From positions 551,652 through 615,651 of the forward strand of contig NW_003208655.1 of the NCBI RefSeq assembly GCF_000006405.1: 64,000 bases of DNA, read 5' to 3'. Positions 1 through 64,000 of the stretch are shown piece after piece. The position numbers and the translations under genes were made by a program. Under the pieces are notes generated by a model. The model searched no databases and was not told where the DNA came from. It saw only the letters and a program-made list of their open reading frames with translations. Numbering within the stretch: the first letter of the stretch is position 1; every line of letters begins with the position of its first letter. The stretch comes from Perkinsus marinus ATCC 50983. Lineage: Eukaryota; Perkinsozoa; Perkinsida; Perkinsidae.

Positions 1-43
1 CCCGAAATTCGGGCCATCTACAACACAATTCGGGCCCCGAATT
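1..43. repeat. Fold-back at the window edge
   Basis: Positions 27-43 form a perfect palindrome with 8-nt arms (AATTCGGG / CCCGAATT) around a single central C. Positions 7-27 are the exact reverse complement of the sequence just upstream of the sister duplication (about 4772-4792). The left edge is therefore a folded-back version of the sister junction. The sister copy has no palindrome here. Confidence 0.8.
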
Positions 44-900
44 CAATATATGGCTCGATCGTTATGAGCCAACTATGATCGAGCATGTTGTCCATTAAGC
101 ACGATATCTATTGGTTCTGCTCAGCTCATATGGACCGCGTTTGGGTGTGGGAGATGACGTATGAGGTGGTAAAGTATGGACAGTAATACGCTACATCAAG
201 ACACTCTATTGACCGGATGTGGTACATCGTTGGAAGCACATCTTCACTGGAGTCTCTACTGGAGACTTACCAGTCTGGAGATTCTTGAGCTGTTTGGTTT
301 GTATAATATTCGTGACGGATTCCACATTTCTATGGCTAAGTTGAATCTCTCATTACGGTTTCCGTCTGAGCCAGATGGCTCGCGGAAACCGCCTCCATCC
401 CAAAACCGCTAATATTCGTCATTAGAAAGCCTTTCTGCCACGTTGTTATTGAAATAGTGTGTCTGATGGGACATACCGTATGTCACTGATGAGCGCATGA
501 AACTCTCGGACTGAGAACGATTCTCTTGCTCGTCTGGCAGCAGGCATATCTCGGAATCACTGCATGTGCGAATCACTGCGAAGAATGTGTGAAGCCTACG
601 GCTTGAAGCTCTCCCACAGCGCCAGAATGTCACGATGTTGCAGCAGGGATGTTATACCATGCTCAAGGCTGCTGGTGACCTAGTAGGTCAGACCTACCAT
701 GCCTTCCGTGAGCGCCTCGAAACCTGAGCCATATATAGTTACTGGATGTAAGAATACTGATTACTCACTAGTATATCTATGGCCTCACATACAAACCAAC
801 AAGGTTGTTTCGTACATGCTCGAGACTCAGATGGAATGCCGTAATAGGAAGATAACTTCACCGATGAGCTTCACCAAATCGGTAACTTGAATGGGTAAAT
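34..900 (+). repeat. Direct duplication, copy 1
   Basis: This segment matches 4783-5905 in the same orientation at moderate to high identity. Shared landmarks include the start CCCGAATTCAATATA, the block TCATATGGACCGCGTTTG, and the end GATAACTTCACC. Relative to copy 2 it lacks about 290 nt (roughly 5556-5848), which is exactly the stretch carrying the ABCD C-terminal exon. The breakpoint carries an ATGC microhomology. No intact coding sequence is seen. A 1-nt-spacer zigzag palindrome (676-697) is present here and absent in copy 2. Confidence 0.8.
676..697. repeat. Zigzag double palindrome, 1-nt spacers
   Basis: TGACCTA-G-TAGGTCA (676-690) overlaps GTAGGTC-A-GACCTAC (683-697). Each has 7-nt arms and one central base, giving sense, antisense, sense order. 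The sister copy near 5390 reads simply GGTGACCTACC, so the antisense piece was inserted in this copy. Confidence 0.85.
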
Positions 901-2810
901 ATATATCTAAGCCGTTATTCAGATTTCTAAGCTTTGAATTCTGCAGTAGACATTATTGCGTATACGGTCAGAATTTTAGCGCGATGCGACCCTCCGTACC
1001 GGAGCCTCAGTGTCAACGCTCCATCATGATGAGTCAACCTTGCTTGTCACAAAGTGCCTCTCTCACCATTGCCTATACTCAGGACTCGTTTCACGCATGT
1101 ACACGGGAGAAAGGCTCTTTCTGAAAGAGTGTCATTTGTGGCTGACATGAGTACATTCGTGAAACGATCGTTTTCATTCGAAGTCTTTCGTGAAATCTTT
1201 TGAGGACTACTGTTGTTACTCCATCTAGTTTTGTCGACCGGAGCTGGAGTATTAAAATTAGATTGATTGCCAATAAATAGAATTACCTAAATTATCAAGT
1301 GACGATTCGATCACGACCTCGAATAGATCCGCCCACAGCGTGTGCAAATATGTACACGCGACTTGTGCCCACTTACTCTATCGATTCCGTGAAACACAGT
1401 GTTTCAAACACCTATGGAGTACTGACTCACAACAACATGAGGTTCTGTTCATATGGGCACTTGCACGAGTTAGAGGAGCGTTGCTCTTGTGACTCGCATA
1501 CTCTTAGTACGTTGATTATGCATGCTGATGTGATCGTAAATTTATAACGGATTAGTTGTTGCTTCGCCGTTGCGAGTATGCGTGAAGTGCAGTGTGCGTG
1601 CATTCGCAAGCGTAATTACGATGTATCTGAATGCACAAGCTAGAAGATTTACAATGCTAGAATGCTCCACTTCCTCCCGGCTGGTGGTCTGTGGTAGGGA
1701 GATCTGCCCGTTCCTGTGGGCCAGTCTGTTAGCTGCATTGTATCGATCGTTCGCTATACGTGAATCGACTCCGTTCGGCCATCATCCGCTACCTTTCGTT
1801 GATGTCGGTCCGACTATGTCGGACCGTGCGGCCCTGGCTATGCGGTATACACAGTATAGAGCGAGCGCGGGAGCCTCAATCGTAGCTTATGTGCGCATGC
1901 GTCAAACGATCGATTACATTTGGAGTCCTTCGCGGGATTCTCAGTGAAAACCCCTCTGACTCGGGAGTGTGGGATTGGAGAACCAGGGTGTCATTCGCCG
2001 AATGCTAGGATTCCCGCTGTAGCTGAGATTGCCAGTCAATCACCTGTGCAACTACAGACTAGTTGCTAGTGCAAGACTAGTATTCTGACTATCTGATCTG
2101 CATATTGACAATCAGAGACTCCGTAGCTAGCGAATACGCCGAGGTTCTATGTGGTCGGGTAACGCATGGTGTGACCATGGTTTGACACAGCTGCGGTCCC
2201 GACGCACATCCCCCGGGTAGGGTGGGTGTAGATAAAGCTCACCAAGTCAGTTGTGCATCGCTGCTCAACATGTGACGAGGTGGATGATAGCCACAGGCTG
2301 TTGAGATAAACTTGGCGGCACAGGCATGCACGTATCTTCTCACGCGCGAGCACGCACCGTGCGTGCGCACGTGCGCGCGCGTTCGCTCTTTTCAAGTTGT
2401 GTGACCTGCGTAGTGCGTGCCACGCACTGCGTGGTGTTAAGGTACACTCTCTCGTTACAGCCGTGATTTCACCGGCGCAACACTCCGTTAAGCTTCCAAA
2501 GAATTATTCTCTTGTGGATTATTGTTGACATCCTTGCCAACCTTGTCGACCGCTGCTAACTTAGCAGTGCGAAGTATTACCTTACGGCCGTATCTACTTT
2601 TAGAATTGTGTTGCCAGAGTCGCTAGCATCGACTATCTATAGTATCAATCGACCACGCGATCACGACTTCGCGTAGATCCGTCGACAGAAGGTTTAGGTC
2701 GCACAAGGCGGTTGTGGCACAAGCGCACAACCGTTATGCGGAATCTGATTCATTAGGACGTTGCACCGAGGATTTGCTGCGATCCAGGTGAATTTTTCCT
2801 TTCCATTCAC
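900..2810. other. No gene recognised; decayed repeat DNA
   Basis: Short open frames are present but none resembles a known protein. Several 1-nt-spacer palindromes occur: 1115-1129 (7-nt arms), 1390-1406 (8), 2350-2366 (8) and 2412-2428 (8). Positions 2600-2690 match 60690-60775 in inverted orientation, sharing GTGTTGCC.GAGTC and GATCACGACT.CG.GTAGATCC. A shorter version of the same block lies at 1292-1338. Confidence 0.6.
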
Positions 2811-3121
2811 ACATGGAGCTCCTCATCACCCTGCTGTTGGGGATACTCTCCTCCGCGGTAGTTGGAGACCATCGGACTCACCCGGTGTCGGAGCCCCATA
2901 CGTTGCGCTCGCCTAATGGAGTGGTTTACCGGAAATACCAGGAGAGTGATGACACATCCCTCGTGGCAGAAGAATACATTCCTCCAGCTTGCGACCTTTT
3001 TCTATGTTGGGTCGCAGTGCCTAGTGGAGCTAAGGTGCGAATATTGTAATCTGCTCTACTCTGTCAAAAGGATGTATAGTTGTTTTGAAAAAACATCGAA
3101 TCGGCTTACGGAATCCTGCGT

Positions 3122-3146
3122 CGAGCGACTCGTCACGAGCCGCTCG
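3122..3146. repeat. Palindrome, 12-nt arms, 1-nt spacer
   Basis: CGAGCGACTCGT, then a single C at 3134, then ACGAGCCGCTCG. The arms pair with one mismatch. Confidence 0.8.
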
Positions 3147-3335
3147 TGCATTGAAATTCAATGATTGAATGGAATGCAATGCACTTCCGTTCTGAAGACA
3201 ATGGCCGGTCTCGCAGCACTATCGATTCGCTAGTGTGGTTTAGAAATGAATTGAGAATAGTAGGCTGCACCCAGCAGTTAACGATGACTATGCCGGAAAT
3301 AATTTCCTCCCCAGACTGTCGTCGGCGTGGTCGCT

Positions 3336-3881
3336 ATGGACATCCCTGAAGAAAACACACCTGAGAAGATCAAGACTGCCATCAAAGCCCACAGGTGAGT
3401 CCTACATTGACGATGGAGGTCTCCTCAAACGTTGTCTTCATAGGCCGGGAGGGAGCAAGTCTGGGCAGATTGGACTCATGAATATTGTAAGCCGAATGCC
3501 GCCACTCGGTTGTTTTTTCGAACGGTAGTTGCAAACTGGACTTTCAGGTTTATGTCGTCGAAGCTTGGCGGAGGCAGAAAATTGCATCGACACTTTTGTC
3601 TGTAGCCTTCAAGGAGGTGATACCAGCGACGGACTCTCCTGTTGAACTGTGCAGTCTCTATTCCCACGAAAAATGGCCATTGAGAGTAGCCTTCAATGCT
3701 TGTTGTCTCTCAGTTTCCCAAGGCGTACCCGAACTGGGGTGTAGTCTACCTACTGGTTCTCCGCACAAACCAACCCGCGAGAGAACTTTATAGGAAGGCG
3801 GGGTTCATCAACATACTGGGTGAGTTTCTCCGTGTCTTGCTTGGCTCAATACATGTAACCGTACACATGAAGTAGAGCAGG
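3336..3881 (+). CDS. GNAT-family N-acetyltransferase, left copy
   Basis: Exons were joined by similarity to GCN5-related N-acetyltransferases, which transfer acetyl from acetyl-CoA to an amine. An exon from 3336 reads MDIPEENTPEKIKTAIKAHR and ends at GTGAGT. The next exon (about 3444-3487) gives PGGSKSGQIGLMNI. An exon after CTTTCAG carries VYVVEAWRRQKIASTLL, the family motif A (R/Q-x-x-G/K-I-A region) that binds the CoA pyrophosphate. A last exon (from about 3717) gives PNWGVVYLLVLRTNQPARELYRKAGF split over motif B, typical of the GNAT C-terminus. The true N-terminus may lie upstream. A second, inverted copy lies at 63545-63990. The substrate cannot be told from sequence. Confidence 0.6.
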
Positions 3882-4067
3882 GCTCGAGCTTTCAAGCTTC
3901 CAGCTGCTGTGACTCGGCATCAAGCTCAGATGTCATCCACAACTTTTCAAAGATAATATGTAGTCTGATACACCCTCTTTGGATCCTCAGATACTCCCGG
4001 AGATACTCATGTCATCTACGCGCGCTATAATGAGGGATAGTGGTTCGAATATGGGACTGACCTGCGA

Positions 4068-4089
4068 CCCTAAGGCTTAGGGCCTAAGC
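4068..4089. repeat. Overlapping 1-nt-spacer palindromes
   Basis: CCCTAAG-G-CTTAGGG (4068-4082) overlaps GCTTAGG-G-CCTAAGC (4075-4089), the same sense/antisense/sense zigzag seen at 676-697. A further 8-nt-arm example, CGGAGACA-A-TGTCTCCG, lies at 4155-4171. Confidence 0.8.
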
Positions 4090-4697
4090 GTTCAGGCTTT
4101 AGAATTTCTATTTTGCTAGCCTCGCTGCATCGTGTCACGAGTACATCATCATCTCGGAGACAATGTCTCCGTGTGCTTTCTCTGTATGCTTTTTACATCC
4201 ATAGATAGTATTGTTATCTGATATTATCATCAGCTATTTCTGTCTCCAGTCACTTTTCTTTCGCTGAGTCACTAAAACCAGGCCACCCGCATGCTGCAGA
4301 ATACTATTCCAGTGCCTTTGTTTGAAAGGCATTTTTCATTACCCGAGCCCAGCTCGTGGATACTTTTCAGCGAGAAGTGTTAGTCTATAATAGGCATGCG
4401 ATTGTTCGTTCCATTGTCGTTATTTGCCGAGTATTGAAGTCGATTTTTCGTGAGGCCACCCTGCCTGGTTCGATTGATATCAACGAATTGTGTTCACTTG
4501 TGGTGCCAGGCCTGGGTGAACGGAGGGCAAGCTGAAGTATCTAAAGAGCAGTTTCATAGGAAATAGAAAATTAACTCAATGAATTGGGTTCCAAGGTCTT
4601 CGCCTATAAGTGATACAGCAAAGCATAGGCATGATGCGTTCTGTGATGTCTTCGAACTCACGCTCTGGGGTGAGGAATTTCAGATTAGGACCGAATC

Positions 4698-4742
4698 TGT
4701 GCGACCAGACGTACCGAATCATTCGGTACGTCTGGTCGCACA
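4698..4742. repeat. Perfect palindrome, 22-nt arms, 1-nt spacer
   Basis: The left arm (4698-4719) begins TGTGCGACCAGACG. The centre is one C at 4720. The right arm (4721-4742) is its exact reverse complement. No flanking direct repeat or terminal motif of a known transposon is visible. It is far longer than expected by chance for this spacing. Confidence 0.95.
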
Positions 4743-4855
4743 CGCTTCACTTATCGGGACCATTATCCCTCATGTTGATGTGTTGTAGATGGCCCGAATT
4801 CAATATACGGATCGATCCTTATGAGTCAACTATTATCGACTCGATCATAGTCGAT

Positions 4856-4878
4856 CATGCTCGATCAGATCGAGCATG
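4856..4878. repeat. Copy-specific palindrome, 11-nt arms, 1-nt spacer
   Basis: CATGCTCGATC-A-GATCGAGCATG. In copy 1 only the right arm exists, following ACTATGATCGAGCATG, so the left arm is an added inverted copy. More fold-back pieces (ATCGACT .. AGTCGAT) lie immediately upstream. Confidence 0.9.
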
Positions 4879-5198
4879 TTGTCCATTAATCACGATATCT
4901 ATTGGTTTGGCTCAGCTCATATGGACCGCGTTTGCGGTGTGGAAAATGACGTATGAGGTGGTAAAGTATAGACGGTAATACGCTACATCAAGACACTCCA
5001 TTGACAGAGTCTGATAATCACTGGAGTCTCTCCAGTCTGGTAATTCTCAAGCTGTTTGCGTTGTAGGTGGCCGGCGAAAACCGCCTCCATTCCAAAACCG
5101 ATAATATTCGTCATTAGAAAGCCTTTCTGCCACGTTGTTATTCTGTGAGCCTCAGTAGAGAGGTTTGATATAGTGTGTCTGATTGGACACACCGCATG

Positions 5199-5219
5199 TC
5201 AGTGACATGATGTCACTGA
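5199..5219. repeat. Copy-specific palindrome, 10-nt arms, 1-nt spacer
   Basis: TCAGTGACAT-G-ATGTCACTGA. Copy 1 reads CCGTATGTCACTGATG at the same place, without the left arm. Confidence 0.9.
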
Positions 5220-5466
5220 TGAGCGAATGAAACCTTCGGACTGAGGACGATTCTCTTGCTTGTCTAGCAGCAGGCATATCTCGGAATCGCTGCTAGAATG
5301 TGTGAAACCCACAGCGTGGAGCTCTCCCACAGAGCCAGACTGTCACGATTTTGCAGCAGGGATCTTATGCCACGTTTAAGGTTGCTGGTGACCTACCGTG
5401 CTTCACGTGAGAGCCTCGGCACTTGAGCCATATGTAGTTACTAGATGTGAGAATACTGATTACTCA

Positions 5467-5487
5467 ATAGTAGTGAGTCACTACTAT
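5467..5487. repeat. Copy-specific palindrome, 10-nt arms, 1-nt spacer
   Basis: ATAGTAGTGA-G-TCACTACTAT. Copy 1 reads GATTACTCACTAGTATATC here. The inserted 11-mer is the reverse complement of the adjoining sequence. Confidence 0.9.
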
Positions 5488-5623
5488 ATCTATGGCCTCA
5501 CATACAAGTCAACAAAGTTATTTCGTACATGCTCGAGACTCAAATGGAATGCTCATAAAAAATTAAATTCAATAACAAATTTTATCCCATCAGTGATGTA
5601 TCGCATCAGCATGAGCAATTTAG

Positions 5624-8600
5624 TCAAGCCTTATTTTTCACGTCCGCCAACGGGACAGGCTCATTACTGCAGACGGTGTAGCTGTGACGTGGAGGAGTGG
5701 ACTTGTTGTCTAACGTCAGGATCCCATCAAATTGCACATAGTGGGATAGCGTCTCCACCTGAATAGGAGTTGTGAATTGCCCGAAAACAGAAGTTCGAGT
5801 GTACCATGTCAGGTTTTGAACAGACCATAACAACACCACAGCCACCATCATGCCGTAATAGAGAGATAACTTCACCAATGAGCTTCAAGTCAGTACCTTG
5901 AATAGATGTATGACCTGTCTAATGCCAACGTTCCGTCCCAGTGAGCAAGTTTTACTTTTTCCAAAATCCTTCAATATTTATATTATATTATCGTCATACT
6001 CTTTAAATGAATATAGTATATTTTATACGCGATGTTAATATAAATACATAAATGGATCAACGAGAATCTTAATATTGAATGTGCAATTCACCCCAGCTTA
6101 CAAAGAAGAGATGATATTCATCTTGAACGTCACCCGACGATATAATAATCGATCATTCTTACATCTCAAGCAGTCATCAATGAGAGCGAACTTTGGTCTA
6201 TGATAAAGTAGTCGAGCCAATACGACTTTCTCCTGCTCCGCCTCGGACAACGTGTGGCGACCAGAAAGCTTATCGAGTTCGCCTGACACCAATAAGTCAA
6301 TACTAGGATGGTTACTAACAGCTCCTCACATATACGCATGCACTGAGCTACTCTGTCCTCGTCAGCAGGGCTCTCTGGAGGGCCATCGGGATATCTGTAA
6401 ACCTCTTGCAATTCTTTAGGCGTCTACCTGCAACCTACGCGATCTGTTGCTTAGCGCTGGACTCTCTCAGCATATACAATTTCTGAGGTACTAGTACAAC
6501 CCCATGTTTGGGACGGGCCAGCTCACCAACGCCTGCAAACCGCATATAACGATTCACGTGACCGAAAGCCACTCACATATCGGCCATGTCCCATTGAGTG
6601 TACGAAGGAGCGCCGACTTGCCACTCCCACCTGATGGATCATACGCTGAGGAAACGTGTGGGAGTGCTATTACTAGGTCCCATCAAAGCGATACAACAAC
6701 TCGGGTTGAGGTCCAGTGTAAGCGATTGAACAAGTATCGGGCCAGAGGGGCTTTGAATCTGTACAGTCGTAGTCTGAATCATCATCATCAGTCCTTTAAC
6801 TTTACAGTGAGGCCTTTGAGGCTGATATTAGTCATGCGCACTTTGAACTTTCGATGGCTCCGTGGTAAGGCATTGGGAGCTGTAACCAACAGTTGATGGA
6901 GTTTTTGAATCTGCATCAACATGTATGGTCCATGATAAAGGAGCGCAGGGTAGCCAAGTGTTTGTATCTTCACTGAGCCCGAGCCCTACTTTGGTGTAAA
7001 GCTTATCTCCCGCCTCTTGTGACGTTCTGTCGTCCATGAACTGAACGAATGCTGTACCTATCCAAATCACGTCCAAGATCTAACATCCTCAGTAGTAAAG
7101 CTCCGATACTACTATGACTACTACTACTACTAATCAGTCTAATAGTATAAGAATTTCTTCCTTTCTTACATAAATTCATCATGATCCTTGCTGTCCAGAA
7201 ATACGATATTATGCCGAAGTAATCCTAAATGCCAATCCAATGAGGCCGCCCTATTCCCAGTAGTGTTGCTAACCTCTGACGGTCTCATAGACATATGAGC
7301 AAATCTCCTACTACGAGAGGCTATATACGGATAAGAAGTAAGCCAGAAACCCAGCGCGGAGCCTGGAAGACCAATCCATGATTAAGGTCAGTCATTGAAG
7401 CCCACCTATATATTTGCTTCCCAGAGTTGACATGAATCCCAGCAACAGGTCGAGCCACGCACGAGACGACTTCGATTTTTGCAACGCCTCCTACAAGAAC
7501 GAGACTCTCAAGACCTCAATAGAACGATGCGGCCTACCAAGTGTCCGTATATTTGCCTCGACTCCAAATATCCCCGTCCTTGCCATGCAGATATGCTTTC
7601 CCTATGCCTCACAGCACGAGCGATCGCCTCATTCACCACAGACTCCAGCTGGGCTGATTCCTGTCACGGTGGAAACACTATTATGTAGTGAAGAATTATC
7701 GGTGATCACCATGAGCATCCTCTGTCGAGTGACTTGGAGCTCGGCCGTCATTTTCAAGGTAGTGAAGAGATATAATAGCATCACCAATACTGGCCATGGA
7801 CCTGAACAGCAGAACCCTATCGACGGTCCATGAATCAGTAGAATCCACTAAGTGCATCACCATTGGTGACACAAGTGGTGACACCACTTTGGTAGTGAAA
7901 ATTGTGGCAAACAAGTCTCGGAGGAACTACTAAACTTCGAGTTACCGAGATCAATAAAAAATGCCATTAATAAGTGAATCAACACTCTGCACTATTCCCC
8001 TCACAGTATAAACCAGCGACTACCAGTGGCGGTATTCACCCCCGATAGAAAGCCCAGTTGGAGCCCTTACCATGTTGAACCACAAGTGCTCCCGAATAAA
8101 CTACCAAATCCACAAACTTCATAGTGCGTATCCAGTAGTGCTCCACGAACGTCGTTGAAACCTACGCAAAAATCTCGAACGAGACGACAGACGAGCTGGT
8201 GAGAACCTTATTAATGTGAGACAGTATAAGGGCGAGCGTATCTTTATCGATCATTGATACGGGCTCGTCGAGGTTGTGAGCAGAAAATATGATTTCTCGT
8301 ACGAGCCTGTAGAAAACGGCTACAATCAATTTGCGATAAATGATATACCACCTTTTCACCAACTTAGTTTTCATTCTGAGCGAAAATAGACCGGCCAAAT
8401 ATGCGCTGGAGCATTGCAGTGAGGCGACTGGTATTCCGATAGCCAACATATCTAAGGTTGATGATGGAAAGATACAAACAAGGTCCAAAGCCTTACAAGA
8501 AAGTAGCCTGTACAATGGTGGATCCTCCTTCCTCAATATGATAGCGTCAATCGTCGATGTTAACTTCCATACGTACAGTTGACCTAACCAACCCACCGCT

Positions 8601-9223
8601 ACAACTTCCCTATGCAAACCACCCGAGCATCACCAACAACTTTCCCAAGGCCCGTCCCCAGCACACCAGCCAGGACACTGTACGTTACTATCTACCATCA
8701 AGGATCACCTCTAGCACTACTGAAACTCATCACCTTATCAGTTGTGGTACCATCCCATGATGCATCCAAGAGACGCCGCAAAGCCGTGAATCGCTTCGCC
8801 ATAGACGTAGGCACCTACACACCGAGATGACCATCAGCTCTACTCATCAACAATCAGTCCGTCACCAGTAACCTGCTGAGCACACCGCAGCCATCCGGAT
8901 CATTTTCGGGGAGCGCCAACTCATTAGAAATAATTTCTTCCTCAGACAAAGTTGCCCTAAATAGAAGCTGCTGTTGATTCGTCTCCAGTTCGATACCCTC
9001 GGCCATCATGCCTCCTCCTCTTCGCTGTTGTATCGACGCCCTTCGTCGCCTTAGCAAGTCTAAAAGCCTGCAGCACAGTGAATAGGAATATACCCAAAGT
9101 CCCGGCCACTCTAAGGGCACTCTGTGGGTCCTTCAACCGAACGTTGAGTACTCGTCGTATGGCACGACTACCCTCCATCGATGACGGGCGAGAGCCGACT
9201 ACCGACATATTACGGGTAGTCAC
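5624..9223 (-). CDS. ABCD-type half ABC transporter (multi-exon)
   Basis: Peroxisomal-type (ABCD) transporters export or import acyl-CoA-like substrates. The N-terminal exon (start near 9205) has a hydrophobic segment LRVAGTLGIFLFTVLQAF. The exon at 8162-8600 resembles the ABCD transmembrane region (FPSSTLDMLAIGIPVASL, SAHNLDEPVSMIDKDTL). An exon near 7650-7760 matches the pre-NBD helix (TTLKMTAELQVTRQRML). Walker A becomes MGPSGSGKSALLRTLNG after removing a 43-nt intron (6631-6673). A later exon gives ELDKLSGRHTLSEAEQEK and RLLYHRPKFALIDDC after a 47-nt intron (6283-6329). The last exon has VETLSHYVQFDGIL, matching the ABCD C-terminus. Oddities: the signature is LSEAE rather than LSGGE, Walker B ends D-D, and the H-loop His is not evident. 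It may be functional but divergent. Confidence 0.6.
7873..7889. repeat. Palindrome, 8-nt arms, 1-nt spacer
   Basis: AAGTGGTG-A-CACCACTT, inside the ABCD gene span, probably intronic. Confidence 0.75.
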
Positions 9224-9573
9224 CTAAGCTACCACGATAACCGTACGAGCTCATCGGCGTGTGGAGTCTACAGTATAGATCTTCACGACTTCCCACTGTA
9301 TACTACCAAAATTCACCCAACTTGAATTCGATCAATTTTTTCGTTTCTTGATAAGATGATTATCCACACGATATCATCCAAATCATCACTTTCCATTAGC
9401 CTCACAGCTAATGTTATCTACCCGGGTACTGAGTCTAGGTCTACTTTGAAGCCTCCCCATACATCCTCCCGACACACTATCCTCATTATCATACTACAAC
9501 CAAACAGTAGTAATAAAAGCAAGACCTCTGGTAGGAGCTTTGAAAATGAAAAGAAACCATGGGATGGCGTCTC

Positions 9574-12500
9574 AAGGCAACGGCTTGCCACTCATGAGCT
9601 CTTCGGGCACCGCCTCCTCATACGCTGCCAACGCGTCCTTCACTTCAACTTCCGAGGCAAATGCTGCCTTCAACGCCGATGATAAATCCTGAACGATCCA
9701 CGGATCAGTTCAGCAACGGCATAGGGCAGCCTTAAAAGGCTCAACAAAACAACAATAAAATGCACTGTTCCCCACAAGAGTATCCTACAGTGTGAACCAA
9801 ACCGTTATGCAAAGTAATATTTTCAACGCCTTCATATTTCGAGAGCTCAGCAAGTCAACACTGCATGATAACAACGTGACTCGATTGACACCAACGTTTT
9901 AGAATCGTTCTATAGTCTGTAGTCCCAAAATCGGAAACAGTCATCTTGAAAATCTAGACATGCATAAATGTTCGGTTCGCAGTTTATGATGAGTAACCGC
10001 CCGACTCTCACTTTATCATCGATGCTGTGCTCAGCCAGAGGACGAGGAGGTAACCCTTGTGACTTGAGATATTCCTCATCAAACATCTGACCATCCGATG
10101 ACGCAGGTTCGATTCCCACGCCCTGCACTACTTTCCGCTCATATCTCTGCGCCGTATCACACAGTACAGTGACAACAACACTCCCAGTCGGGCGCCTGAC
10201 AATTTCACATATGAAATCCATCATTCGTCCACACACGGTAAACGAGCCGAAACTTATTTTAAGATTCAACACACCAACCCAAGACACGATCAGGTCATAA
10301 CTCAGCTTATCACTATACCAGTAAAACCACACAAAAGCCTCACCAACGCGACTAAGAAAGTCCGCTGCTAAACTATAGCTCAGTTCAATGTCCGAATATA
10401 TGTTTGCTCTCCTCAACTGATCTTACAAGTTTCCTCACTAATTGCAAGAATTTATACACAAATTACGTTAAAAGTGTACAGAAACCAATAAAAATTCCCC
10501 TAAAATTTCCTAAGAATTTCCATACCGTCGACCATGTGCATATTTCCCCACACTAGCCCAGTTCACGCCCATTAACACGTTAGTACTACTCCTTCAATCT
10601 GAATTCTCCGCCTTCCAACCTACTATCTGGGCTCATTCCCGACATCCCCGTGTACTCAGCCGAATCATTATAGAAATAGGAAATCCTCCACCGATTTTCA
10701 TATGCCACTGGATAGCTTCACTATAACATTACTTCAATGGTTTGAACGCCACTACGAGTCTCCATAACTACTACACATATATATACAAGCCCAATCTCCC
10801 CATCACTACATCCGCGCCAACCTCATAGCCCCAGCAACGTTTATACCGGACGACAAGCCCAAGCTGAGGCCCTCCTCGTTCATGAGCTGCCACAAGCACT
10901 TCAGAGCTTCCGAATCGTCAATTTCTAAGGGGCACAATCTACCTCCAAATCTCCTCACCGTGGCACTTACCATGAACAGAGTCAGGCTTGAGACCAACCA
11001 TATTCCCCGTCACCCTAGCCTGGCCTATTCCTTCCGTAATGCTACTGCCCGATGCCGCCAGTCGACCCTCTGTGAACCATCGGTACAACATAGCCCCCTT
11101 GGGGTCTGTCAATCCAATGTGAATCTGCGCACAGCGAAGAATTCCTCAACAAACCTCACCCTCCTATCACCGTCTCTTTCTTCGAGTTAAGATACTCCGA
11201 AACCCCACTAAGGGTGCCTCCCGTCCCCATAGCACAACAAAAGGAATCCACCAAGCCACCAGTCTGCTCCCAAATTTCCGGCCCAGTCGCTTCAAAATGA
11301 GCCTAAATATACCAGTGTAACACAGTGGACTACACATTCTCAGTCTCAGATTCAGCAAGTGAGAGAACAAATTACAAGAATAAAACTTGATTTTCGTAGG
11401 CTGAAACGATTTTTTCAAGGAGCGAAAGTTCGAATCCAAAATGAAAGTTCGATCTTCGTAGATCGCTTGAAGATGAAAGTTCAACAGCAGTGTTAAAGGA
11501 ATATATATTTTTGCTTTCCTCAGCTGCTGAGCTCAGGCGTTTCCTCACCAATCATTGAAGTTCACGTAGAAATTCGGTAAAAATGCACAGGAATCAACGA
11601 GAATTTCCCAGAAATTCCCTCAAAATTTTTCGTAATGCCACCAACATCTGTGGTTGCCCATGTACATATTTTCCACCACACAGGCGAACAAATCCAGTGC
11701 CCACTTTCTTATTGGCAATATTATCAAACTGCTGGCCGAAGAAAACGTGATGACCCTGTCCACGCAAGTTCTCTACCATTCTACTGCACACTCGAACGTA
11801 GTTATTAGGATTTCGATACGGCACAGCTGGAACCTGACTTCAAGCTCATCACCATAATCACAACAACTTCTAATCCCACACAGCTATTAGTAATACTAAT
11901 AATTAATAATGCAGATAAATATTATAGTAAGTGTCAAACGGAAAATTCAGCGATTAGTCAATATCTAACTACGAATAACATCTATACTAAATACGATAGT
12001 AATCGTAATAAATATTAATAGCTATTGGTAATACTTCTATCAGTTTAGCGCCAGCCTGCCTTATAGCCGCCTTTTTCTCTTCTGTTTGGCTTTCCGGTAT
12101 GACAATGATGCAACGGTACCCGATACTATTAGCGGCCAGAGCCAGACCGATCCCAGTATTGCCCGCAGTCGCCTCGATCACTGTGCCTAACTTCAAATCA
12201 ATGCCAATCCATAACACTAAGTGTGACCAGTGAACTACACCTGTTCAATCTCAAATTCAGCAAGTTAGAGAACAAATTACAAGAATAAAACTTGATTTTC
12301 GTAGGCTGAAACGATTTTTTCAAGGAGCGAAAGTTCGAATTCGAAATGAAAGTTCAATCTTCGTAGATCGCTTGAAGATGAAAGTTCAAATTCGTTAATG
12401 AAATTCGCTGGTCAAAAGTGGTCTTGAGTTCGACGAATTTGAACTTGCGTTTCCGAATTCACAAAGTATTGCCCGCAGTTGCCGCTATCACTGTGCCTAG

Positions 12501-13417
12501 CTTCTAGTCAATGCCATTCCTAAACACTGAAAGCGACCAGTGAACGGATTCAGATTATAAAAATGCAATTTGATTTTCGTAGGTTGAAACGAGTTTTCAC
12601 CGAATGAAAGTTCAAACTCGTAAATGAAATTTGTTGGTCAAAATTGAACTTGCGGAAGCGAAAAAAATAAAGTACTTCCAGCAGTTGCCGCTATCACTGT
12701 GTCTAGCGTCTATTCAATGCCAACTCATCACACGACCATACACTAAGTGCGACCATCCAACTAGAATGGGTCCTCGCAGCTATTGATACTATCACATACA
12801 GCACTCAGTGCTGTATGTGATAGTGCAAGGCCAGTGATGTCAGCACTGTGCTGAGCACTGGCCTTACACCATCACCAACAACGACCCTCCAGCTTAGCAC
12901 ATGGCGTCGTCGACTTATCAAGCTGGCGGCCCTTACCTGGTTGTCCACGCACAAGCAGTCCCTTTTCCTCAGCGTCCTTCAACATCCATACGGCAGCTCG
13001 ATCTTTTATCGACCCACCAGGGTTCAGAAACTCACACTTTCCCAAGATAGTGCGTCCAGTTTCCTGAAAAAATATTCACCTTCACCACCCTGGCGTGATT
13101 CACAGAGACTGTTCCGATGCCTCTAATACTCGGAAACCTTCCTTATCGATGGTATGTTGGAGCATTCTTACTCGACTAGCGTGTCGCAGTTCAACCATAG
13201 GAGTGTTGCCCACGAGGGATGTGAAGTCCTTATAGACGCTACGAGAAGCCACAATACCACCGGTACTGATACTCAGCAGAGGACGAATGTACTGCCCTGG
13301 CAACATGTTATCGATTACAAAACTGCATCGCCTTTCCACGAAAAAGAAACACCATAAGAGCATAGAAATGACGAGCGGATGATGATGCCAAGCCCGATGT
13401 GACCATTGATACAACAC
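9574..13417 (-). CDS. Cysteine synthase (O-acetylserine sulfhydrylase), multi-exon
   Basis: PLP-dependent beta-replacement enzyme making cysteine from O-acetylserine and sulfide. Exons in order: [15 protein letters not shown] (about 13200-13330), [15 protein letters not shown] with the PLP lysine (about 12955-13060), [20 protein letters not shown], the phosphate-binding loop (12040-12190), [17 protein letters not shown] and [17 protein letters not shown] (11700-11815), [19 protein letters not shown] (about 11180-11290), [20 protein letters not shown] (about 10990-11110), [20 protein letters not shown] (10806-10900), [10 protein letters not shown] (about 10132-10165), and [16 protein letters not shown] (10030-10086). 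A possible last exon at 9574-9691 reads [20 protein letters not shown]. Two introns carry the large repeat element, and intron 10087-10131 is tRNA-like in antisense. Confidence 0.8.
10087..10131 (+). repeat. tRNA-like intron (antisense to host gene), 45 nt
   Basis: The + strand reads GCAGGTTCGATTCCCACGCC, a T-arm and acceptor. On the minus strand it is exactly an intron of cysteine synthase, from donor GTAGTGCAGG to acceptor ATGGTCAG. Removing it joins [10 protein letters not shown] to [13 protein letters not shown], which fits the enzyme family. Confidence 0.85.
10393..10555 (+). mobile_element. Intron-resident element family 1, copy A
   Basis: Forward orientation: starts GAATATATGTTTGC and TCCTCAACTGA, contains CAGAAACCAATAAAAATTCC and TTTCCTAAGAATTTCCATA, ends GACCATGTGCATATTTCCCC. 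It lies in a cysteine synthase intron, antisense to the gene. Confidence 0.85.
11330..11485 (+). repeat. 145-bp intronic duplication, copy 1
   Basis: Nearly identical to 12240-12390 (ACAAGAATAAAACTTGATTT, GAAACGATTTTTTCAAGGAG, AGATCGCTTGAAGATGAAAG). A third, partial copy lies at 12545-12640. All are inside the cysteine synthase gene span. Confidence 0.85.
11498..11681 (+). mobile_element. Intron-resident element family 1, copy B
   Basis: Forward orientation: AATATATATTTTTGCTTTCC at the start and TTGCCCATGTACATATTTTC at the end, with the conserved core GGAATCAACGAGAATTTCCC. The end abuts the exon ending FDNIANKK of cysteine synthase; the donor GTGGGCACTGG lies about 20 nt outside the element. 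Confidence 0.85.
12440..12770 (-). pseudogene. Decayed duplicate exons of cysteine synthase
   Basis: Two partial copies of the exon encoding the [11 protein letters not shown] loop lie upstream of the good exon (12040-12217): about 12455-12520 ([11 protein letters not shown], then a stop) and about 12680-12745 (further decayed). Each is accompanied by a copy of the intronic duplication. They look like relics of tandem internal duplication, and I see no sign that they are used. Confidence 0.7.
12788..12865. repeat. Compound hairpin cluster
   Basis: A perfect palindrome with 18-nt arms (ACTATCACATACAGCACT) and a one-base centre (C at 12806) spans 12788-12824. It is followed at once by AAGGCCAGTG .. 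CACTGGCCTT (12827-12865), which encloses TCAGCAC-T-GTGCTGA (12840-12854), again a 1-nt spacer. It lies in a cysteine synthase intron. Confidence 0.9.
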
Positions 13418-13452
13418 AACGCAAGGTTTCGAGGGTGTTAGATTATCATTCG

Positions 13453-13552
13453 NNNNNNNNNNNNNNNNNNNNNNNNNNNNNNNNNNNNNNNNNNNNNNNN
13501 NNNNNNNNNNNNNNNNNNNNNNNNNNNNNNNNNNNNNNNNNNNNNNNNNNNN
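13453..13552. other. Assembly gap (100 N)
   Basis: Exactly 100 N, probably a placeholder of unknown true length. It falls between the 5' end of cysteine synthase and a degenerate tandem repeat. Confidence 1.
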
Positions 13553-13673
13553 TTCGATGTCATCCCAAGTTTACATAGAGCTCTCGATGACTCGGGAGGC
13601 TCCTTACTATGTAATGCGTATGATTTTTCAAGTGGGCAAACAGTTTAAACCGTATGTCAGCATGTCGAGTCGA

Positions 13674-13995
13674 AGTGTCAAACTTGGATGTGTATTGTCA
13701 AACTTTTGTGCGTATTGTCAAACTCGTGTGGAATATTGTCATTCTTGATTGTAATATATTTTGCCGGTGTCAAACATGAATTCTCATTGTCAATCTTGGT
13801 TGCTACAGAATAGAGAAGTGACAAACTTGGATTTTCATTGTCAATCTTGATTGTAACATATCTCGATTATGACATACTTGAATTCTCAAAGTCAAACTTG
13901 ATTGTAACAGAATTGAATTGTACATACTTGGATTCTCACTGTCACTCTTGATAGTAACATTGTCATTCTTGTCTGCTCACTTGTCAAACTTGCAC
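13674..13995 (+). repeat. Degenerate minisatellite
   Basis: Repeated degenerate units built from ATTGTCAAACTTG, ATTCTCATTGTCAATCTTG and ATTGTAACA, spaced about 20-45 nt. No coding frame is maintained. It sits next to an assembly gap, so the array may be longer than shown. The rest of 13996-14330 contains nothing I recognise. Confidence 0.7.
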
Positions 13996-14334
13996 GGGAA
14001 AAGGTGTAGTGTAGCAGTTTTCACCATCATACATTAGAAACCTGATTTCACCCTGTCATACCATCATATCATTAATACCATAAAGTGGATTGTATGTCGC
14101 AAACGGGCCAATAGGGAGTAGTACTACACCCTTACCTCGGGTGTAATGTTGAGGCTGCCACACGAAGGACTATTGTGGAGATGATTCGTTTCATATACTG
14201 CAACAACTGGACGAAAAAAGATATCACCCAACCGTCCCTGTGACCACTTCTAACCCGACTATCACATGTGCTCTCGAGGAAGAAACAACGTTGATGGTAG
14301 TAGTAGTAGGAATATACAACAGTAGTAAGAGCAT

Positions 14335-17300
14335 TCACTCATCAGTAGGCTTATACGTTTCGGTCATCCCCCAGGACGGTGGGTACCATTTGGGAAAGGC
14401 TCTCTTATATAACGGCATAACAATTGTGTCGTCCTGAGTAACTTGACCGTTGAATCGACACTTCATGTAGCCGTGCGTCCCCAAGGCCTCCGTTATATGC
14501 CCCCTAAGACCCTTCTTAGACTGAAGCTCCACCGGCTTGAACCAGTTGATATCATCAGGATTAAAGAACATAAATCGGACCACTGATTTGCTCTTGTGGG
14601 CGCGATAAGGGTATCTACTTTTCCAACCTACACAGCCAGAACTGATGACCATGATACTCACCCAGTAAGGACAATTCTCTTGATGAGGACCTTAGCAGGG
14701 AAAGAGCCCTCAACACTCCCCCAAGCTGTCAGCCGTTTACCATCTGCTGTATACATCAGACAAGGCGCCGGAGGGAACATAACCGGCGCATAGAAACTAA
14801 GCACAACCGCACGACGAAATGAAAATATTATGGGAGAGCAGCACTCCTAAACCGCGAAATTACGGAAATTCCTGAAGGATAATTTTAGGGCGCGCGAAAA
14901 AACTACTACAAGGCGATATTCGCTACTAATGGTAACTCTGCGGATACAGAGCGCTCGATCGAAAAGACACTATCAACAACGCTCGGGTGATGTGTCCTCT
15001 CAAAAGGTAATTCCGAGGCTCTCTAAGGCGTTACAATAATAATCATCCTTACCAGGCCAGAGTAGTTGCCTTCGGATTTGGGTGGAAGAACCTCAGCATC
15101 CTCCCCTTTTCATCAGCTGCCCCTCCCGAGCTGCTCGAACCTCGGATGTTCTGAACACATGACCATACAACAGCCCATACACCACCGCTTTCCTTGTAAA
15201 TGTCAAAATCGAACAACTACAACTAAATTTCAATACCACTCGTCGCCACAATTATATTCCGAGATTGATAGCAGCATCGCGAACAACAAACGGTCAAACT
15301 GATAATTCCACAAATCATCCTCCAATCAGGATGGTGAGGTCCCCGAGCCCATGCCGCTTACACTAGCATAAGTTGGCCTCGCAGGAAGACTTCTGAAGCC
15401 GCAGCGGAGCAACACCACCTCCTTAGATTTAATCACAACATCATCCGTCCTAACAACATAACCGTCACGCGCCACAAAATTACCCCTCATCCCTCGCTCA
15501 CTCCGGCGTCCGACTGAGGCTAGCATGCATCACAGTAACTCGGGTCTCGTGACGGTACAGGGAAGAGACCACCAACGGGACGCGGTTATCGAAAGTGAGA
15601 CTCTCCATGCCAGAAATATGCAAAGTCACGTAACTGAGACGGACACTCTACCAAAAAAAGCCAGAAAACTTCGCATAATCCTCACAGGAACCGTCACGCG
15701 CCACAAAATTATCGCCCCAGTGCTACTTCCCCGCCTTAGCCTCCGCCTTAATGCCATTCTTATACTCAGTTTTAGCCGCCTTTGCTGTGGCAGAGAAACT
15801 CTCGAACTCCCATATTCTACTGTACTCTGTAGGAAGGCTCTCATAGGGATCCCACGTACTCGTACGGAGAGACTGCATCCCACGATACTTCTGGAATCTG
15901 CTAGTAGATAGTGATAACAAGCATGCTAAGGAGGTCCCAGGATCGATCCCTGCACCCCGCATTATTATCACCTTTCTCTCGCAGGCTTATCACAGGGGGT
16001 ATCAACTTCATCAGGGAAGTCCATCTCCTCCTTGGAGCGCATCTCCATCTCAATCTTATGCTTCACCTCAACCTGCTGCTCCGCCGTCTTGTCATCAACA
16101 GCTGCCCTCTAAACGACCACCATAATATACTCTCGGCGATCCCATACCACACCGCCGCCATTTGACACCACAATCACCCCCCAGTACTGCCTCTACCTCA
16201 TTATCATCGAGCATCATCTGATCGTCGCCGTCAGCCTCCTCTCCCAGCCAAGCAAGCTCAAATTCGCTGAGACCAGCACCTGTACAAAATACAATAAAAT
16301 TGACCCATGGGAGAATCGAACCCACGCCCTTCGGCATGCTAGACCCAACCCTTAACACCTTGAGGCATTTTAATCATTCTCTTGTTAGCTTCATTAAGCT
16401 CCTCCTCAGTAGGCCAAGTCTGTTCCTCATCGCTCGGATCATATGGCCTCAGTCTCTGAGCCACTTCATACAACCGTCGATCGATCTGAAGCACTCCCTT
16501 CTCCATCACGCGGTCCGAATTGCCCCCTACCAATTCCCCAGCACTCCCCGTGATGCCCTCCAGTATAGCATCACCATAGCCCGTGATGTGCACGCATGCC
16601 CCCTCGCCGTCCTCAGAAGTCTCCCCATAGTTGCAGGCAAACCCTGTTCCCTTCACCCATCCCGACACCGCCCAATGCCCGTTGGGCTGACCAGCCTCTG
16701 GCTCGATGCGATCCACTATCATATAACCCTGAATATTTACGAGACATGGATTCGAACCAGAGACCTCCCGCAGTAAGCATCCAGACTCACTGCTCTACCG
16801 TTCCACCAATACTACCCTTTCCTCTCTCCATTTCATGCCCTCATCATTCGTCCCCACGCAGGCCTGCAACCCTTTCACAAATGAATCCGAATCCTTAGGA
16901 AGGTTATACACCTTCCCCTGAGCCCGCGGAACCTCCGAACGAAGGTACCTGCAACAGCATCTTCCCAACCACTTCTCATAACACACTGAAAAGTGCCGTC
17001 ACCATCCTCTACACTGTATGCCCTATTCCAAACCCACTACGACTATAACGACATATATTATGCTCACGCAAAAAGACTTCATCATTCCAGACGATTATCA
17101 CTGGCCTCAAGAGAGTACTATAAAGAATACCATGTAAAAGTGCCTTTGGTTGTTGCGGACTCAACACCTCCGAGAATCCCAAATACCTCTGAACTGTTTT
17201 GAGGCTGAGGTCAAGCTGCCTGCCAGAAAGCAAATCCTCCCCCGTATTCTTGGACGGCGCCGTCACACCTATCACTTCACCCGGCATGCCCTAAAATACA

Positions 17301-17859
17301 CCCACCAGGATTCGATCCGGGGACCTTTCGATTACCAACTTACATTCATCTTCAAATTGGTCAGGATATCATACCCCAGCTCGTCAAATGCACTGTGCTC
17401 GTGATCGCATAGCCTATCCCCCACGAAGGCCCCCACCAGAACATCACTCGCCAACACCGTATCCAAACAGCTATGCACCGTCCTCAACGGCGAGGCGATA
17501 ACCCTCACACTACCAAGGTCAGCAACATTTACTCCATCCTCTTTCCATTCCATTCCGTTCCCAATAAACCCCCACAATGCCCTCATATCGACCTCACCAT
17601 GAAATGCCACTACCGCCACATTCAAGGGCCCCTTGCTGCCGTCCTTGCCCTCAGCTACCCTCCTCTTAGCTACTATGGACTGCCTTCTATTTTCCCTCAA
17701 CTGCCGTGCCTGATTCCTCCTATCCTGTTTACTAATCTCCTTATTTCCAACTCTAATGCTCTTCACAGAGCTCCTCCTTCCCTTATCCACCACCTTCTTA
17801 CTACTATGAGGCTTGTTCGTCTGCCGTAGACCCGAGCTTGACTTGTGTTGATGAACCAT
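14335..17859 (-). CDS. TSR1: Pre-rRNA-processing protein TSR1 (multi-exon)
   Basis: TSR1 is a GTPase-like factor of late 40S pre-ribosomes. The start ATG at 17859 gives [20 protein letters not shown]; the slightly longer frame upstream begins with TTG. Exons follow the whole family: N-terminal basic region and [25 protein letters not shown] after intron 17291-17343; VHITGYGD and [14 protein letters not shown] (16359-16728); [34 protein letters not shown] (15720-15897); [14 protein letters not shown] (15500-15640); [17 protein letters not shown]; and the C-terminus [38 protein letters not shown], ending at 14335. Four introns are tRNA-like and two carry the GTGGCGCGTGACG core. The gene ends 112 nt before NOL10's stop, on the same strand. 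Confidence 0.92.
15461..15483 (-). repeat. Intron core motif (GTGGCGCGTGACG family)
   Basis: The minus strand reads TAATTTTGTGGCGCGTGACG followed by GTT, inside a TSR1 intron from donor GTGAGCGAGG to acceptor TTGTTAG. The identical 23-mer recurs at 15690-15712. Confidence 0.85.
15690..15712 (-). repeat. Intron core motif (GTGGCGCGTGACG family)
   Basis: Second TSR1 intron, donor GTAGCACTGG and acceptor CGTCTCAG before the exon YVTLHISG. It shares 23 identical bases with the copy at 15461 although the rest of the two introns differs. Confidence 0.85.
15898..15971 (+). repeat. tRNA-like TSR1 intron (antisense), 74 nt
   Basis: The + strand contains GGTCCCAGGATCGATCCCTG, a T-arm with four of five stem pairs. 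On the minus strand it is the intron GTGATAATAATG .. CTACTAGCAG before the exon RFQKYRGMQ. Confidence 0.8.
16280..16358 (-). repeat. tRNA-like TSR1 intron (sense), 79 nt
   Basis: The minus strand runs from GTGTTAAGGG through GCGTGGGTTCGATTCTCCCA to AATTTTATTG and TTTTGTACAG. Removing it joins MPQ to [12 protein letters not shown], matching the TSR1 family. The T-arm (GTGGG TTCGATT CTCCC) is followed by a T-run. Confidence 0.85.
16729..16815 (-). repeat. Nearly full tRNA-like TSR1 intron (sense), 87 nt
   Basis: Donor GTAGTATTGG, D-arm-like GGAACGGTAGAGC, an anticodon-arm-like hairpin GCAGTGAG-TCTGGATG-CTTACTGC, variable loop GGAGGTC, T-arm CTCTGGTTCGAATCCA, then the acceptor AAATATTCAG. Splicing joins WREER to GYMIVDRIE in frame. 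The acceptor stem does not pair, so this is a tRNA relic rather than a working tRNA gene. Confidence 0.85.
17291..17343 (-). repeat. tRNA-like TSR1 intron (sense), 53 nt
   Basis: GTAAGTTGGT, then GGTCCCCGGATCGAATCCTG, then GTGGGTGTATTTTAG. Splicing joins LTNLKMN to GMPGEVIGV, matching TSR1. The T-run plus AG doubles as polypyrimidine tract and acceptor. Confidence 0.88.
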
Positions 17860-17970
17860 GGACGACGGCAACTACAGCGAGTAGACTTTACCAAGGGAGA
17901 AACACCAACTCGAGGACTCAAATAGTGCTGGTAGAAACGTAGTAATAGACAATTGTGATCAACGTAGAGG

Positions 17971-20301
17971 CTAAAATCTTCCTTTACCCTTCCCCTTCCC
18001 TTTCCCCTTCCCTTTCCCCTTTCCTTTCCCCTTTCCTTTCCCCTTCCCTTTGCCCTTCCCTTTGCCCTTCCCTTTTCCTTTTCCTTTCCCTCGAGGCCTG
18101 CCCTCCTCCTCCTCCTCCTCAACCGGAGCTATCGCCTCAGCCGACACCACACCACTAGACGTAGGAGCATCATTGAGGGCCGCTTCCACCTCATCTGCGT
18201 AACATACAAACCCAGTCCACTTGATACGCACCTCCACCTCCTACCTCCCCGAACCTCCTCTATCTCGAAATCCTTATTGCTGAACAACTTAGCAAATCTA
18301 TCATCCTCCAACACTTGCTTAGCCGACTCGCTCGAGGACTTCTCCAATAAGCGAGCATTGACCTGATCATTACCATAATACCAGCGAATACTAGCAAACC
18401 CCCTTCCCTCTACCTTGGGTGTATCAACATGCTTAGGCGCAGGACGGCGCATAGGGCGCTTAGCTTCCACTGCTTGCTGTAGACGCTCCTTCTCATGCTC
18501 AGCCATCGAGAATGAAGATGTGTCCGAGAGCTGACAATAATAGAGCTCCACTACGACGACACTACGTCATGTTCAGCAGCTCAACGATCTACCAGCCATG
18601 CAAGAAACAACCCTCCCCCTCCTCATATACGAGACTACCATTTCATATCTTATACCCTTTATTATATGCATAATACTAGATTTCCCCCACCCGTTTTACG
18701 TGAAGTAGCGTAATACTCCGTGAAAAACGCGATATTCGTGGCGCTATGCAGTAGTCGTGGAGTATACCTTTCACCAGTATTTTTCATATCACTAGGGTAG
18801 TGAAACGGTGATAGTAAGACTGAGAGTATCAAATTGATAACGACCTATAATATATACAATAAAAATATATTTCTCTTGACGAACTTCCCATCGCTACCTT
18901 AACGAGTTTGTCATGAAGTCTTCGGTCCATCCAATACCCATGCATATACGCCTTCAATAGACTAGTCCCGATAAGACTATCAGCACCACTTAGCTGTTGG
19001 AGATCCTTCTTAGTAACGAAGACATAATCATCATAAACACTCGTCACGGCTCCACTAGTAGTCTCCTCCATTTCCTCCGTGAGACCATCCAAGAACCCAC
19101 ACCATTCAGGAGCCACTCCCAGCTCTGGGATGAAGTATGTTCCTATCCGTGGCTCGTCACGCGCTGCGAAGAAGATACCCGAACCCGGCCACAGAGCGAC
19201 GTGGTTGATAGCAGTCTTGGAGGGGATCGACGTCACTACCTCAGCCCGGCCTGCCTCGGGCTTCCAGAAGGTGACCGTGCGGGAGTCGGAGGAACATATT
19301 ACACCTCTGGAGTGCCACTGTACAGTGTGGACAGGTACACCATTACGATGGTCTCGCTCTGCTAGAGGACGACTCGATCGAATATCCCATACCGTCACGC
19401 GCCCCGAAATGTCCCCTGCTGCTATCTGCATGCAGTCCGGAAGGCTCCAGGCCACCGAGCGGACCTCCGCAGGAGTAACCACTCCCGAGGCGACGGCTGA
19501 GGGGCCAACTCGAGTGTCTGTGATTTGGACTTGACCATCAGAGCCGCCAAAGAGGAGTAAAGGGGCACCATTAGGGGCTAGGGCAGAAGCATCTAAAATT
19601 ACCATGTGGACCTAAACTGTATCTTACATCGATGAACCTACTGACGAACTCCATGTTCCTAGCGATCAAGGGGGCAGCGAAAATGCCCTCTTCTAGGTCC
19701 AGTCGGTATATCTCGTTACTAGAGGAAGTCACATACAACAAACATGTAGTCTTATCGTACTGGAGGTCTCTACCAAATTTGGGTATCTGAAAAGAAATAA
19801 TTTCACCCCATTGACTTTCGGGGGATTAGGCCTTACCCTGAGCGTATGATGCTTGCCGTATTGGGCGTGGAATTCGATGCTCCTATCTGAGCCTAGTATG
19901 GCTATCTTCTTATAGTCCTCTCCCAGGAATATGGCGTCCACTGCCTCTTGGTCGAGTCGTCGGGCACACTTTAGACCCAGCTCAGCTGTTTCGTAGAGAC
20001 GGATTTCAGGTGGGTACACTCCCGTTGCCAGGATGCAGGATCCATCAGGAGAAACTCGGACTCTGAAAATGGCATAATTCGGGCCTATTTTGAATCTTTA
20101 AAGATACTACGTAGTGCTCGTCGTAGGGAACTCGAAATCCTGCAGTAGTTCGAGTCGTCGTCTATACTCAGTATCATATCGTAGAGACTTGTTGGTCTTC
20201 CTGGCCTCCTCCATGAACTGTGGCGTAGACTTGCCCGCGGCCAAGTCGTAGACCGCCACATCGCTGTGGATGGATTTCACCAATCCAGTAGGAGCAGCCA
20301 T
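17971..20301 (-). CDS. NOL10: NOL10/Enp2 nucleolar WD40 protein (multi-exon)
   Basis: Enp2/NOL10 acts in the 90S/SSU processome. The start ATG at 20301 gives [19 protein letters not shown] and then [17 protein letters not shown], the family N-terminus. The exon at 19729-20019 carries [15 protein letters not shown]. The exon at 18829-19605 carries WD repeats and the family block [54 protein letters not shown]. After an intron (about 18552-18885, containing family-4 repeat DNA) the next exon gives [19 protein letters not shown], the conserved NUC153-type motif. The C-terminus is unusual: an acidic run and about 16 Gly-Lys pairs before the stop at 17971. It is divergent from RPB6, with about 160 nt between the starts. 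Confidence 0.9.
17975..18092 (-). repeat. Coding microsatellite: Gly-Lys tail of NOL10
   Basis: Purine-only tract on the minus strand (GGGAAG / GGAAAG units) encoding alternating Gly and Lys, preceded by a Glu run (EEEEEEEG). It is likely length-polymorphic. Confidence 0.85.
18693..18822 (+). repeat. Repeat family 4, copy 1
   Basis: Core: TTTTACGTGAAGTAGCG, GTGAAAAACGCGATATTCG, GCGCTATGCAGTAGTCGTGG, TTTCACCAGTATTTTTCAT. It is shared with 31533-31668 (same strand) and 27938-28062 (opposite strand). It lies in a NOL10 intron. Confidence 0.75.
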
Positions 20302-20463
20302 CGTAGCGACGTGTGTAGAGAGGAGAACAAGTCGATTCCCGTGGATGCGACGCTTTAGCGCGCGCCATGGTGATCGATATGTGCTCGCGGTTGTGTGAAT
20401 AAACTGCATTCTTATTATAACGAGGGACTATGGAATGGGAATTAGTTAGTATTGGTAATAGCA

Positions 20464-20889
20464 ATGGCAGACCTAGGTGGAGGCTCCCATCTTGAAGAGG
20501 ATCTCGAAGTGGATGAGGACGACTTGATGCCTGATCTTAATGCTGATGAGGAAGTGGCGGGGGGCAGCGGGGATGTCATCACCAGTGGCCGAGTACCGAC
20601 TCAACCAAAGGACGATGATTTCGTGGCGCGTGAAGCTGAGGGTCCTAGGAGGACCTCCCCCTACATGACCAAGTACACGGCATTGGATGCCTTGGTGGTT
20701 GGAGAAAGCCTCGAGCTTAGATACGAACGAGCCCGGATAATCGGCACTAGGGCGTTGCAGATCTCCATGAACGCTCCCGTGATGGTGGATACGGAGGGTG
20801 AGACCGACCCAATGGCCATCGCTGAGAAGGAGTTGGTGGCTAAGGTCATCCCCTTTATCGTGCGAAGGTTCCTCCCTGACGGAACGTAG
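20464..20889 (+). CDS. RPB6: RNA polymerase subunit RPB6 (ABC23)
   Basis: Shared small subunit of RNA polymerases I, II and III. It is a single exon of 141 residues: an acidic N-terminus ([15 protein letters not shown]), then the conserved C-terminal domain ([67 protein letters not shown]). Length is typical of the family. ATG 20464 was chosen because MADLGGG opens the acidic tail; the frame extends only to a TTG upstream. Residues FVAREAE (about 20619-20640) are encoded by bases that match the intron core motif ATTTCGTGGCGCGTGA, possibly an exonised intron fragment. Confidence 0.93.
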
Positions 20890-22335
20890 GTTATCTATAG
20901 AGTGTTCGTTGTGATGGTATGAATTAGGTATGAGGATTGGAAGGTTGAGGAGCTCATGCAGGACCCTTGAGGGAAGCGGCTGCTGCTCTCGTTATATCCC
21001 GTAACACACTATTCTACGTATCACCAATTTCCACATCCTAACGAATGTGCCGAGTTAAGTACTCCTTCACTCGATAGGTCCATTCTGAGGCTTCGAATAG
21101 ACCCTGGCGTGCACCCTCACATTCCATTGCTAATCCGTTACACCGCGCCGCTCGCTCGCCCGTTGGTGGCAATTGTAACGGCTGGGAACCTTCCTCAGCA
21201 TTCAAGTTTTACTATGAGATTACCGGTACCATCTGCTCTTTCCGTAGATGTTGATGCTCAAAGTCCGCTTTTTCAGAGCGCCTCGACTCTCCCCGCAGCA
21301 ACCTCCTAGATTGGCACTAACGTCCCATGCCGTTGGTGAAAGGAACTCCCTGTCTCTTACGGCGGAGATCAGCCCCGTGGTGATGTTATCGAGCGTAGCT
21401 CTTTAAGAATTGCCAGAACCCAAGATCTCTACTCTAGCCCTTGGAGCCCTTCCTGGGCCGTCGGCTGAATGTGACGCCGTCTGTGCTACTTTGAATGGTG
21501 CAGGGTAATATCGTGAGTAGCAGAAAAGGTCGTTGCTGTCCATTAAAGAGGCGACCAACCGTATGGAAGTGGCGAGTATACAATAACTACTCTGGATAGG
21601 TCTATTGATACTGGAGATGACAGTGCTCTTCTGAGCGAGGTGTAGAGTGGAAATTTGTTATTCATGTTTCACCCGAGTACATGTCAGTTGTCGTTTCACA
21701 AACTACCTCCTGAGTTAGGTGAGACCTTGTGATTTAAGGTTTGAGTTGAGAATACCCTAAGCCTTTGAGAATGTTGATACCGCTAACTATTAGGGAACTC
21801 AAAGCAATGGTTTTGGGAACAAAAGAAAATCAACTAGTTTCTAGTATCACTCATGTTATGATTGTGATATCCTGAGTGCTGGAGCCTACGCCCATCTCGA
21901 TGATTAGTATTTTAAAAAGCTTACTCGTGGTATAGCAGTTGAACCACACGGGGGGCCTTCCAAAAAGTTTCTTTGATGCAAGGAATCAGCTCCAGGAGTA
22001 CCCTACAGAGTGGTTGTGTATGTCTTCGAAATGTCGGTTGTTATTGGCAATTCGCAGCAAAACGTAACGACAGTAACAAATTGTTCGAAAATTGCAAGTG
22101 AAAGATCAGCTGTTCAGAATAATCTCAACTTGAGTAAGTTACTCCATGGCTCAGCTTATATACATAAATTATATAACTTCCTATTGTAAATAATTGGATG
22201 TAGTTGCATCTAAGCACGCGTAGCTCCGATGGTCATACCTGTGTCCTCACTATAGTCCCAATCGCGATAAATATCCTCCAGTGTTTGGTGTGTATGGTCC
22301 ATCATTTAAATGGGCATGGAGAAAAGAACTTGACG
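20890..22335. other. No gene recognised
   Basis: About 1.4 kb downstream of RPB6 with only short open frames. No repeat family described here was found, and no RNA gene or coding similarity was noticed. Confidence 0.6.
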
Positions 22336-22614
22336 TCATGAATCGACCTCAACTATGGGGCTTGCTTGGTAGGAACGTTTCCTCCCTGGCCGATCGATTC
22401 GCGACTCGAGCTCTTTCCCCATTGTTACGCTAGGTCGCGGATGGAAGCCTGGGATTTTCTGTTCAGTAACTTCAAGCTCTTCAATGGGTGCCCATGACCC
22501 CTGCAACCGTGGTCGTCTGCTAACCTCAAGAATTCTTAGGTGGGAACCATCACCAGATGGAGTATTCCGCAAATTCCCCTCCGTACTGTAAAACCCAACA
22601 AAAGTCATCACCAT
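22336..22614 (-). CDS. Hypothetical small protein or terminal exon
   Basis: A 92-codon frame beginning near MTFVGFYSTEGNLRNT and ending ASPIVEVDS. Its last 40 codons match 26700-26830 at the DNA level (AATCGACCTCAACTAT, TGGTAGGAA), where the frame is broken. The paralogous relic suggests the frame was once coding. No family recognised. Confidence 0.3.
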   Translation of the reverse strand: MVMTFVGFYSTEGNLRNTPSGDGSHLRILEVSRRPRLQGSWAPIEELEVTEQKIPGFHPRPSVTMGKELESRIDRPGRKRSYQASPIVEVDS

Positions 22615-22619
22615 AAATT

Positions 22620-23480
22620 CACCACCAATGATTGAACAACAGCAAAGTTCATTCTAGGCTAGTAAGAACTACCAGTGCAACCAAAACTCATGATAAGAAC
22701 AACCGATCGAGCACATGTACAATATAACTGAGCTCGTCTCTCATATGAAAAGTTGAATACAATTATCTCCTGAAGTACTCCTATTTCAGTTTCTAGTTTA
22801 GCATAAACTTTGATGACCCGTTGAGCCATTCGTCACCACAGATCGCGTTGACATTGACTTATAACACTAGCTAGAGCGTTACTATTTGGAACAATAGACT
22901 CAATACAAGAGCAACAGCAGCAGAAGAACAGCTTCCTAATAGCCATAGCTACGACAACTCCGGGCAGACAGATTCCACATTACACATCTATGGCACGGTA
23001 GAGTGATCAACTACATAGTTAATCAACAACTCTACTTGTCGCATTGTTCGAGCCGACACTCTTTCATTCTTCTCAACTCATGTGGCCAGTCATCATCGCT
23101 TCCCCACACATCCCCCAAGTACAACAAAACTCACTCAAGTTCATCAAATTCGGAGGTAGGTCTTGGTAAAAATGGTAATAGAATTATGAGATGTAATATA
23201 CAATAGAAATTCACAACAAAGGTGGGCATGAATTCTGAACGGCTTGTCATCATCATCATCATCAACGCTCGCCTCCTGTAAGCAGCCTGGTGGTCAGCGA
23301 GCTGATGCCTCGAACAGCTAAACCTAACATGACTCCCCATTTCAACGGTTTTCCTTAGTTATTGCACAAGTGAGAACTACCGCCGAATACGAGACTATCA
23401 ATGAGGAGAGCAAGTTTCTACCACTTATGCTGGAGTTACGCTTTCGAGGCATTTCAATCGTTCTGCCCAACGTTATAGTG
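22620..23480. other. No gene recognised
   Basis: AT-rich sequence without a convincing frame or repeat. A short CAT run lies near 23250. Confidence 0.5.
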
Positions 23481-23589
23481 TTGTAATGACAGACGACCAT
23501 GCTGTTCTATTGACCACAGTCCATTTTTCCAACTCCACATTTGATGATCGCGAAGTCGTCATTCTTAAATTCCGTCTTGTATTTCACTT

Positions 23590-24036
23590 CCCTCCCAACA
23601 ACGGCTCACCTGCAGCAGCTTGCAACGCGCTACCAAATACCCCAATAATCTCGCCAGCTACACTCCCAGGCTGATGAAGGAGGCCCGTCCGACCAGCACG
23701 AATAATGTGATCAACGTCATAATGAATGCTCGTGCTAATATCCTGATAAAAGCGGGAATCTTGCTATCTTGCATTTCCTCAACGCCCCCACACACCAGAA
23801 CAAGCTCCTTTCTCTCTCGTATGGCTAATACGATACACAGCATTTCCCTTCGCCTCTCTGCAGTCGAGTCCTTCGCCGAATTAACTTCGAGAATCGACAA
23901 TAGCAACCTCAAAGACTTCTCCAGACTAGATGTCCACCCCGACAACAACCGTATAGCACGCATGTACCTAAAGATTCAAACTAGGGCGCTGCTGAGGCCG
24001 CCTTACGCCTACCCAGGAGCAGCAGGAGTGAGGTAG
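23590..24036 (-). CDS. Hypothetical membrane protein (partial model)
   Basis: The minus strand reads RLLSGWTSSLEKSLRLLLSI, then VNSAKDSTAERRREMLCIVL, then a hydrophobic segment FIMTLITLFVLVGRASF before a stop or splice near 23658. A further downstream frame (23590-23670) reads AGEIIGVFGSALQAAAGEPL. This looks like a protein with one C-terminal membrane segment. The opposite strand is also open, so the strand is uncertain. No family recognised. Confidence 0.35.
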
Positions 24037-24136
24037 AGCACCACATAAGAGCGGGCCAAGACCCCTAAACCGGATTGCATAGTTCAACGGTCTCCTCGAT
24101 CAATGCCTACAACAACAGCAACACTCACCCACCAAT

Positions 24137-24280
24137 GTTGGAATATATGTTCGCTTTCCTCAACTGAGCTCGGAAGTTTCCTCACTGGGTAGTTCATATA
24201 CGAGATGGAGTAGAAACGTCGAGAAACCAATGAGAATTTCCCGAAATTTCCTCGCAATTTTCATATCGTCGCCCACACTT
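24137..24280 (+). mobile_element. Intron-resident element family 1, copy C
   Basis: Forward orientation: TGTTGGAATATATGTTCGCT, TTCCTCAACTGAGCTC, GAAACCAATGAGAATTTCCC, TTTTCATATCGTC. The 3' end (CATGTGCATATTTCC) is missing. It lies just beyond the 3' end of the RBR gene. Confidence 0.8.
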
Positions 24281-24299
24281 CTGCTCATCACCCTCCCAC

Positions 24300-27200
24300 T
24301 TAATGCCTCACCTCAAGCGTCGGCTCAATCTCAACCGCTTCACACAGACGGCCCCATTGCTCAGCGTCAACCACCTCCTGAGAATCCTCATTAGCCTGTG
24401 TGAACCCTCGAAGGCAGTCCGCACGTAGTCGACTTGAAAGGAGCTTATTCACCGACTGTTGGCCGAAACGCCCACGGGCATCTACCAAAGATATTTCTAG
24501 ATGAGGCCCCACAGAGCAAACTCACCCCCAGAGCCGGTGGAAAGGGAACTCCTCCTCCGGTCCCCCGTATTGTCCGCACCCATACACGTGTAGTGCGACG
24601 GGCGCCATCTCGCGCCACACATGTAACAGAACTCCCCACCACACTGACGGCAAGTCATATGGTTACAACCGTATGAACCTGCAAACATAACACCAAATCG
24701 ATCACGCGATCGATTTCGTTCCACTCAAATCAGTTCCCTTCCTCAAGGCTAAGCACTCTATTACACGCACTACCCACACCACGATCAGGATACACTCCGA
24801 GATAAACGCATCAGTCTGATGCGTTTATCGGCGCCTAGTCGTGACATCTCGGGCGCCCACGATACTATTGGGCATGTATGATAGCAGCAGCAGTAGGTAG
24901 ATTTAATTAGGTATTAATTAGCTATTCAATTGAAGGCATTGTATCGTTAAAATTGTATTTGGGTTTTTAAACACTTTTCACTTCTTTCCAAGTGGCATTG
25001 ACTTGTCGGGAGGAACATCATCCCAGTGTAGGGGGGAAATGCACATGGTCAACTACATGTGTAACACATATAGTCATTTACATGGCTCATGTTACCAACA
25101 CATGATGTGTTGGTGAGAATATGGAAATTCTGAGAGGAAATTCTTGTTGCTTTCTCAACATCTCCTCCCGAATTTCTATATAAACTTCTATAATTAGTGA
25201 CGAAACTCCCGAGATCATCCGAGGAAAAGGTAACATATATTCCCCAACCCGGACCGATTCCTACGCAGTATAGGTGCCGAACAGTCGATGCACTTAGTCG
25301 TATGACTTTCCACCCATCCCTCCGACTCCTCATCTTCAGCCGAATGCTGTGCCTTCACCGCCTTATCAAATTCCTCAAGCTGACCGCCTGAACAGCAGCG
25401 TTGAGGAAATGCAAGTGAGAGCAAGATAGCAAGATTTACCAATACTCACATTTAGCAGGTTCATGAGGGTCTTTCAAACAAGAGAAACAAAACTCGTGAC
25501 CACAGGAGCAACGAACTGTCGTTGCGGCCGAGTTAACCGGTTCTAATTTAACACTCCTGCCGCATCCTGGCGCTGGACACCATCGAACCTGATTTAAACT
25601 CCACATCGATCGGTCAATGCATAATCGTTCGAGCGAAAAAATCCGAATTCGGGTAAAACGTTTTAATGACTTACATCTTTCGACACATCAACGTAATTCT
25701 GAGCTCTTATTTTTTCGCACTGCAGAGCCGTATGCTCATCCACAAGTAACTTGACGACCTGATCAAGCTAAATACTAACAGCGTGGGGGGGGAAAATATC
25801 CACATGGTCAACTACATGTTTTAGTGACAATATGAGAATTTTGAGCAAACTCAGGAGAATTCTTGTTGGTTTCTATACACTTTTATAATCAGTGAGGAAA
25901 CTCCTGTGATCAGCTGAGGACATTAACTAGCTTAATCTTGCTATCTTGCATTTCCTCAACGCTCCCTACCTGATCGGGGATCCCTACTCGGCATCCTTCC
26001 GATGGACAAACCAACAACCTGGCATCACCCTCCTCAATGCGGACCTGGGCGGAAATATCCAACACGCTACCACAGTCTAGGAGTATATTAGTTCATTAAT
26101 ATTCATACACTTTTTACCACATAAATATATTTTATTTATATTTCATAGCATATGTTCATTCTGTTGATATTAGACTATGTTTGTTTTCCTCAACTGATTT
26201 CGTAACTTTCCTACTACATTATGAAAGTCCACAAACCATTTATGGTAGAGATATACAAAAACCAACGATAATTTCCCCAAAAATTTCCATATTTTAACCA
26301 TGTGCATATATTCCCCCACCGCACTATGAATGATTCCTTCAAAGATACCCCACCTTAATGTGGCACGCCAGACACTGGTCACACACTGGGTGCTTGCACG
26401 GCAGCAATCTATAGCATTTTGCATTTTCCTCAGTCAAATCATCGAAGCACACCGGGCAACGTCGCTGTAGAGGAGGAGGAGGATGAGGAGAGGAGGAAGG
26501 CGATGAACCTTAACGTGGGTATGGGTGTTACGAACATCAGAAAATGACATATCACCAACACAGACGAGGAGCACATTGATTCTATTCTCACTAATAGTGT
26601 TTCTTATACGATAGACAACTATGATAGTGTTCCTCCCGCCTATGAAAGACATCGAAAAGTCTATTGATTCCATCATAAGCTTGGGAAAGGCACCCGTCGT
26701 CCCGAATCGACCTCAACTATAAAGATCGCCTGGTAGGAATCTCTCCTCCCCCGACAGATTCACTCGCCACTCGAATTCTTCTCAGAACTTTTGGCGAGGC
26801 CGCGGACATAAGCCGAGGACTTTCCCGTATGCCGAAACAACGATCGATTACATGAGTTAATCAAGAGACGACTCCACCCAGGCTTACTAGATATGCTTCC
26901 TTCCTTCCCCTCCGATTCCCCTCGCCTCATCCCCGGCCCGGTCGGAGACACGTCTGAACGATAACAAGTGCTTCAAATGCGTTGCTCTCGATTTCATTCA
27001 TGACCCCTTAAAATGATATAATGCATAAAGTGATAAACTCGATCTTCCCAAAGGAAAATTAGGCTCACATCGGACCTATTTTGTATCTTACCATCCCTAC
27101 CTTTAGATACTTTCCCTTCCCTCCCCCTCGCCTCCTCCACCAGATACTTCGGTATCTTACTCACCCCAGCATCTCGTAGAGCTTGAATCGGATCCGCCTC

Positions 27201-27800
27201 AAACCTGAAATAATTTCGTGGCGCGTGACGCTGACAACGAACGACCTACGCTTCAATCGCTCCATTGAGCTCAAACCGGTGGTACTTCAACAGATTGTCA
27301 GCATCAGCGCTACTCAAGCCACAGTAGAGTGATAACTGCAAGGCGATGAGATGTGCTAATGTGGAGAAGCGTGCGCGTCACCATCCAATAGAAATCAATA
27401 TCGACGTGGATTGCGATATTTTTACGGTAAATTACTGAGAATTGAGGTAGAGCATTAAACCTGTTGCATCAACAATCTATAAGCTACAAAAGCCCGACCA
27501 AAAATCCTCATCACACAGACAAGCTCCTCCTTACCTCAGCGGTCATCCTTTGCATTTCCAAGATCCTCTCATCGTCATTCTCCTGTACCACCGCTGCTGT
27601 TCCCATAGACCAAGGGCCCAGATAAGTTATCTTCTCTGAAGAAATAACCATGATGTGGTATTAAATTCCCATGAACGACCGACCTTTAGATTTTCCCGCT
27701 AGCCGCAGGTCCTCTCGTTGTTGGTGAAGGGCATCTTCCACCCGATCAAACCTCTCCCGTTTTCCCTCTAGACCTGTGAGGTTCGTCCAAGATAGTAACC
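24300..27800 (-). CDS. RBR (ARIADNE-type) E3 ubiquitin ligase, multi-exon
   Basis: RING-between-RING ligases pass ubiquitin through a RING2 cysteine. Exons in transcription order: a probable N-terminal part with LSLYCGLSSADADNLLKYHR and FEADPIQALRDAGV (27100-27340), preceded by coiled-coil-like RERFDRVEDALHQQREDLR; RING1 CPVCFDDLTEENAKC .. LPCKHPVCDQCLACHIK (about 26360-26460); EEGDARLLVCPSEGCRVGIP (25975-26080); VKLLVDEHTALQCEKIRAQN; IBR VRWCPAPGCGRSVKLEP .. VRCSCGHEFCFSCLKDPHE (25450-25600); RING2 TKCIDCSAPI (25262-25442), then GCNHMTCRQCGGEFCYMC (about 24590-24680), and the C-terminus to 24300. Three introns contain family-1 elements. The join to the N-terminal exons is inferred. Confidence 0.8.
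24801..24829. repeat. Palindrome, 14-nt arms, 1-nt spacer
   Basis: GATAAACGCATCAG-T-CTGATGCGTTTATC, perfect, in an RBR-gene intron. Confidence 0.92.
25031..25245 (-). mobile_element. Intron-resident element family 1, copy D
   Basis: Reverse orientation: + strand GGGGGGAAATGCACATGGTC at one end and GTAACATATATTCCCC at the other. It lies inside an RBR intron and is enlarged by a palindrome (25094-25114: ACCAACACAT-G-ATGTGTTGGT) that other family members lack. Confidence 0.88.
25094..25114. repeat. Palindrome, 10-nt arms, 1-nt spacer
   Basis: ACCAACACAT-G-ATGTGTTGGT, inside family-1 copy D. The same place in copy E (near 25830) has no palindrome. Confidence 0.9.
25785..25921 (-). mobile_element. 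Intron-resident element family 1, copy E
   Basis: Reverse orientation: GGGGGGAAAATATCCACATG, then TCAACTACATG, AGAATTCTTGTTGGTTTC, and GAGGAAACTCCTGTGATCAG. In an RBR intron; the host acceptor (TAGTATTTAG) is about 20 nt beyond the element end. Confidence 0.88.
26171..26320 (+). mobile_element. Intron-resident element family 1, copy F
   Basis: Forward orientation: TATGTTTGTTTTCCTCAACTG, then CAAAAACCAACGATAATTTC, ending AACCATGTGCATATATTCCC. In the RBR intron immediately after the RING1 exon (donor GTGGGGTATC), antisense to the gene. Confidence 0.85.
26690..26955 (-). pseudogene. Decayed relative of the 22336-22614 frame
   Basis: DNA similarity to 22335-22460 (AATCGACCTCAACTAT, TGGTAGGAA) without a maintained reading frame. 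It lies in the 5' part of the RBR gene, probably intronic. Confidence 0.4.
27205..27249 (+). repeat. 45-nt RBR intron carrying the GTGGCGCGTGACG core (antisense)
   Basis: The + strand reads TAATTTCGTGGCGCGTGACG. On the minus strand the intron runs from GTAGGTCGTTCG to AATTATTTCAG and joins ELNGAIEA to FEADPIQAL in frame. Orientation is opposite to the TSR1 examples. Confidence 0.8.
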
Positions 27801-27937
27801 GTAACTGCAACAACGCTGGAGTGCGATCATTCACATTTTCAAATTTGTCTCGACGATAGCACGGTTTTAAGCGTCTTTTTTTCCGGAAAAAGCGTCAAAA
27901 AAGCGCAAGATTCCGGCAATTTTTCCGGAATTCTCAA

Positions 27938-28062
27938 TTTCGATGGAGTTTAACCCGTGATTTCAAAAACCTATTCCACGACTACTGCATACCACCGCGA
28001 ATATCGTGTTTTTCACCGAGTTTCCCGCCACTTCGCGTAAAACGCGTAAAACTCCAATAAGT
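27938..28062 (-). repeat. Repeat family 4, copy 2
   Basis: Reverse complement carries TTTTACGCGAAGTGGCG, GGTGAAAAACACGATATTCG and GTATGCAGTAGTCGTGG. It lies between the RBR and ankyrin gene models. Confidence 0.75.
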
Positions 28063-28212
28063 CGCTCGGTAAATTTGCACGGCTCAGGCTCACTCGCCCT
28101 CGTATGTCAGTAACCATCGCAGATGTGACAATTGCAATTCACCACACGAAATGTCTTCACTTCAACTACACGCTATGGCAGTTTCAGCTCCGAACCGCGA
28201 ACACAAGTACGC

Positions 28213-29337
28213 TCAATCACGAACCAATCGACTCACACTGCTGAGACTAGGCGCCTCCACTGCGAGATCCACCGGGGTCTTCCCATCGATATTCCGACAG
28301 CCCTGACCGCGGCCATCAGGCAACCGTCTTAGTATCGCTCGAAGCGTCTCTGGTAAAGCACAAGTACAGCAGAGATGCAAAGGCGTGTTCAGGGAGGAAT
28401 CAACCACCTGGAAAAGAATTTTATCAAAAGACGGTACCCCTCCAACCGCCGCTCACCAAGAGGTCATCGTCCTCTATAAAGCCAGTGGTGAGTAAATACA
28501 TTAAAATACCCGCCTTGTGGGAATCGAACCCGGGACTTCCGCATAGACAGTGTATAGGAAGGGAGAACCTCTCCTCTCTGACCCAGGAAGCCAAGATAAT
28601 AAACACGATACACGATATCCCCGCACCGCGACGATTTCACTCAACAAATAATTTCCACCAACCACCAATCGATTCCACTTAATCTAACTACTTGAGCAGC
28701 AACCAGGGAATCATCCAGGAACCCATAGTGCTGTCAGGGGGAAATTCATTTGGAATTTTGCACATTTCTAGGAGCACATTCTCCAATCAGTTTCTGATGA
28801 AAATTTCGTCAAATTAAAAACATTATCAGACCCTGCGCAAGGTTATTCCTCAAATGTCCGAGACCATCACAAGCAGCAATCTCGCGTTAAGACACAACTA
28901 AACCAACTAAACTTTCCTCCACCAAAACATACCCGTGGATCAGGTCGTGCTCATCATATACAAAATCCTTAGCATTCGCCCCCATGCTTATCCATCGTTG
29001 ACTGCTCTTCTTCACCCATGGAGTGAACACTCTATACCACTTGGCTGGCTTCGTGAAGGCTCGAGGCCGGACCTGAAATATTCAGCATCTCCCCCACTCA
29101 CTGTATCATACATTATGAAAATCAAAGTCGTTTCTCTCTCTTAGTCGCCTCCCCTGGCGTTCTATTTCGAGTTTGATTCTCCCCCTCAACCCCTACCTCC
29201 ACACAGGCCTGAACCTCATCCATGTCCCCTTTCTCGAGAGCGTATTTGAGCCGCAACTGGAGATCGTACCGAACAGCGTCTTCACTGACTGACTCTTTAT
29301 GCCAAGGCGCGCGCGGCGACAGGAACCTCAGCGACAT
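28213..29337 (-). CDS. Ankyrin-repeat protein (multi-exon)
   Basis: The start ATG near 29337 gives MSLRFLSPRAPWHKESVSED and YALEKGDMDEVQACVEVGV, an ankyrin-type helix pair. Later exons give MGANAKDFVYDEHDLIHG (about 28940-28990), YGFLDDSLVAAQ (about 28690-28730) and NTPLHLCCTCALPETLRAIL with NIDGKTPVDLAVEA (28213-28390), canonical TPLHL and GKTPVDLA signatures. A 28.44-28.55 kb intron carries a sense tRNA-like arm (AGTCCCGGGTTCGATTCCC). Ankyrin repeats mediate protein binding; the partner is unknown. Confidence 0.6.
28495..28560 (-). repeat. tRNA-like sequence in ankyrin-gene intron (sense)
   Basis: The minus strand reads TATGCGGAAGTCCCGGG, TTCGATTCCCACAAGG, then CGGGTATTTTAATG. The TGCGG.AGGTC block resembles those at 16729 and 51689. 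Confidence 0.7.
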
Positions 29338-29375
29338 TCTCAACTACTACAAAATTTAACTTCGAAAAATCCCAT

Positions 29376-31098
29376 CTAGAGCGATCCAGAAGGCACCCGA
29401 AACCGCCAGCGCGAATGGCAACTCAACCCTGAGACTGACAACAACACGTGTTCATGCATCGGCCGATCGAGCGATGACAGGTAGTTGGTAAGGGGCTGTA
29501 AACTTCTCGATAAGATGCAGCACAGGTTCGACTCCAGCAGCCTCCAGGGCACTGAGAAAAAAGAGCATACGATCGATATCGCTAAAGTCAGCAGAAAACC
29601 TAAAATATTTCTGACCAAGGGAGATACGGCATGCTCCGTCGAGGGTCGAAGACAGCGACATACCCGAGAGCTCACCTGAGGACATCTCCACAGCGATCAT
29701 CACCACTCCAATGTCTGGGGTCGCCAACAGCTAGAAGGATCCTCCGCTCAGAGGGTGTTGTCAAGATAGAAGCCTAAAAAAATACCCTCACCATGAATCG
29801 AACCCGAGTCGCTACCTCCTTCAACGTGCATCCTAACCTCTCGAGTAAACGATCAACTAAATCCCCAACCGTCTCATCTTCGTCACACTTAACATCATAC
29901 CTCCTCCAACTACCCTCTATCTGCACTGCTATCCGAAGCCTCATCGTCCTAGCCAAATATAACTCCTTCAGTTCCTCATCATCATCACCAACAATCATCA
30001 CCTCCCAGTCGTCGATACATCCACTACCGCAGTCCCCTCAGCCTCACCCCTCCCTGCTCCCTCCCTCTCAGCCGCATCCGCTGCCATACCACGCTTCAAT
30101 AACTTTCCCCTACCAACAAAATCGACAGGTGGTGGGATCGAACCCGACACCTCCCGGTTCTCACCTGTCCCTCACTCGAGCACGGTAATCCCTCTCGACT
30201 TTCTCCCAATACTTTATACCACTCCTCCGATGATACCGTTGCCACCTCTGCACATCCTCAAGACACTTATTGCCCTGCTTGCCTGAAACCAAGTCAATAC
30301 CACTCCATCGCCACTTCCTCACCACAACACGACGCACGTGAGTCGATGCTCTACTTGAATTCACCACCCCTGTACATATAACTTCCAACCAACCTTTGCA
30401 CTTTTTGAGGACTTCCCGGACGACTCAACAGAATTCACCAAAACATCATCGCAAATTCTCTAAACTTTTGCGTCCAAAAATAAGGAGAACCGCGCTCCTA
30501 AAATTTCTTCCAGGGTAACAGCGCTTCCCTGCTGGCGTAACTGAGGATCAGAAATGCTCTCAGACCCACCCACTTCTCCCCTGCGGTCTTTTCCAAAACG
30601 ACTTCCCCTCGCCGCCATCACCCGCGATGAAGTCAGGCATTGAACAATCATACGTCCTATCCGGCGCTATAGCCAACTCGGCAAAGCGTATGCTCTTCAG
30701 CTCTTCTCGAGAACCTTGAAGCAAGAGGTCCCAGGTTCGATCCGCGCACCTCGCATTTTACCAATTGATTCTTTCGCCATTTTCTTATCAAAGTAGTCCA
30801 AGGTCAGAGGTTGGGTACACCAAGGTGTTGGTCTAGTCTTCTCCCCCGCACCCTTCCCTTCCTCATCCCTCGATCGATCAGCAGCAACCTTCCCTACACC
30901 TTCTCCTAGTCGGCCGATGTTGGGATCGAACAAACCGCCATAGTTGCCTTTGGTAGAGTACGCGAACTCTGAGTAACAATACGTATTGCTGCAATACCAA
31001 TAAGTATGAATAGTGGGGAGTGTGGTATTGCTGCAATACCACACTTCCCAGTGATCATCTCCCATATAAAGTACCGATTCCTCCACATCTCCTACCAT
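29376..31098 (-). CDS. Hypothetical protein(s) with a ubiquitin-like segment
   Basis: One or two unrecognised minus-strand genes. Exons include DYFDKKMAKESIG and LFDPNIGRLGEGVGKVAADR (30760-30960), REELKSIRFAELAIAPDRTY (about 30650-30715), LVSGKQGNKCLEDVQRWQRY (30165-30290), and MRLRIAVQIEGSWRRYDVKC with ETVGDLVDRLLERLGC (29816-29960), which has the spacing of a ubiquitin-like fold. The latter is joined by a 42-nt intron to ASILTTPSERRILLAV. The last exon has LGQKYFRFSADFSDIDRML. Three of the introns contain tRNA-like arms. Exon joins other than the 42-nt intron are uncertain. Confidence 0.4.
29774..29815 (-). repeat. tRNA-like intron (sense), 42 nt
   Basis: GTAGCGACTCGGGTTCGATTC, then ATGGTGAGGG, then a seven-T run and AG. 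It joins RLGCTLKE to ASILTTPSERR in frame. This is the clearest case of T-arm plus acceptor plus T-run making the whole intron. Confidence 0.87.
30110..30164 (-). repeat. tRNA-like intron (sense), 55 nt
   Basis: GTGAGAACCGGGAGGTG, TCGGGTTCGATCCCACC, ACCTGTCGATTTTGTTGGTAG. It contains a perfect GGG/CCC T-stem core and a TTTT run. Confidence 0.8.
30690..30757 (+). repeat. tRNA-like sequence in intron (antisense)
   Basis: The + strand reads TATAGCCAACTCGGCAAAGC upstream (30671, A-box-like), then GCAAGAGGTCCCAGGTTCG and ATCCGCGCACCTCGCATTTT. The host intron on the minus strand starts GTAAAATGCGAGG. This is the most complete D-arm plus T-arm combination in antisense. Confidence 0.75.
31019..31045. 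repeat. Palindrome, 13-nt arms, 1-nt spacer
   Basis: AGTGTGGTATTGC-T-GCAATACCACACT. A smaller version of the same core (GTATTGC-T-GCAATAC) lies 36 nt upstream at 30983-30997. Confidence 0.92.
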
Positions 31099-31532
31099 AA
31101 CTACACCAAATACAATACATCAAAATTTCAATGCAAATTCCAAGTGGCCACTTCCCCAATAATAACTCCACCTTTCAAAAACGGCTTAGCCCGTCTCCCT
31201 TCCTGCGGTCCACAAGCTCTCCCACTGTCGTTATCCAACGGCTCCGATTTCACCTACCCACCACCGCACAGCGAATGATATTCCTCTACAGCCACCGTCT
31301 ATTCCGACTCACTCGTGCATCGTCTCCTATAACCAAACCGGGCGCGTCTGTGTAGGTCCAAGGGGGACGGTTATGCTGAAAATTCAAACCATGAGCAATT
31401 CATGAAATCTCAACAACAGTAGTGAATCAACTCAGCGGTGGTCATAAGTAAATTTTTATGGCATTTACTGTATACTATACAGCCTCATTAGCTCATACAA
31501 AAACTAACCTCAACGTATATACGAACATCCCC

Positions 31533-31668
31533 CATTTAACGTCAAGTGGCGCAATACTATATGAAAAACCCGATATTCGCGCTATACAGCAGTCGTGATT
31601 CACGACTCGTGAAATATATTTTTCACTAGCGTTTTTCATATGGCGAGTGAAACTCCACTGGTGATACG
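31533..31668 (+). repeat. Repeat family 4, copy 3, with inserted palindrome
   Basis: GTCAAGTGGCGCAATACT, ATGAAAAACCCGATATTCGC, TATACAGCAGTCGTGA. It carries AGTCGTGA-T-TCACGACT (31591-31607, 1-nt spacer), where copy 1 reads AGTCGTGGAGTATACC. Confidence 0.75.
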
Positions 31669-31751
31669 CACATATAAATGGCATACACGATAACCCTGTA
31701 CCATCACAATATCAATCGATTAAAAATGACATATCTTTTATAATTATGGAG

Positions 31752-31851
31752 NNNNNNNNNNNNNNNNNNNNNNNNNNNNNNNNNNNNNNNNNNNNNNNNN
31801 NNNNNNNNNNNNNNNNNNNNNNNNNNNNNNNNNNNNNNNNNNNNNNNNNNN
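31752..31851. other. Assembly gap (100 N)
   Basis: Placeholder gap. The right edge is inside a family-1 element whose partner lies head-to-head, so an inverted repeat may have broken the assembly. Confidence 1.
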
Positions 31852-31970
31852 ATAGAAGTTTACATACGGATCAGCGTACAAGTGTCCAGAAACCAATGAA
31901 AAAATTTCCCACAATTTCCTCAGAATTTTCATATTGTCACCAACACATGTGTTTGACCATATGCATATCA
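31852..31970 (+). mobile_element. Intron-resident element family 1, copy G (truncated by gap)
   Basis: AGAAACCAATG, AATTTCCTCAGAATTTTCAT, ATTGTCACCAACACATGTG, TTTGACCATATGCATAT. Only the 3' two thirds are visible. Confidence 0.82.
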
Positions 31971-32130
31971 GGGCGGAAAAATATGCCCATGGTCAACTAG
32001 ATGGGAATTCTGGGGAAGCTTGAGGGAATTCTCATTCGTTTCTGTACTTTTACTTCACTCCGTATACGACCTCCTATTATTAGTAAGGAAACTCCTGGGC
32101 TCAGCTGAGGAAACCCAACATATATTCCAA
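31971..32130 (-). mobile_element. Intron-resident element family 1, copy H
   Basis: Reverse orientation, directly abutting copy G: GGCGGAAAAATATGCCCATG, TTCTCATTCGTTTCTGTAC, AAACTCCTGGGCTCAGCTGA, CAACATATATTCCAACA. The G and H pair forms an inverted repeat with no spacer. Confidence 0.85.
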
Positions 32131-32139
32131 CACTGATGC

Positions 32140-32983
32140 ATATTCTCCCGTACTGGCGTAACCCCGCCCCCCCCCCCCCCCTACTCATACCACTCTCCGC
32201 ACACATCGTCTCCTCCACTTCAAACAAACGCCGACTCCCATCCGCATACAATTCACGACCATCGCGAGCTGAGGGAAAAAATTTTCTCAAATTTAACCGA
32301 AATTTCCTACCAATGAAATCTTCCCTAACACCACATACCCCCACAAGCTCGTCCATACCACACCTTCCTTTCAACTGCTCACACCGGGACACGAACGCCG
32401 CATCCTCTCGGGAGTAGTAGCGACTGTATCTGTCGGAAACAATAATTTCCTTTCCCGTTTTCACTACAAAAAACTCGCCCCTATAACGAGCCCGATTCGC
32501 CTCCACCACCACAAAGTGCAAACTACCCTACTGCCCGAATAGAGGTGGTTTCTGTTTCAGTATAACTTATACCAAACCAGAAATCACCGCTGGAGAAAAA
32601 AACCAAAATTCCTTCCATGTAAACAACAACAACGACTACAATAGCATTTTCAGCTCTCCCATAAAAGGCATCAATAAAATCATCAACTTCATTTTGAATC
32701 TTAGAATTGTGTAAATCTATCTAAAAACTCGTGATTTTTTTGAAAATGCACGACCAGGGAACATAGACCACACAAGAACACCCTCCCCCCTACACTTCCC
32801 ATACAATTCCACCAACCCTTCCAAACAAATACCGACGCACACAGCACTCCGTTGATGGCAGATACTCCCGAAACATCTAAACGGAGACATTTTATCAGCC
32901 CCCCCAAAAAAATTAACTTTTACCACATCTTGAGCAAGTGACAAGCCTTGCGATTGTATATTCTGCCTGATAGACGCTGACAT
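32140..32983 (-). CDS. Hypothetical protein (multi-exon)
   Basis: An exon at 32140-32521 reads HFVVVEANRARYRGEFFVVK, IVSDRYSRYYSREDAAFVSR and GRKFRLNLRKFFPSARDGRE, ending near a 15-C homopolymer (32167-32181). Upstream frames (32717-32983) read MSASIRQNIQSQGLSLAQDV. Exon boundaries are unresolved and no family is recognised. Intron sequence around it is AT-rich. Confidence 0.4.
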
Positions 32984-33399
32984 CCTCTCTGACGTTTGCA
33001 GGACCTCCTTTGTGATTCGCGCAGGGTGTGGTAGTGACCACGACGGCTAAAATGGATACCGCCGATCACAACCAACAATGGTTCTGTATTGATTCAGGAA
33101 CTGAGAAGTTATTCATTCAACGACTCGAAAGTGACAGTGACAAAACCAATTGTTGAAAGAAAGCTCACGTAAAATGTCAATTTCCAACCCAAAACTTGAG
33201 GGAAAAAATTCGAAAATTTTCTGCATAGTAGTTCTGCTAGGTCAAAAACCAGAATAAACTCACGAAAAATAACTAACAAAATTATCTGAAATTTTCACCA
33301 AAGTATGATTCGAAATTTCCACAATGTGCTTTGCAAAACTTATTTTTTCGCATCAAATTTCGAGGGTAAAAATATAGAATTTCCAATTTTTCCCGAATT

Positions 33400-34165
33400 A
33401 TACATCCTCCCGAATGCCATATTTCTCTCGGAACTCCTCGCAGAACGCTGCCGCTTCTAACCCAACACTGTAATTCGTATTATCGAGTATCTAAAGGTCG
33501 ACCGACTAAGATACAGAATAGGTCCATACCGTAGTCCAACAACCCCAATACCACTCCCAACACCGAAATTAATTCTTCTCATTTTCCGTTCCCAAAAACT
33601 TGTAAAAATTCAATAAAAAATTTCCCAAAAAATCTCCCCCCTATAGTACACCTTCAAAAGTCCTATAAACAGCCTCCTCCGAATCCTCCCCATCAACCGA
33701 CGCCAATACAGCTCTGAAACAACACCACCACTTGCTCTCTTGCCAAATCTTGCAATTCCTCAACGCTGCCCAGTATCACCCGTGCATCACCGACATCCAA
33801 TAATGACCAAAATCTCCCAATTTTTCTTCCAGCAGTTCGCCCAATTGCCGATTCCACGAACAGTCGGAAGCCGTGTACACAAACATTTTAAAACAGTCGT
33901 CTCGCTCAGACTCCTCCTTCCCAGTAGATCCATTTTCGATTCCACAACGGCAAATTGCCTAAAATAACAACCACTGGTTAAATTAGAATACTCGAATACA
34001 AGCTCCAACATAAAACCTTCGATAAATCGAAAGAAAATAAACAAAAAAATATTTTTCCGAATGCCTTTCTACCCCTTCGGGCGCGCACACTGGCGAATTC
34101 GATCGGAAAAATCCACGTTTAGTTCTGACGCGATCAGAATAAAGAAAATTCTTATCAATAGTCAA
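33400..34165 (-). CDS. Hypothetical exons, unrecognised
   Basis: Candidate exons on the minus strand: LEAAAFCEEFREKYGIRED (about 33405-33465), FRAVLASVDGEDSEEAVYRT (about 33640-33725) and FAVVESKMDLLGRRSLSETT (about 33850-33960). Codon choice and acidic/charged composition suggest coding, but the gene structure is not resolved. The DNA between 33000 and 33400 shows nothing recognisable. Confidence 0.3.
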
Positions 34166-34309
34166 AATAAAGCGAGTAACTCTCCCAAACCTGCCTCACC
34201 TTGTGGAAAAATTCTACCATAGAAACGGAAAATTGATGCGATTCCTCCGCTGAAAAGCATCAACGATACCGAAGTAATATACACCACTGCAATAGCGGTG
34301 TATATTTTT

Positions 34310-34541
34310 TCAGTGACAAGTATGTAGTACTACTACTGAGTATTCAGGCGTACTATGTACACCACATACATGTGCGAAACCCGACAGAGTAGTTGAGAGC
34401 TTCCAAAGCGCATTTGTCGTGAACCCCACTCTCCCCAGCAGTACCGTATTCCCCATCAGACTCCGCGATCGGTTCAAGGCTGGTGATACGCACTTCAATA
34501 GAGCTGGGCCGCCTGAGAACAAATCGGACTATTTCACCCAT
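34310..34541 (-). CDS. Hypothetical N-terminal exon
   Basis: A 62-codon frame starting MGEIVRFVLRRPSSIEVRIT and SLEPIAESDGEYGTAGESGV. It resembles a first exon. It may belong with the exons at 33400-34165 downstream on the same strand. No family recognised. Confidence 0.35.
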
Positions 34542-34737
34542 AAACAGTACGTTTCTACATAGAATAGTTCCAGCGAAAGATACGATTCTCGTCTCGGCCG
34601 ATGTTCACAATTCACGCCCCTCAACGAAGTTAAATCAGGCAAAAGCATTTCTTACAATTTTACATGAAAACCTAGAAAAGATTTTCCTTCGAATCGCCCT
34701 GACTGCCTACCCAAGAGAGTTGAGACGAGACCGTTGC

Positions 34738-34739
34738 TG

Positions 34740-34793
<54 letters not shown>

Positions 34794-34811
34794 ATACTAT
34801 TATTATTATTA
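34738..34811 (+). repeat. (CTA)n / (TAT)n microsatellite
   Basis: About 18 CTA units followed by imperfect TAT units. Shorter (CTA)n tracts lie at 42190-42224 and near 7113-7131, and (GTA)n near 14297. Confidence 0.98.
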
Positions 34812-35251
34812 CCCTTTGAAAAATCCTTGATTGCAGTGATGGAGGTAGCAGTCTTCTCATATACAGTGTAACCGAGGTCACCACTCGCTTCCTCAAATAC
34901 CTATTCAGCATAGTCAGAGTACTCGGCAAGAGTCATCTCCCCTTATTCCGTATTCATGAACATGTATCAGGAATCTCAACTATATCTATCACCATTGAGT
35001 ATCAACGTCAATGCTCTCCTGCGGTTACATTGAAAATCGAACAGACTCCAACGATAGTAAACAAATAAGAAGAAGTATATAGGAGTATATAACTACGATG
35101 TGCGGAGACGTTCATAAACCTCAATACTATCGAGGCAAGGAGTGCTGGCGCCGGTCTGGCGGCTCGGGGTTTTTGGATGTGCAAGAAACCAGGAATTTTT
35201 CCGATGAAATTTATAGTCACTTGACGATGGTATTATATTTTATATCATTCA

Positions 35252-35679
35252 TCATAAAACACTTCTTATTTTCTGATATCTGATATCTGAAAAAAGCTCC
35301 GAACTTCGAGTGGGAATCGGAACGACAAGAAAGGCTCTCGAGGACACTTCCATTTCGCATTGGAGAAAGCCTTCACCCAGCAACCGCTTACCCAACTTGA
35401 GGGCATCACACTGAACTAAGGTAGATTTCATCAATATAATCAGTTGACACTCTCATGTCATCGCGGTAGAGGGCACTTCCGAGTGGAGCGGTACGAATAA
35501 GATATAAATAACGTCTCTCGAGTATTAGAGTACCAAAGAGCACCAACAACCCCTCCTACCTGTAACAAGAGCCCATCACTGCACGATAAAGGAAATACCC
35601 GACTCATCTTTATGATACCGTACAGGTCTATTGCCTCCTGTAGGAGCTCCTCCGATGACAACACTGAGGAGTCTACCAT
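35252..35679 (-). CDS. Hypothetical protein, two or three exons
   Basis: The start ATG at 35679 gives MVDSSVLSSEELLQEAIDLY and GIIKMSRVFPLSCSDGLLLQ, then donor GTAGGAGGGG. A later exon reads CDALKLGKRLLGEGFLQCEM, with the spacing of a small winged-helix segment, but this is only an impression. It is divergent from the F-box-like gene. A tRNA-like arm (35745-35771) lies between the two starts. Confidence 0.45.
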
Positions 35680-35734
35680 AACAGCGCAGAATTATAGATA
35701 AATCTTGACAGTATATCGGGCGAGCGCCACCGCT

Positions 35735-35771
35735 GAGAATAGAGTGCAGGTTCGATCCCCGGTGAGTGCAT
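35735..35771 (+). repeat. tRNA-like arm in the intergenic or 5' UTR region
   Basis: GAGTGCAGGTTCGATCCCCG followed by GTGAGTGCATTTCTCCC. A donor-like GTGAGT starts at the end of the T-arm and TTTTCCAG follows 29 nt later, so it could sit at a 5' UTR intron. Confidence 0.6.
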
Positions 35772-35826
35772 TTCTCCCGTAATTTTCCAGCCTGATTTTC
35801 TCCCTAAGCATCCATGAGTGACGTAG

Positions 35827-36904
35827 ATGGACCTCATAGCCCACATAGTAGCCCCCTATCTCGACCCTCGTGACTGCCGGGCTCTGGTAGTGGCTTGGCC
35901 AAAGAGCCGCTACGGCCCTGACGACTTAACGAGGCGGATCTACACCGACTTGATCGTTCGAGTCGGATTACGGCCTCCCTACGAATCTTCACCACGTGAA
36001 GTATACTACTCCCTCATCTACGGCAAATACTGTGACTTTTGCAACCTTTCCATCGACAGTGCTGATCCGACCTCTTGCGCATCTTATTTTTTGTGCGAGG
36101 CATGCAGCGACCTCTGGATTCACCCCGGAGATCGACTTAACGGTATCAACCACGACCTGGACATCCTTTCTGCCGTTTCCGCCCCCCTCACATCGAAACT
36201 CCAACGCTTGCTTCAAGGCTCTATTTGGGTGCCCAAGTGGGAGCTTCTCACCATCTTAGAACCACTGAAACGACTGACTGAGCGCGACGTCCACATTCAC
36301 AAATCCCGTCTGCTATGGCGCTTCCGTGGTCAGGTCTACGAAAAGCGTGTCCACACAATTTTTACTGAGGAGCTCCGTCGACTCGGTCTGCCCGGCAACC
36401 GTCACACCGGCGCTCTTCTCTGTAACGCCGTCGATGACCCCATTAATTGTCTGCTAGGATGCTCCTCTCTAATTCAAGCATATACAGCGACTCAGGAGAT
36501 GCTAGAAGCCTTGGTCGCGTAGGTTGCCCCAGTAGATTACCCTTTCCCATCTTCCTTCTCCCCTCAGTTTCGACTCTATCCCTCAACGCAATATTCGTGA
36601 CATCGTCAAAATGCAGCTCCAGAGGAAGGCGATCACTGGCGAGGTGGGTCCTTCTGCCGCTACAAGCGATGATATTTCATATGTTCCCATCAGGGCGCAT
36701 TGCACGACTTATCTGCATCGCGTCAGTGTTGGGAAGGGAACTGTTCTGGATCAACTTGTGTGTTGGGCTCCGATGCTTGTACGCCTCCCTCCAATCATCG
36801 TTGAGGTTGCGCTCATCAATGCTGTCAGGTTCCCAGATTGCCAAGATCCGACGTCTACCAATACCAGCAAACGTTACACCTATAGCCTCGAAACGATCGA
36901 GTGA
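35827..36904 (+). CDS. F-box-like protein with paired CxxC motifs
   Basis: A long first exon (35827-36520) starts MDLIAHIVAPYLDPRDCRAL, like a degenerate F-box, followed by CDFCNLS and FLCEACSDLW, two CxxC pairs about 25 residues apart that could bind zinc. A 49-nt intron (GTAGGTTGCC .. TCCCCTCAG) joins LEALVA in frame to FDSIPQRNIRDIVKMQLQRK. The frame may run on to SLETIE at 36904 or be spliced again at GTGGGTCC. F-box proteins recruit substrates to SCF ligases; that role is inference. Confidence 0.5.
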
Positions 36905-36959
36905 TCAACGACAGTCCGTTGCGATGAAGAGGCGTAGGCGATTGAGATGCGTCGCGTAG

Positions 36960-37500
36960 GGTTTCCTCTGTCCTTATATTTTCATTCACTCCACATTGTA
37001 TTGAGTACTGTACCACTTGGCAGCGTTTCTAGTATTGGCACGTTTCTTAATGTTCAACGCAATTTGGTTGTCGTCTTAGCTGGACAGAGCGTGTGGTCAT
37101 CATGCAAGTCCATTGGAATGGGGGCTAGAAAAGCTACTTACACCAAGTCGCGCTATTCCCAGGGCCAACCTGGTGATCTACGAAGACTGCCAGGAGAAAA
37201 GAGGAGCCAGGGAACCAGTACACATTATGGGTGTGGACAACCTCGCCATGTGGGTACCGTGCTTACTCCTGACTGCGACTTTCTATCATAGTACTGCATA
37301 GTTTCAATATCGGCTAAGTTAAGTAGATACATCGAAAAGACTTGACGATTAGATATCAGACGTTCATCACCACTGCTACCACTCTGGAATTCACGGCAAT
37401 CGTTCTGTTGTATGTTAGGGGTTGAATGACGGCTCATCAACATCCGTGTGCGCATCAGTAGTGACACCCATCGGGAGCTGATTTGGCTCTGGCAAGGTGA
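36960..37500. other. No gene recognised
   Basis: A short + frame (37113-37301) contains NLVIYEDCQEKRGAREPVHI, which looks protein-like but has no recognisable family. The rest shows nothing I can support. Confidence 0.4.
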
Positions 37501-37504
37501 ATTA

Positions 37505-37790
37505 ATATATATACGGGGCGGATATGCCAAAGCTCAGAACTTACCACCTAAGTGAAATCATTTTCTTAAGCGGGGCGGATTAGCCGCCGCGGCTATAATA
37601 CGCCCCAAGATATGTCTCAGTAAGAACAACTTATCTAACCGGGGCAGTTATGCCACAGCCCCACGATATGCCTTACTCGAACCGAACAATCCTCCAAGTG
37701 CGGTTATGCCATCGCCCCAAGATATGCCTCAGTAAGAACAATTTATCTAACCGGGGCGGCTATGCCACAACCCCAACCTTGGAATCCGTG
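37505..37790 (+). repeat. Tandem array next to histone H4
   Basis: Four or so degenerate units of about 60 nt with the core GGGGCGGTTATGCCACAGCC and CAAGATATGCCTCAGTAAG, AACAATTTATCTAACC. Two more units lie at 39165-39265, at the same position relative to the second H4 gene. CCCC/GGGG pairs make each unit a potential stem-loop. It lies downstream (3') of both minus-strand H4 genes. Confidence 0.8.
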
Positions 37791-38161
37791 GCTACCACAA
37801 GAAGAGATCAACCAAGGATGTTTGAAAGGATTTCACTGATGATAAGTTGATACACCGTTAACGTGTCGCTTTCCACAAACTCCGTGTCGTTTGATTAACC
37901 TTAATGCATACTACAGGCGGAACTCCAAACACTACTATAAACGCGTGGGAGGGCGCCAATAGGGAAAGACGTCTTCTCTGCCTCGCCACGAAACTTACAC
38001 AAAGATACAAAGTCCATCGCACACGTATAAGCGGTGCCACTATCGACAAAGCAACTCAAGCTGGCTGTCAGGAAACAACGCTACGATGCCTGCGGTTACG
38101 ATACATCTGTTACGTCATCGTTAGTAGAAAATGCTCAAAAATACACAATGATAAATACGCA

Positions 38162-38473
38162 TTAACCATCCAAGCTGTATGGAGTCTTCCCCTGCCTCTC
38201 CAACGCAAAGACCACATCCAGGGCCGTCACGGTCCTACGTCCAGCGTGCTCGGTATTGGCGACCGCGGCCGTAATAACACTCTCGAGGAAGACCTTGAGG
38301 ACGCCACGAGTCTCCTCATGGATAAGCCCGGATATGCGCTTAACTCCACCACGACGCGCAAGTCTCCTTATGGCCGGTTTGGTGATGCCATGGATGTTAT
38401 CACGTAGAACCTTACGATGAGGCTTCGAACCTCCTTTACCTGGACCTTTTCCGCCTTTAGTACGGACTGGCAT
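38162..38473 (-). CDS. Divergent histone H4 variant
   Basis: Intact 103-codon frame starting [20 protein letters not shown] and ending GKTPYSLDG. Compared with the neighbouring canonical H4 it differs at 21 of 102 positions after the Met: first residues P-V-R-T, L10P, A15S, R17P, Q27H, Y51H, a cluster at 77-92 (NTEHAGRR, K91E) and the C-terminus. K5, K8, K12, K16 and K20 are kept. No stop or frameshift is present. It could be a specialised variant or a very young pseudogene. No intron. Confidence 0.85.
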
Positions 38474-38764
38474 ATGATATGCACAACTGCAACAGCAAGA
38501 GCCAGATTCGTTCCCAACACAAAACACATTCACTCAGAATCATCAGGAACAGACTGAACAAGGGACTTCCTCCTCACGTGAATGCCATCAATACGACTGG
38601 GCATCACCGAAGTCTCGGGGTTCTGAGTGTCACACAATGCAGCTTACTCATACTCACAAGGAATGTTCTCCATCTGAGAATAACATACGTTTTGTATGCT
38701 GAATCACGAAGAGCGAGCGAGAAGAAAATATTTAGTACGCAATTATCAGTGTTACTCAGAGTAG

Positions 38765-38795
38765 CTTCGTGTAGGGTAACTTACCCTACACGAAG
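38765..38795. repeat. Palindrome, 15-nt arms, 1-nt spacer
   Basis: CTTCGTGTAGGGTAA-C-TTACCCTACACGAAG, perfect, in the 5' flank of the divergent H4. The homologous flank of the canonical H4 lacks it. Confidence 0.93.
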
Positions 38796-39164
38796 TTTGT
38801 GTGGTGTAGAGTGGTGCAAACACTGGTCCGTGACGCGCTCGCTACTACAGCTAGTTTTTTTGAGCTATAGCCTAGGCTGTGTATTCCGTTTTGACGTTAC
38901 TGATTGCTTCCGCTCCCGTTCTTGTTAAGTTCAACGACACTTGACTCTATCATCCACTAGTTGATGGTAACCGTGCTGGCTCAATTTGCCACTCTCTGGC
39001 ACCAGGTGGCTTCTGATTGTCTGCACCTCAGTCGTGCAGCCGTCAGCTCTGTAAGGATTGCAGTCGTATGGTCTCAGACGAAGTCGGCAGGATGGAACGT
39101 GTCGGGTTGTCGAGGTTTGCGCGGGAGGTGTTCCGAAACTCTTCCCTTTGCGAATCGATGATAA

Positions 39165-40260
<1,096 letters not shown>

Positions 40261-40468
40261 TGCGCACTACCTGTCTGAAAGTCAAAGATATCCGTCTTTG
40301 CCGTTCGACCAAGTCCCCATCAGGACCAACTCTATCCGTCTTCCTACCAGCTATGCCGTGTACCCATCCAAACCTGCCCACCACACGAGCTTCGCTCCGC
40401 CTTCTTTATCCACACCAATGCGACATCGAAGATTCTTCCACATACAGCAAACACCCATCAACTTCGTT

Positions 40469-40488
40469 AATTTCGTGGCGCGTGACGG
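40469..40488 (+). repeat. Intron core motif (GTGGCGCGTGACG family)
   Basis: TAATTTCGTGGCGCGTGACG followed by GCTCACC. It lies between the canonical H4 and the ALKBH8-like gene; the host intron, if any, is unknown. Confidence 0.75.
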
Positions 40489-40639
40489 CTCACCTCGACT
40501 CCCCACCCATCACCGCCAAGCTTCTACGGGGTAACCATAACGGTAATGCTCTCCCTTCCTCAGACTTTCTGAACTCCAATACGATGCCTGAGTCAACCTA
40601 CCCATGCATAACAAGTTAAGATTTTGAATATAAAATACA

Positions 40640-42187
40640 TCTCACACCGTTTCTAAGGATAATTTCCAAATTCTAACGACGGAAATAGATGAGTTTACAT
40701 CTCTACTATACATAAACCAACCATAAGACCTCTGTCGCCAAATCGAGTGCACTACAGGCGCTATGGAATTTTCTGGAAAAGGTATATCGCTCAAAACTAA
40801 CATCACAGTAGGCGAACGAGACGTTCCCACCGACAATAACACTACCAAAAACGCGCCTCTCCTCAACCACATTGAACTGAACTGATCAATTTCACTGTTG
40901 GAGTAGTTGAACTCAAACACACAGTCAATCCCCCTTGTATTCGTTCCTCTTCACAACCCAAAGTGGCCCAAAGCTCAAAGCTTCCTCTTCAACCCATGGC
41001 TCAAAGTGAAAATACAAAACCATGCTACCATCCCTCTTACCTCCTCCTATGGAGAGTATAACTATAGGTCCCTCGAACGCTGAATGCGTGTCAACATGAA
41101 AGGAAATACCCACTCCCGGAATGTACCTACTCTACCATCCTAACAACTGAGTAAGACATACACATACTCATTAATCGTCAGCTGGTCAGGTCGGAAGTCC
41201 CGAGCCTCAGCAACGCTTTCAGCACGAATTCGTCGCACAAGCTCTTCCGTGTATGCAGGCATCCTCGCCTCCCCATCCAGAAAGGCATCTTTCGCTCGAA
41301 GTGAGGTATAGTCAAACGCATGACCAAAATGTTGAACCTTAAAACAAGTGCTCGAACTCATATTCACCCTTGTCCATTTTCGCCTAAATCCCGTTTTTGA
41401 GCTCCAATTTTTCGCCAAAATAAGTCGGAAACTGTTCCCGTAACAATACAAAATATTTTATCAAAAATCCTTCAAAAAATCTGTCCTCGATGGAAACATA
41501 AATAATGGGGTTGCGATGAGGACGACGACATTGGCTAATGCGAGGCAGAGCAGAAGAAGGGAAACTCGAGCCAAGATGGCTGCAGTTGGTGACAAATGAA
41601 CTATAGAATTCTACCACAGTAAGTCCGAATGGTTAACGAAATACCTTCCCCTTCACCAAAACTGTCCAAGAGATTTCATCTAGCATAACCTTTCACAAAG
41701 ATTCTAAACCCTGCCCACCACTACTCGGCGCCTTATCGAATGATCCCACTCCCCCGCATCCACCAACCCCAACAGCTTCTCCTCCTCCTCTTCCGTGATG
41801 AAGTCGGGTATCAAAGTCAACCCCGGAGGCAACTCGTCGGTAGTTGTTGGTATTGACGACGATGAAAACGATGACCCTTTCTCGCCTCGTTTCGACACGA
41901 ACTCTACTCGCCTAAAAAACAACCCCTTGCGACAATGGAATTCTGCCCGTTCAGGAAAACCCATGAACACGCCCCCTATCAGCGTTCGCCCAACTTAATT
42001 GTATGCCACATACGGGTCAACAGGGAGGAGTACTACACCCCCGGTCCATATCATATAATAGGACAACTTGGCGAGGAGAGGCGTATCATCGATGTTCCAC
42101 ATCGAGGTATAAACTCATCACATTCACTCCACTTCACACAATGTACTACTGTAAACATACCTCGCTTAACACGACCTAGTGAGAGTA

Positions 42188-42225
<38 letters not shown>

Positions 42226-42540
42226 TGGCTGCTATTATCCCGCTGTTCGATAGCAATCCGAGAATCGAAATCGAAAGTCGATTTTCGTACATTAAATTCG
42301 GTACCAGGGCCAATTTTGATTTCCGATATCAGCCCTAAACTGACCAAGGTGATATTCTTCAGCAGACCATGCCCCACTACATTTCCGCTTCCATACCATC
42401 CTTGCATCGTATAGCGTCTTCAGTCGTCTCAAAGGAAGCAAAAGTGAAGTTATTTTCTACAAAACAGTCGGCGAGCCCTGAAGGGTTCTTGAGGAAAACG
42501 CGTAGCTCCTCCAAATTCGTAATACCTCTCGCATGACCTG
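40640..42540 (-). CDS. ALKBH8: ALKBH8-like tRNA dioxygenase (RRM + AlkB), multi-exon
   Basis: ALKBH8 hydroxylates wobble mcm5U in tRNA using Fe(II) and 2-oxoglutarate. The exon at 42410-42530 gives an RRM-like stretch (GITNLEELRVFLKNPSGLAD, NNFTFASFETTEDAI). The exon at about 41725-41970 gives LPPGLTLIPDFITEEEEEKL and AGEWDHSI. The exon at 41161-41342 gives VQHFGHAFDYTSLRAKDA and FRPDQLTINEY. The exon from about 41110 gives YIPGVGISFHVDTHSAFEGP, with the H-x-D iron ligands and the HSAF motif. The C-terminal part (40642-40920) is only weakly matched. No methyltransferase domain (present in animal ALKBH8) was seen. Confidence 0.82.
41565..41585 (-). other. Spliced-leader-like relic
   Basis: The minus strand reads CTGCAGCCATCTTGGCTCGAG. 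From memory the dinoflagellate/Perkinsus spliced leader ends GTAGCCATCTTGGCTCAAG; 18 of 21 positions fit. It lies in an ALKBH8 intron, not at an obvious SL RNA gene, and the central part is itself partly self-complementary, which weakens the case. Confidence 0.35.
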
Positions 42541-42549
42541 AAACAAAAC

Positions 42550-42830
42550 CAAAACCACTATAACTCGTTGAAGGAGAATCAGTGGCGATTCCTCGACAAG
42601 CCCGATTGGATCTTCAGTGAAGCAATAGTCAAATTCAAAAGCGATTCAGATTAGCAAATTTCATCGTGATTTTTTTATTTTCTTATCAAAAATATTATTA
42701 TCTCCCGCGAAATGAGTTTTTAAAAATTAATCTATGAATGGTATTCTGCCGGCCGAGTTGTTCAGTGCTGCTAAAGGAGACACTACCATTGTAGTCTTAA
42801 CTCATAATCATCAGCAGTAATTGGTCCCCG
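42550..42830. other. No gene recognised
   Basis: AT-rich stretch between the ALKBH8-like gene and family-1 copy I. No convincing frame. Confidence 0.5.
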
Positions 42831-42976
42831 GCTGAGCTCATTGGAAATTTTCTCACTGCATTATGGAAATCCACACATGATTCAGGATAGCCGTATACAA
42901 AAACCAGCAACAATTTCCCAGAATTTCCCATATTGTCACCAGCGCCCGTAGTTGACCATGTACATTTTTTCTCACA
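42830..42976 (+). mobile_element. Intron-resident element family 1, copy I
   Basis: GGCTGAGCTCATTGGAAATT, CAAAAACCAGCAACAATTTC, CCCATATTGTCACCAGC, GTAGTTGACCATGTACATTT. The extreme 5' end is missing. Host gene unclear. Confidence 0.8.
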
Positions 42977-43110
42977 CTCATCACCAGTAAAACTACCGCT
43001 TAGTTTTCGAATGGAATTATTCAACAACCTTCATTGCGCATTTATTACCACAAGGCGACAGAAACAGGTGGCGTGTCTTCTGTGATGGGTTTTTGACTTT
43101 TTTGAAGATT

Positions 43111-43392
43111 TTACGGTAGTGCATAGGGAGGAACGACAAAGCAAAAAGCGAGTGGAACTTCGAAGAGCTTTCTCAATATACTCCATACACGGTTGGATTT
43201 CCAATTATATTCCTGAGTGGACAAAATTTGTGCGAGCGTAGTAACTTCATTTTCGATCTCAGAGTTCACGATCCACTGTACTCTTTCAAGAGGGTCGTCG
43301 AAAAACATCTCAGGATTCAGCAGATTCAAACTTCCGTAACTCCGTTGTCGCACTGAAGTGACTTCCTGCCCTTGAATGCGAGGTTGGTTCAT
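43111..43392 (-). CDS. Hypothetical 93-residue protein or exon
   Basis: The start ATG at 43392 gives MNQPRIQGQEVTSVRQRSYG, then SLNLLNPEMFFDDPLERVQW and EIENEVTTLAQILSTQEYNW. Composition is soluble-protein-like and the frame ends with a stop at 43111. No family recognised. Confidence 0.4.
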   Translation of the reverse strand: MNQPRIQGQEVTSVRQRSYGSLNLLNPEMFFDDPLERVQWIVNSEIENEVTTLAQILSTQEYNWKSNRVWSILRKLFEVPLAFCFVVPPYALP

Positions 43393-43463
43393 CTAGAGAA
43401 CTTCCTGGAGGTTGCCATTTCACAGTTACCATAAGTGAGTACATTGTAATATAGTAGACTACG

Positions 43464-43559
43464 TTATTCACAAGCACAGTAAATCTGGTGTGGGCTGTGC
43501 TTATTCACAAGCACAGTAAATCTGCTGTGGGCTGTGCTTATTCACAAGCACAGTAAATC
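43464..43559 (+). repeat. 37-bp tandem repeat, 2.6 copies
   Basis: The unit begins TTATTCACAAGCACAGTAAA and ends GTGGGCTGTGC. GCACAG and CTGTGC within each unit are complementary, so every unit can form a small hairpin. Confidence 0.9.
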
Positions 43560-45400
43560 ACATTCACCAAGTAATGGCTCATTCATTTGTCTCTGCGTGC
43601 ACGATCAGGTGCATGCGTGCACAAAGTCTGATACATGAAGTGGATCACATCTTCAGGGTGTTGTGATATGATGCACGCGACTCACATGAATTCGTGGCTT
43701 TTGACGAAATGGGAGTTCTCAACCGCGAAAGAGTACTTGTTTTTGTACCGAAATGGGAGTTCAAGCCATGTCACATTCGTGAGGGGCTATCTGGTGTTCG
43801 AACTCGGCCGCATGAGGGAATCAGGATTTCCAATGGTGAACGATAGAGGGAAGGGTGCTTTCGGAAAAGTACTTTGACCGCTTAACACTTGTATGTTTTT
43901 GTAAACCCCCCCTGCGCACCAAGGAAGGAAGCCCCCAAGGTCACCCCATAAGCGAATGATGGGAAGCCGGGGGCGCCTTTGAGTAGATGGACGATGCGTA
44001 CCACGTATTACTCATCATAGAAGAACGTTTTCATCGACCGCCAGACCATACATTTCCATAACCAGACTACTCATTCAACGGGCTAGCTCTAATTGTGAGC
44101 GGTCAGACTTCTTGCCAGTAGCAGGATCATTGAGGTGGGGGGTGGAGGTGGGAAGGTGTCGCCGATCGAGAAATCTCCTCTGCTGAGTTGGAACTATTAT
44201 TTCGGACCCGCGGAGGTTTTGCGGACGAAATTGGAATTTCTGCGATAGAGTGAATGGGGGCTCTATTGACGCAATTCAAGGTTCTATACAGTGTTATGAC
44301 TGGAGGATCCACGGGCGTGGTTGAAGTCAACTGATGTTCTTGCGTGCACCACAAGAATGTCACTACGTGCGACGAGGATGGATGGACAATGTCCATTGGA
44401 CACCAGCATCGCCCATGGAAACTCGACCTTTTCTGCATCATTTCTCCTCTTCTACTCTGGATATTGTGGACTCCATCCTAGCACGTGATCGAGTTGAATA
44501 GTGAAGACGGCCAGTCAGAGTTGTAGCTTTGTTCGCTTCATCATGAATAACCTCCCATGGATTGTCGGCTACCGTAGCAGACCGACATATAACGGTTTCT
44601 GCCCACTCCACGATCGATCGTAGACGCTTGCCCTAGCGGATAACGAATTTCTAATGATCAGAGCGCCCGCAATCATGAGAACTCTCGTAAACAAGATGTT
44701 CCCATATATAACATCTTGTCCTAAGACAAGATGGACAAGACATCTTGTCCATCTTGTCCTCACCTAAGTCCATGAGAATTTTTTTACAATCCCAATAGAG
44801 TCAATTCATACATTCAGGAGGGGGAAGTCCTTTCACTTCCGGCCAACACCCAGCACCAGCAACCCTGAATTGATCCTATATCCCAGCTCAGCATCCACCT
44901 CCCGAGTCGGAGGATTTTCAACATATTTTCAATTCTATCCTACTGTAATGTATTCAGAGATATCCCTTCCGAGGAAGAGTTTTCGGTGGATCACGAGGAG
45001 CCAGCAGTAAAGCCGTTTACAATGTTATGAAAACTTAGTTTGATTTTCTTGAACTATTTGCTTTTGAGTTTGCAGCTGCAACTAGTTTTACGTAACGATT
45101 TTAGTAATGGCTTTTAGCGACTATGAATATTAATCTACTGCAAAATTTCACCGACGAGGTTTCCGGGTTTCCAATATGCTGGATAGGGACCCGCGTAGTC
45201 TCTACGATCATCGTAGGCACTACCAAGATCCTATGTCTTGCCTCAAGCACGTTCCTTTCGCACTATAAAAGTAACAAGTCTTCTTTGTGTGACCATGGGG
45301 TTGTTCAATGGTCAAATTTGGATCAACGATCCCTAATAGACCGATAGGAACGTTATGCTCATATTACGTTCTAAACTAGAATTTCTAACTCACTCGTGAA
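43560..45400. other. No gene recognised
   Basis: Short frames at 43635-43877 (+) and 44127-44441 (-) are open but unrecognised. Palindromes occur at 44382-44396 (ATGGACA-A-TGTCCAT), 44725-44758 (16-nt arms, 2-nt spacer) and 45202-45216 (CTACGAT-C-ATCGTAG). AAATGGGAGTTC recurs at 43708 and 43751. Confidence 0.5.
44725..44758. repeat. Palindrome, 16-nt arms, 2-nt spacer
   Basis: GACAAGATGGACAAGA-CA-TCTTGTCCATCTTGTC, with another ACATCTTGTC just upstream (44711). It is one of few long palindromes here whose spacer is not one base. Confidence 0.92.
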
Positions 45401-45403
45401 GCC

Positions 45404-47517
45404 ATGACTAACCCGGAACTGTCCACCGCCATACACTCGTACAAACATGCTGTGTTGGCCTACCTCAACTTTGACTATTGGGCCAAGATCGTACCAGTGG
45501 CTGAGAAGGCACTGAAAACTCCACACAGAGATACAGTGAGTCGGAACAATCACAAGGACCCTAGTACAGAAATTCTCTATGCGGTTCCAGAATTTATTCT
45601 GAGCATCAAAATTAGCTCCTCTACTCAGAAGAACTCAAAACCGAGATCGTGTTCTAAAACTTTGCAGCATATCTTCATTGAACTCGACTCGATCGATAAT
45701 GAGATACTCAACTGCCATCATCGGCAGGAATTTCACTAATACATAGATTATGAGATGTTCTTAATCTGATTTTCCAATGGGAATCAGCATATAAACTCAT
45801 AGCCATTATGCCGTGCTTCTCTCAATGATGAAAACCAATGACTACCCATCTCCTGTGAATACCATGCTTCCTCCTCAGGGCGAGAGCCTCACAGCCGGTC
45901 TGCTAGCTGTTGACTTCTTGACTTGGTCGAGGCAAGTCCAGCGAGGGAAGGAGATGCTAGCCACAGTAGAGAGGGTGGCTGACGAGACAGGCCAAGCCTA
46001 CCCAGAATACATCTCTAATTTGTTGAAGGCTTATCAATCCTGCATCAAAGCCACTGACTATGAGGTATGCATGGTTTGTCCAGTACAGTGAACAGTCATT
46101 GTAATGGCAGAAAGCCTACGGCTACTTTTACCGCTCCTGGGCCACAGGGCCCCATCATGAGGACCTGTTCGCATTGAAGAGAGCTCAAGTGATCCGACCC
46201 ATACCACACTTCTCCTTCATCGCGTCTGATTAGGTGATGGCTTTGAAATGCGGCCGATCAGACCTCATCCATGAGGCCATCGCGGAGCTCTATAAAACAC
46301 ACAGCTTCAGTTTGTCCACTATGTAGGTCCTGCCCAAGCATTCAATCGTCACTCTAATCTGTTCAGTCCCTTCATGGCAGGAATGGTATCTTTCGGTTTA
46401 GAGCAGGCCGGTGACTACAGTGGAGCCGAACGTGTTGCACGAGACGGGTATACGTGCCCGAAGGCAGCCACTGATGATATCTGGCTTGATCATGCTTTAG
46501 TTCATAGTCTATATTTCCAAGTAACTGCCTCACGCCTTTGCCCCCTATGGTGCTGCTCTCAGGGTCCTAACCGACAATCAGATGCTCTCCAGCTGTTCCT
46601 TGACCGTCATACGTCATGGGATGATCATCGAGAAAGTCTCTGCCCGTTCATTTACACTCATTGTTTTTGGCATTGGGCGCTGGTCCTCGTTGAGGCAGGC
46701 CGATTCGACGAGGCATGTGAGTCGGTGGCTATAGACTTGATGTGGATTTGCAATCGACTATGCAATTCACTCATTTTCATAGGCTGTCGTATATTACACG
46801 GTTATGAGTTTCAAAATCACCTCACCTGGGATGATCATTGATTCTATCGACCTCCGTGACCTTTTTAGTGCGCATCTTCGATCGTAACCTTTGGTGGGAA
46901 GGAAGAGAATCGACCACAGGCATGTTCACGTCCGTTAACCTTCAAGACGACCACGTTATCGCCAATGCGTTGGGACTCCTCTGGAAATTACAGTGCCACT
47001 GTTCACAGAGTCCCAACGAGGTAAGTTCACATTGGAAAGCAATAGGAACGTTTTTCCGGTTACCCTCGTATGGCGATTTTGATTATTTTAATTCCGATAA
47101 TGGTTCTTCGAAGTATGCGACTTTTGTTGTTCAGCCAATATCCACCTGCCTGAAGACTCGATGGCGAGCGGTAGCCGCAGTTGCCGTTGAGGCCCCGTCT
47201 TGGTTGACTCATGTCGATCCTCTGCTTGATGTTCTCCTTGTACGAGGCCTCATAGAATCTGACAGACTTGAGGATGCCGACATTCTGGTGGGTCACATAC
47301 TCACTTTCGACCCAGTGGATATCTTGGATCGATTGCTCCGACGAGGAGCTTTGACAACCTCTCTTCCTCAGGTTGAATCGATCAAGAATTCGATGTCAAA
47401 AGAACAATACAATATAGCTCAGGCCGTGTATCAATGTTGTTTGGGTGAGGGCTATCATTATCATCTCATCTCCCCAATTGAAAGCTCCATGATTTCGTAC
47501 CCCTCGGCTTCACGCTG
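45404..47517 (+). CDS. TTC38: TTC38-like tetratricopeptide protein (multi-exon)
   Basis: Family of TPR proteins of unclear function. The start ATG at 45404 gives MTNPELSTAIHSYKHAVLAY, ending at donor GTGAGT. Next exons: GESLTAGLLAVDFLTWSRQV .. QSCIKATDYE (45878-46061); KAYGYFYRSWATGPHHEDLF (46109-46190); MALKCGRSDLIHEAIAELY; PFMAGMVSFGLEQAGDYSGA with ERVARDGY (from about 46370); SWDDHRESLCPF and CFWHWALVLVEAGRFDEA, matching the family HNYWHWALYLIE block; GMFTSVNLQDDHVIANALGL; and LEDADILVGHILTFDPVDIL to 47517. The match runs along most of the length, with small insertions. Confidence 0.75.
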
Positions 47518-47520
47518 AAT

Positions 47521-48301
47521 ATGGGAAGTTGCTATTCGTGTGATTTGTCAGACCCCACTCCCTCATCCCGAAGTCGCCTGCTTGGCCTCAAAGACACCTG
47601 GCATGTCGTCGGCGGTAGCGAAGAGCAGCGCCTCTGCTTACTCGAGCTTGCTACCAGCAAACCATGTGTATGTGGTATACCACAGTGATCGTTTATCCGT
47701 TTCAGTATCATTCGATACCTTTCGAGTTCACGAGTGTGACATTGAAGACTACGGTAGAATCGCGGATGATGAACATTCTGTGCTGCATATCTCCTCATGC
47801 ATCGGGTAAATGAACAAACACTTACCAGGCCGTCCGCGAATTCAATCACAACTTTTGCTGTGCCGGTGTGACCAATGGTGCACAGATCTCAACAGAACAG
47901 GGTCTACTGCACATCTTGGGCTACTTTACAAGTGTGTCGAGGAGGTAATCGACGACATGTCGATGGAAGTGCCTTCTTCCCTCGAAGCTGATTTCGCGAG
48001 ACTCCTCTCATGGCACCAGCCCTGTTGGGCCGGTCTCCCACTGCAATGGGTGGCAGAGCCCCGAATTACCAATGTGGAGACCGACCCGGTGGTGACGCCA
48101 ATTGTCGATAGTCACCCAATTCTCGTTCATTCGACGCTCTTGTGGGTATCATTCATTATTTTGTGGATACATGCCAGTGATAGTGTTAGATCATTTTTAC
48201 CATATGGTCGAATCGAAACTCACATGCTTTCGATTGAACTACACAGCCTAACCGAACTGATACAATTCTCCGCGAGAGGCCTATATTCCGGGATATTTTA
48301 G
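47521..48301 (+). CDS. Hypothetical protein, probably N-myristoylated
   Basis: ATG at 47521 gives MGSCYSCDLSDPTPSSRSRL, a Gly2/Cys4 start typical of myristoylated and palmitoylated proteins, then WHVVGGSEEQRLCLLELATS. A 38-nt intron (GTATGTGG .. CCGTTTCAG) leads to FDTFRVHECDIEDYGRIADD. Further exons likely include CVEEVIDDMSMEVPSSLEAD and RLLSWHQPCWAGLPLQWVAE. Splicing beyond the second exon is not settled. It follows TTC38 by only a few bases on the same strand. No family recognised. Confidence 0.45.
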
Positions 48302-48499
48302 GCGTCAAGCAGAGATGGGCTCAAATCTGTCGCATCTCCTCACCATTGAAGTCACCCACCGCACGACACTGATGCCTCATTTCATGATAGCGAACACCCC
48401 CATCGATTAACAACTCGTCAATGGTCATACTCAGTGTCGGCCTTGCTTGACCATCCGTCGCGCGAGTAGCTATGAATGATTCGTTCGGCGTTCCGGACC

Positions 48500-49700
48500 A
48501 ACTGCAGACTAACTCAAGCTACTCAAGATCAGAAACACATTGAAACATCCACAACATGCCTTCACTATGACCGTCCCTCCAACCACGTGCCGATTCGACC
48601 GAGGCTCTCTAGGGAGAAATCCGGGCTGAAGAACACATGTCTTCATCCTCTGTCGCTCAACGCGTGTCCATGAGAGACTGATATCAACGCCATTGAGCTG
48701 CTCTGGAAATTGAAAGAGAGAAACACGCTCCAATATCTCGAAGAGTTCATATCAATGCTCTAATAGAATACGCTGCCAAAACGTGCTTACTCTGGTAGAA
48801 GGTGTCTCCTCAAGGCAGTCTCATAGTCTGCATCGTTCTCAAGTATGCTAGGGCTGCCCGTAGCATGTATAGCATTCAACAGGAGGAGTCTCTCACCCTA
48901 AAGGAACAGGTAATCAAAGTGACTAAGCTGCGGATCGAACTCGCGACTTTACCTGGGACAAATCATCCACAACGTCCTTGCATCGGTTCCACAAAGCATC
49001 CACCACCTTCAGCTCCTTTTTACTTAGCGGCTCTCGTGAGAAGTGAGCTCTTGCAAATATTAGAGAACCTCCCGCCACAGCGAGCTCCTGAATCTCACCA
49101 TTCAAGCCACTACTGTAGCCTACAGTTAGCCAGATAAACCGTGTGCGAACTCACCCGTCGAGTCGTTCCCTCTTCCTGCCATCGATCAACACTGTTGAGC
49201 AGCTGGGCTATCAAAGCTGTATCGTTCACCTCAGCCCTCATCATAAGTCTAGCCAACATCCCGGCTGACTGCACCTTGACTGACTTAGCCGATTTCAGAC
49301 TTTTACCCAGAAGCTGACACAGTTTCTGACAAGAAGCTTGCTGATACTATCGGGAGCGCGAAAGTGCAACCGCTTACCTCGATCTCGGCGACAGTCCTGG
49401 GTAAGAAACCGGACTGGACCAATGCTCTCAAGATGAGCACAGCGAGATCGAACTCAGTGCATTCTGACTTCGCCATACGGAGATGTGGTGGGAGAACCGC
49501 CTGAGACGCCAACAAGGTGTACATTGGAATGATAGCCACAAGCCAACCTGCTTCGCAAGATCCTTAGTTTTCAAGCCGCTTATGGCTGGTAGCAACACTG
49601 AGTCCCATGCTCTGTGGACTTCAGCTGTGAGAGTGAGTCGAGACAAGGACTGATCACAACACAGGCATTGGAGTTTCCATTGGAATATATTCAACCCCGA
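48500..49700 (-). CDS. Hypothetical helical-repeat protein (multi-exon)
   Basis: Exons on the minus strand: EVHRAWDSVLLPAISGLKTK and DLAKQVG (49560-49630), LAVLILRALVQSGFLPRTVA (49380-49480), CQKLCQLLGKSLKSAKSVKV and AGMLARLMMRAEVNDTALIA (49165-49325), MNGEIQELAVAGGSLIFARA and KVVDALWNRCKDVVDDLSQ (48950-49105). The repeated amphipathic helices recall organellar RAP/FASTK-like repeats, but no signature motif is visible. The intron after VVDDLSQ carries a sense tRNA-like arm. Confidence 0.45.
48899..48952 (-). repeat. tRNA-like intron (sense), about 54 nt
   Basis: GTAAAGTCGCGAGTTCGATC, then CGCAGCTTAG, then TGTTCCTTTAG. It follows exon VVDDLSQ directly. Confidence 0.72.
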
Positions 49701-49739
49701 GAAATCATGAATTTGTTGTCAAAATTTCCTACTATCACT

Positions 49740-51230
49740 TAAACTTTAGTAGAGTGAAGCTGAGAGAATGAGCTCGAACTGTCACAAGCCGACACTGGCC
49801 GACGCGAAAGTGCCATGAGCCGCTACTTCCGTGTCAGCAGAAAAGTGGATTTTCCAATCCGAAAATCTAACCCAACTCTGAACAACTAACTCTTGACGAC
49901 GCATTCAGCGTGTTTCTACAATAAACGCTTTTACAATACCTGCTTGTCCATTACAATTAGGCTCGGTAGTTTATCTCCGGGTACGTAGGATTAGTCGGCG
50001 ACCCCCGGGACAGGGGCCAGGGCCGGAGGCCCTGGCTATTTAAAGAAGGCTCGTCACGTCTCTGGTGTCCTCTCTGATAACACTCTGATGGCTCTGATGT
50101 CCTCTCTGCAGTACAGTTATTGACCAAAGTCAGTCTTCGCCCGGTCAAGAAGCTTCTCCCGTATCGAGGAATTCCGCCGAATGCGCTCCTGGCTAGGTCT
50201 CTGGGTGGGGAATCTAGGCTCAACCCACGATAATGTGATATTGAAACTATCCCAGCACTCAGCGTCGTATGACTACCAGTCATATGTAGAACATGAACTG
50301 CGACTACTAGTCTGCTAGTCATCAACCACCCATCGTACAAGTTGTACGGTACAACTCGGCATGACGAAGTCTCGGACTTTCGGGATTCTGCAGTACACAG
50401 ACAGCTGAAACCCCTGTTTCATCTAAGCGAATAGTCCGCTGCGGATTTCTTGAATATGTTAAAGGCTTAGGTGCCGCAGACATATTCATCCCATAACTTG
50501 CATATCGGCGTATATCATGTTTGCATAGGTCAGTGCTCTGTGGTTTGTCACTCAGTAGATCCGTGTGAGAGAGGTTACGATATCCACTCAATGCAACGTG
50601 CAGTGCACACGATGACACGCCACCCACAACTGATTCAGTTAGTGTCATTAGGGAAACTGCCGAATCATGAAGGCTGCAGTACAACTGACCCACTTCGCCG
50701 AACTTCTCAGTGATACAGCGTTAGCCGAGACTGTAGAGAAGGCACCCCGGAAAGAGGGAACATAAGGTCGAGAACTGGCAGGACGAGTTGTCCCGTCTGG
50801 AGAACGGAAATGAGCGACCGTCAGATGGTCACCATCGTTCATAACAATCATTCATCCCTGAATACACCCCCTTACTTGAGTTATCACCACTATACAAGAT
50901 TCAATTTTCTTCTTCCGTAATCTCACAACTGCCTTAGCGCAGATATCCGCCGCTGTGGCCTTATAGTCTCCACGGAACAACGCGTGCCTATAATAACGCG
51001 GACCCCAAGTTCGATCCCGGCACCCTGCACTTACTCGCCAACATAGCAGAACGGTGACATCAGATGCGCCAATGTAACCACATTATTACTGTTCTCGATG
51101 AGCTCAATAAGCTGAACTCCCAATGCGGGCCGCAACCTACGACAGCATCACCATTCCAAGCGAAATACTTCTTCACAGAGGATTTCTTAGGAAAGGCGAA
51201 TTGCGTTGGGAACGTAGGCCAATTGCGACC
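49740..51230. other. No gene recognised; contains tRNA-like relic
   Basis: Short frames only. 50340-50356 is a 1-nt-spacer palindrome (AGTTGTAC-G-GTACAACT). 50933-51035 carries TTAGCGCAGATATCCG followed by CCCCAAGTTCGATCCCGGCA, a decayed full-length tRNA-like unit. The inverted GCCAGGGCC .. GGCCCTGGC pair is at 50016-50036. Confidence 0.55.
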
Positions 51231-51234
51231 TACT

Positions 51235-52299
51235 TATTGCCAGGACGCATCTTCCAAGCCTTCACATCGGCCTCGACATGTCTCATCCTCTTGAAAGGAA
51301 TCTGCGCCTTCAAAAACCTATCCCGCTCCCATGCCTGAAATAATCAATTCACCAGTATTCGAACCGACGACCTTTGGATGCTGCCAGTATAGACTAGGCA
51401 GCTCCTCATTGATCTATTCTCTATCGACTTACTTCCATGTCGACTGGATCCATAGTCTTCCACCATGTCGTCACCTTCTCTTTCGACGGAACTGTCGATT
51501 TCGGGCGCTGAAACTCAACGATGCCTCCTACTTCTCATCAAATCAACAACTATTTCCACAGCATAGACTCACAGGCTTGAGAGATTCCTTGTACTCGTCC
51601 TTCAAGCGCAAATCATCAGCAATGATAAGCCTGGCTATATAATCCGGTCGCATATAAGAAACGAAGTCAGGAAAAGACTGGAACTCGCCTATAATGAAAA
51701 CGACAATTGTGGGGATCGAACCAGAGACCTCCGCAGTGGTACCATGGACTTCGCCCTGCGACGCTAGCATACTCCGTATCCACTCGGCCTGCCGCGGGTC
51801 AGCATCCCGGGGCGGAAAGAATGTCTCAGAGGAGAAGTATCTTCATGATATCAACCAATCTTCCTCGTCAATTCACGAAAATACCAACCTGTTTTCAACG
51901 GCTTCCAGTATCTTCTCCCCCATAACTCGATTCGCACATCCTGTCTCCTGCATCAGCATAAGCAACACCAAAGCATGATGCGCCGACAGAGAATGATGGT
52001 CATTAATTAGGGGTATAACCCTCTGAGCAAGAGGTCCATGGTTCGATCCCGGCAACACACAAAGTCACTCAAACCCCCACCTTTTCGAAATCGCCGCGCT
52101 CCTTGTTCTCTCTCGCCATCACATATGCGGTATTAATGATGTTGTCCAGCGAGTCATATTCCACTTCTGCTACCCAGTCTCGACCTTCCTCAACTGCTAC
52201 TGCTTCATGGCGTAATATTCGACTGAAAACAATAGTCGCACGTCGTAGTCTTAACTTCAACAGAAGTGAGCAACGATAACCCAGAGAACGACATGACAA
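51235..52299 (-). CDS. Hypothetical protein, possible organellar targeting
   Basis: The start ATG at 52299 gives MSCRSLGYRCSLLLKLRLRR, Arg/Ser/Leu-rich like a transit peptide, then VAEVEYDSLDNIINTAYVMA. Later exons: MLMQETGCANRVMGEKILEA (51870-51960), FQSFPDFVSYMRPDYIARLI (51580-51688), and AWERDRFLKAQIPFKRMRHV to a stop at 51235. Three introns are tRNA-like, two of them exactly (37 and 40 nt). No family recognised. Confidence 0.5.
51335..51371 (-). repeat. tRNA-like intron (sense), 37 nt
   Basis: GTCGTCGGTTCGAATACTGG, then TGAATTGATTATTTCAG. The donor GT is within the tRNA variable-loop sequence AAAGGTC. It is among the shortest introns seen. Confidence 0.8.
51689..51728 (-). repeat. tRNA-like intron (sense), 40 nt
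   Basis: GTCTCTGGTTCGATCCCCAC, then AATTGTCGTTTTCATTATAG. It shares ACTGCGG.AGGTCTCTGGTTCGA with the TSR1 intron at 16729, 35 kb away, so the two came from the same tRNA-like source. Confidence 0.85.
52010..52075 (+). repeat. tRNA-like intron (antisense)
   Basis: The + strand reads CCTCTGAGCAAGAGGTCC, then ATGGTTCGATCCCGGCAAC. On the minus strand the intron starts GTGGGGGTTTGAG after exon ERGDFEK. CCTCTGAGCAAGAGG resembles the 30690 element. Confidence 0.72.
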
Positions 52300-52602
52300 A
52301 GCTATAGGAGGCTCATGAGCATTGGTGACAGTGTGCCAACAACTCCCTCCCGTAGAGGGATTGCATCAAAGGAAGGACCTGCCCGATGCCGCATCCAAGT
52401 TTACCTCAAATGCAATGTGCCGCCAACTCTCGCTACTGGCCGTGTAGGCGACCGCCACAACAGTTTTGACAGCATAATAGGGCAAACTACCTGCCGTTTC
52501 CCGAAAACCCACATCACGGCGGTTCGATCTCCGCACCTCACACTTCTATGAATTAAAACCAACCAAACGCAACCTCAACGCAGCTAAGATATCCGAACTT
52601 GC

Positions 52603-54267
52603 TCATTCTACCAAAGATACAACAACGTGCCACTTGGAGCTGTTATCTTCTACCCGAGCTCTCATCTTTTTCCCCAATACTCCTTTGTGAATACCCAACA
52701 GAACCGCTTTCGTATAGCGCTTAGTGTGGCCAACAGTCTGCCCTCTCCCCTCATCAACTTCATCATACCACACTTCCACCACTTCTCCAATATCGTACAA
52801 CGAGTCAGTCAACGAATACGACATAAACAGATTCGTAACCTCAGTACTGCGTTCTTTGATAACCTTCCCTGGCAACCTCGGCCGTATTCGAGCGGCAGCC
52901 GTACCCGGTCTAGCATAAAACTGACTTATATTAATAACAGGAAATCTATGTCGTTTTATGAGCTCCAAAGTCTCTCTGTGATTCTCCTCCGACTCTGTTG
53001 GAAAGCCGCAAATAACGTCTGTAGCTACGGTCAGGTTGGGCACGCGTGCGCGCAAGATACCCACTAAACGATCAAAATCCTCTACCGTATACTCCCGAAT
53101 CATGTGCCTCAATACATCGTTGCTTCCCGATTGAATAGGAATGTGGATGAACTCGAAAACTTGCGGGTGCGTGAGTATCTTGGCGACCTCCTCTGCATGT
53201 TGCAATATATAAGGTGGATTCGTCATTCCCAATCTCATCATCGAATCAGGATACTTCTCAAGCTCCCCAACAATCTCCCGGAGCAACTCAGCCACGTTCG
53301 TGCCAATATCCAACCCATACGCCCCCAAGTCCTCAGAGGTCAGCCAAATCTGCTGTACGCCTTCCGCCAGAGCCGTGCGCACGCGTGCAATGATGTCCTC
53401 CTTGCTATAAGACCCCAGAGAGCCTCTCGCATACTTAGTCTTGCAATACGAGCACTTCCCCAGGCACCCCGTATTAACCGCGACAATCTCGACCAATGGG
53501 TTACGTCTTATCTTCGGCAACTCCCTGAGCTCTGGCAACTTCTTACTCTGCAGCAACGACACTCGATTCCCCCGTAATGTTTCCTCTACCACTTCCACTA
53601 TCCTATCAATTTGACTAGTCCCCACCAAACTGGCATTCCTCAATGCCCGACTCTTCCTGTCAGCTTGCGGCACACACCCACACACGACTGTCGGCAGCCC
53701 TTCCGCCTCTGCCGCCTTCACCAAAGTCGCCAGCGCATCTTCGCTCGGATTCTTCACCGTGCACGAGTTCAACACCACGACATCAGCATCAGCAATCTTC
53801 CCCACAAAATCGTAACCATATCTCGACAATAATCCCATCATGTACTCCGAGTCGCTCGTGTTATGGCTGCACCCAAACGTCTTGAAGAATATCTTCTGAC
53901 CCGCACCCGGAAGATTTCCATCTCCACTACCAACCACAGAGCCCCTCTCCACCGTCTTCCGCATCACCTCTGCCTTCCTCGATCGCATCGTCGTCGATGC
54001 TGCTGGTGTCACCTCAGCCGACAAGTCAAGGTCTTCCAACTCTGGCATGCCAGTCGTAGTAGTAGTACAAGATTCACTACCGCACTCGCAAGATTCTCCA
54101 TCGCCATCACCATCACCATCCTCATCAACACAACAGGAAGCTCCTTCATTCGGCAACGGCCGAGTCGACCACAAGTAGTAAAGATACGCTGACGTCGCCA
54201 ACACCGCTCCGCTCACCACAACCACTTTAGTTACCGATTTCGCAGTAGCAGGGGTGTCGGTCGTCAT
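52603..54267 (-). CDS. CDKAL1: CDKAL1-type tRNA-A37 methylthiotransferase
   Basis: Radical-SAM enzyme that converts t6A37 to ms2t6A in tRNA-Lys(UUU). Single exon, 554 residues from ATG 54267 (583 from the upstream ATG 54354). Order: hydrophobic N-terminal segment VVVVSGAVLATSAYLYYLW; Cys/acidic linker; UPF0004 domain (FFKTFGCSHNTSDSEYMMGL, VVLNSCTVKNPSED, VVCGCVPQAD) with its three cluster cysteines; the radical-SAM motif CLGKCSYCKTKYARG; RVPNLTVATDVICGFPTE; QFYARPGTAAARI; and a TRAM-like C-terminus. Animal CDKAL1 is anchored by a C-terminal membrane helix, while here the anchor would be N-terminal. Intronless among split neighbours. Confidence 0.95.
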   Translation of the reverse strand: MTTDTPATAKSVTKVVVVSGAVLATSAYLYYLWSTRPLPNEGASCCVDEDGDGDGDGESCECGSESCTTTTTGMPELEDLDLSAEVTPAASTTMRSRKAEVMRKTVERGSVVGSGDGNLPGAGQKIFFKTFGCSHNTSDSEYMMGLLSRYGYDFVGKIADADVVVLNSCTVKNPSEDALATLVKAAEAEGLPTVVCGCVPQADRKSRALRNASLVGTSQIDRIVEVVEETLRGNRVSLLQSKKLPELRELPKIRRNPLVEIVAVNTGCLGKCSYCKTKYARGSLGSYSKEDIIARVRTALAEGVQQIWLTSEDLGAYGLDIGTNVAELLREIVGELEKYPDSMMRLGMTNPPYILQHAEEVAKILTHPQVFEFIHIPIQSGSNDVLRHMIREYTVEDFDRLVGILRARVPNLTVATDVICGFPTESEENHRETLELIKRHRFPVINISQFYARPGTAAARIRPRLPGKVIKERSTEVTNLFMSYSLTDSLYDIGEVVEVWYDEVDEGRGQTVGHTKRYTKAVLLGIHKGVLGKKMRARVEDNSSKWHVVVSLVE

Positions 54268-54359
54268 AGAATAGGGAGAAACGATAACTCCGATCAAGAG
54301 CGACTTCACAACAATCTCAATAGCAAAGCCAAGATCAACCTCAGGTATCACCATGCCTC

Positions 54360-54850
54360 GTCCAAATCCTTCCAGGCGATCGTTACACCAATATTGTGAA
54401 ATGCTATATCGACCCTTACATGCGATACTTACCCTTAAAATACGATCCCAATTCGATTATAAATTTCCCAATCCCTTCGAAAGCTGCGATCACCATTAGC
54501 CTCCCTCAACTACACAACAACAGCACTTGATAGGAACAACGACTTCAGCAACATGTCTGGTATAAATCAAGTAAGCGCGCTCCTCCATCTCCCAAACGCC
54601 ATGCCACATAAGTGTTGATGATAATGGATTATACCCTACGAAAAGTATAGCTCGCCTGTGACACGGACGCAGTAGCAATAAGAGACGAAACCACTACCGA
54701 GGAGGGTAAATATCCAATCACTTAGTACGAAAATTTCGGAAAAATTTTTGCCGAAAATTCTCGAGAAATTCGGTTTTTATCAAGTCATTTTAATCTCTCC
54801 TCTCACGTGAATGATCTCCTCGAAATAATACAGGAAGATCGTTCTAGATT
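54360..54850. other. No gene recognised
   Basis: About 490 nt upstream of the CDKAL1-like gene. Short frames only; AT-rich near 54720-54790. Confidence 0.5.
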
Positions 54851-56180
54851 GAACGAGGAAAGATAACCGCTGAATATGACGGAGTCGTTGCCACTCCCAC
54901 CTTGAACACTCCTGATTCCATGCCCATCTTCATCAACTTCACCAGCCATCTCAGCTCAGTAGTCTCAACATCAAAAATGCTCGACTGGGCAGTGTACACG
55001 CCTGATAAGATAACGACTCAGGTTCGACCCTCCCCGACGTATTGAAGTGAATATATTGACACCGTACAATAAGACAATTATAAATTCTCCTCAACCTAAC
55101 GAATCGATCACCAGGGCGAGCGCTACTCCCTCTCGAGTAAACCACCTTCACCAACAAGGAACACATAAGCCCAACTCAAGTTCATACCAAGAGCCAACTC
55201 CGCCTCCTCATAAGCTGCTAATATTACGTACAACGTCTTCGCAAGATTCTCTTCTCCCTGCACAAACTTCTCCCATGCCTGACAAATCATCAATCTCACA
55301 ATTTCGTGGCGCGCGACAAATCTCATCATCATCCATACACCCACCACCACATATTCTTCTAGGGTGCGTCAAATTCTTGTTAAGGTTGACCGCTCACCCC
55401 CAGTTCCAGACTCTACCCGTTGAAGTGGAGATAGCTCTAATAAGCTATCCACTTCGGCATCAACAAAAACCACGAATAGAAGCATACTGAGCGCATTTCA
55501 ATTGTCCCTCAAAGTGGAGGCAGACAACCCATTCCCATCCATATAAGTACCTCTCCCTGCATATCATCAGCCGCATTATAAACCCGACCGGCCGCTGACC
55601 TTGGTGAAACCTCCTCAAGCTGTACCGAACTACGACGACTACTCCAAGGGCTCAGAATCTGCCTGTTTATTCTCCTCCTGAAAATCGAGCTACCGAAAAC
55701 TCAGCAAAACAATACCAAAAATTAGAGGGAACGCACCGTTGTAATTAAACCATCTTACCGCCTCAGTCGTCGCCTCTCCCGAGCCACCACATACTCGTAC
55801 AAGAAGTAACGCATAACGTGCAACGGGATGGTGATAGTCCTTGACCTGACACTGCACTACNNNNNNNNNNNNNNNNNNNNNNNNNNNNNNNNNNNNNNNN
55901 NNNNNNNNNNNNNNNNNNNNNNNNNNNNNNNNNNNNNNNNNNNNNNNNNNNNNNNNNNNNACTACTACTATACCCCCACGATAACACATCCATCCGGTAT
56001 TCACTACTTCATTTCCCTTCGTATAGTCACCCAACACTGTGCCAGCCACCTAGCATAGGGCGTCCGATTCGGGTTTTTCCGCACGTTATAAGCAATTTTA
56101 TCCCCGTCCTTTCGTTTCATCTCCTCCATTTTCCTCTTCTTCTTATCCAGGATCGCCGCCACGTGCTCTTCTACCTGCAA
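54850..56180 (-). CDS. Hypothetical exons, unrecognised (interrupted by gap)
   Basis: Candidate exons: VEEHVAAILDKKKRKMEEMK with YNVRKNPNRTPYAR (56060-56170), MAGTVLGDYTKGNEVVNTGW (about 55970-56049), HEIVRLMICQAWEKFVQGEE with NLAKTLYVILAAYEEAELAL (55140-55310), and VYTAQSSIFDVETTELRWLV (about 54870-54995). A tRNA-like arm (55017-55045, CAGGTTCGACCCTCCCCG) lies between the last two. The 100-N gap at 55861 prevents a full model. No family recognised. Confidence 0.4.
55300..55318 (+). repeat. Intron core motif, variant
   Basis: AATTTCGTGGCGCGCGACA, one or two bases different from the family core. It lies next to the exon HEIVRLMICQAW on the minus strand. Confidence 0.65.
55861..55960. other. 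Assembly gap (100 N)
   Basis: Placeholder gap inside a hypothetical minus-strand gene, beside a short CTA tract. Confidence 1.
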
Positions 56181-56434
56181 ACCTCAGCCTAACTATACCG
56201 TATTACACTTATAGATTTTATCCACGTCTATATTTCCGCAAGAAATCGATTATGAATTCGAGAGAAACCTCACAGTAGGAGCATCCGATGCAGCTCCAAT
56301 ACGCTTAGGAGCATATCTCCTAAAGTTTCTCTCGATAATCAGCCTAAGAACTCCACTCGAGAAGACTGCCAACCATCGAGATCGATTTCTCACGATGTGG
56401 CCGAGGTGTGGTACGACAGGAATTAAAAATTCGG

Positions 56435-57079
56435 CTAAAAACCAAACCCAGTACTCACTTGTGTTTCAGTGAACATATATGATATGCGCTTCTCCTTCCC
56501 AACACCCACATGCACCACCTCAGCCAGAGTAGTAATAGCAATTTTTCGCTGACCACCTTGCGCACAAGTACTTTTCACGAGCACAGACAGCCCAAAGGTG
56601 CTTTCTGTATACTCCTTAGGAATTCTGCCAATCCATACCAACACCCCAGCCTCCTTACCCTCAACACTACAGCAGCTATTCCTAGCGCTAGGCTTTGACC
56701 GATAGTCGCTCCCATACGCCCACAGTTTACACTTTCTATTCAAGCAGCGAACCGCCACTTTCAATCGCATACCATAACCGAACTCCCATTCGAACTTCGG
56801 CAGTTCAATTGCAAAATACCTGGGCACGTTCAAAGAGATATCGCATTGAAGTTCTTGTGGACACTTCATCGTAGTTCTAGGAGCAGCAACGCTAGCACGA
56901 GGCACCGCCGCAACTGTGGTTCTCTTCTTGCCGACCTCTGCCAACTTCAACCAGCTTTCTGCGATACGTTTTTCAACATCCACCAATAATTCGGCGAAGG
57001 CAAGATGATCCCCCCTTGAAGAGGGTTCCAAGTCAGGCTTAGTATCTTCCAGTGCGAGCTGCTTCTCACTTGCAGCCAT
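56435..57079 (-). CDS. Hypothetical protein, first exon
   Basis: The start ATG at 57079 gives MAASEKQLALEDTKPDLEPS, LAFAELLVDVEKRIAESWLK (helical), then MKCPQELQCDISLNVPRYFA, EWEFGYGMRLKVAVRCLNRK and TESTFGLSVLVKSTCAQGGQ. About 206 codons to a donor at GTGAGTACTGG near 56460. Likely spliced to the exons downstream (56170 and beyond). No family recognised. Confidence 0.5.
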   Translation of the reverse strand: MAASEKQLALEDTKPDLEPSSRGDHLAFAELLVDVEKRIAESWLKLAEVGKKRTTVAAVPRASVAAPRTTMKCPQELQCDISLNVPRYFAIELPKFEWEFGYGMRLKVAVRCLNRKCKLWAYGSDYRSKPSARNSCCSVEGKEAGVLVWIGRIPKEYTESTFGLSVLVKSTCAQGGQRKIAITTLAEVVHVGVGKEKRISYMFTETQVSTGFGF

Positions 57080-58139
57080 TTACAACTACAATACTAACGA
57101 GATCACGCGCTGAAAATACTAAGGCCACAAGTCTAGAGAGCTACACCGATATTCACGAACGAGGAATCCAAACGCTGAAGCAGGTTAGTTTCAATCGCTC
57201 ATGATACAGCTCTAAGACCAGTCATCAAAAGATAACACTATCGCAGTGGGCTTTTTAATGAACCGTATGAAAAATGCATGAGAAATTTCGCCACCGGGGA
57301 TTGAACCAGCGATCAAATCCGCACCGGCATAGATATGGGATATGCTTCCGCTCGTCAACATTTTTTCCTCTACTGTCAACTTTTTCGCGCTCGCCCTACG
57401 GACAAAATTCATTAAATCAGAGTGTCTCGTTCGACCTGCCTTATCCTGTTAAGGACGTAACTGAAAACTTAGAGACCCTATAGCGGGTCCTCTCTTGAAC
57501 ACGGCCACTACTCCGGTGCCTGGTTCACATGAGTAACATACTCAGCTTGGATAACAGTTCGGGTTTCGGGCGCCCCGTCGAATTTCGGGTTGGGTTTCGG
57601 CTTACCATTTCACCGGTAATTTCTTCTCTTCTGGGGAAGCTCGTTGTTTGGATTGCACTTGCATCACAGACTGTAATTTACAGTCATTACTCGGGTAACA
57701 GTTTTTAGCGTGCGAGCGGCCACGCTACTGTGATTGTCGTGTGAGTTAACCCTCAGTCTGTTCTTATATCAGTCCATACCGCACTTCTTGCAAATGATAG
57801 GGCGCCAAGATTAGAATTTCTCGCCGCTGACCGCCCACGGCCAGAAGGGCGTGTTGGCAATAGCATCGAGCTTGCATTGAAGTACCTTCTAATTATCGCT
57901 ATAACAACAGGCGACTTGAGATGTCAGAAAATTCGTTAGTCTTCAACCTTATACGGCTTATACGATTGATAACAGATTCTATTAGCAACTACATACCACA
58001 AAGTGAAGTCCCAAAAAAGTCTAACATTTCCCCTCCCCAATGACTGCTTCACTCCATCGAGTGTTGGCAGTAAAAAATACTAGTCACCAGCAGCATTGCT
58101 TCTTGGACACATTGTGGCACGCCTTTTACGCTTGATTCG
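57080..58139. other. Intergenic; tRNA-like arm and palindrome
   Basis: No gene recognised. 57270-57345 (minus) reads GATCGCTGGTTCAATCCCCG, a tRNA-like arm upstream of the 57079 start. 57669-57685 is a 1-nt-spacer palindrome (GACTGTAA-T-TTACAGTC). The remainder contains nothing I recognise. Confidence 0.55.
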
Positions 58140-59687
58140 CTACTTGACCACTGCTTGAGTTCGATCTGGCTGATAACGGCCATGAGCGAGGAAGCCTTCT
58201 GAGCTTATGAAGAGCTTCCGTTGGAGCATCGAGACAGCCAGAGTGACGATGATACTGCTTCCCATCACAACGAGAAATACAATCATCGCAGTTGACGAAT
58301 AAAGTCCGCCTGGCAAAGTGTACATTATGAACCCACCCGCGAAAGTGCCATACGTAGCCCAGCCGTACATTAGTATAGCGAGGTTAGCAGCAAGAACACC
58401 ACATACCGCGCCAAAGGTTGTTACCATCGAGTAAAGACCACAGTACGCAGGCATGCAAATGGTAGCAGCAACAAGATCGGCGACAAGGAAAAGATTGATG
58501 ACCGATATTCCCCTCATAGCAAGGGCGATCGCCGGGATGTTCATCAGGACCAATAGCAGTCTACCCCAGTTGAGACTCCAACCACGCTTCACAAACTCGG
58601 CCGCGAACACAGAGAGGAGCGCTGACTGTAGCGAATCGACACTCGACGTGCTGAGACATATGGCGAGGACCACTACAGCCCCAACCGCCGCGTTCGGCAA
58701 TACTCCCAGCAGATCGAAGAATGCCAATGCCTTCGTGTAAGGATGCAAAGTAAGGTGAGGTACCGGACGAGCTCGATCCTGTGCTTCAGCGAGCATGCCT
58801 AGGATACCAAAGGCGAGCATAGTGAGGAACACGAGGGAGCCACCGAGGAGCAAGCCCATCCTGAGATTGAAGTCGTTCTTGGCTGCCCATACCCGTTGCC
58901 AAACGACCATATCGAGCAACTGGAAACCGAGAATAGCCAAGACGAGCGTGATGAGACTTTCCAAGCCCAAAGTAGTAAAGTTGGCAACAGCATTCCAGTT
59001 AGCAGTAGTGACGGTCACATTGGTCGAGGTGGCGACCACAGCAAAGACTATGAGGCCAACTGCGGCTAAGCCCTGCGCCATATCGGTAAGAATGGACACG
59101 GGAAGGCCGGCTACTAGAGTGTAACTTAAAGTGATTACGGCAACTGAGAGTGTTGATAGCCAAACTGGGATGCCAGAGAAGATTTCAATAACCTGACCAA
59201 CGGCAGTGTATTCAGCCGTCATGCTGATCCACATTATGAAGATAGACACCAGTACTGCATACACTTGGACGAGGCGACCAAATCTGGCCAGAATCCAGTC
59301 AGTTGCCGCGTACCCTTCACTGCCCCCCGCAGACATATAGGAGTTCAACTTTGCTCTTATCCTCACACCGAGTATCCAGATGATAGCCATAGGGACGACA
59401 CAAGCGAGTGCATACCCGATCACCCCCCACCAACCCAGAAATGTCCCAACTTCAGGCGCAGCATAAATAACCCACGTACCCATACCACTAGCGAAATACG
59501 ACGCTCCAATCCATGCCCAGCTGAAGCGTTTCCTGGCAACATAGAAGTCCTCTTGGGCATCAGTATTTGCCTGTACCATGACGCGGTAACGGAATAGTAG
59601 TAGTACATAGGCGACAGCCGCGAAGACGCCTAGAGTGATGTAAAGGATGAGGTAGCCCGAAAGCTTAGAGAGTCGATACGATAGCAT
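58140..59687 (-). CDS. Sodium:solute symporter family transporter (SSS/SLC5-like)
   Basis: Single exon, 515 residues. About 13 hydrophobic segments start with YLILYITLGVFAAVAYVLLL. Family features are a large N-terminal FYVARKRFSWAWIGASYFAS block with ASYFASGMGTW, SYTLVAGLPVSILTDMAQGL, GFQLLDMVVWQRVWAAKN, and ICLSTSSVDSLQSALLSVFA, the conserved S-S-x-D-S-L Na-site region. Overall it looks closest to the DUR3-like urea/polyamine branch, but the substrate is not determined by sequence. Intronless, unlike most neighbours. Start at 59687 is the first ATG before the first helix. Confidence 0.88.
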   Translation of the reverse strand: MLSYRLSKLSGYLILYITLGVFAAVAYVLLLFRYRVMVQANTDAQEDFYVARKRFSWAWIGASYFASGMGTWVIYAAPEVGTFLGWWGVIGYALACVVPMAIIWILGVRIRAKLNSYMSAGGSEGYAATDWILARFGRLVQVYAVLVSIFIMWISMTAEYTAVGQVIEIFSGIPVWLSTLSVAVITLSYTLVAGLPVSILTDMAQGLAAVGLIVFAVVATSTNVTVTTANWNAVANFTTLGLESLITLVLAILGFQLLDMVVWQRVWAAKNDFNLRMGLLLGGSLVFLTMLAFGILGMLAEAQDRARPVPHLTLHPYTKALAFFDLLGVLPNAAVGAVVVLAICLSTSSVDSLQSALLSVFAAEFVKRGWSLNWGRLLLVLMNIPAIALAMRGISVINLFLVADLVAATICMPAYCGLYSMVTTFGAVCGVLAANLAILMYGWATYGTFAGGFIMYTLPGGLYSSTAMIVFLVVMGSSIIVTLAVSMLQRKLFISSEGFLAHGRYQPDRTQAVVK

Positions 59688-59689
59688 GG

Positions 59690-61345
59690 TCGTCGTTGAT
59701 GTTGTTGATTACTCGCTTCCTACGCAGGTGTTGTCCTGATCAGGTTCTAACGGTGTGATCTCAGCAAGTACCAAGGAGGAGCAATGATACGAGCACCCGT
59801 GCGAGTGGAAAAGAATGAATAACCTACAAGGAACCAACTAGTCAACGGAATATCACGTTGTCTGGTGGTATACAGTGAATTTATCCTAGCACGCGTGGGG
59901 AAAATGAAGAGCAAAATTCGAACTGCACGCATAGTCCGTGTTGTGATTGTTCTTGCGTGCAGATGCATAGTAGTAAACCTTTCGGGACTTTTTTCAATAG
60001 CTCGTATGCTAAAGCCCAGGTTTATCCTTTACCCTCCCAGGGAGGGAGGGAGGGAGGGCCTCCCTCGTCCTTACAATAGAGAACACTGCGTCCTTTGTTT
60101 GTGTTACACTGGCACGCAGAAGTTCTATCACATCACTAACGATACGACAGAAATCGCTAGATGGTTTAGACTGTATCCCCGAGCCAACTGAAAAGGACCA
60201 CCCTCAGATGTTGTGGCTCTAGAGTTTCCTCCTGAAAACTGATATAGTGTCCTGCTCGTCATCATGGCATGGTATAACTCCTATTCCTCTTCGCTCCGCC
60301 TTGCTAAGTACCAGAGTTGACTCCCAACAAGAGCTCAACTATGGCGCAGAAAAGCCTTTTGTATATGCGTGCAAGGGTGTAAGGGCATAATTGATTGTTG
60401 AAGAGCGCAAGTAATACAATAGTTGTAGTTGTGCAGAGTGCACAACTATGGAATCTTAGCTTAGCTCGAAGCTAGTTGATGACTTTATGAGTACGATTGT
60501 AGATAGAATCTCTAGATTCCATTAACTATTGCCTTGAGTTCCCAAATGGTTAACAAAAGTGCAAGAATAACCATTCCCACTTGCTAGAGTCACAGTAGTG
60601 AACACAGAGTGACTCGGATAGAGAGACACAATGCTTGACCACGAAATACAGCTGCCTTGTCCTCGCATGCCAACAACTCCTTACAGTTGTGAACGGATCT
60701 ACTCGGAGTCGTGATTGAATCATCCGTTGATACTCTAGGTAGTCGATGCTACTGACTCCGGCAACACGATCTCCCGAGGTATCAGATAATAACGGAGTGC
60801 AGAGACCTTGTGTACCACACCATCAACACCTTGTGTTATAACATACCAGAAATGGTCATCGCACATATCCCATCTCAGCAGGAACGGTCACCAATCCCAG
60901 TCCGATACGTACACGTACCATCATACTGTGTAAATACCCAGACTCAACTGCTATGCATTGCACGACACAACCCATTGTGATCTCTACTAGCCTCAAACTG
61001 CTAACACCAGTCGACGAACCCTCAATACTACTGAGCTAACAGTTCATCTCTTGTGCGAAGAACCGTTTCGTCAGAAATACGCGGGCAAAGCAACAGCGAC
61101 ACTTTCGCTATATTTTTACGCCGGCGAGCAGTCAACGGGAGACAGAATGATACCCTGCTTGCCTTCTGAATCGCCCTGGTCGGGTCGGAATTTTTGCTCA
61201 CGCACGGACGGACGAACGGATGCACGCGAGTGTCCCGCTCGCTCCGCAATTCATGAGTGCAGTTGTAGACTCGGCTAATAATACATTGATGCATCTGAAG
61301 TGTGCGTTACACGCATGTGAAAGGCTATTGAGAGCCCAAGAGCAA
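59690..61345. other. No gene recognised; repeat-rich margin
   Basis: Short frames only. 60038-60060 is a (GGGA)n tract. 60426-60448 is a palindrome with 10-nt arms and a 3-nt spacer (TAGTTGTGCA .. TGCACAACTA). 60690-60775 is inverted relative to 2600-2690. Confidence 0.55.
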
Positions 61346-61394
61346 TGAGGAGAAACCAAGCAAGAGGCGGTAGATAAGCTTTACACCAAAGTAT

Positions 61395-61416
61395 GGCTCG
61401 GGGCCCGAGCCTCGGG
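61395..61416. repeat. Zigzag double palindrome, 1-nt spacers
   Basis: GGCTCGGG-G-CCCGAGCC (61395-61411) overlaps CCCGAG-C-CTCGGG (61404-61416). The left-hand copy (about 6975) reads simply GGGCTCGGGCTC on the equivalent strand. Confidence 0.85.
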
Positions 61417-61464
61417 TTTGGTGAAGAAACCAGCTTTTGGCTACCCTACGGCTCTTAAAGAGTC

Positions 61465-61535
61465 GCATCAACATCAATGCCGATTGGTTAGTAAAGGGTC
61501 ACTCTTTACTGACCAATCGGCATTGATGTTGATGC
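61465..61535. repeat. Long palindrome, 35-nt arms, 1-nt spacer
   Basis: The left arm starts GCATCAACATCAATGCCGAT. The centre is one C at 61500. The right arm pairs at 33 of 35 positions. The inverted sister copy near 6905-6925 has only a single arm, so the palindrome arose after duplication. Confidence 0.95.
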
Positions 61536-62728
61536 AGATTCAAAAAGTCAAGTGTTGATCACAGCTCCAAATGCCCTACCACGGAGCCATCGGAAGTTCA
61601 GAGACTTTGAAAGAGTTCAAGGCTGACATTAGTTATGCGCACGCCAGGCTGATATTAAATATCAGCCTCAAAGGCCTCACTGTGAAGTTGAAGGACCGAT
61701 GATGATGATGATTCAGACTACGACTGTACAGACTCAGAGCCCCTCTGGCCCGATACTGGTTCAATCGCTTACACTGGACCTCAACCCGGGTTGTTGTATC
61801 GCTTTGATGGGGCCTAGTAATAGCACTCTCATACGCTTCGTGCTCCTCTTTGGTGGATGACTAATCGGGTGGAAGTGGCAAGTCGGCGCTTCTTCGTACA
61901 CTCAATGGGACATGGCCGATATATGAGTGGCTTTCGTTCACGACGTGACCGTCACGTGTATCGTTCCATGCGTTTGGCATGCTTTGGTGAGCTGGCTCGT
62001 CCCAAACATGGGGTTGTACTAGGACCCCAAGGACTGTATATGCTTAGAGAGTTCAGCACTAAGCAACAAATCACGTAGGTTGGCAGATAGATGTCTTTGG
62101 AGTTACTAGAGGTTTTCAAATATCCCGATGGCCCCCCAGTGAGCCCTGCTGCTGAGGACAGAGTAGCGCAATGCATGCGTATACGTGAGGAGCTGTTAGT
62201 ATCCACCCTAGTTTCGACTCCTTGGTGCCAGGCGAGCTCGATAAGCTTTCTGGCCGCCACACCTTTCCCGAGGCGGAGCAGGAGAAAGTCGTATTGGCTG
62301 ACTACTACTTAGACTAAGCGCGCATCTCAAGCAGTCATCAATGAGAGCGAACTTTGTTCTATGATGGAGAGGTCGAGCCAATACGACTAAGTGACAATAC
62401 TAAGTGACTTAGTGGGAAGTAAAACTTACTCGCCCGGACAGAACGTCAGCATTAGACAGATCATATACACCCGTCTATTTAAGATACCGATTTGAAGCTC
62501 ATTGGTGAAGTAATCTCTCTGTCATGCTGACTGTCACAGTCAGACTGTGGTGTTGTTATGGTCTGTTCAAAACCCGACATGGTGCACTTCACAACTTCTA
62601 TTCAGGTGGAAACGCTATCCCACTATGTGTAATTCGATGGGATCCTGACGTTGCATAATAAGTTAACTCCACCGTGCCACAGCTTCACCGTCTGCACGTT
62701 GGCGGACGTCAGGGATGATAAGTTGCTG

Positions 62729-62755
62729 TCAGCGTCAGCAAATTGCTGACGCTGA
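62729..62755. repeat. Palindrome, 13-nt arms, 1-nt spacer
   Basis: TCAGCGTCAGCAA-A-TTGCTGACGCTGA. The equivalent left-copy site (5604-5620, GCATCAGCATGAGCAATTT) has one arm only. Confidence 0.92.
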
Positions 62756-62759
62756 TGCG

Positions 62760-63540
62760 CTGAACGGCTGATGGGACAAAATTTGTTATTTTATTGTAGC
62801 TTCGAACATGTATGAAATGAGTTTGTTGCCTTTGGGAGGCCCGTATGTATATTCCATGGATCCCATCAATTTGTGAGGACGTAAAGCCTGCTGCAACATC
62901 GTGAACTCTCTTGAAATGTTGGTCGTGTCGAAGCTTCACGTTTCGTAGCATCAATTCCCAGGCCTGAGCACCATAAATGAACACAAGTCGTTGATATGAA
63001 CCAGAACCGGAGGAGTGGCCTCTCTAAATATTCGGCAAAATTGAGTCACCATTCAAATAACTTCCATAAACGACGTGTGCGCCTTCTAGTTATGTTAGCC
63101 TGAATATTAGTTGAACTCCATTAGAGTTACCCTATTATTCAGCTATTAATGAAATAAAACGAACCATCGCATGTCTATCATGGGGGAAGAAGTAATACTT
63201 TTGAAGTATGGACGAGCTGGGCTCGGATAATGGATAATACCCCAGTATGAGGGTCATAAATCCCTACTATACTCAAGTTATGAGGGGGTCTCATATTTGG
63301 ATCTTTATCTCATGTTATAGCGCGCGTAGGTGCAGTAAAGATCTTCAGGAGTATCTGAGGATCGATTAAGAAATGTATCAGACTACAAGTTACTTTCGAA
63401 GACAAGTTGTGGACGACAACTGAGCTGAGTCACAGCAGCTGAGAGCTAAGAGACTTGAGTCTTGGTTCAATGCCCTATCCACTTTCAAACATATGATTAG
63501 ATGTATTGAGCCCAGAAAGATACACAGAAACTCACCCAAT
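62760..63540 (-). repeat. Inverted duplicate of left-margin DNA
   Basis: 62760-62960 matches 5300-5600 in inverted form (AACAAATTTTGTCCCATCAG versus AACAAATTTTATCCCATCAG), and 63290-63430 matches 3920-4050 in inverted form (AGATACTC, CTACGCGCGCTATAA). A minus-strand frame at 62709-62984 reads NVKLRHDQHFKRVHDVAAGF; no family recognised. Confidence 0.7.
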
Positions 63541-63544
63541 ATAT

Positions 63545-63990
63545 TGATGAAACCCGCCTTGCTATAAAGTTCTCTTGCATGATCGTTCGTGCGTTCAACC
63601 TCTAGGTAGATTACGCCCCAGTTCGGATACTTTGTTGGAAACTGGAAGACAACAAAGATTGAAGTTTACTCCTAATGAACATTTTCCGTGAAAATGGAGG
63701 CTGCGATGCTCGACAGAGGACAGCGGCAGAGGAGTCCATCGCAGGTAGCACCTCCTTGAAGGTCTCCGAAAGGAGTGTCGATGCAATTTTCTGCCTCCGC
63801 CACTTTTCCAGGACGTAAACCTGAAAGTTCGGTTTGCAATCACAGTTCGTCCAACGGCAGGATTCGGCTAACCATAGCAATATATCCAATCATTTCATTC
63901 TTGCTCCCTTTCGGTCTGTAAAGATGATGCATGAGGAGACATCCAGCGGGAAAGGGCCAGACCACTAGATCCTCCGTCAATAGTAGGAGT
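63545..63990 (-). pseudogene. GNAT-family N-acetyltransferase, right copy (partial)
   Basis: Inverted paralogue of 3336-3881, truncated by the window end. Exon pieces on the minus strand: PKGSKNEMIGYIAM (about 63885-63930), FQVYVLEKWRRQKIASTLLS with ETFKEVLPAMDSS (63720-63830), and TNDHARELYSKAGFINI (63540-63600). The motif A and motif B regions are preserved and slightly closer to the GNAT consensus than in the left copy. No stop was seen in the visible exons, so it may be functional; the label reflects incompleteness. Confidence 0.5.
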
Positions 63991-64000
63991 GCTACTGTAG

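What the first reader, a model, noticed from the sequence alone, without database searches (positions are those of the whole stretch)
27..62755. Abundant palindromes with exactly one central base
More than 30 perfect or near-perfect palindromes with arms of 7-35 nt have a spacer of exactly one base. Arms of 10 or more: 3122-3146, 4698-4742 (22), 4856-4878, 5199-5219, 5467-5487, 12788-12824 (18), 24801-24829 (14), 25094-25114, 31019-31045 (13), 38765-38795 (15), 61465-61535 (35), 62729-62755 (13). By a rough random estimate (64000/4^10) fewer than 0.1 perfect arms of 10 or more are expected at this spacing. Long palindromes with spacers of 2 or 3 were much rarer. A one-base loop cannot form a stable hairpin, so a fixed-offset template switch or enzymatic end-joining is more likely than simple snap-back.
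Basis: partly seen in the sequence, partly recalled or inferred. Interest (0 to 1): 0.93.

Follow-up and report, generated by a model that had tools for sequence, protein, structure and literature searches.

The report
Scars of hAT-type transposon excision
The odd one-base-centred palindromes in this oyster-parasite genome look like a dense fossil record of jumping genes being cut out through DNA hairpins, many of them repaired into the same 14-base scar.

Summary
In detail: the window has 49 spacer-1 palindromes with arms of 7 or more, against about 3 expected and 1-11 at every other spacer from 0 to 40. The peak recurs in 163 kb elsewhere. The genome is Perkinsus marinus or close kin.

28 of the 49 are halves of one 22-base motif: w1..w7 + revcomp(w1..w8) + w2..w8. 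In 226,758 bases there are 14 exact and 24 one-mismatch copies for an 8-base w, none exact for 6-7 or 9-12 bases, and none in 20 simulations. Related copies lack exactly 14 bases at five such sites.

hAT-type excision predicts this: an 8-bp target duplication and a flank hairpin offset by one base, centred on the complement of the base beside the element. The w bias resembles hAT targets. The genome holds a hAT with a 760-aa frame and 8-bp duplication; the MULE family read has mostly 9-bp ones.

The chemistry is known. New are the density (roughly 6,000 genome-wide, extrapolated) and the dominance of one product. No element-occupied allele was found, and many longer palindromes stay unparsed.

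The parts
676..697 (.). triple scar, w=TGACCTAC, exact
   Evidence: related copy lacks exactly 14 bp here
1108..1129 (.). triple scar, 1 mismatch
1391..1412 (.). triple scar, 1 mismatch
2413..2434 (.). triple scar, exact
2553..2574 (.). triple scar, 1 mismatch
3127..3148 (.). triple scar, 1 mismatch
3149..3170 (.). triple scar, exact
4068..4089 (.). triple scar, exact
4149..4170 (.). triple scar, 2 mismatches
   Evidence: about 0.6 two-mismatch copies expected by chance in the whole 227 kb
4683..4742 (.). long product, d=30, 2 mismatches: left unit w1..w7+revcomp(w1..w8), then right hairpin unfolded 15 bases beyond the 8-base unit (palindrome 4698-4742)
   Evidence: ancestral form readable in related copies
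5195..5216 (.). triple scar, exact
   Evidence: 14-bp insertion against related copies
5463..5484 (.). triple scar, 1 mismatch
   Evidence: 14-bp insertion against related copies
12833..12854 (.). triple scar, 1 mismatch, next to long palindrome 12788-12824 that shares part of w (possibly stacked events)
31592..31613 (.). triple scar, exact
37574..37595 (.). triple scar, 1 mismatch
38751..38795 (.). long product, d=22, 2 mismatches (palindrome 38765-38795)
44382..44403 (.). triple scar, 1 mismatch
50334..50355 (.). triple scar, exact; the only one of 38 inside an ORF of 150 aa or more
50816..50837 (.). triple scar, 2 mismatches
57663..57684 (.). triple scar, 1 mismatch
61396..61417 (.). triple scar, 1 mismatch
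61450..61535 (.). long product: left unit (1 mismatch) then right hairpin unfolded 28 bases beyond the 8-base unit (palindrome 61465-61535, 2 mismatches)
   Evidence: not listed by the full grammar at up to 3 mismatches
61936..61957 (.). triple scar, 1 mismatch
   Evidence: 14-bp insertion against related copy
62528..62549 (.). triple scar, exact
62722..62755 (.). long product, d=13, 1 mismatch, junction inside a short microhomology (palindrome 62729-62755)
   Evidence: the related copy does not settle the ancestral base here
63188..63209 (.). triple scar, 2 mismatches

Best explanation
The palindromes are excision footprints of hAT-type cut-and-paste transposons. An element inserts and duplicates an 8-bp target w. 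On excision the transposase nicks the flanking DNA one base outside the element, and the flank closes on itself as a hairpin whose tip is the complement of the base beside the element; unfolded, this is a palindrome with exactly one central base. Host enzymes open both hairpins some way from their tips, leaving 3' overhangs. Because both flanks carry the same w, the overhangs carry revcomp(w) and w and can anneal over 8 bases. Trimming and gap filling then give one product: w1..w7 + revcomp(w1..w8) + w2..w8, a net gain of 14 bp. When annealing fails, the opened hairpins are joined elsewhere and leave longer palindromes. Shown by sequence: the motif, its 8-base specificity, the 14-bp gain at five sites, the complement rule, and hAT elements in the genome. 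Inferred: that an element sat at each scar, that a hAT (and which one) made it, and the annealing step (about 0.6 on its own).
For: Exact motif only for k=8: 14 exact/24 one-mismatch/6 two-mismatch in 226,758 bp, against k=9 0/0/2, k=10-12 0/0/0, and, with fewer constraints, k=7 0/4/32 and k=6 0/18/167; without the one-base loss at each side k=8 gives 0/0/7. 20 third-order Markov simulations gave 0/0/0.55 per sample. With a 6-base core, 22 exact hits: first centre is the complement of the base after the right copy in 18, second centre the complement of the base before the left copy in 18, both in 14. Symmetrised logo of 38 w's: T at position 2 and A at 7 at 0.45 (background about 0.26), T at position 1 only 0.09; Hermes prefers nTnnnnAn (PMC10368747, PMC2803484, passages). 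Five triple sites show exactly 14 extra bases against related copies. Long palindromes 4698-4742 and 61465-61535 are each preceded by w1..w7+revcomp(w1..w8) with 1 mismatch, so both flanks' hairpins are visible; four products at d=13-44 occur with <=2 mismatches, none in 6 simulations. hAT in the genome: L050 391-3441, TSD GTCGTGGT, TIR CAGGGGTTTATC, 760-aa frame with PF05699; L006 266-1981, TSD GTGTTGAA, with a PF05699 hit in the locus. [quoted passage not shown] Kat1, a domesticated hAT, makes hairpins mostly 1 nt from the TIR (PMC4763223, passages).
Against: No element-occupied allele of any scar was found. Only 14 hAT-domain hits (a lower bound) were returned, and the 5' end of L050 matches 2 places, itself included, few beside thousands of scars. 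Known hAT footprints have variable palindrome lengths, whereas here exact shorter products (d=1-6) number 3, 2, 1, 0, 0, 1 against 14 at d=7. With one mismatch and a satellite locus (L032) left out, d=3-6 exceed simulation (37 v 14.0, 10 v 2.7, 8 v 1.7, 2 v 0.3); control units of 7 and 9 bases also exceed theirs at d=3-4, by less, so some shorter products may exist; two-mismatch hits at d=8-10 are 9 v about 1.2. 21 of 49 window palindromes are not at a triple centre. Of 26 long palindromes listed, 4 are triple centres, 5 fit the two-hairpin grammar with mismatches (4720, 61500, 38780, 62742, L021:2207), 1 (L042:351) fits only in AT-rich low complexity, and 16 do not fit plainly, among them 12806, 24815, 25104, 31032, 61657 and 4867. 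In one search, 12 sites have 14-bp insertions but only 5 are triples, and 8-bp insertions are commoner (19).
Confidence: 0.85

Rival explanations
1. Excision scars of another superfamily with 8-9 bp target duplications (MULE or Merlin) rather than hAT.
For: MULE domains are commoner (28 hits) and one sits in the same contig about 19 kb from the window; Merlin-type domains give 4 hits and Merlin leaves 8-9 bp duplications (PMC8101967, passages); MULE Muta1 makes 8 or 9 bp ones (PMC5225508, passages).
Against: The one MULE family read has 9-bp duplications at 3 of 4 copies and 8 matching bases plus one mismatch at the fourth, while the motif at k=9 is absent (0/0/2). With target duplications, Muta1 excision in yeast was about 90% precise. 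Other MULE families were not read. Whether Merlin makes flank hairpins is not known to me.
Confidence: 0.1
2. Replication template switching (quasi-palindrome type) with a fixed offset, without a transposon.
For: It makes short-spacer inverted duplications (recalled), and could account for some of the 16 long palindromes that do not fit the two-hairpin grammar.
Against: It gives no reason for a unit of exactly 8, two direct copies of w, complement centres at both ends or the nTnnnnAn bias.
Confidence: 0.04
3. A domesticated hAT-like nuclease (as Kat1 in Kluyveromyces) or a transposase acting on bare target sites cuts the chromosome with an 8-base stagger and hairpins the ends, with no element there.
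For: Scars far outnumber the hAT domains returned; hairpin-making domesticated hATs exist (PMC4763223, passages).
Against: I know of no enzyme that duplicates the target before hairpinning; w varies freely, unlike the fixed site of Kat1.
Confidence: 0.05
4. Chance, assembly artefact or functional operator-like palindromes.
For: The genome has gaps and repeats; raw reads were not seen.
Against: Simulations give none with 0-1 mismatch; scars differ in sequence, lie in many contigs, carry later substitutions and show defined 14-bp differences between related copies.
Confidence: 0.01

Closest known systems
Ac/Ds (hAT) excision footprints in yeast, Candida and Arabidopsis
   Same: Palindromic insertions centred on the complement of the base next to the element, from flank hairpins; palindrome arms up to 20 nt in S. 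cerevisiae (both as reported in PMC5873905, passages).
   Different: There the palindrome lengths vary; here the full 8-base copy dominates among exact products, with some possible shorter ones. There they are induced in assays; here they are a standing record in a natural genome.
Hermes and Kat1 hairpin chemistry
   Same: Hairpin on flanking DNA (PMC4763223, passages); nTnnnnAn 8-bp target for Hermes; one-base offset for Kat1.
   Different: Biochemistry was not tested here; the maker in this genome is not identified.
P nucleotides of V(D)J coding joints
   Same: Opened hairpins leave palindromic bases at joins (recalled; the parallel is drawn in PMC1978519, section 7).
   Different: Here two copies of the target appear to direct the join and fix the product at +14.
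mPing/Harbinger repair by target-duplication microhomology
   Same: Duplicated target bases guide repair (PMC4561436, passages).
   Different: There the repair is mostly precise after a staggered cut; here the same idea would act on opened hairpins and add 14 bp.

Membership tests
hAT excision footprint | 8-bp target unit | tested here: met
   Exact motif only at k=8; hAT elements L050 and L006 have 8-bp duplications
hAT excision footprint | Palindrome centred on the complement of the base beside the element (one-base offset flank hairpin) | tested here: met
   18 of 22 at each centre, 14 of 22 at both
hAT excision footprint | Target bias nTnnnnAn | tested here: met
   T2/A7 at 0.45 in 38 w's; a bias, not a rule
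hAT excision footprint | hAT transposase in the genome | tested here: met
   14 PF05699 hits, lower bound; 760-aa frame in L050
hAT excision footprint | Element-occupied allele at a scar site | tested here: inconclusive
   Empty related sites found, none with an element; only a few related copies could be read
hAT excision footprint | Variable palindrome length (usual, not strictly defining) | tested here: inconclusive
   Exact products: d=7 14, d=1-6 3,2,1,0,0,1; one-mismatch d=3-6 above simulation; longer ones at d=13,14,22,30 and at 61465
MULE excision footprint | Target unit equal to this genome's MULE duplication | tested here: not met
   9 bp at 3 of 4 copies of the one family read; k=9 motif absent
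Merlin excision footprint | 8-bp Merlin element and flank hairpin | not tested
   4 domain hits; boundaries not read

The most novel reading that the evidence does not exclude
In this unicellular parasite, repair of transposase hairpins is nearly deterministic: hairpins are opened at or beyond the target boundary and the two complementary 8-base overhangs are annealed, so that most scarring excisions are a heritable, fixed +14-bp mutation. The genome would carry thousands of them, a natural archive of hairpin-end repair in a lineage where every excision is germ-line.
Probability: 0.4. Interest if true: 0.75.

Novelty: new variant of a known kind. Interest (0 to 1): 0.6.

Why it matters
Hairpin-ended breaks are usually studied in assays with a limited set of products. 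Here a genome keeps a readable record of perhaps six thousand (19 scars with 0-1 mismatch in 163,058 sampled bases, scaled to 54.46 Mb; the sample was not random). The dominant product makes the question of where hairpins are opened and how they are rejoined testable from sequence. It also offers a cheap, element-independent way to look for past hAT-type activity in any genome: count w1..w7+revcomp(w1..w8)+w2..w8 as a function of unit length.

Tried and rejected
Simple TIR+TSD search in the window and the loci then held found one clear hAT (L006), and a relaxed search of hAT loci found L050; the other four 8-bp cases sit in L032/L033, three of them flanked by the self-palindromic CACTAGTG. The idea that NHEJ is missing was not supported: a weak Ku match in one locus and a DRMBL (Artemis/Pso2-like) match exist. 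The three near-identical hAT-domain copies L046-L048 gave no usable element boundary. The region 61380-63000 matched only itself and the copy already in the window, so gave no further empty sites. A PDB search with the L050 frame gave nothing meaningful. CDKAL1 relatives did not name the organism. On checking, the one-mismatch control hits at k=7/d=8 and k=9/d=6 proved not to be satellite: one search shows none of them in L032 and all in loci that hold the k=8 motif, so they are probably its shadows; only k=8/d=6 (23 of 26) is satellite. The published record was searched. 'Perkinsus' with 'hAT transposon' gave 0 papers; 'Perkinsus', 'transposon' and 'palindrom' gave 5, of which I read passages of PMC7789003 and only the listing of the other four; none describes this as far as I saw, but subscription journals are not held.
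Full report
Observation. I recomputed all palindromes with perfect arms by spacer. The 12 listed ones are present. In the window, spacer 1 has 49 palindromes with arms of 7 or more and 11 with arms of 10 or more; simulation gives 3.0 and 0.1, and the other spacers from 0 to 40 have 1-11 and 0-1. In 163,058 readable bases from 20 other stretches, spacer 1 has 49 with arms of 7 or more against 8-17 at spacers 0 and 2-15. The peak is real and not confined to the window, and is denser in the window than in the sample.

Organism. A Hsp90 fragment from the same genome (L054) is 100% identical over 519 aa to Perkinsus marinus ATCC 50983 and 97% to P. olseni, so this is P. marinus or very close kin, an alveolate parasite of oysters (recalled). 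The genome held is 54.46 Mb in 347 contigs.

The unit. Many palindromes come in pairs with centres 7 bases apart. The pair is one motif: w1..w7, then the reverse complement of w1..w8, then w2..w8. For this one-base-offset form, unit lengths 5-13 in the window gave 8 exact copies at length 8 and none at any other length. In window plus sample (226,758 bases) length 8 gives 14 exact, 24 with one mismatch and 6 with two; length 9 gives 0, 0, 2; lengths 10-12 nothing; lengths 7 and 6, with fewer constraints, 0, 4, 32 and 0, 18, 167; length 8 without the one-base loss at each side 0, 0, 7. Twenty third-order Markov simulations gave 0, 0 and 0.55. 28 of the 49 window palindromes are centres of such motifs.

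Rule for the centres. With a 6-base core, 22 exact hits exist. The first central base is the complement of the base that follows the right-hand copy in 18, the second the complement of the base preceding the left-hand copy in 18, and both in 14. This is the signature expected of a hairpin on flanking DNA with a one-base offset on each side of an 8-bp duplication.

Empty sites. The window holds diverged duplications of itself, and further copies lie elsewhere. At five motif sites (676, 5195, 5463, 61936, and one in L044) related copies lack exactly 14 bases, which equals 2 x (8-1). In the gap count that did not look for motifs, 12 sites have 14-base insertions, 5 of them motifs; other lengths occur too, 8 bases at 19 sites.

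Long palindromes. 4698-4742 and 61465-61535 are each immediately preceded by w1..w7+revcomp(w1..w8) with one mismatch, and their right arms run 15 and 28 bases past the 8-base unit. Both hairpins are thus visible in one product. A grammar allowing any split of palindromic bases found long products at d=13, 14, 22 and 30 (d is the distance between the two centres) with up to 2 mismatches, against none at d=13-44 in 6 simulations; 61465 has more mismatches and is not listed there. Of the 26 long palindromes, 4 are motif centres, 5 fit this grammar, 1 fits in low-complexity sequence only, and 16 remain unparsed.

Shorter products. Exact hits at d=1-6 are 3, 2, 1, 0, 0, 1 against 14 at d=7. With one mismatch and the satellite locus L032 left out, d=3-6 give 37, 10, 8, 2 against simulated 14.0, 2.7, 1.7, 0.3, while d=7 gives 26 against 0.3. 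Control lengths 7 and 9 also exceed their simulations at d=3-4 (65 v 51, 38 v 17; 8 v 4.8, 5 v 1.3), so part of this is local repetitiveness. The full-length product dominates, but is not shown to be the only one. Footprints without palindromic bases, and precise excisions, would not be seen at all.

Which transposon. The 8-base unit, the one-base offset and the nTnnnnAn bias (Hermes consensus in PMC10368747 and PMC2803484, passages) point to hAT. The genome has at least 14 hAT dimerisation-domain matches; L050 is an element with a 760-aa frame, TIRs CAGGGGTTTATC and duplication GTCGTGGT, and L006 another with duplication GTGTTGAA. MULEs are commoner by domain count (28), but the family I could read has 9-bp duplications at 3 of 4 copies, and the 9-base motif is absent. 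Merlin was not resolved.

How it works. Shown: the motif, its length specificity, the centre rule, the 14-base gain at five sites, hAT elements present. Inferred: excision produced each scar; hairpins were opened outward of the tip leaving 3' overhangs; the overhangs annealed across revcomp(w)/w. The last step explains why one product dominates although the long palindromes show opening sites up to 28 bases past the target. An alternative is that hairpins are opened exactly at the target boundary; the two long products with a clear left unit of exactly 8 palindromic bases (and a third, 38780, with 3 mismatches) fit that as well.

Context and scale. 1 of 38 motifs lies in an ORF of 150 aa or more although these cover 19.7% of the bases. 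Scaling 19 sample motifs gives about 6,000 per genome, a rough figure from a non-random sample. In a single-celled organism every excision is heritable, which may be why the record is so dense (inference).

Known work. Palindromic Ds footprints centred on the complement of the base next to the element are known, with arms up to 20 nt in S. cerevisiae (PMC5873905, passages; see also PMC1978519, passages and section 7). The chemistry is therefore not new. Density in a natural genome and dominance of one product are what I did not find described in the searches named under Tried and rejected.

Noticed in passing
window 58140-59810 (- strand): A TPP riboswitch (59700-59810, 64.3 bits) sits at the 5' end of a 522-aa sodium:solute symporter frame, a likely thiamine-regulated transporter.
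   Followed up: no
window 52603-54456 (- strand): CDKAL1-type tRNA methylthiotransferase (UPF0004 + radical SAM) in a single open frame; named relatives include chromerid, apicomplexan and dinoflagellate proteins.
   Followed up: partly
G000 C201:529142-534806: MULE of about 5.7 kb with 50-bp TIRs and a 9-bp duplication, with three close copies (C200, C164, C244); the C201 copy abuts a short repeat matched at full length in nine other places.
   Followed up: partly
window 3411-7019 and 61361-63948: Inverted pair of diverged duplicated segments (71-95% identity by piece) holding several of the scars.
   Followed up: partly
G000 C306, C60, C40: Hsp90-family matches with in-frame TAG/TGA codons, perhaps introns read through or decayed copies.
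   Followed up: no
window 12788-12854: Long palindrome (arm 18) and a triple scar share part of w, perhaps two stacked events.
   Followed up: partly
L032 (C254:50001-60000): Satellite of roughly 64-bp units that accounts for 23 of 26 hits at k=8/d=6.
   Followed up: partly
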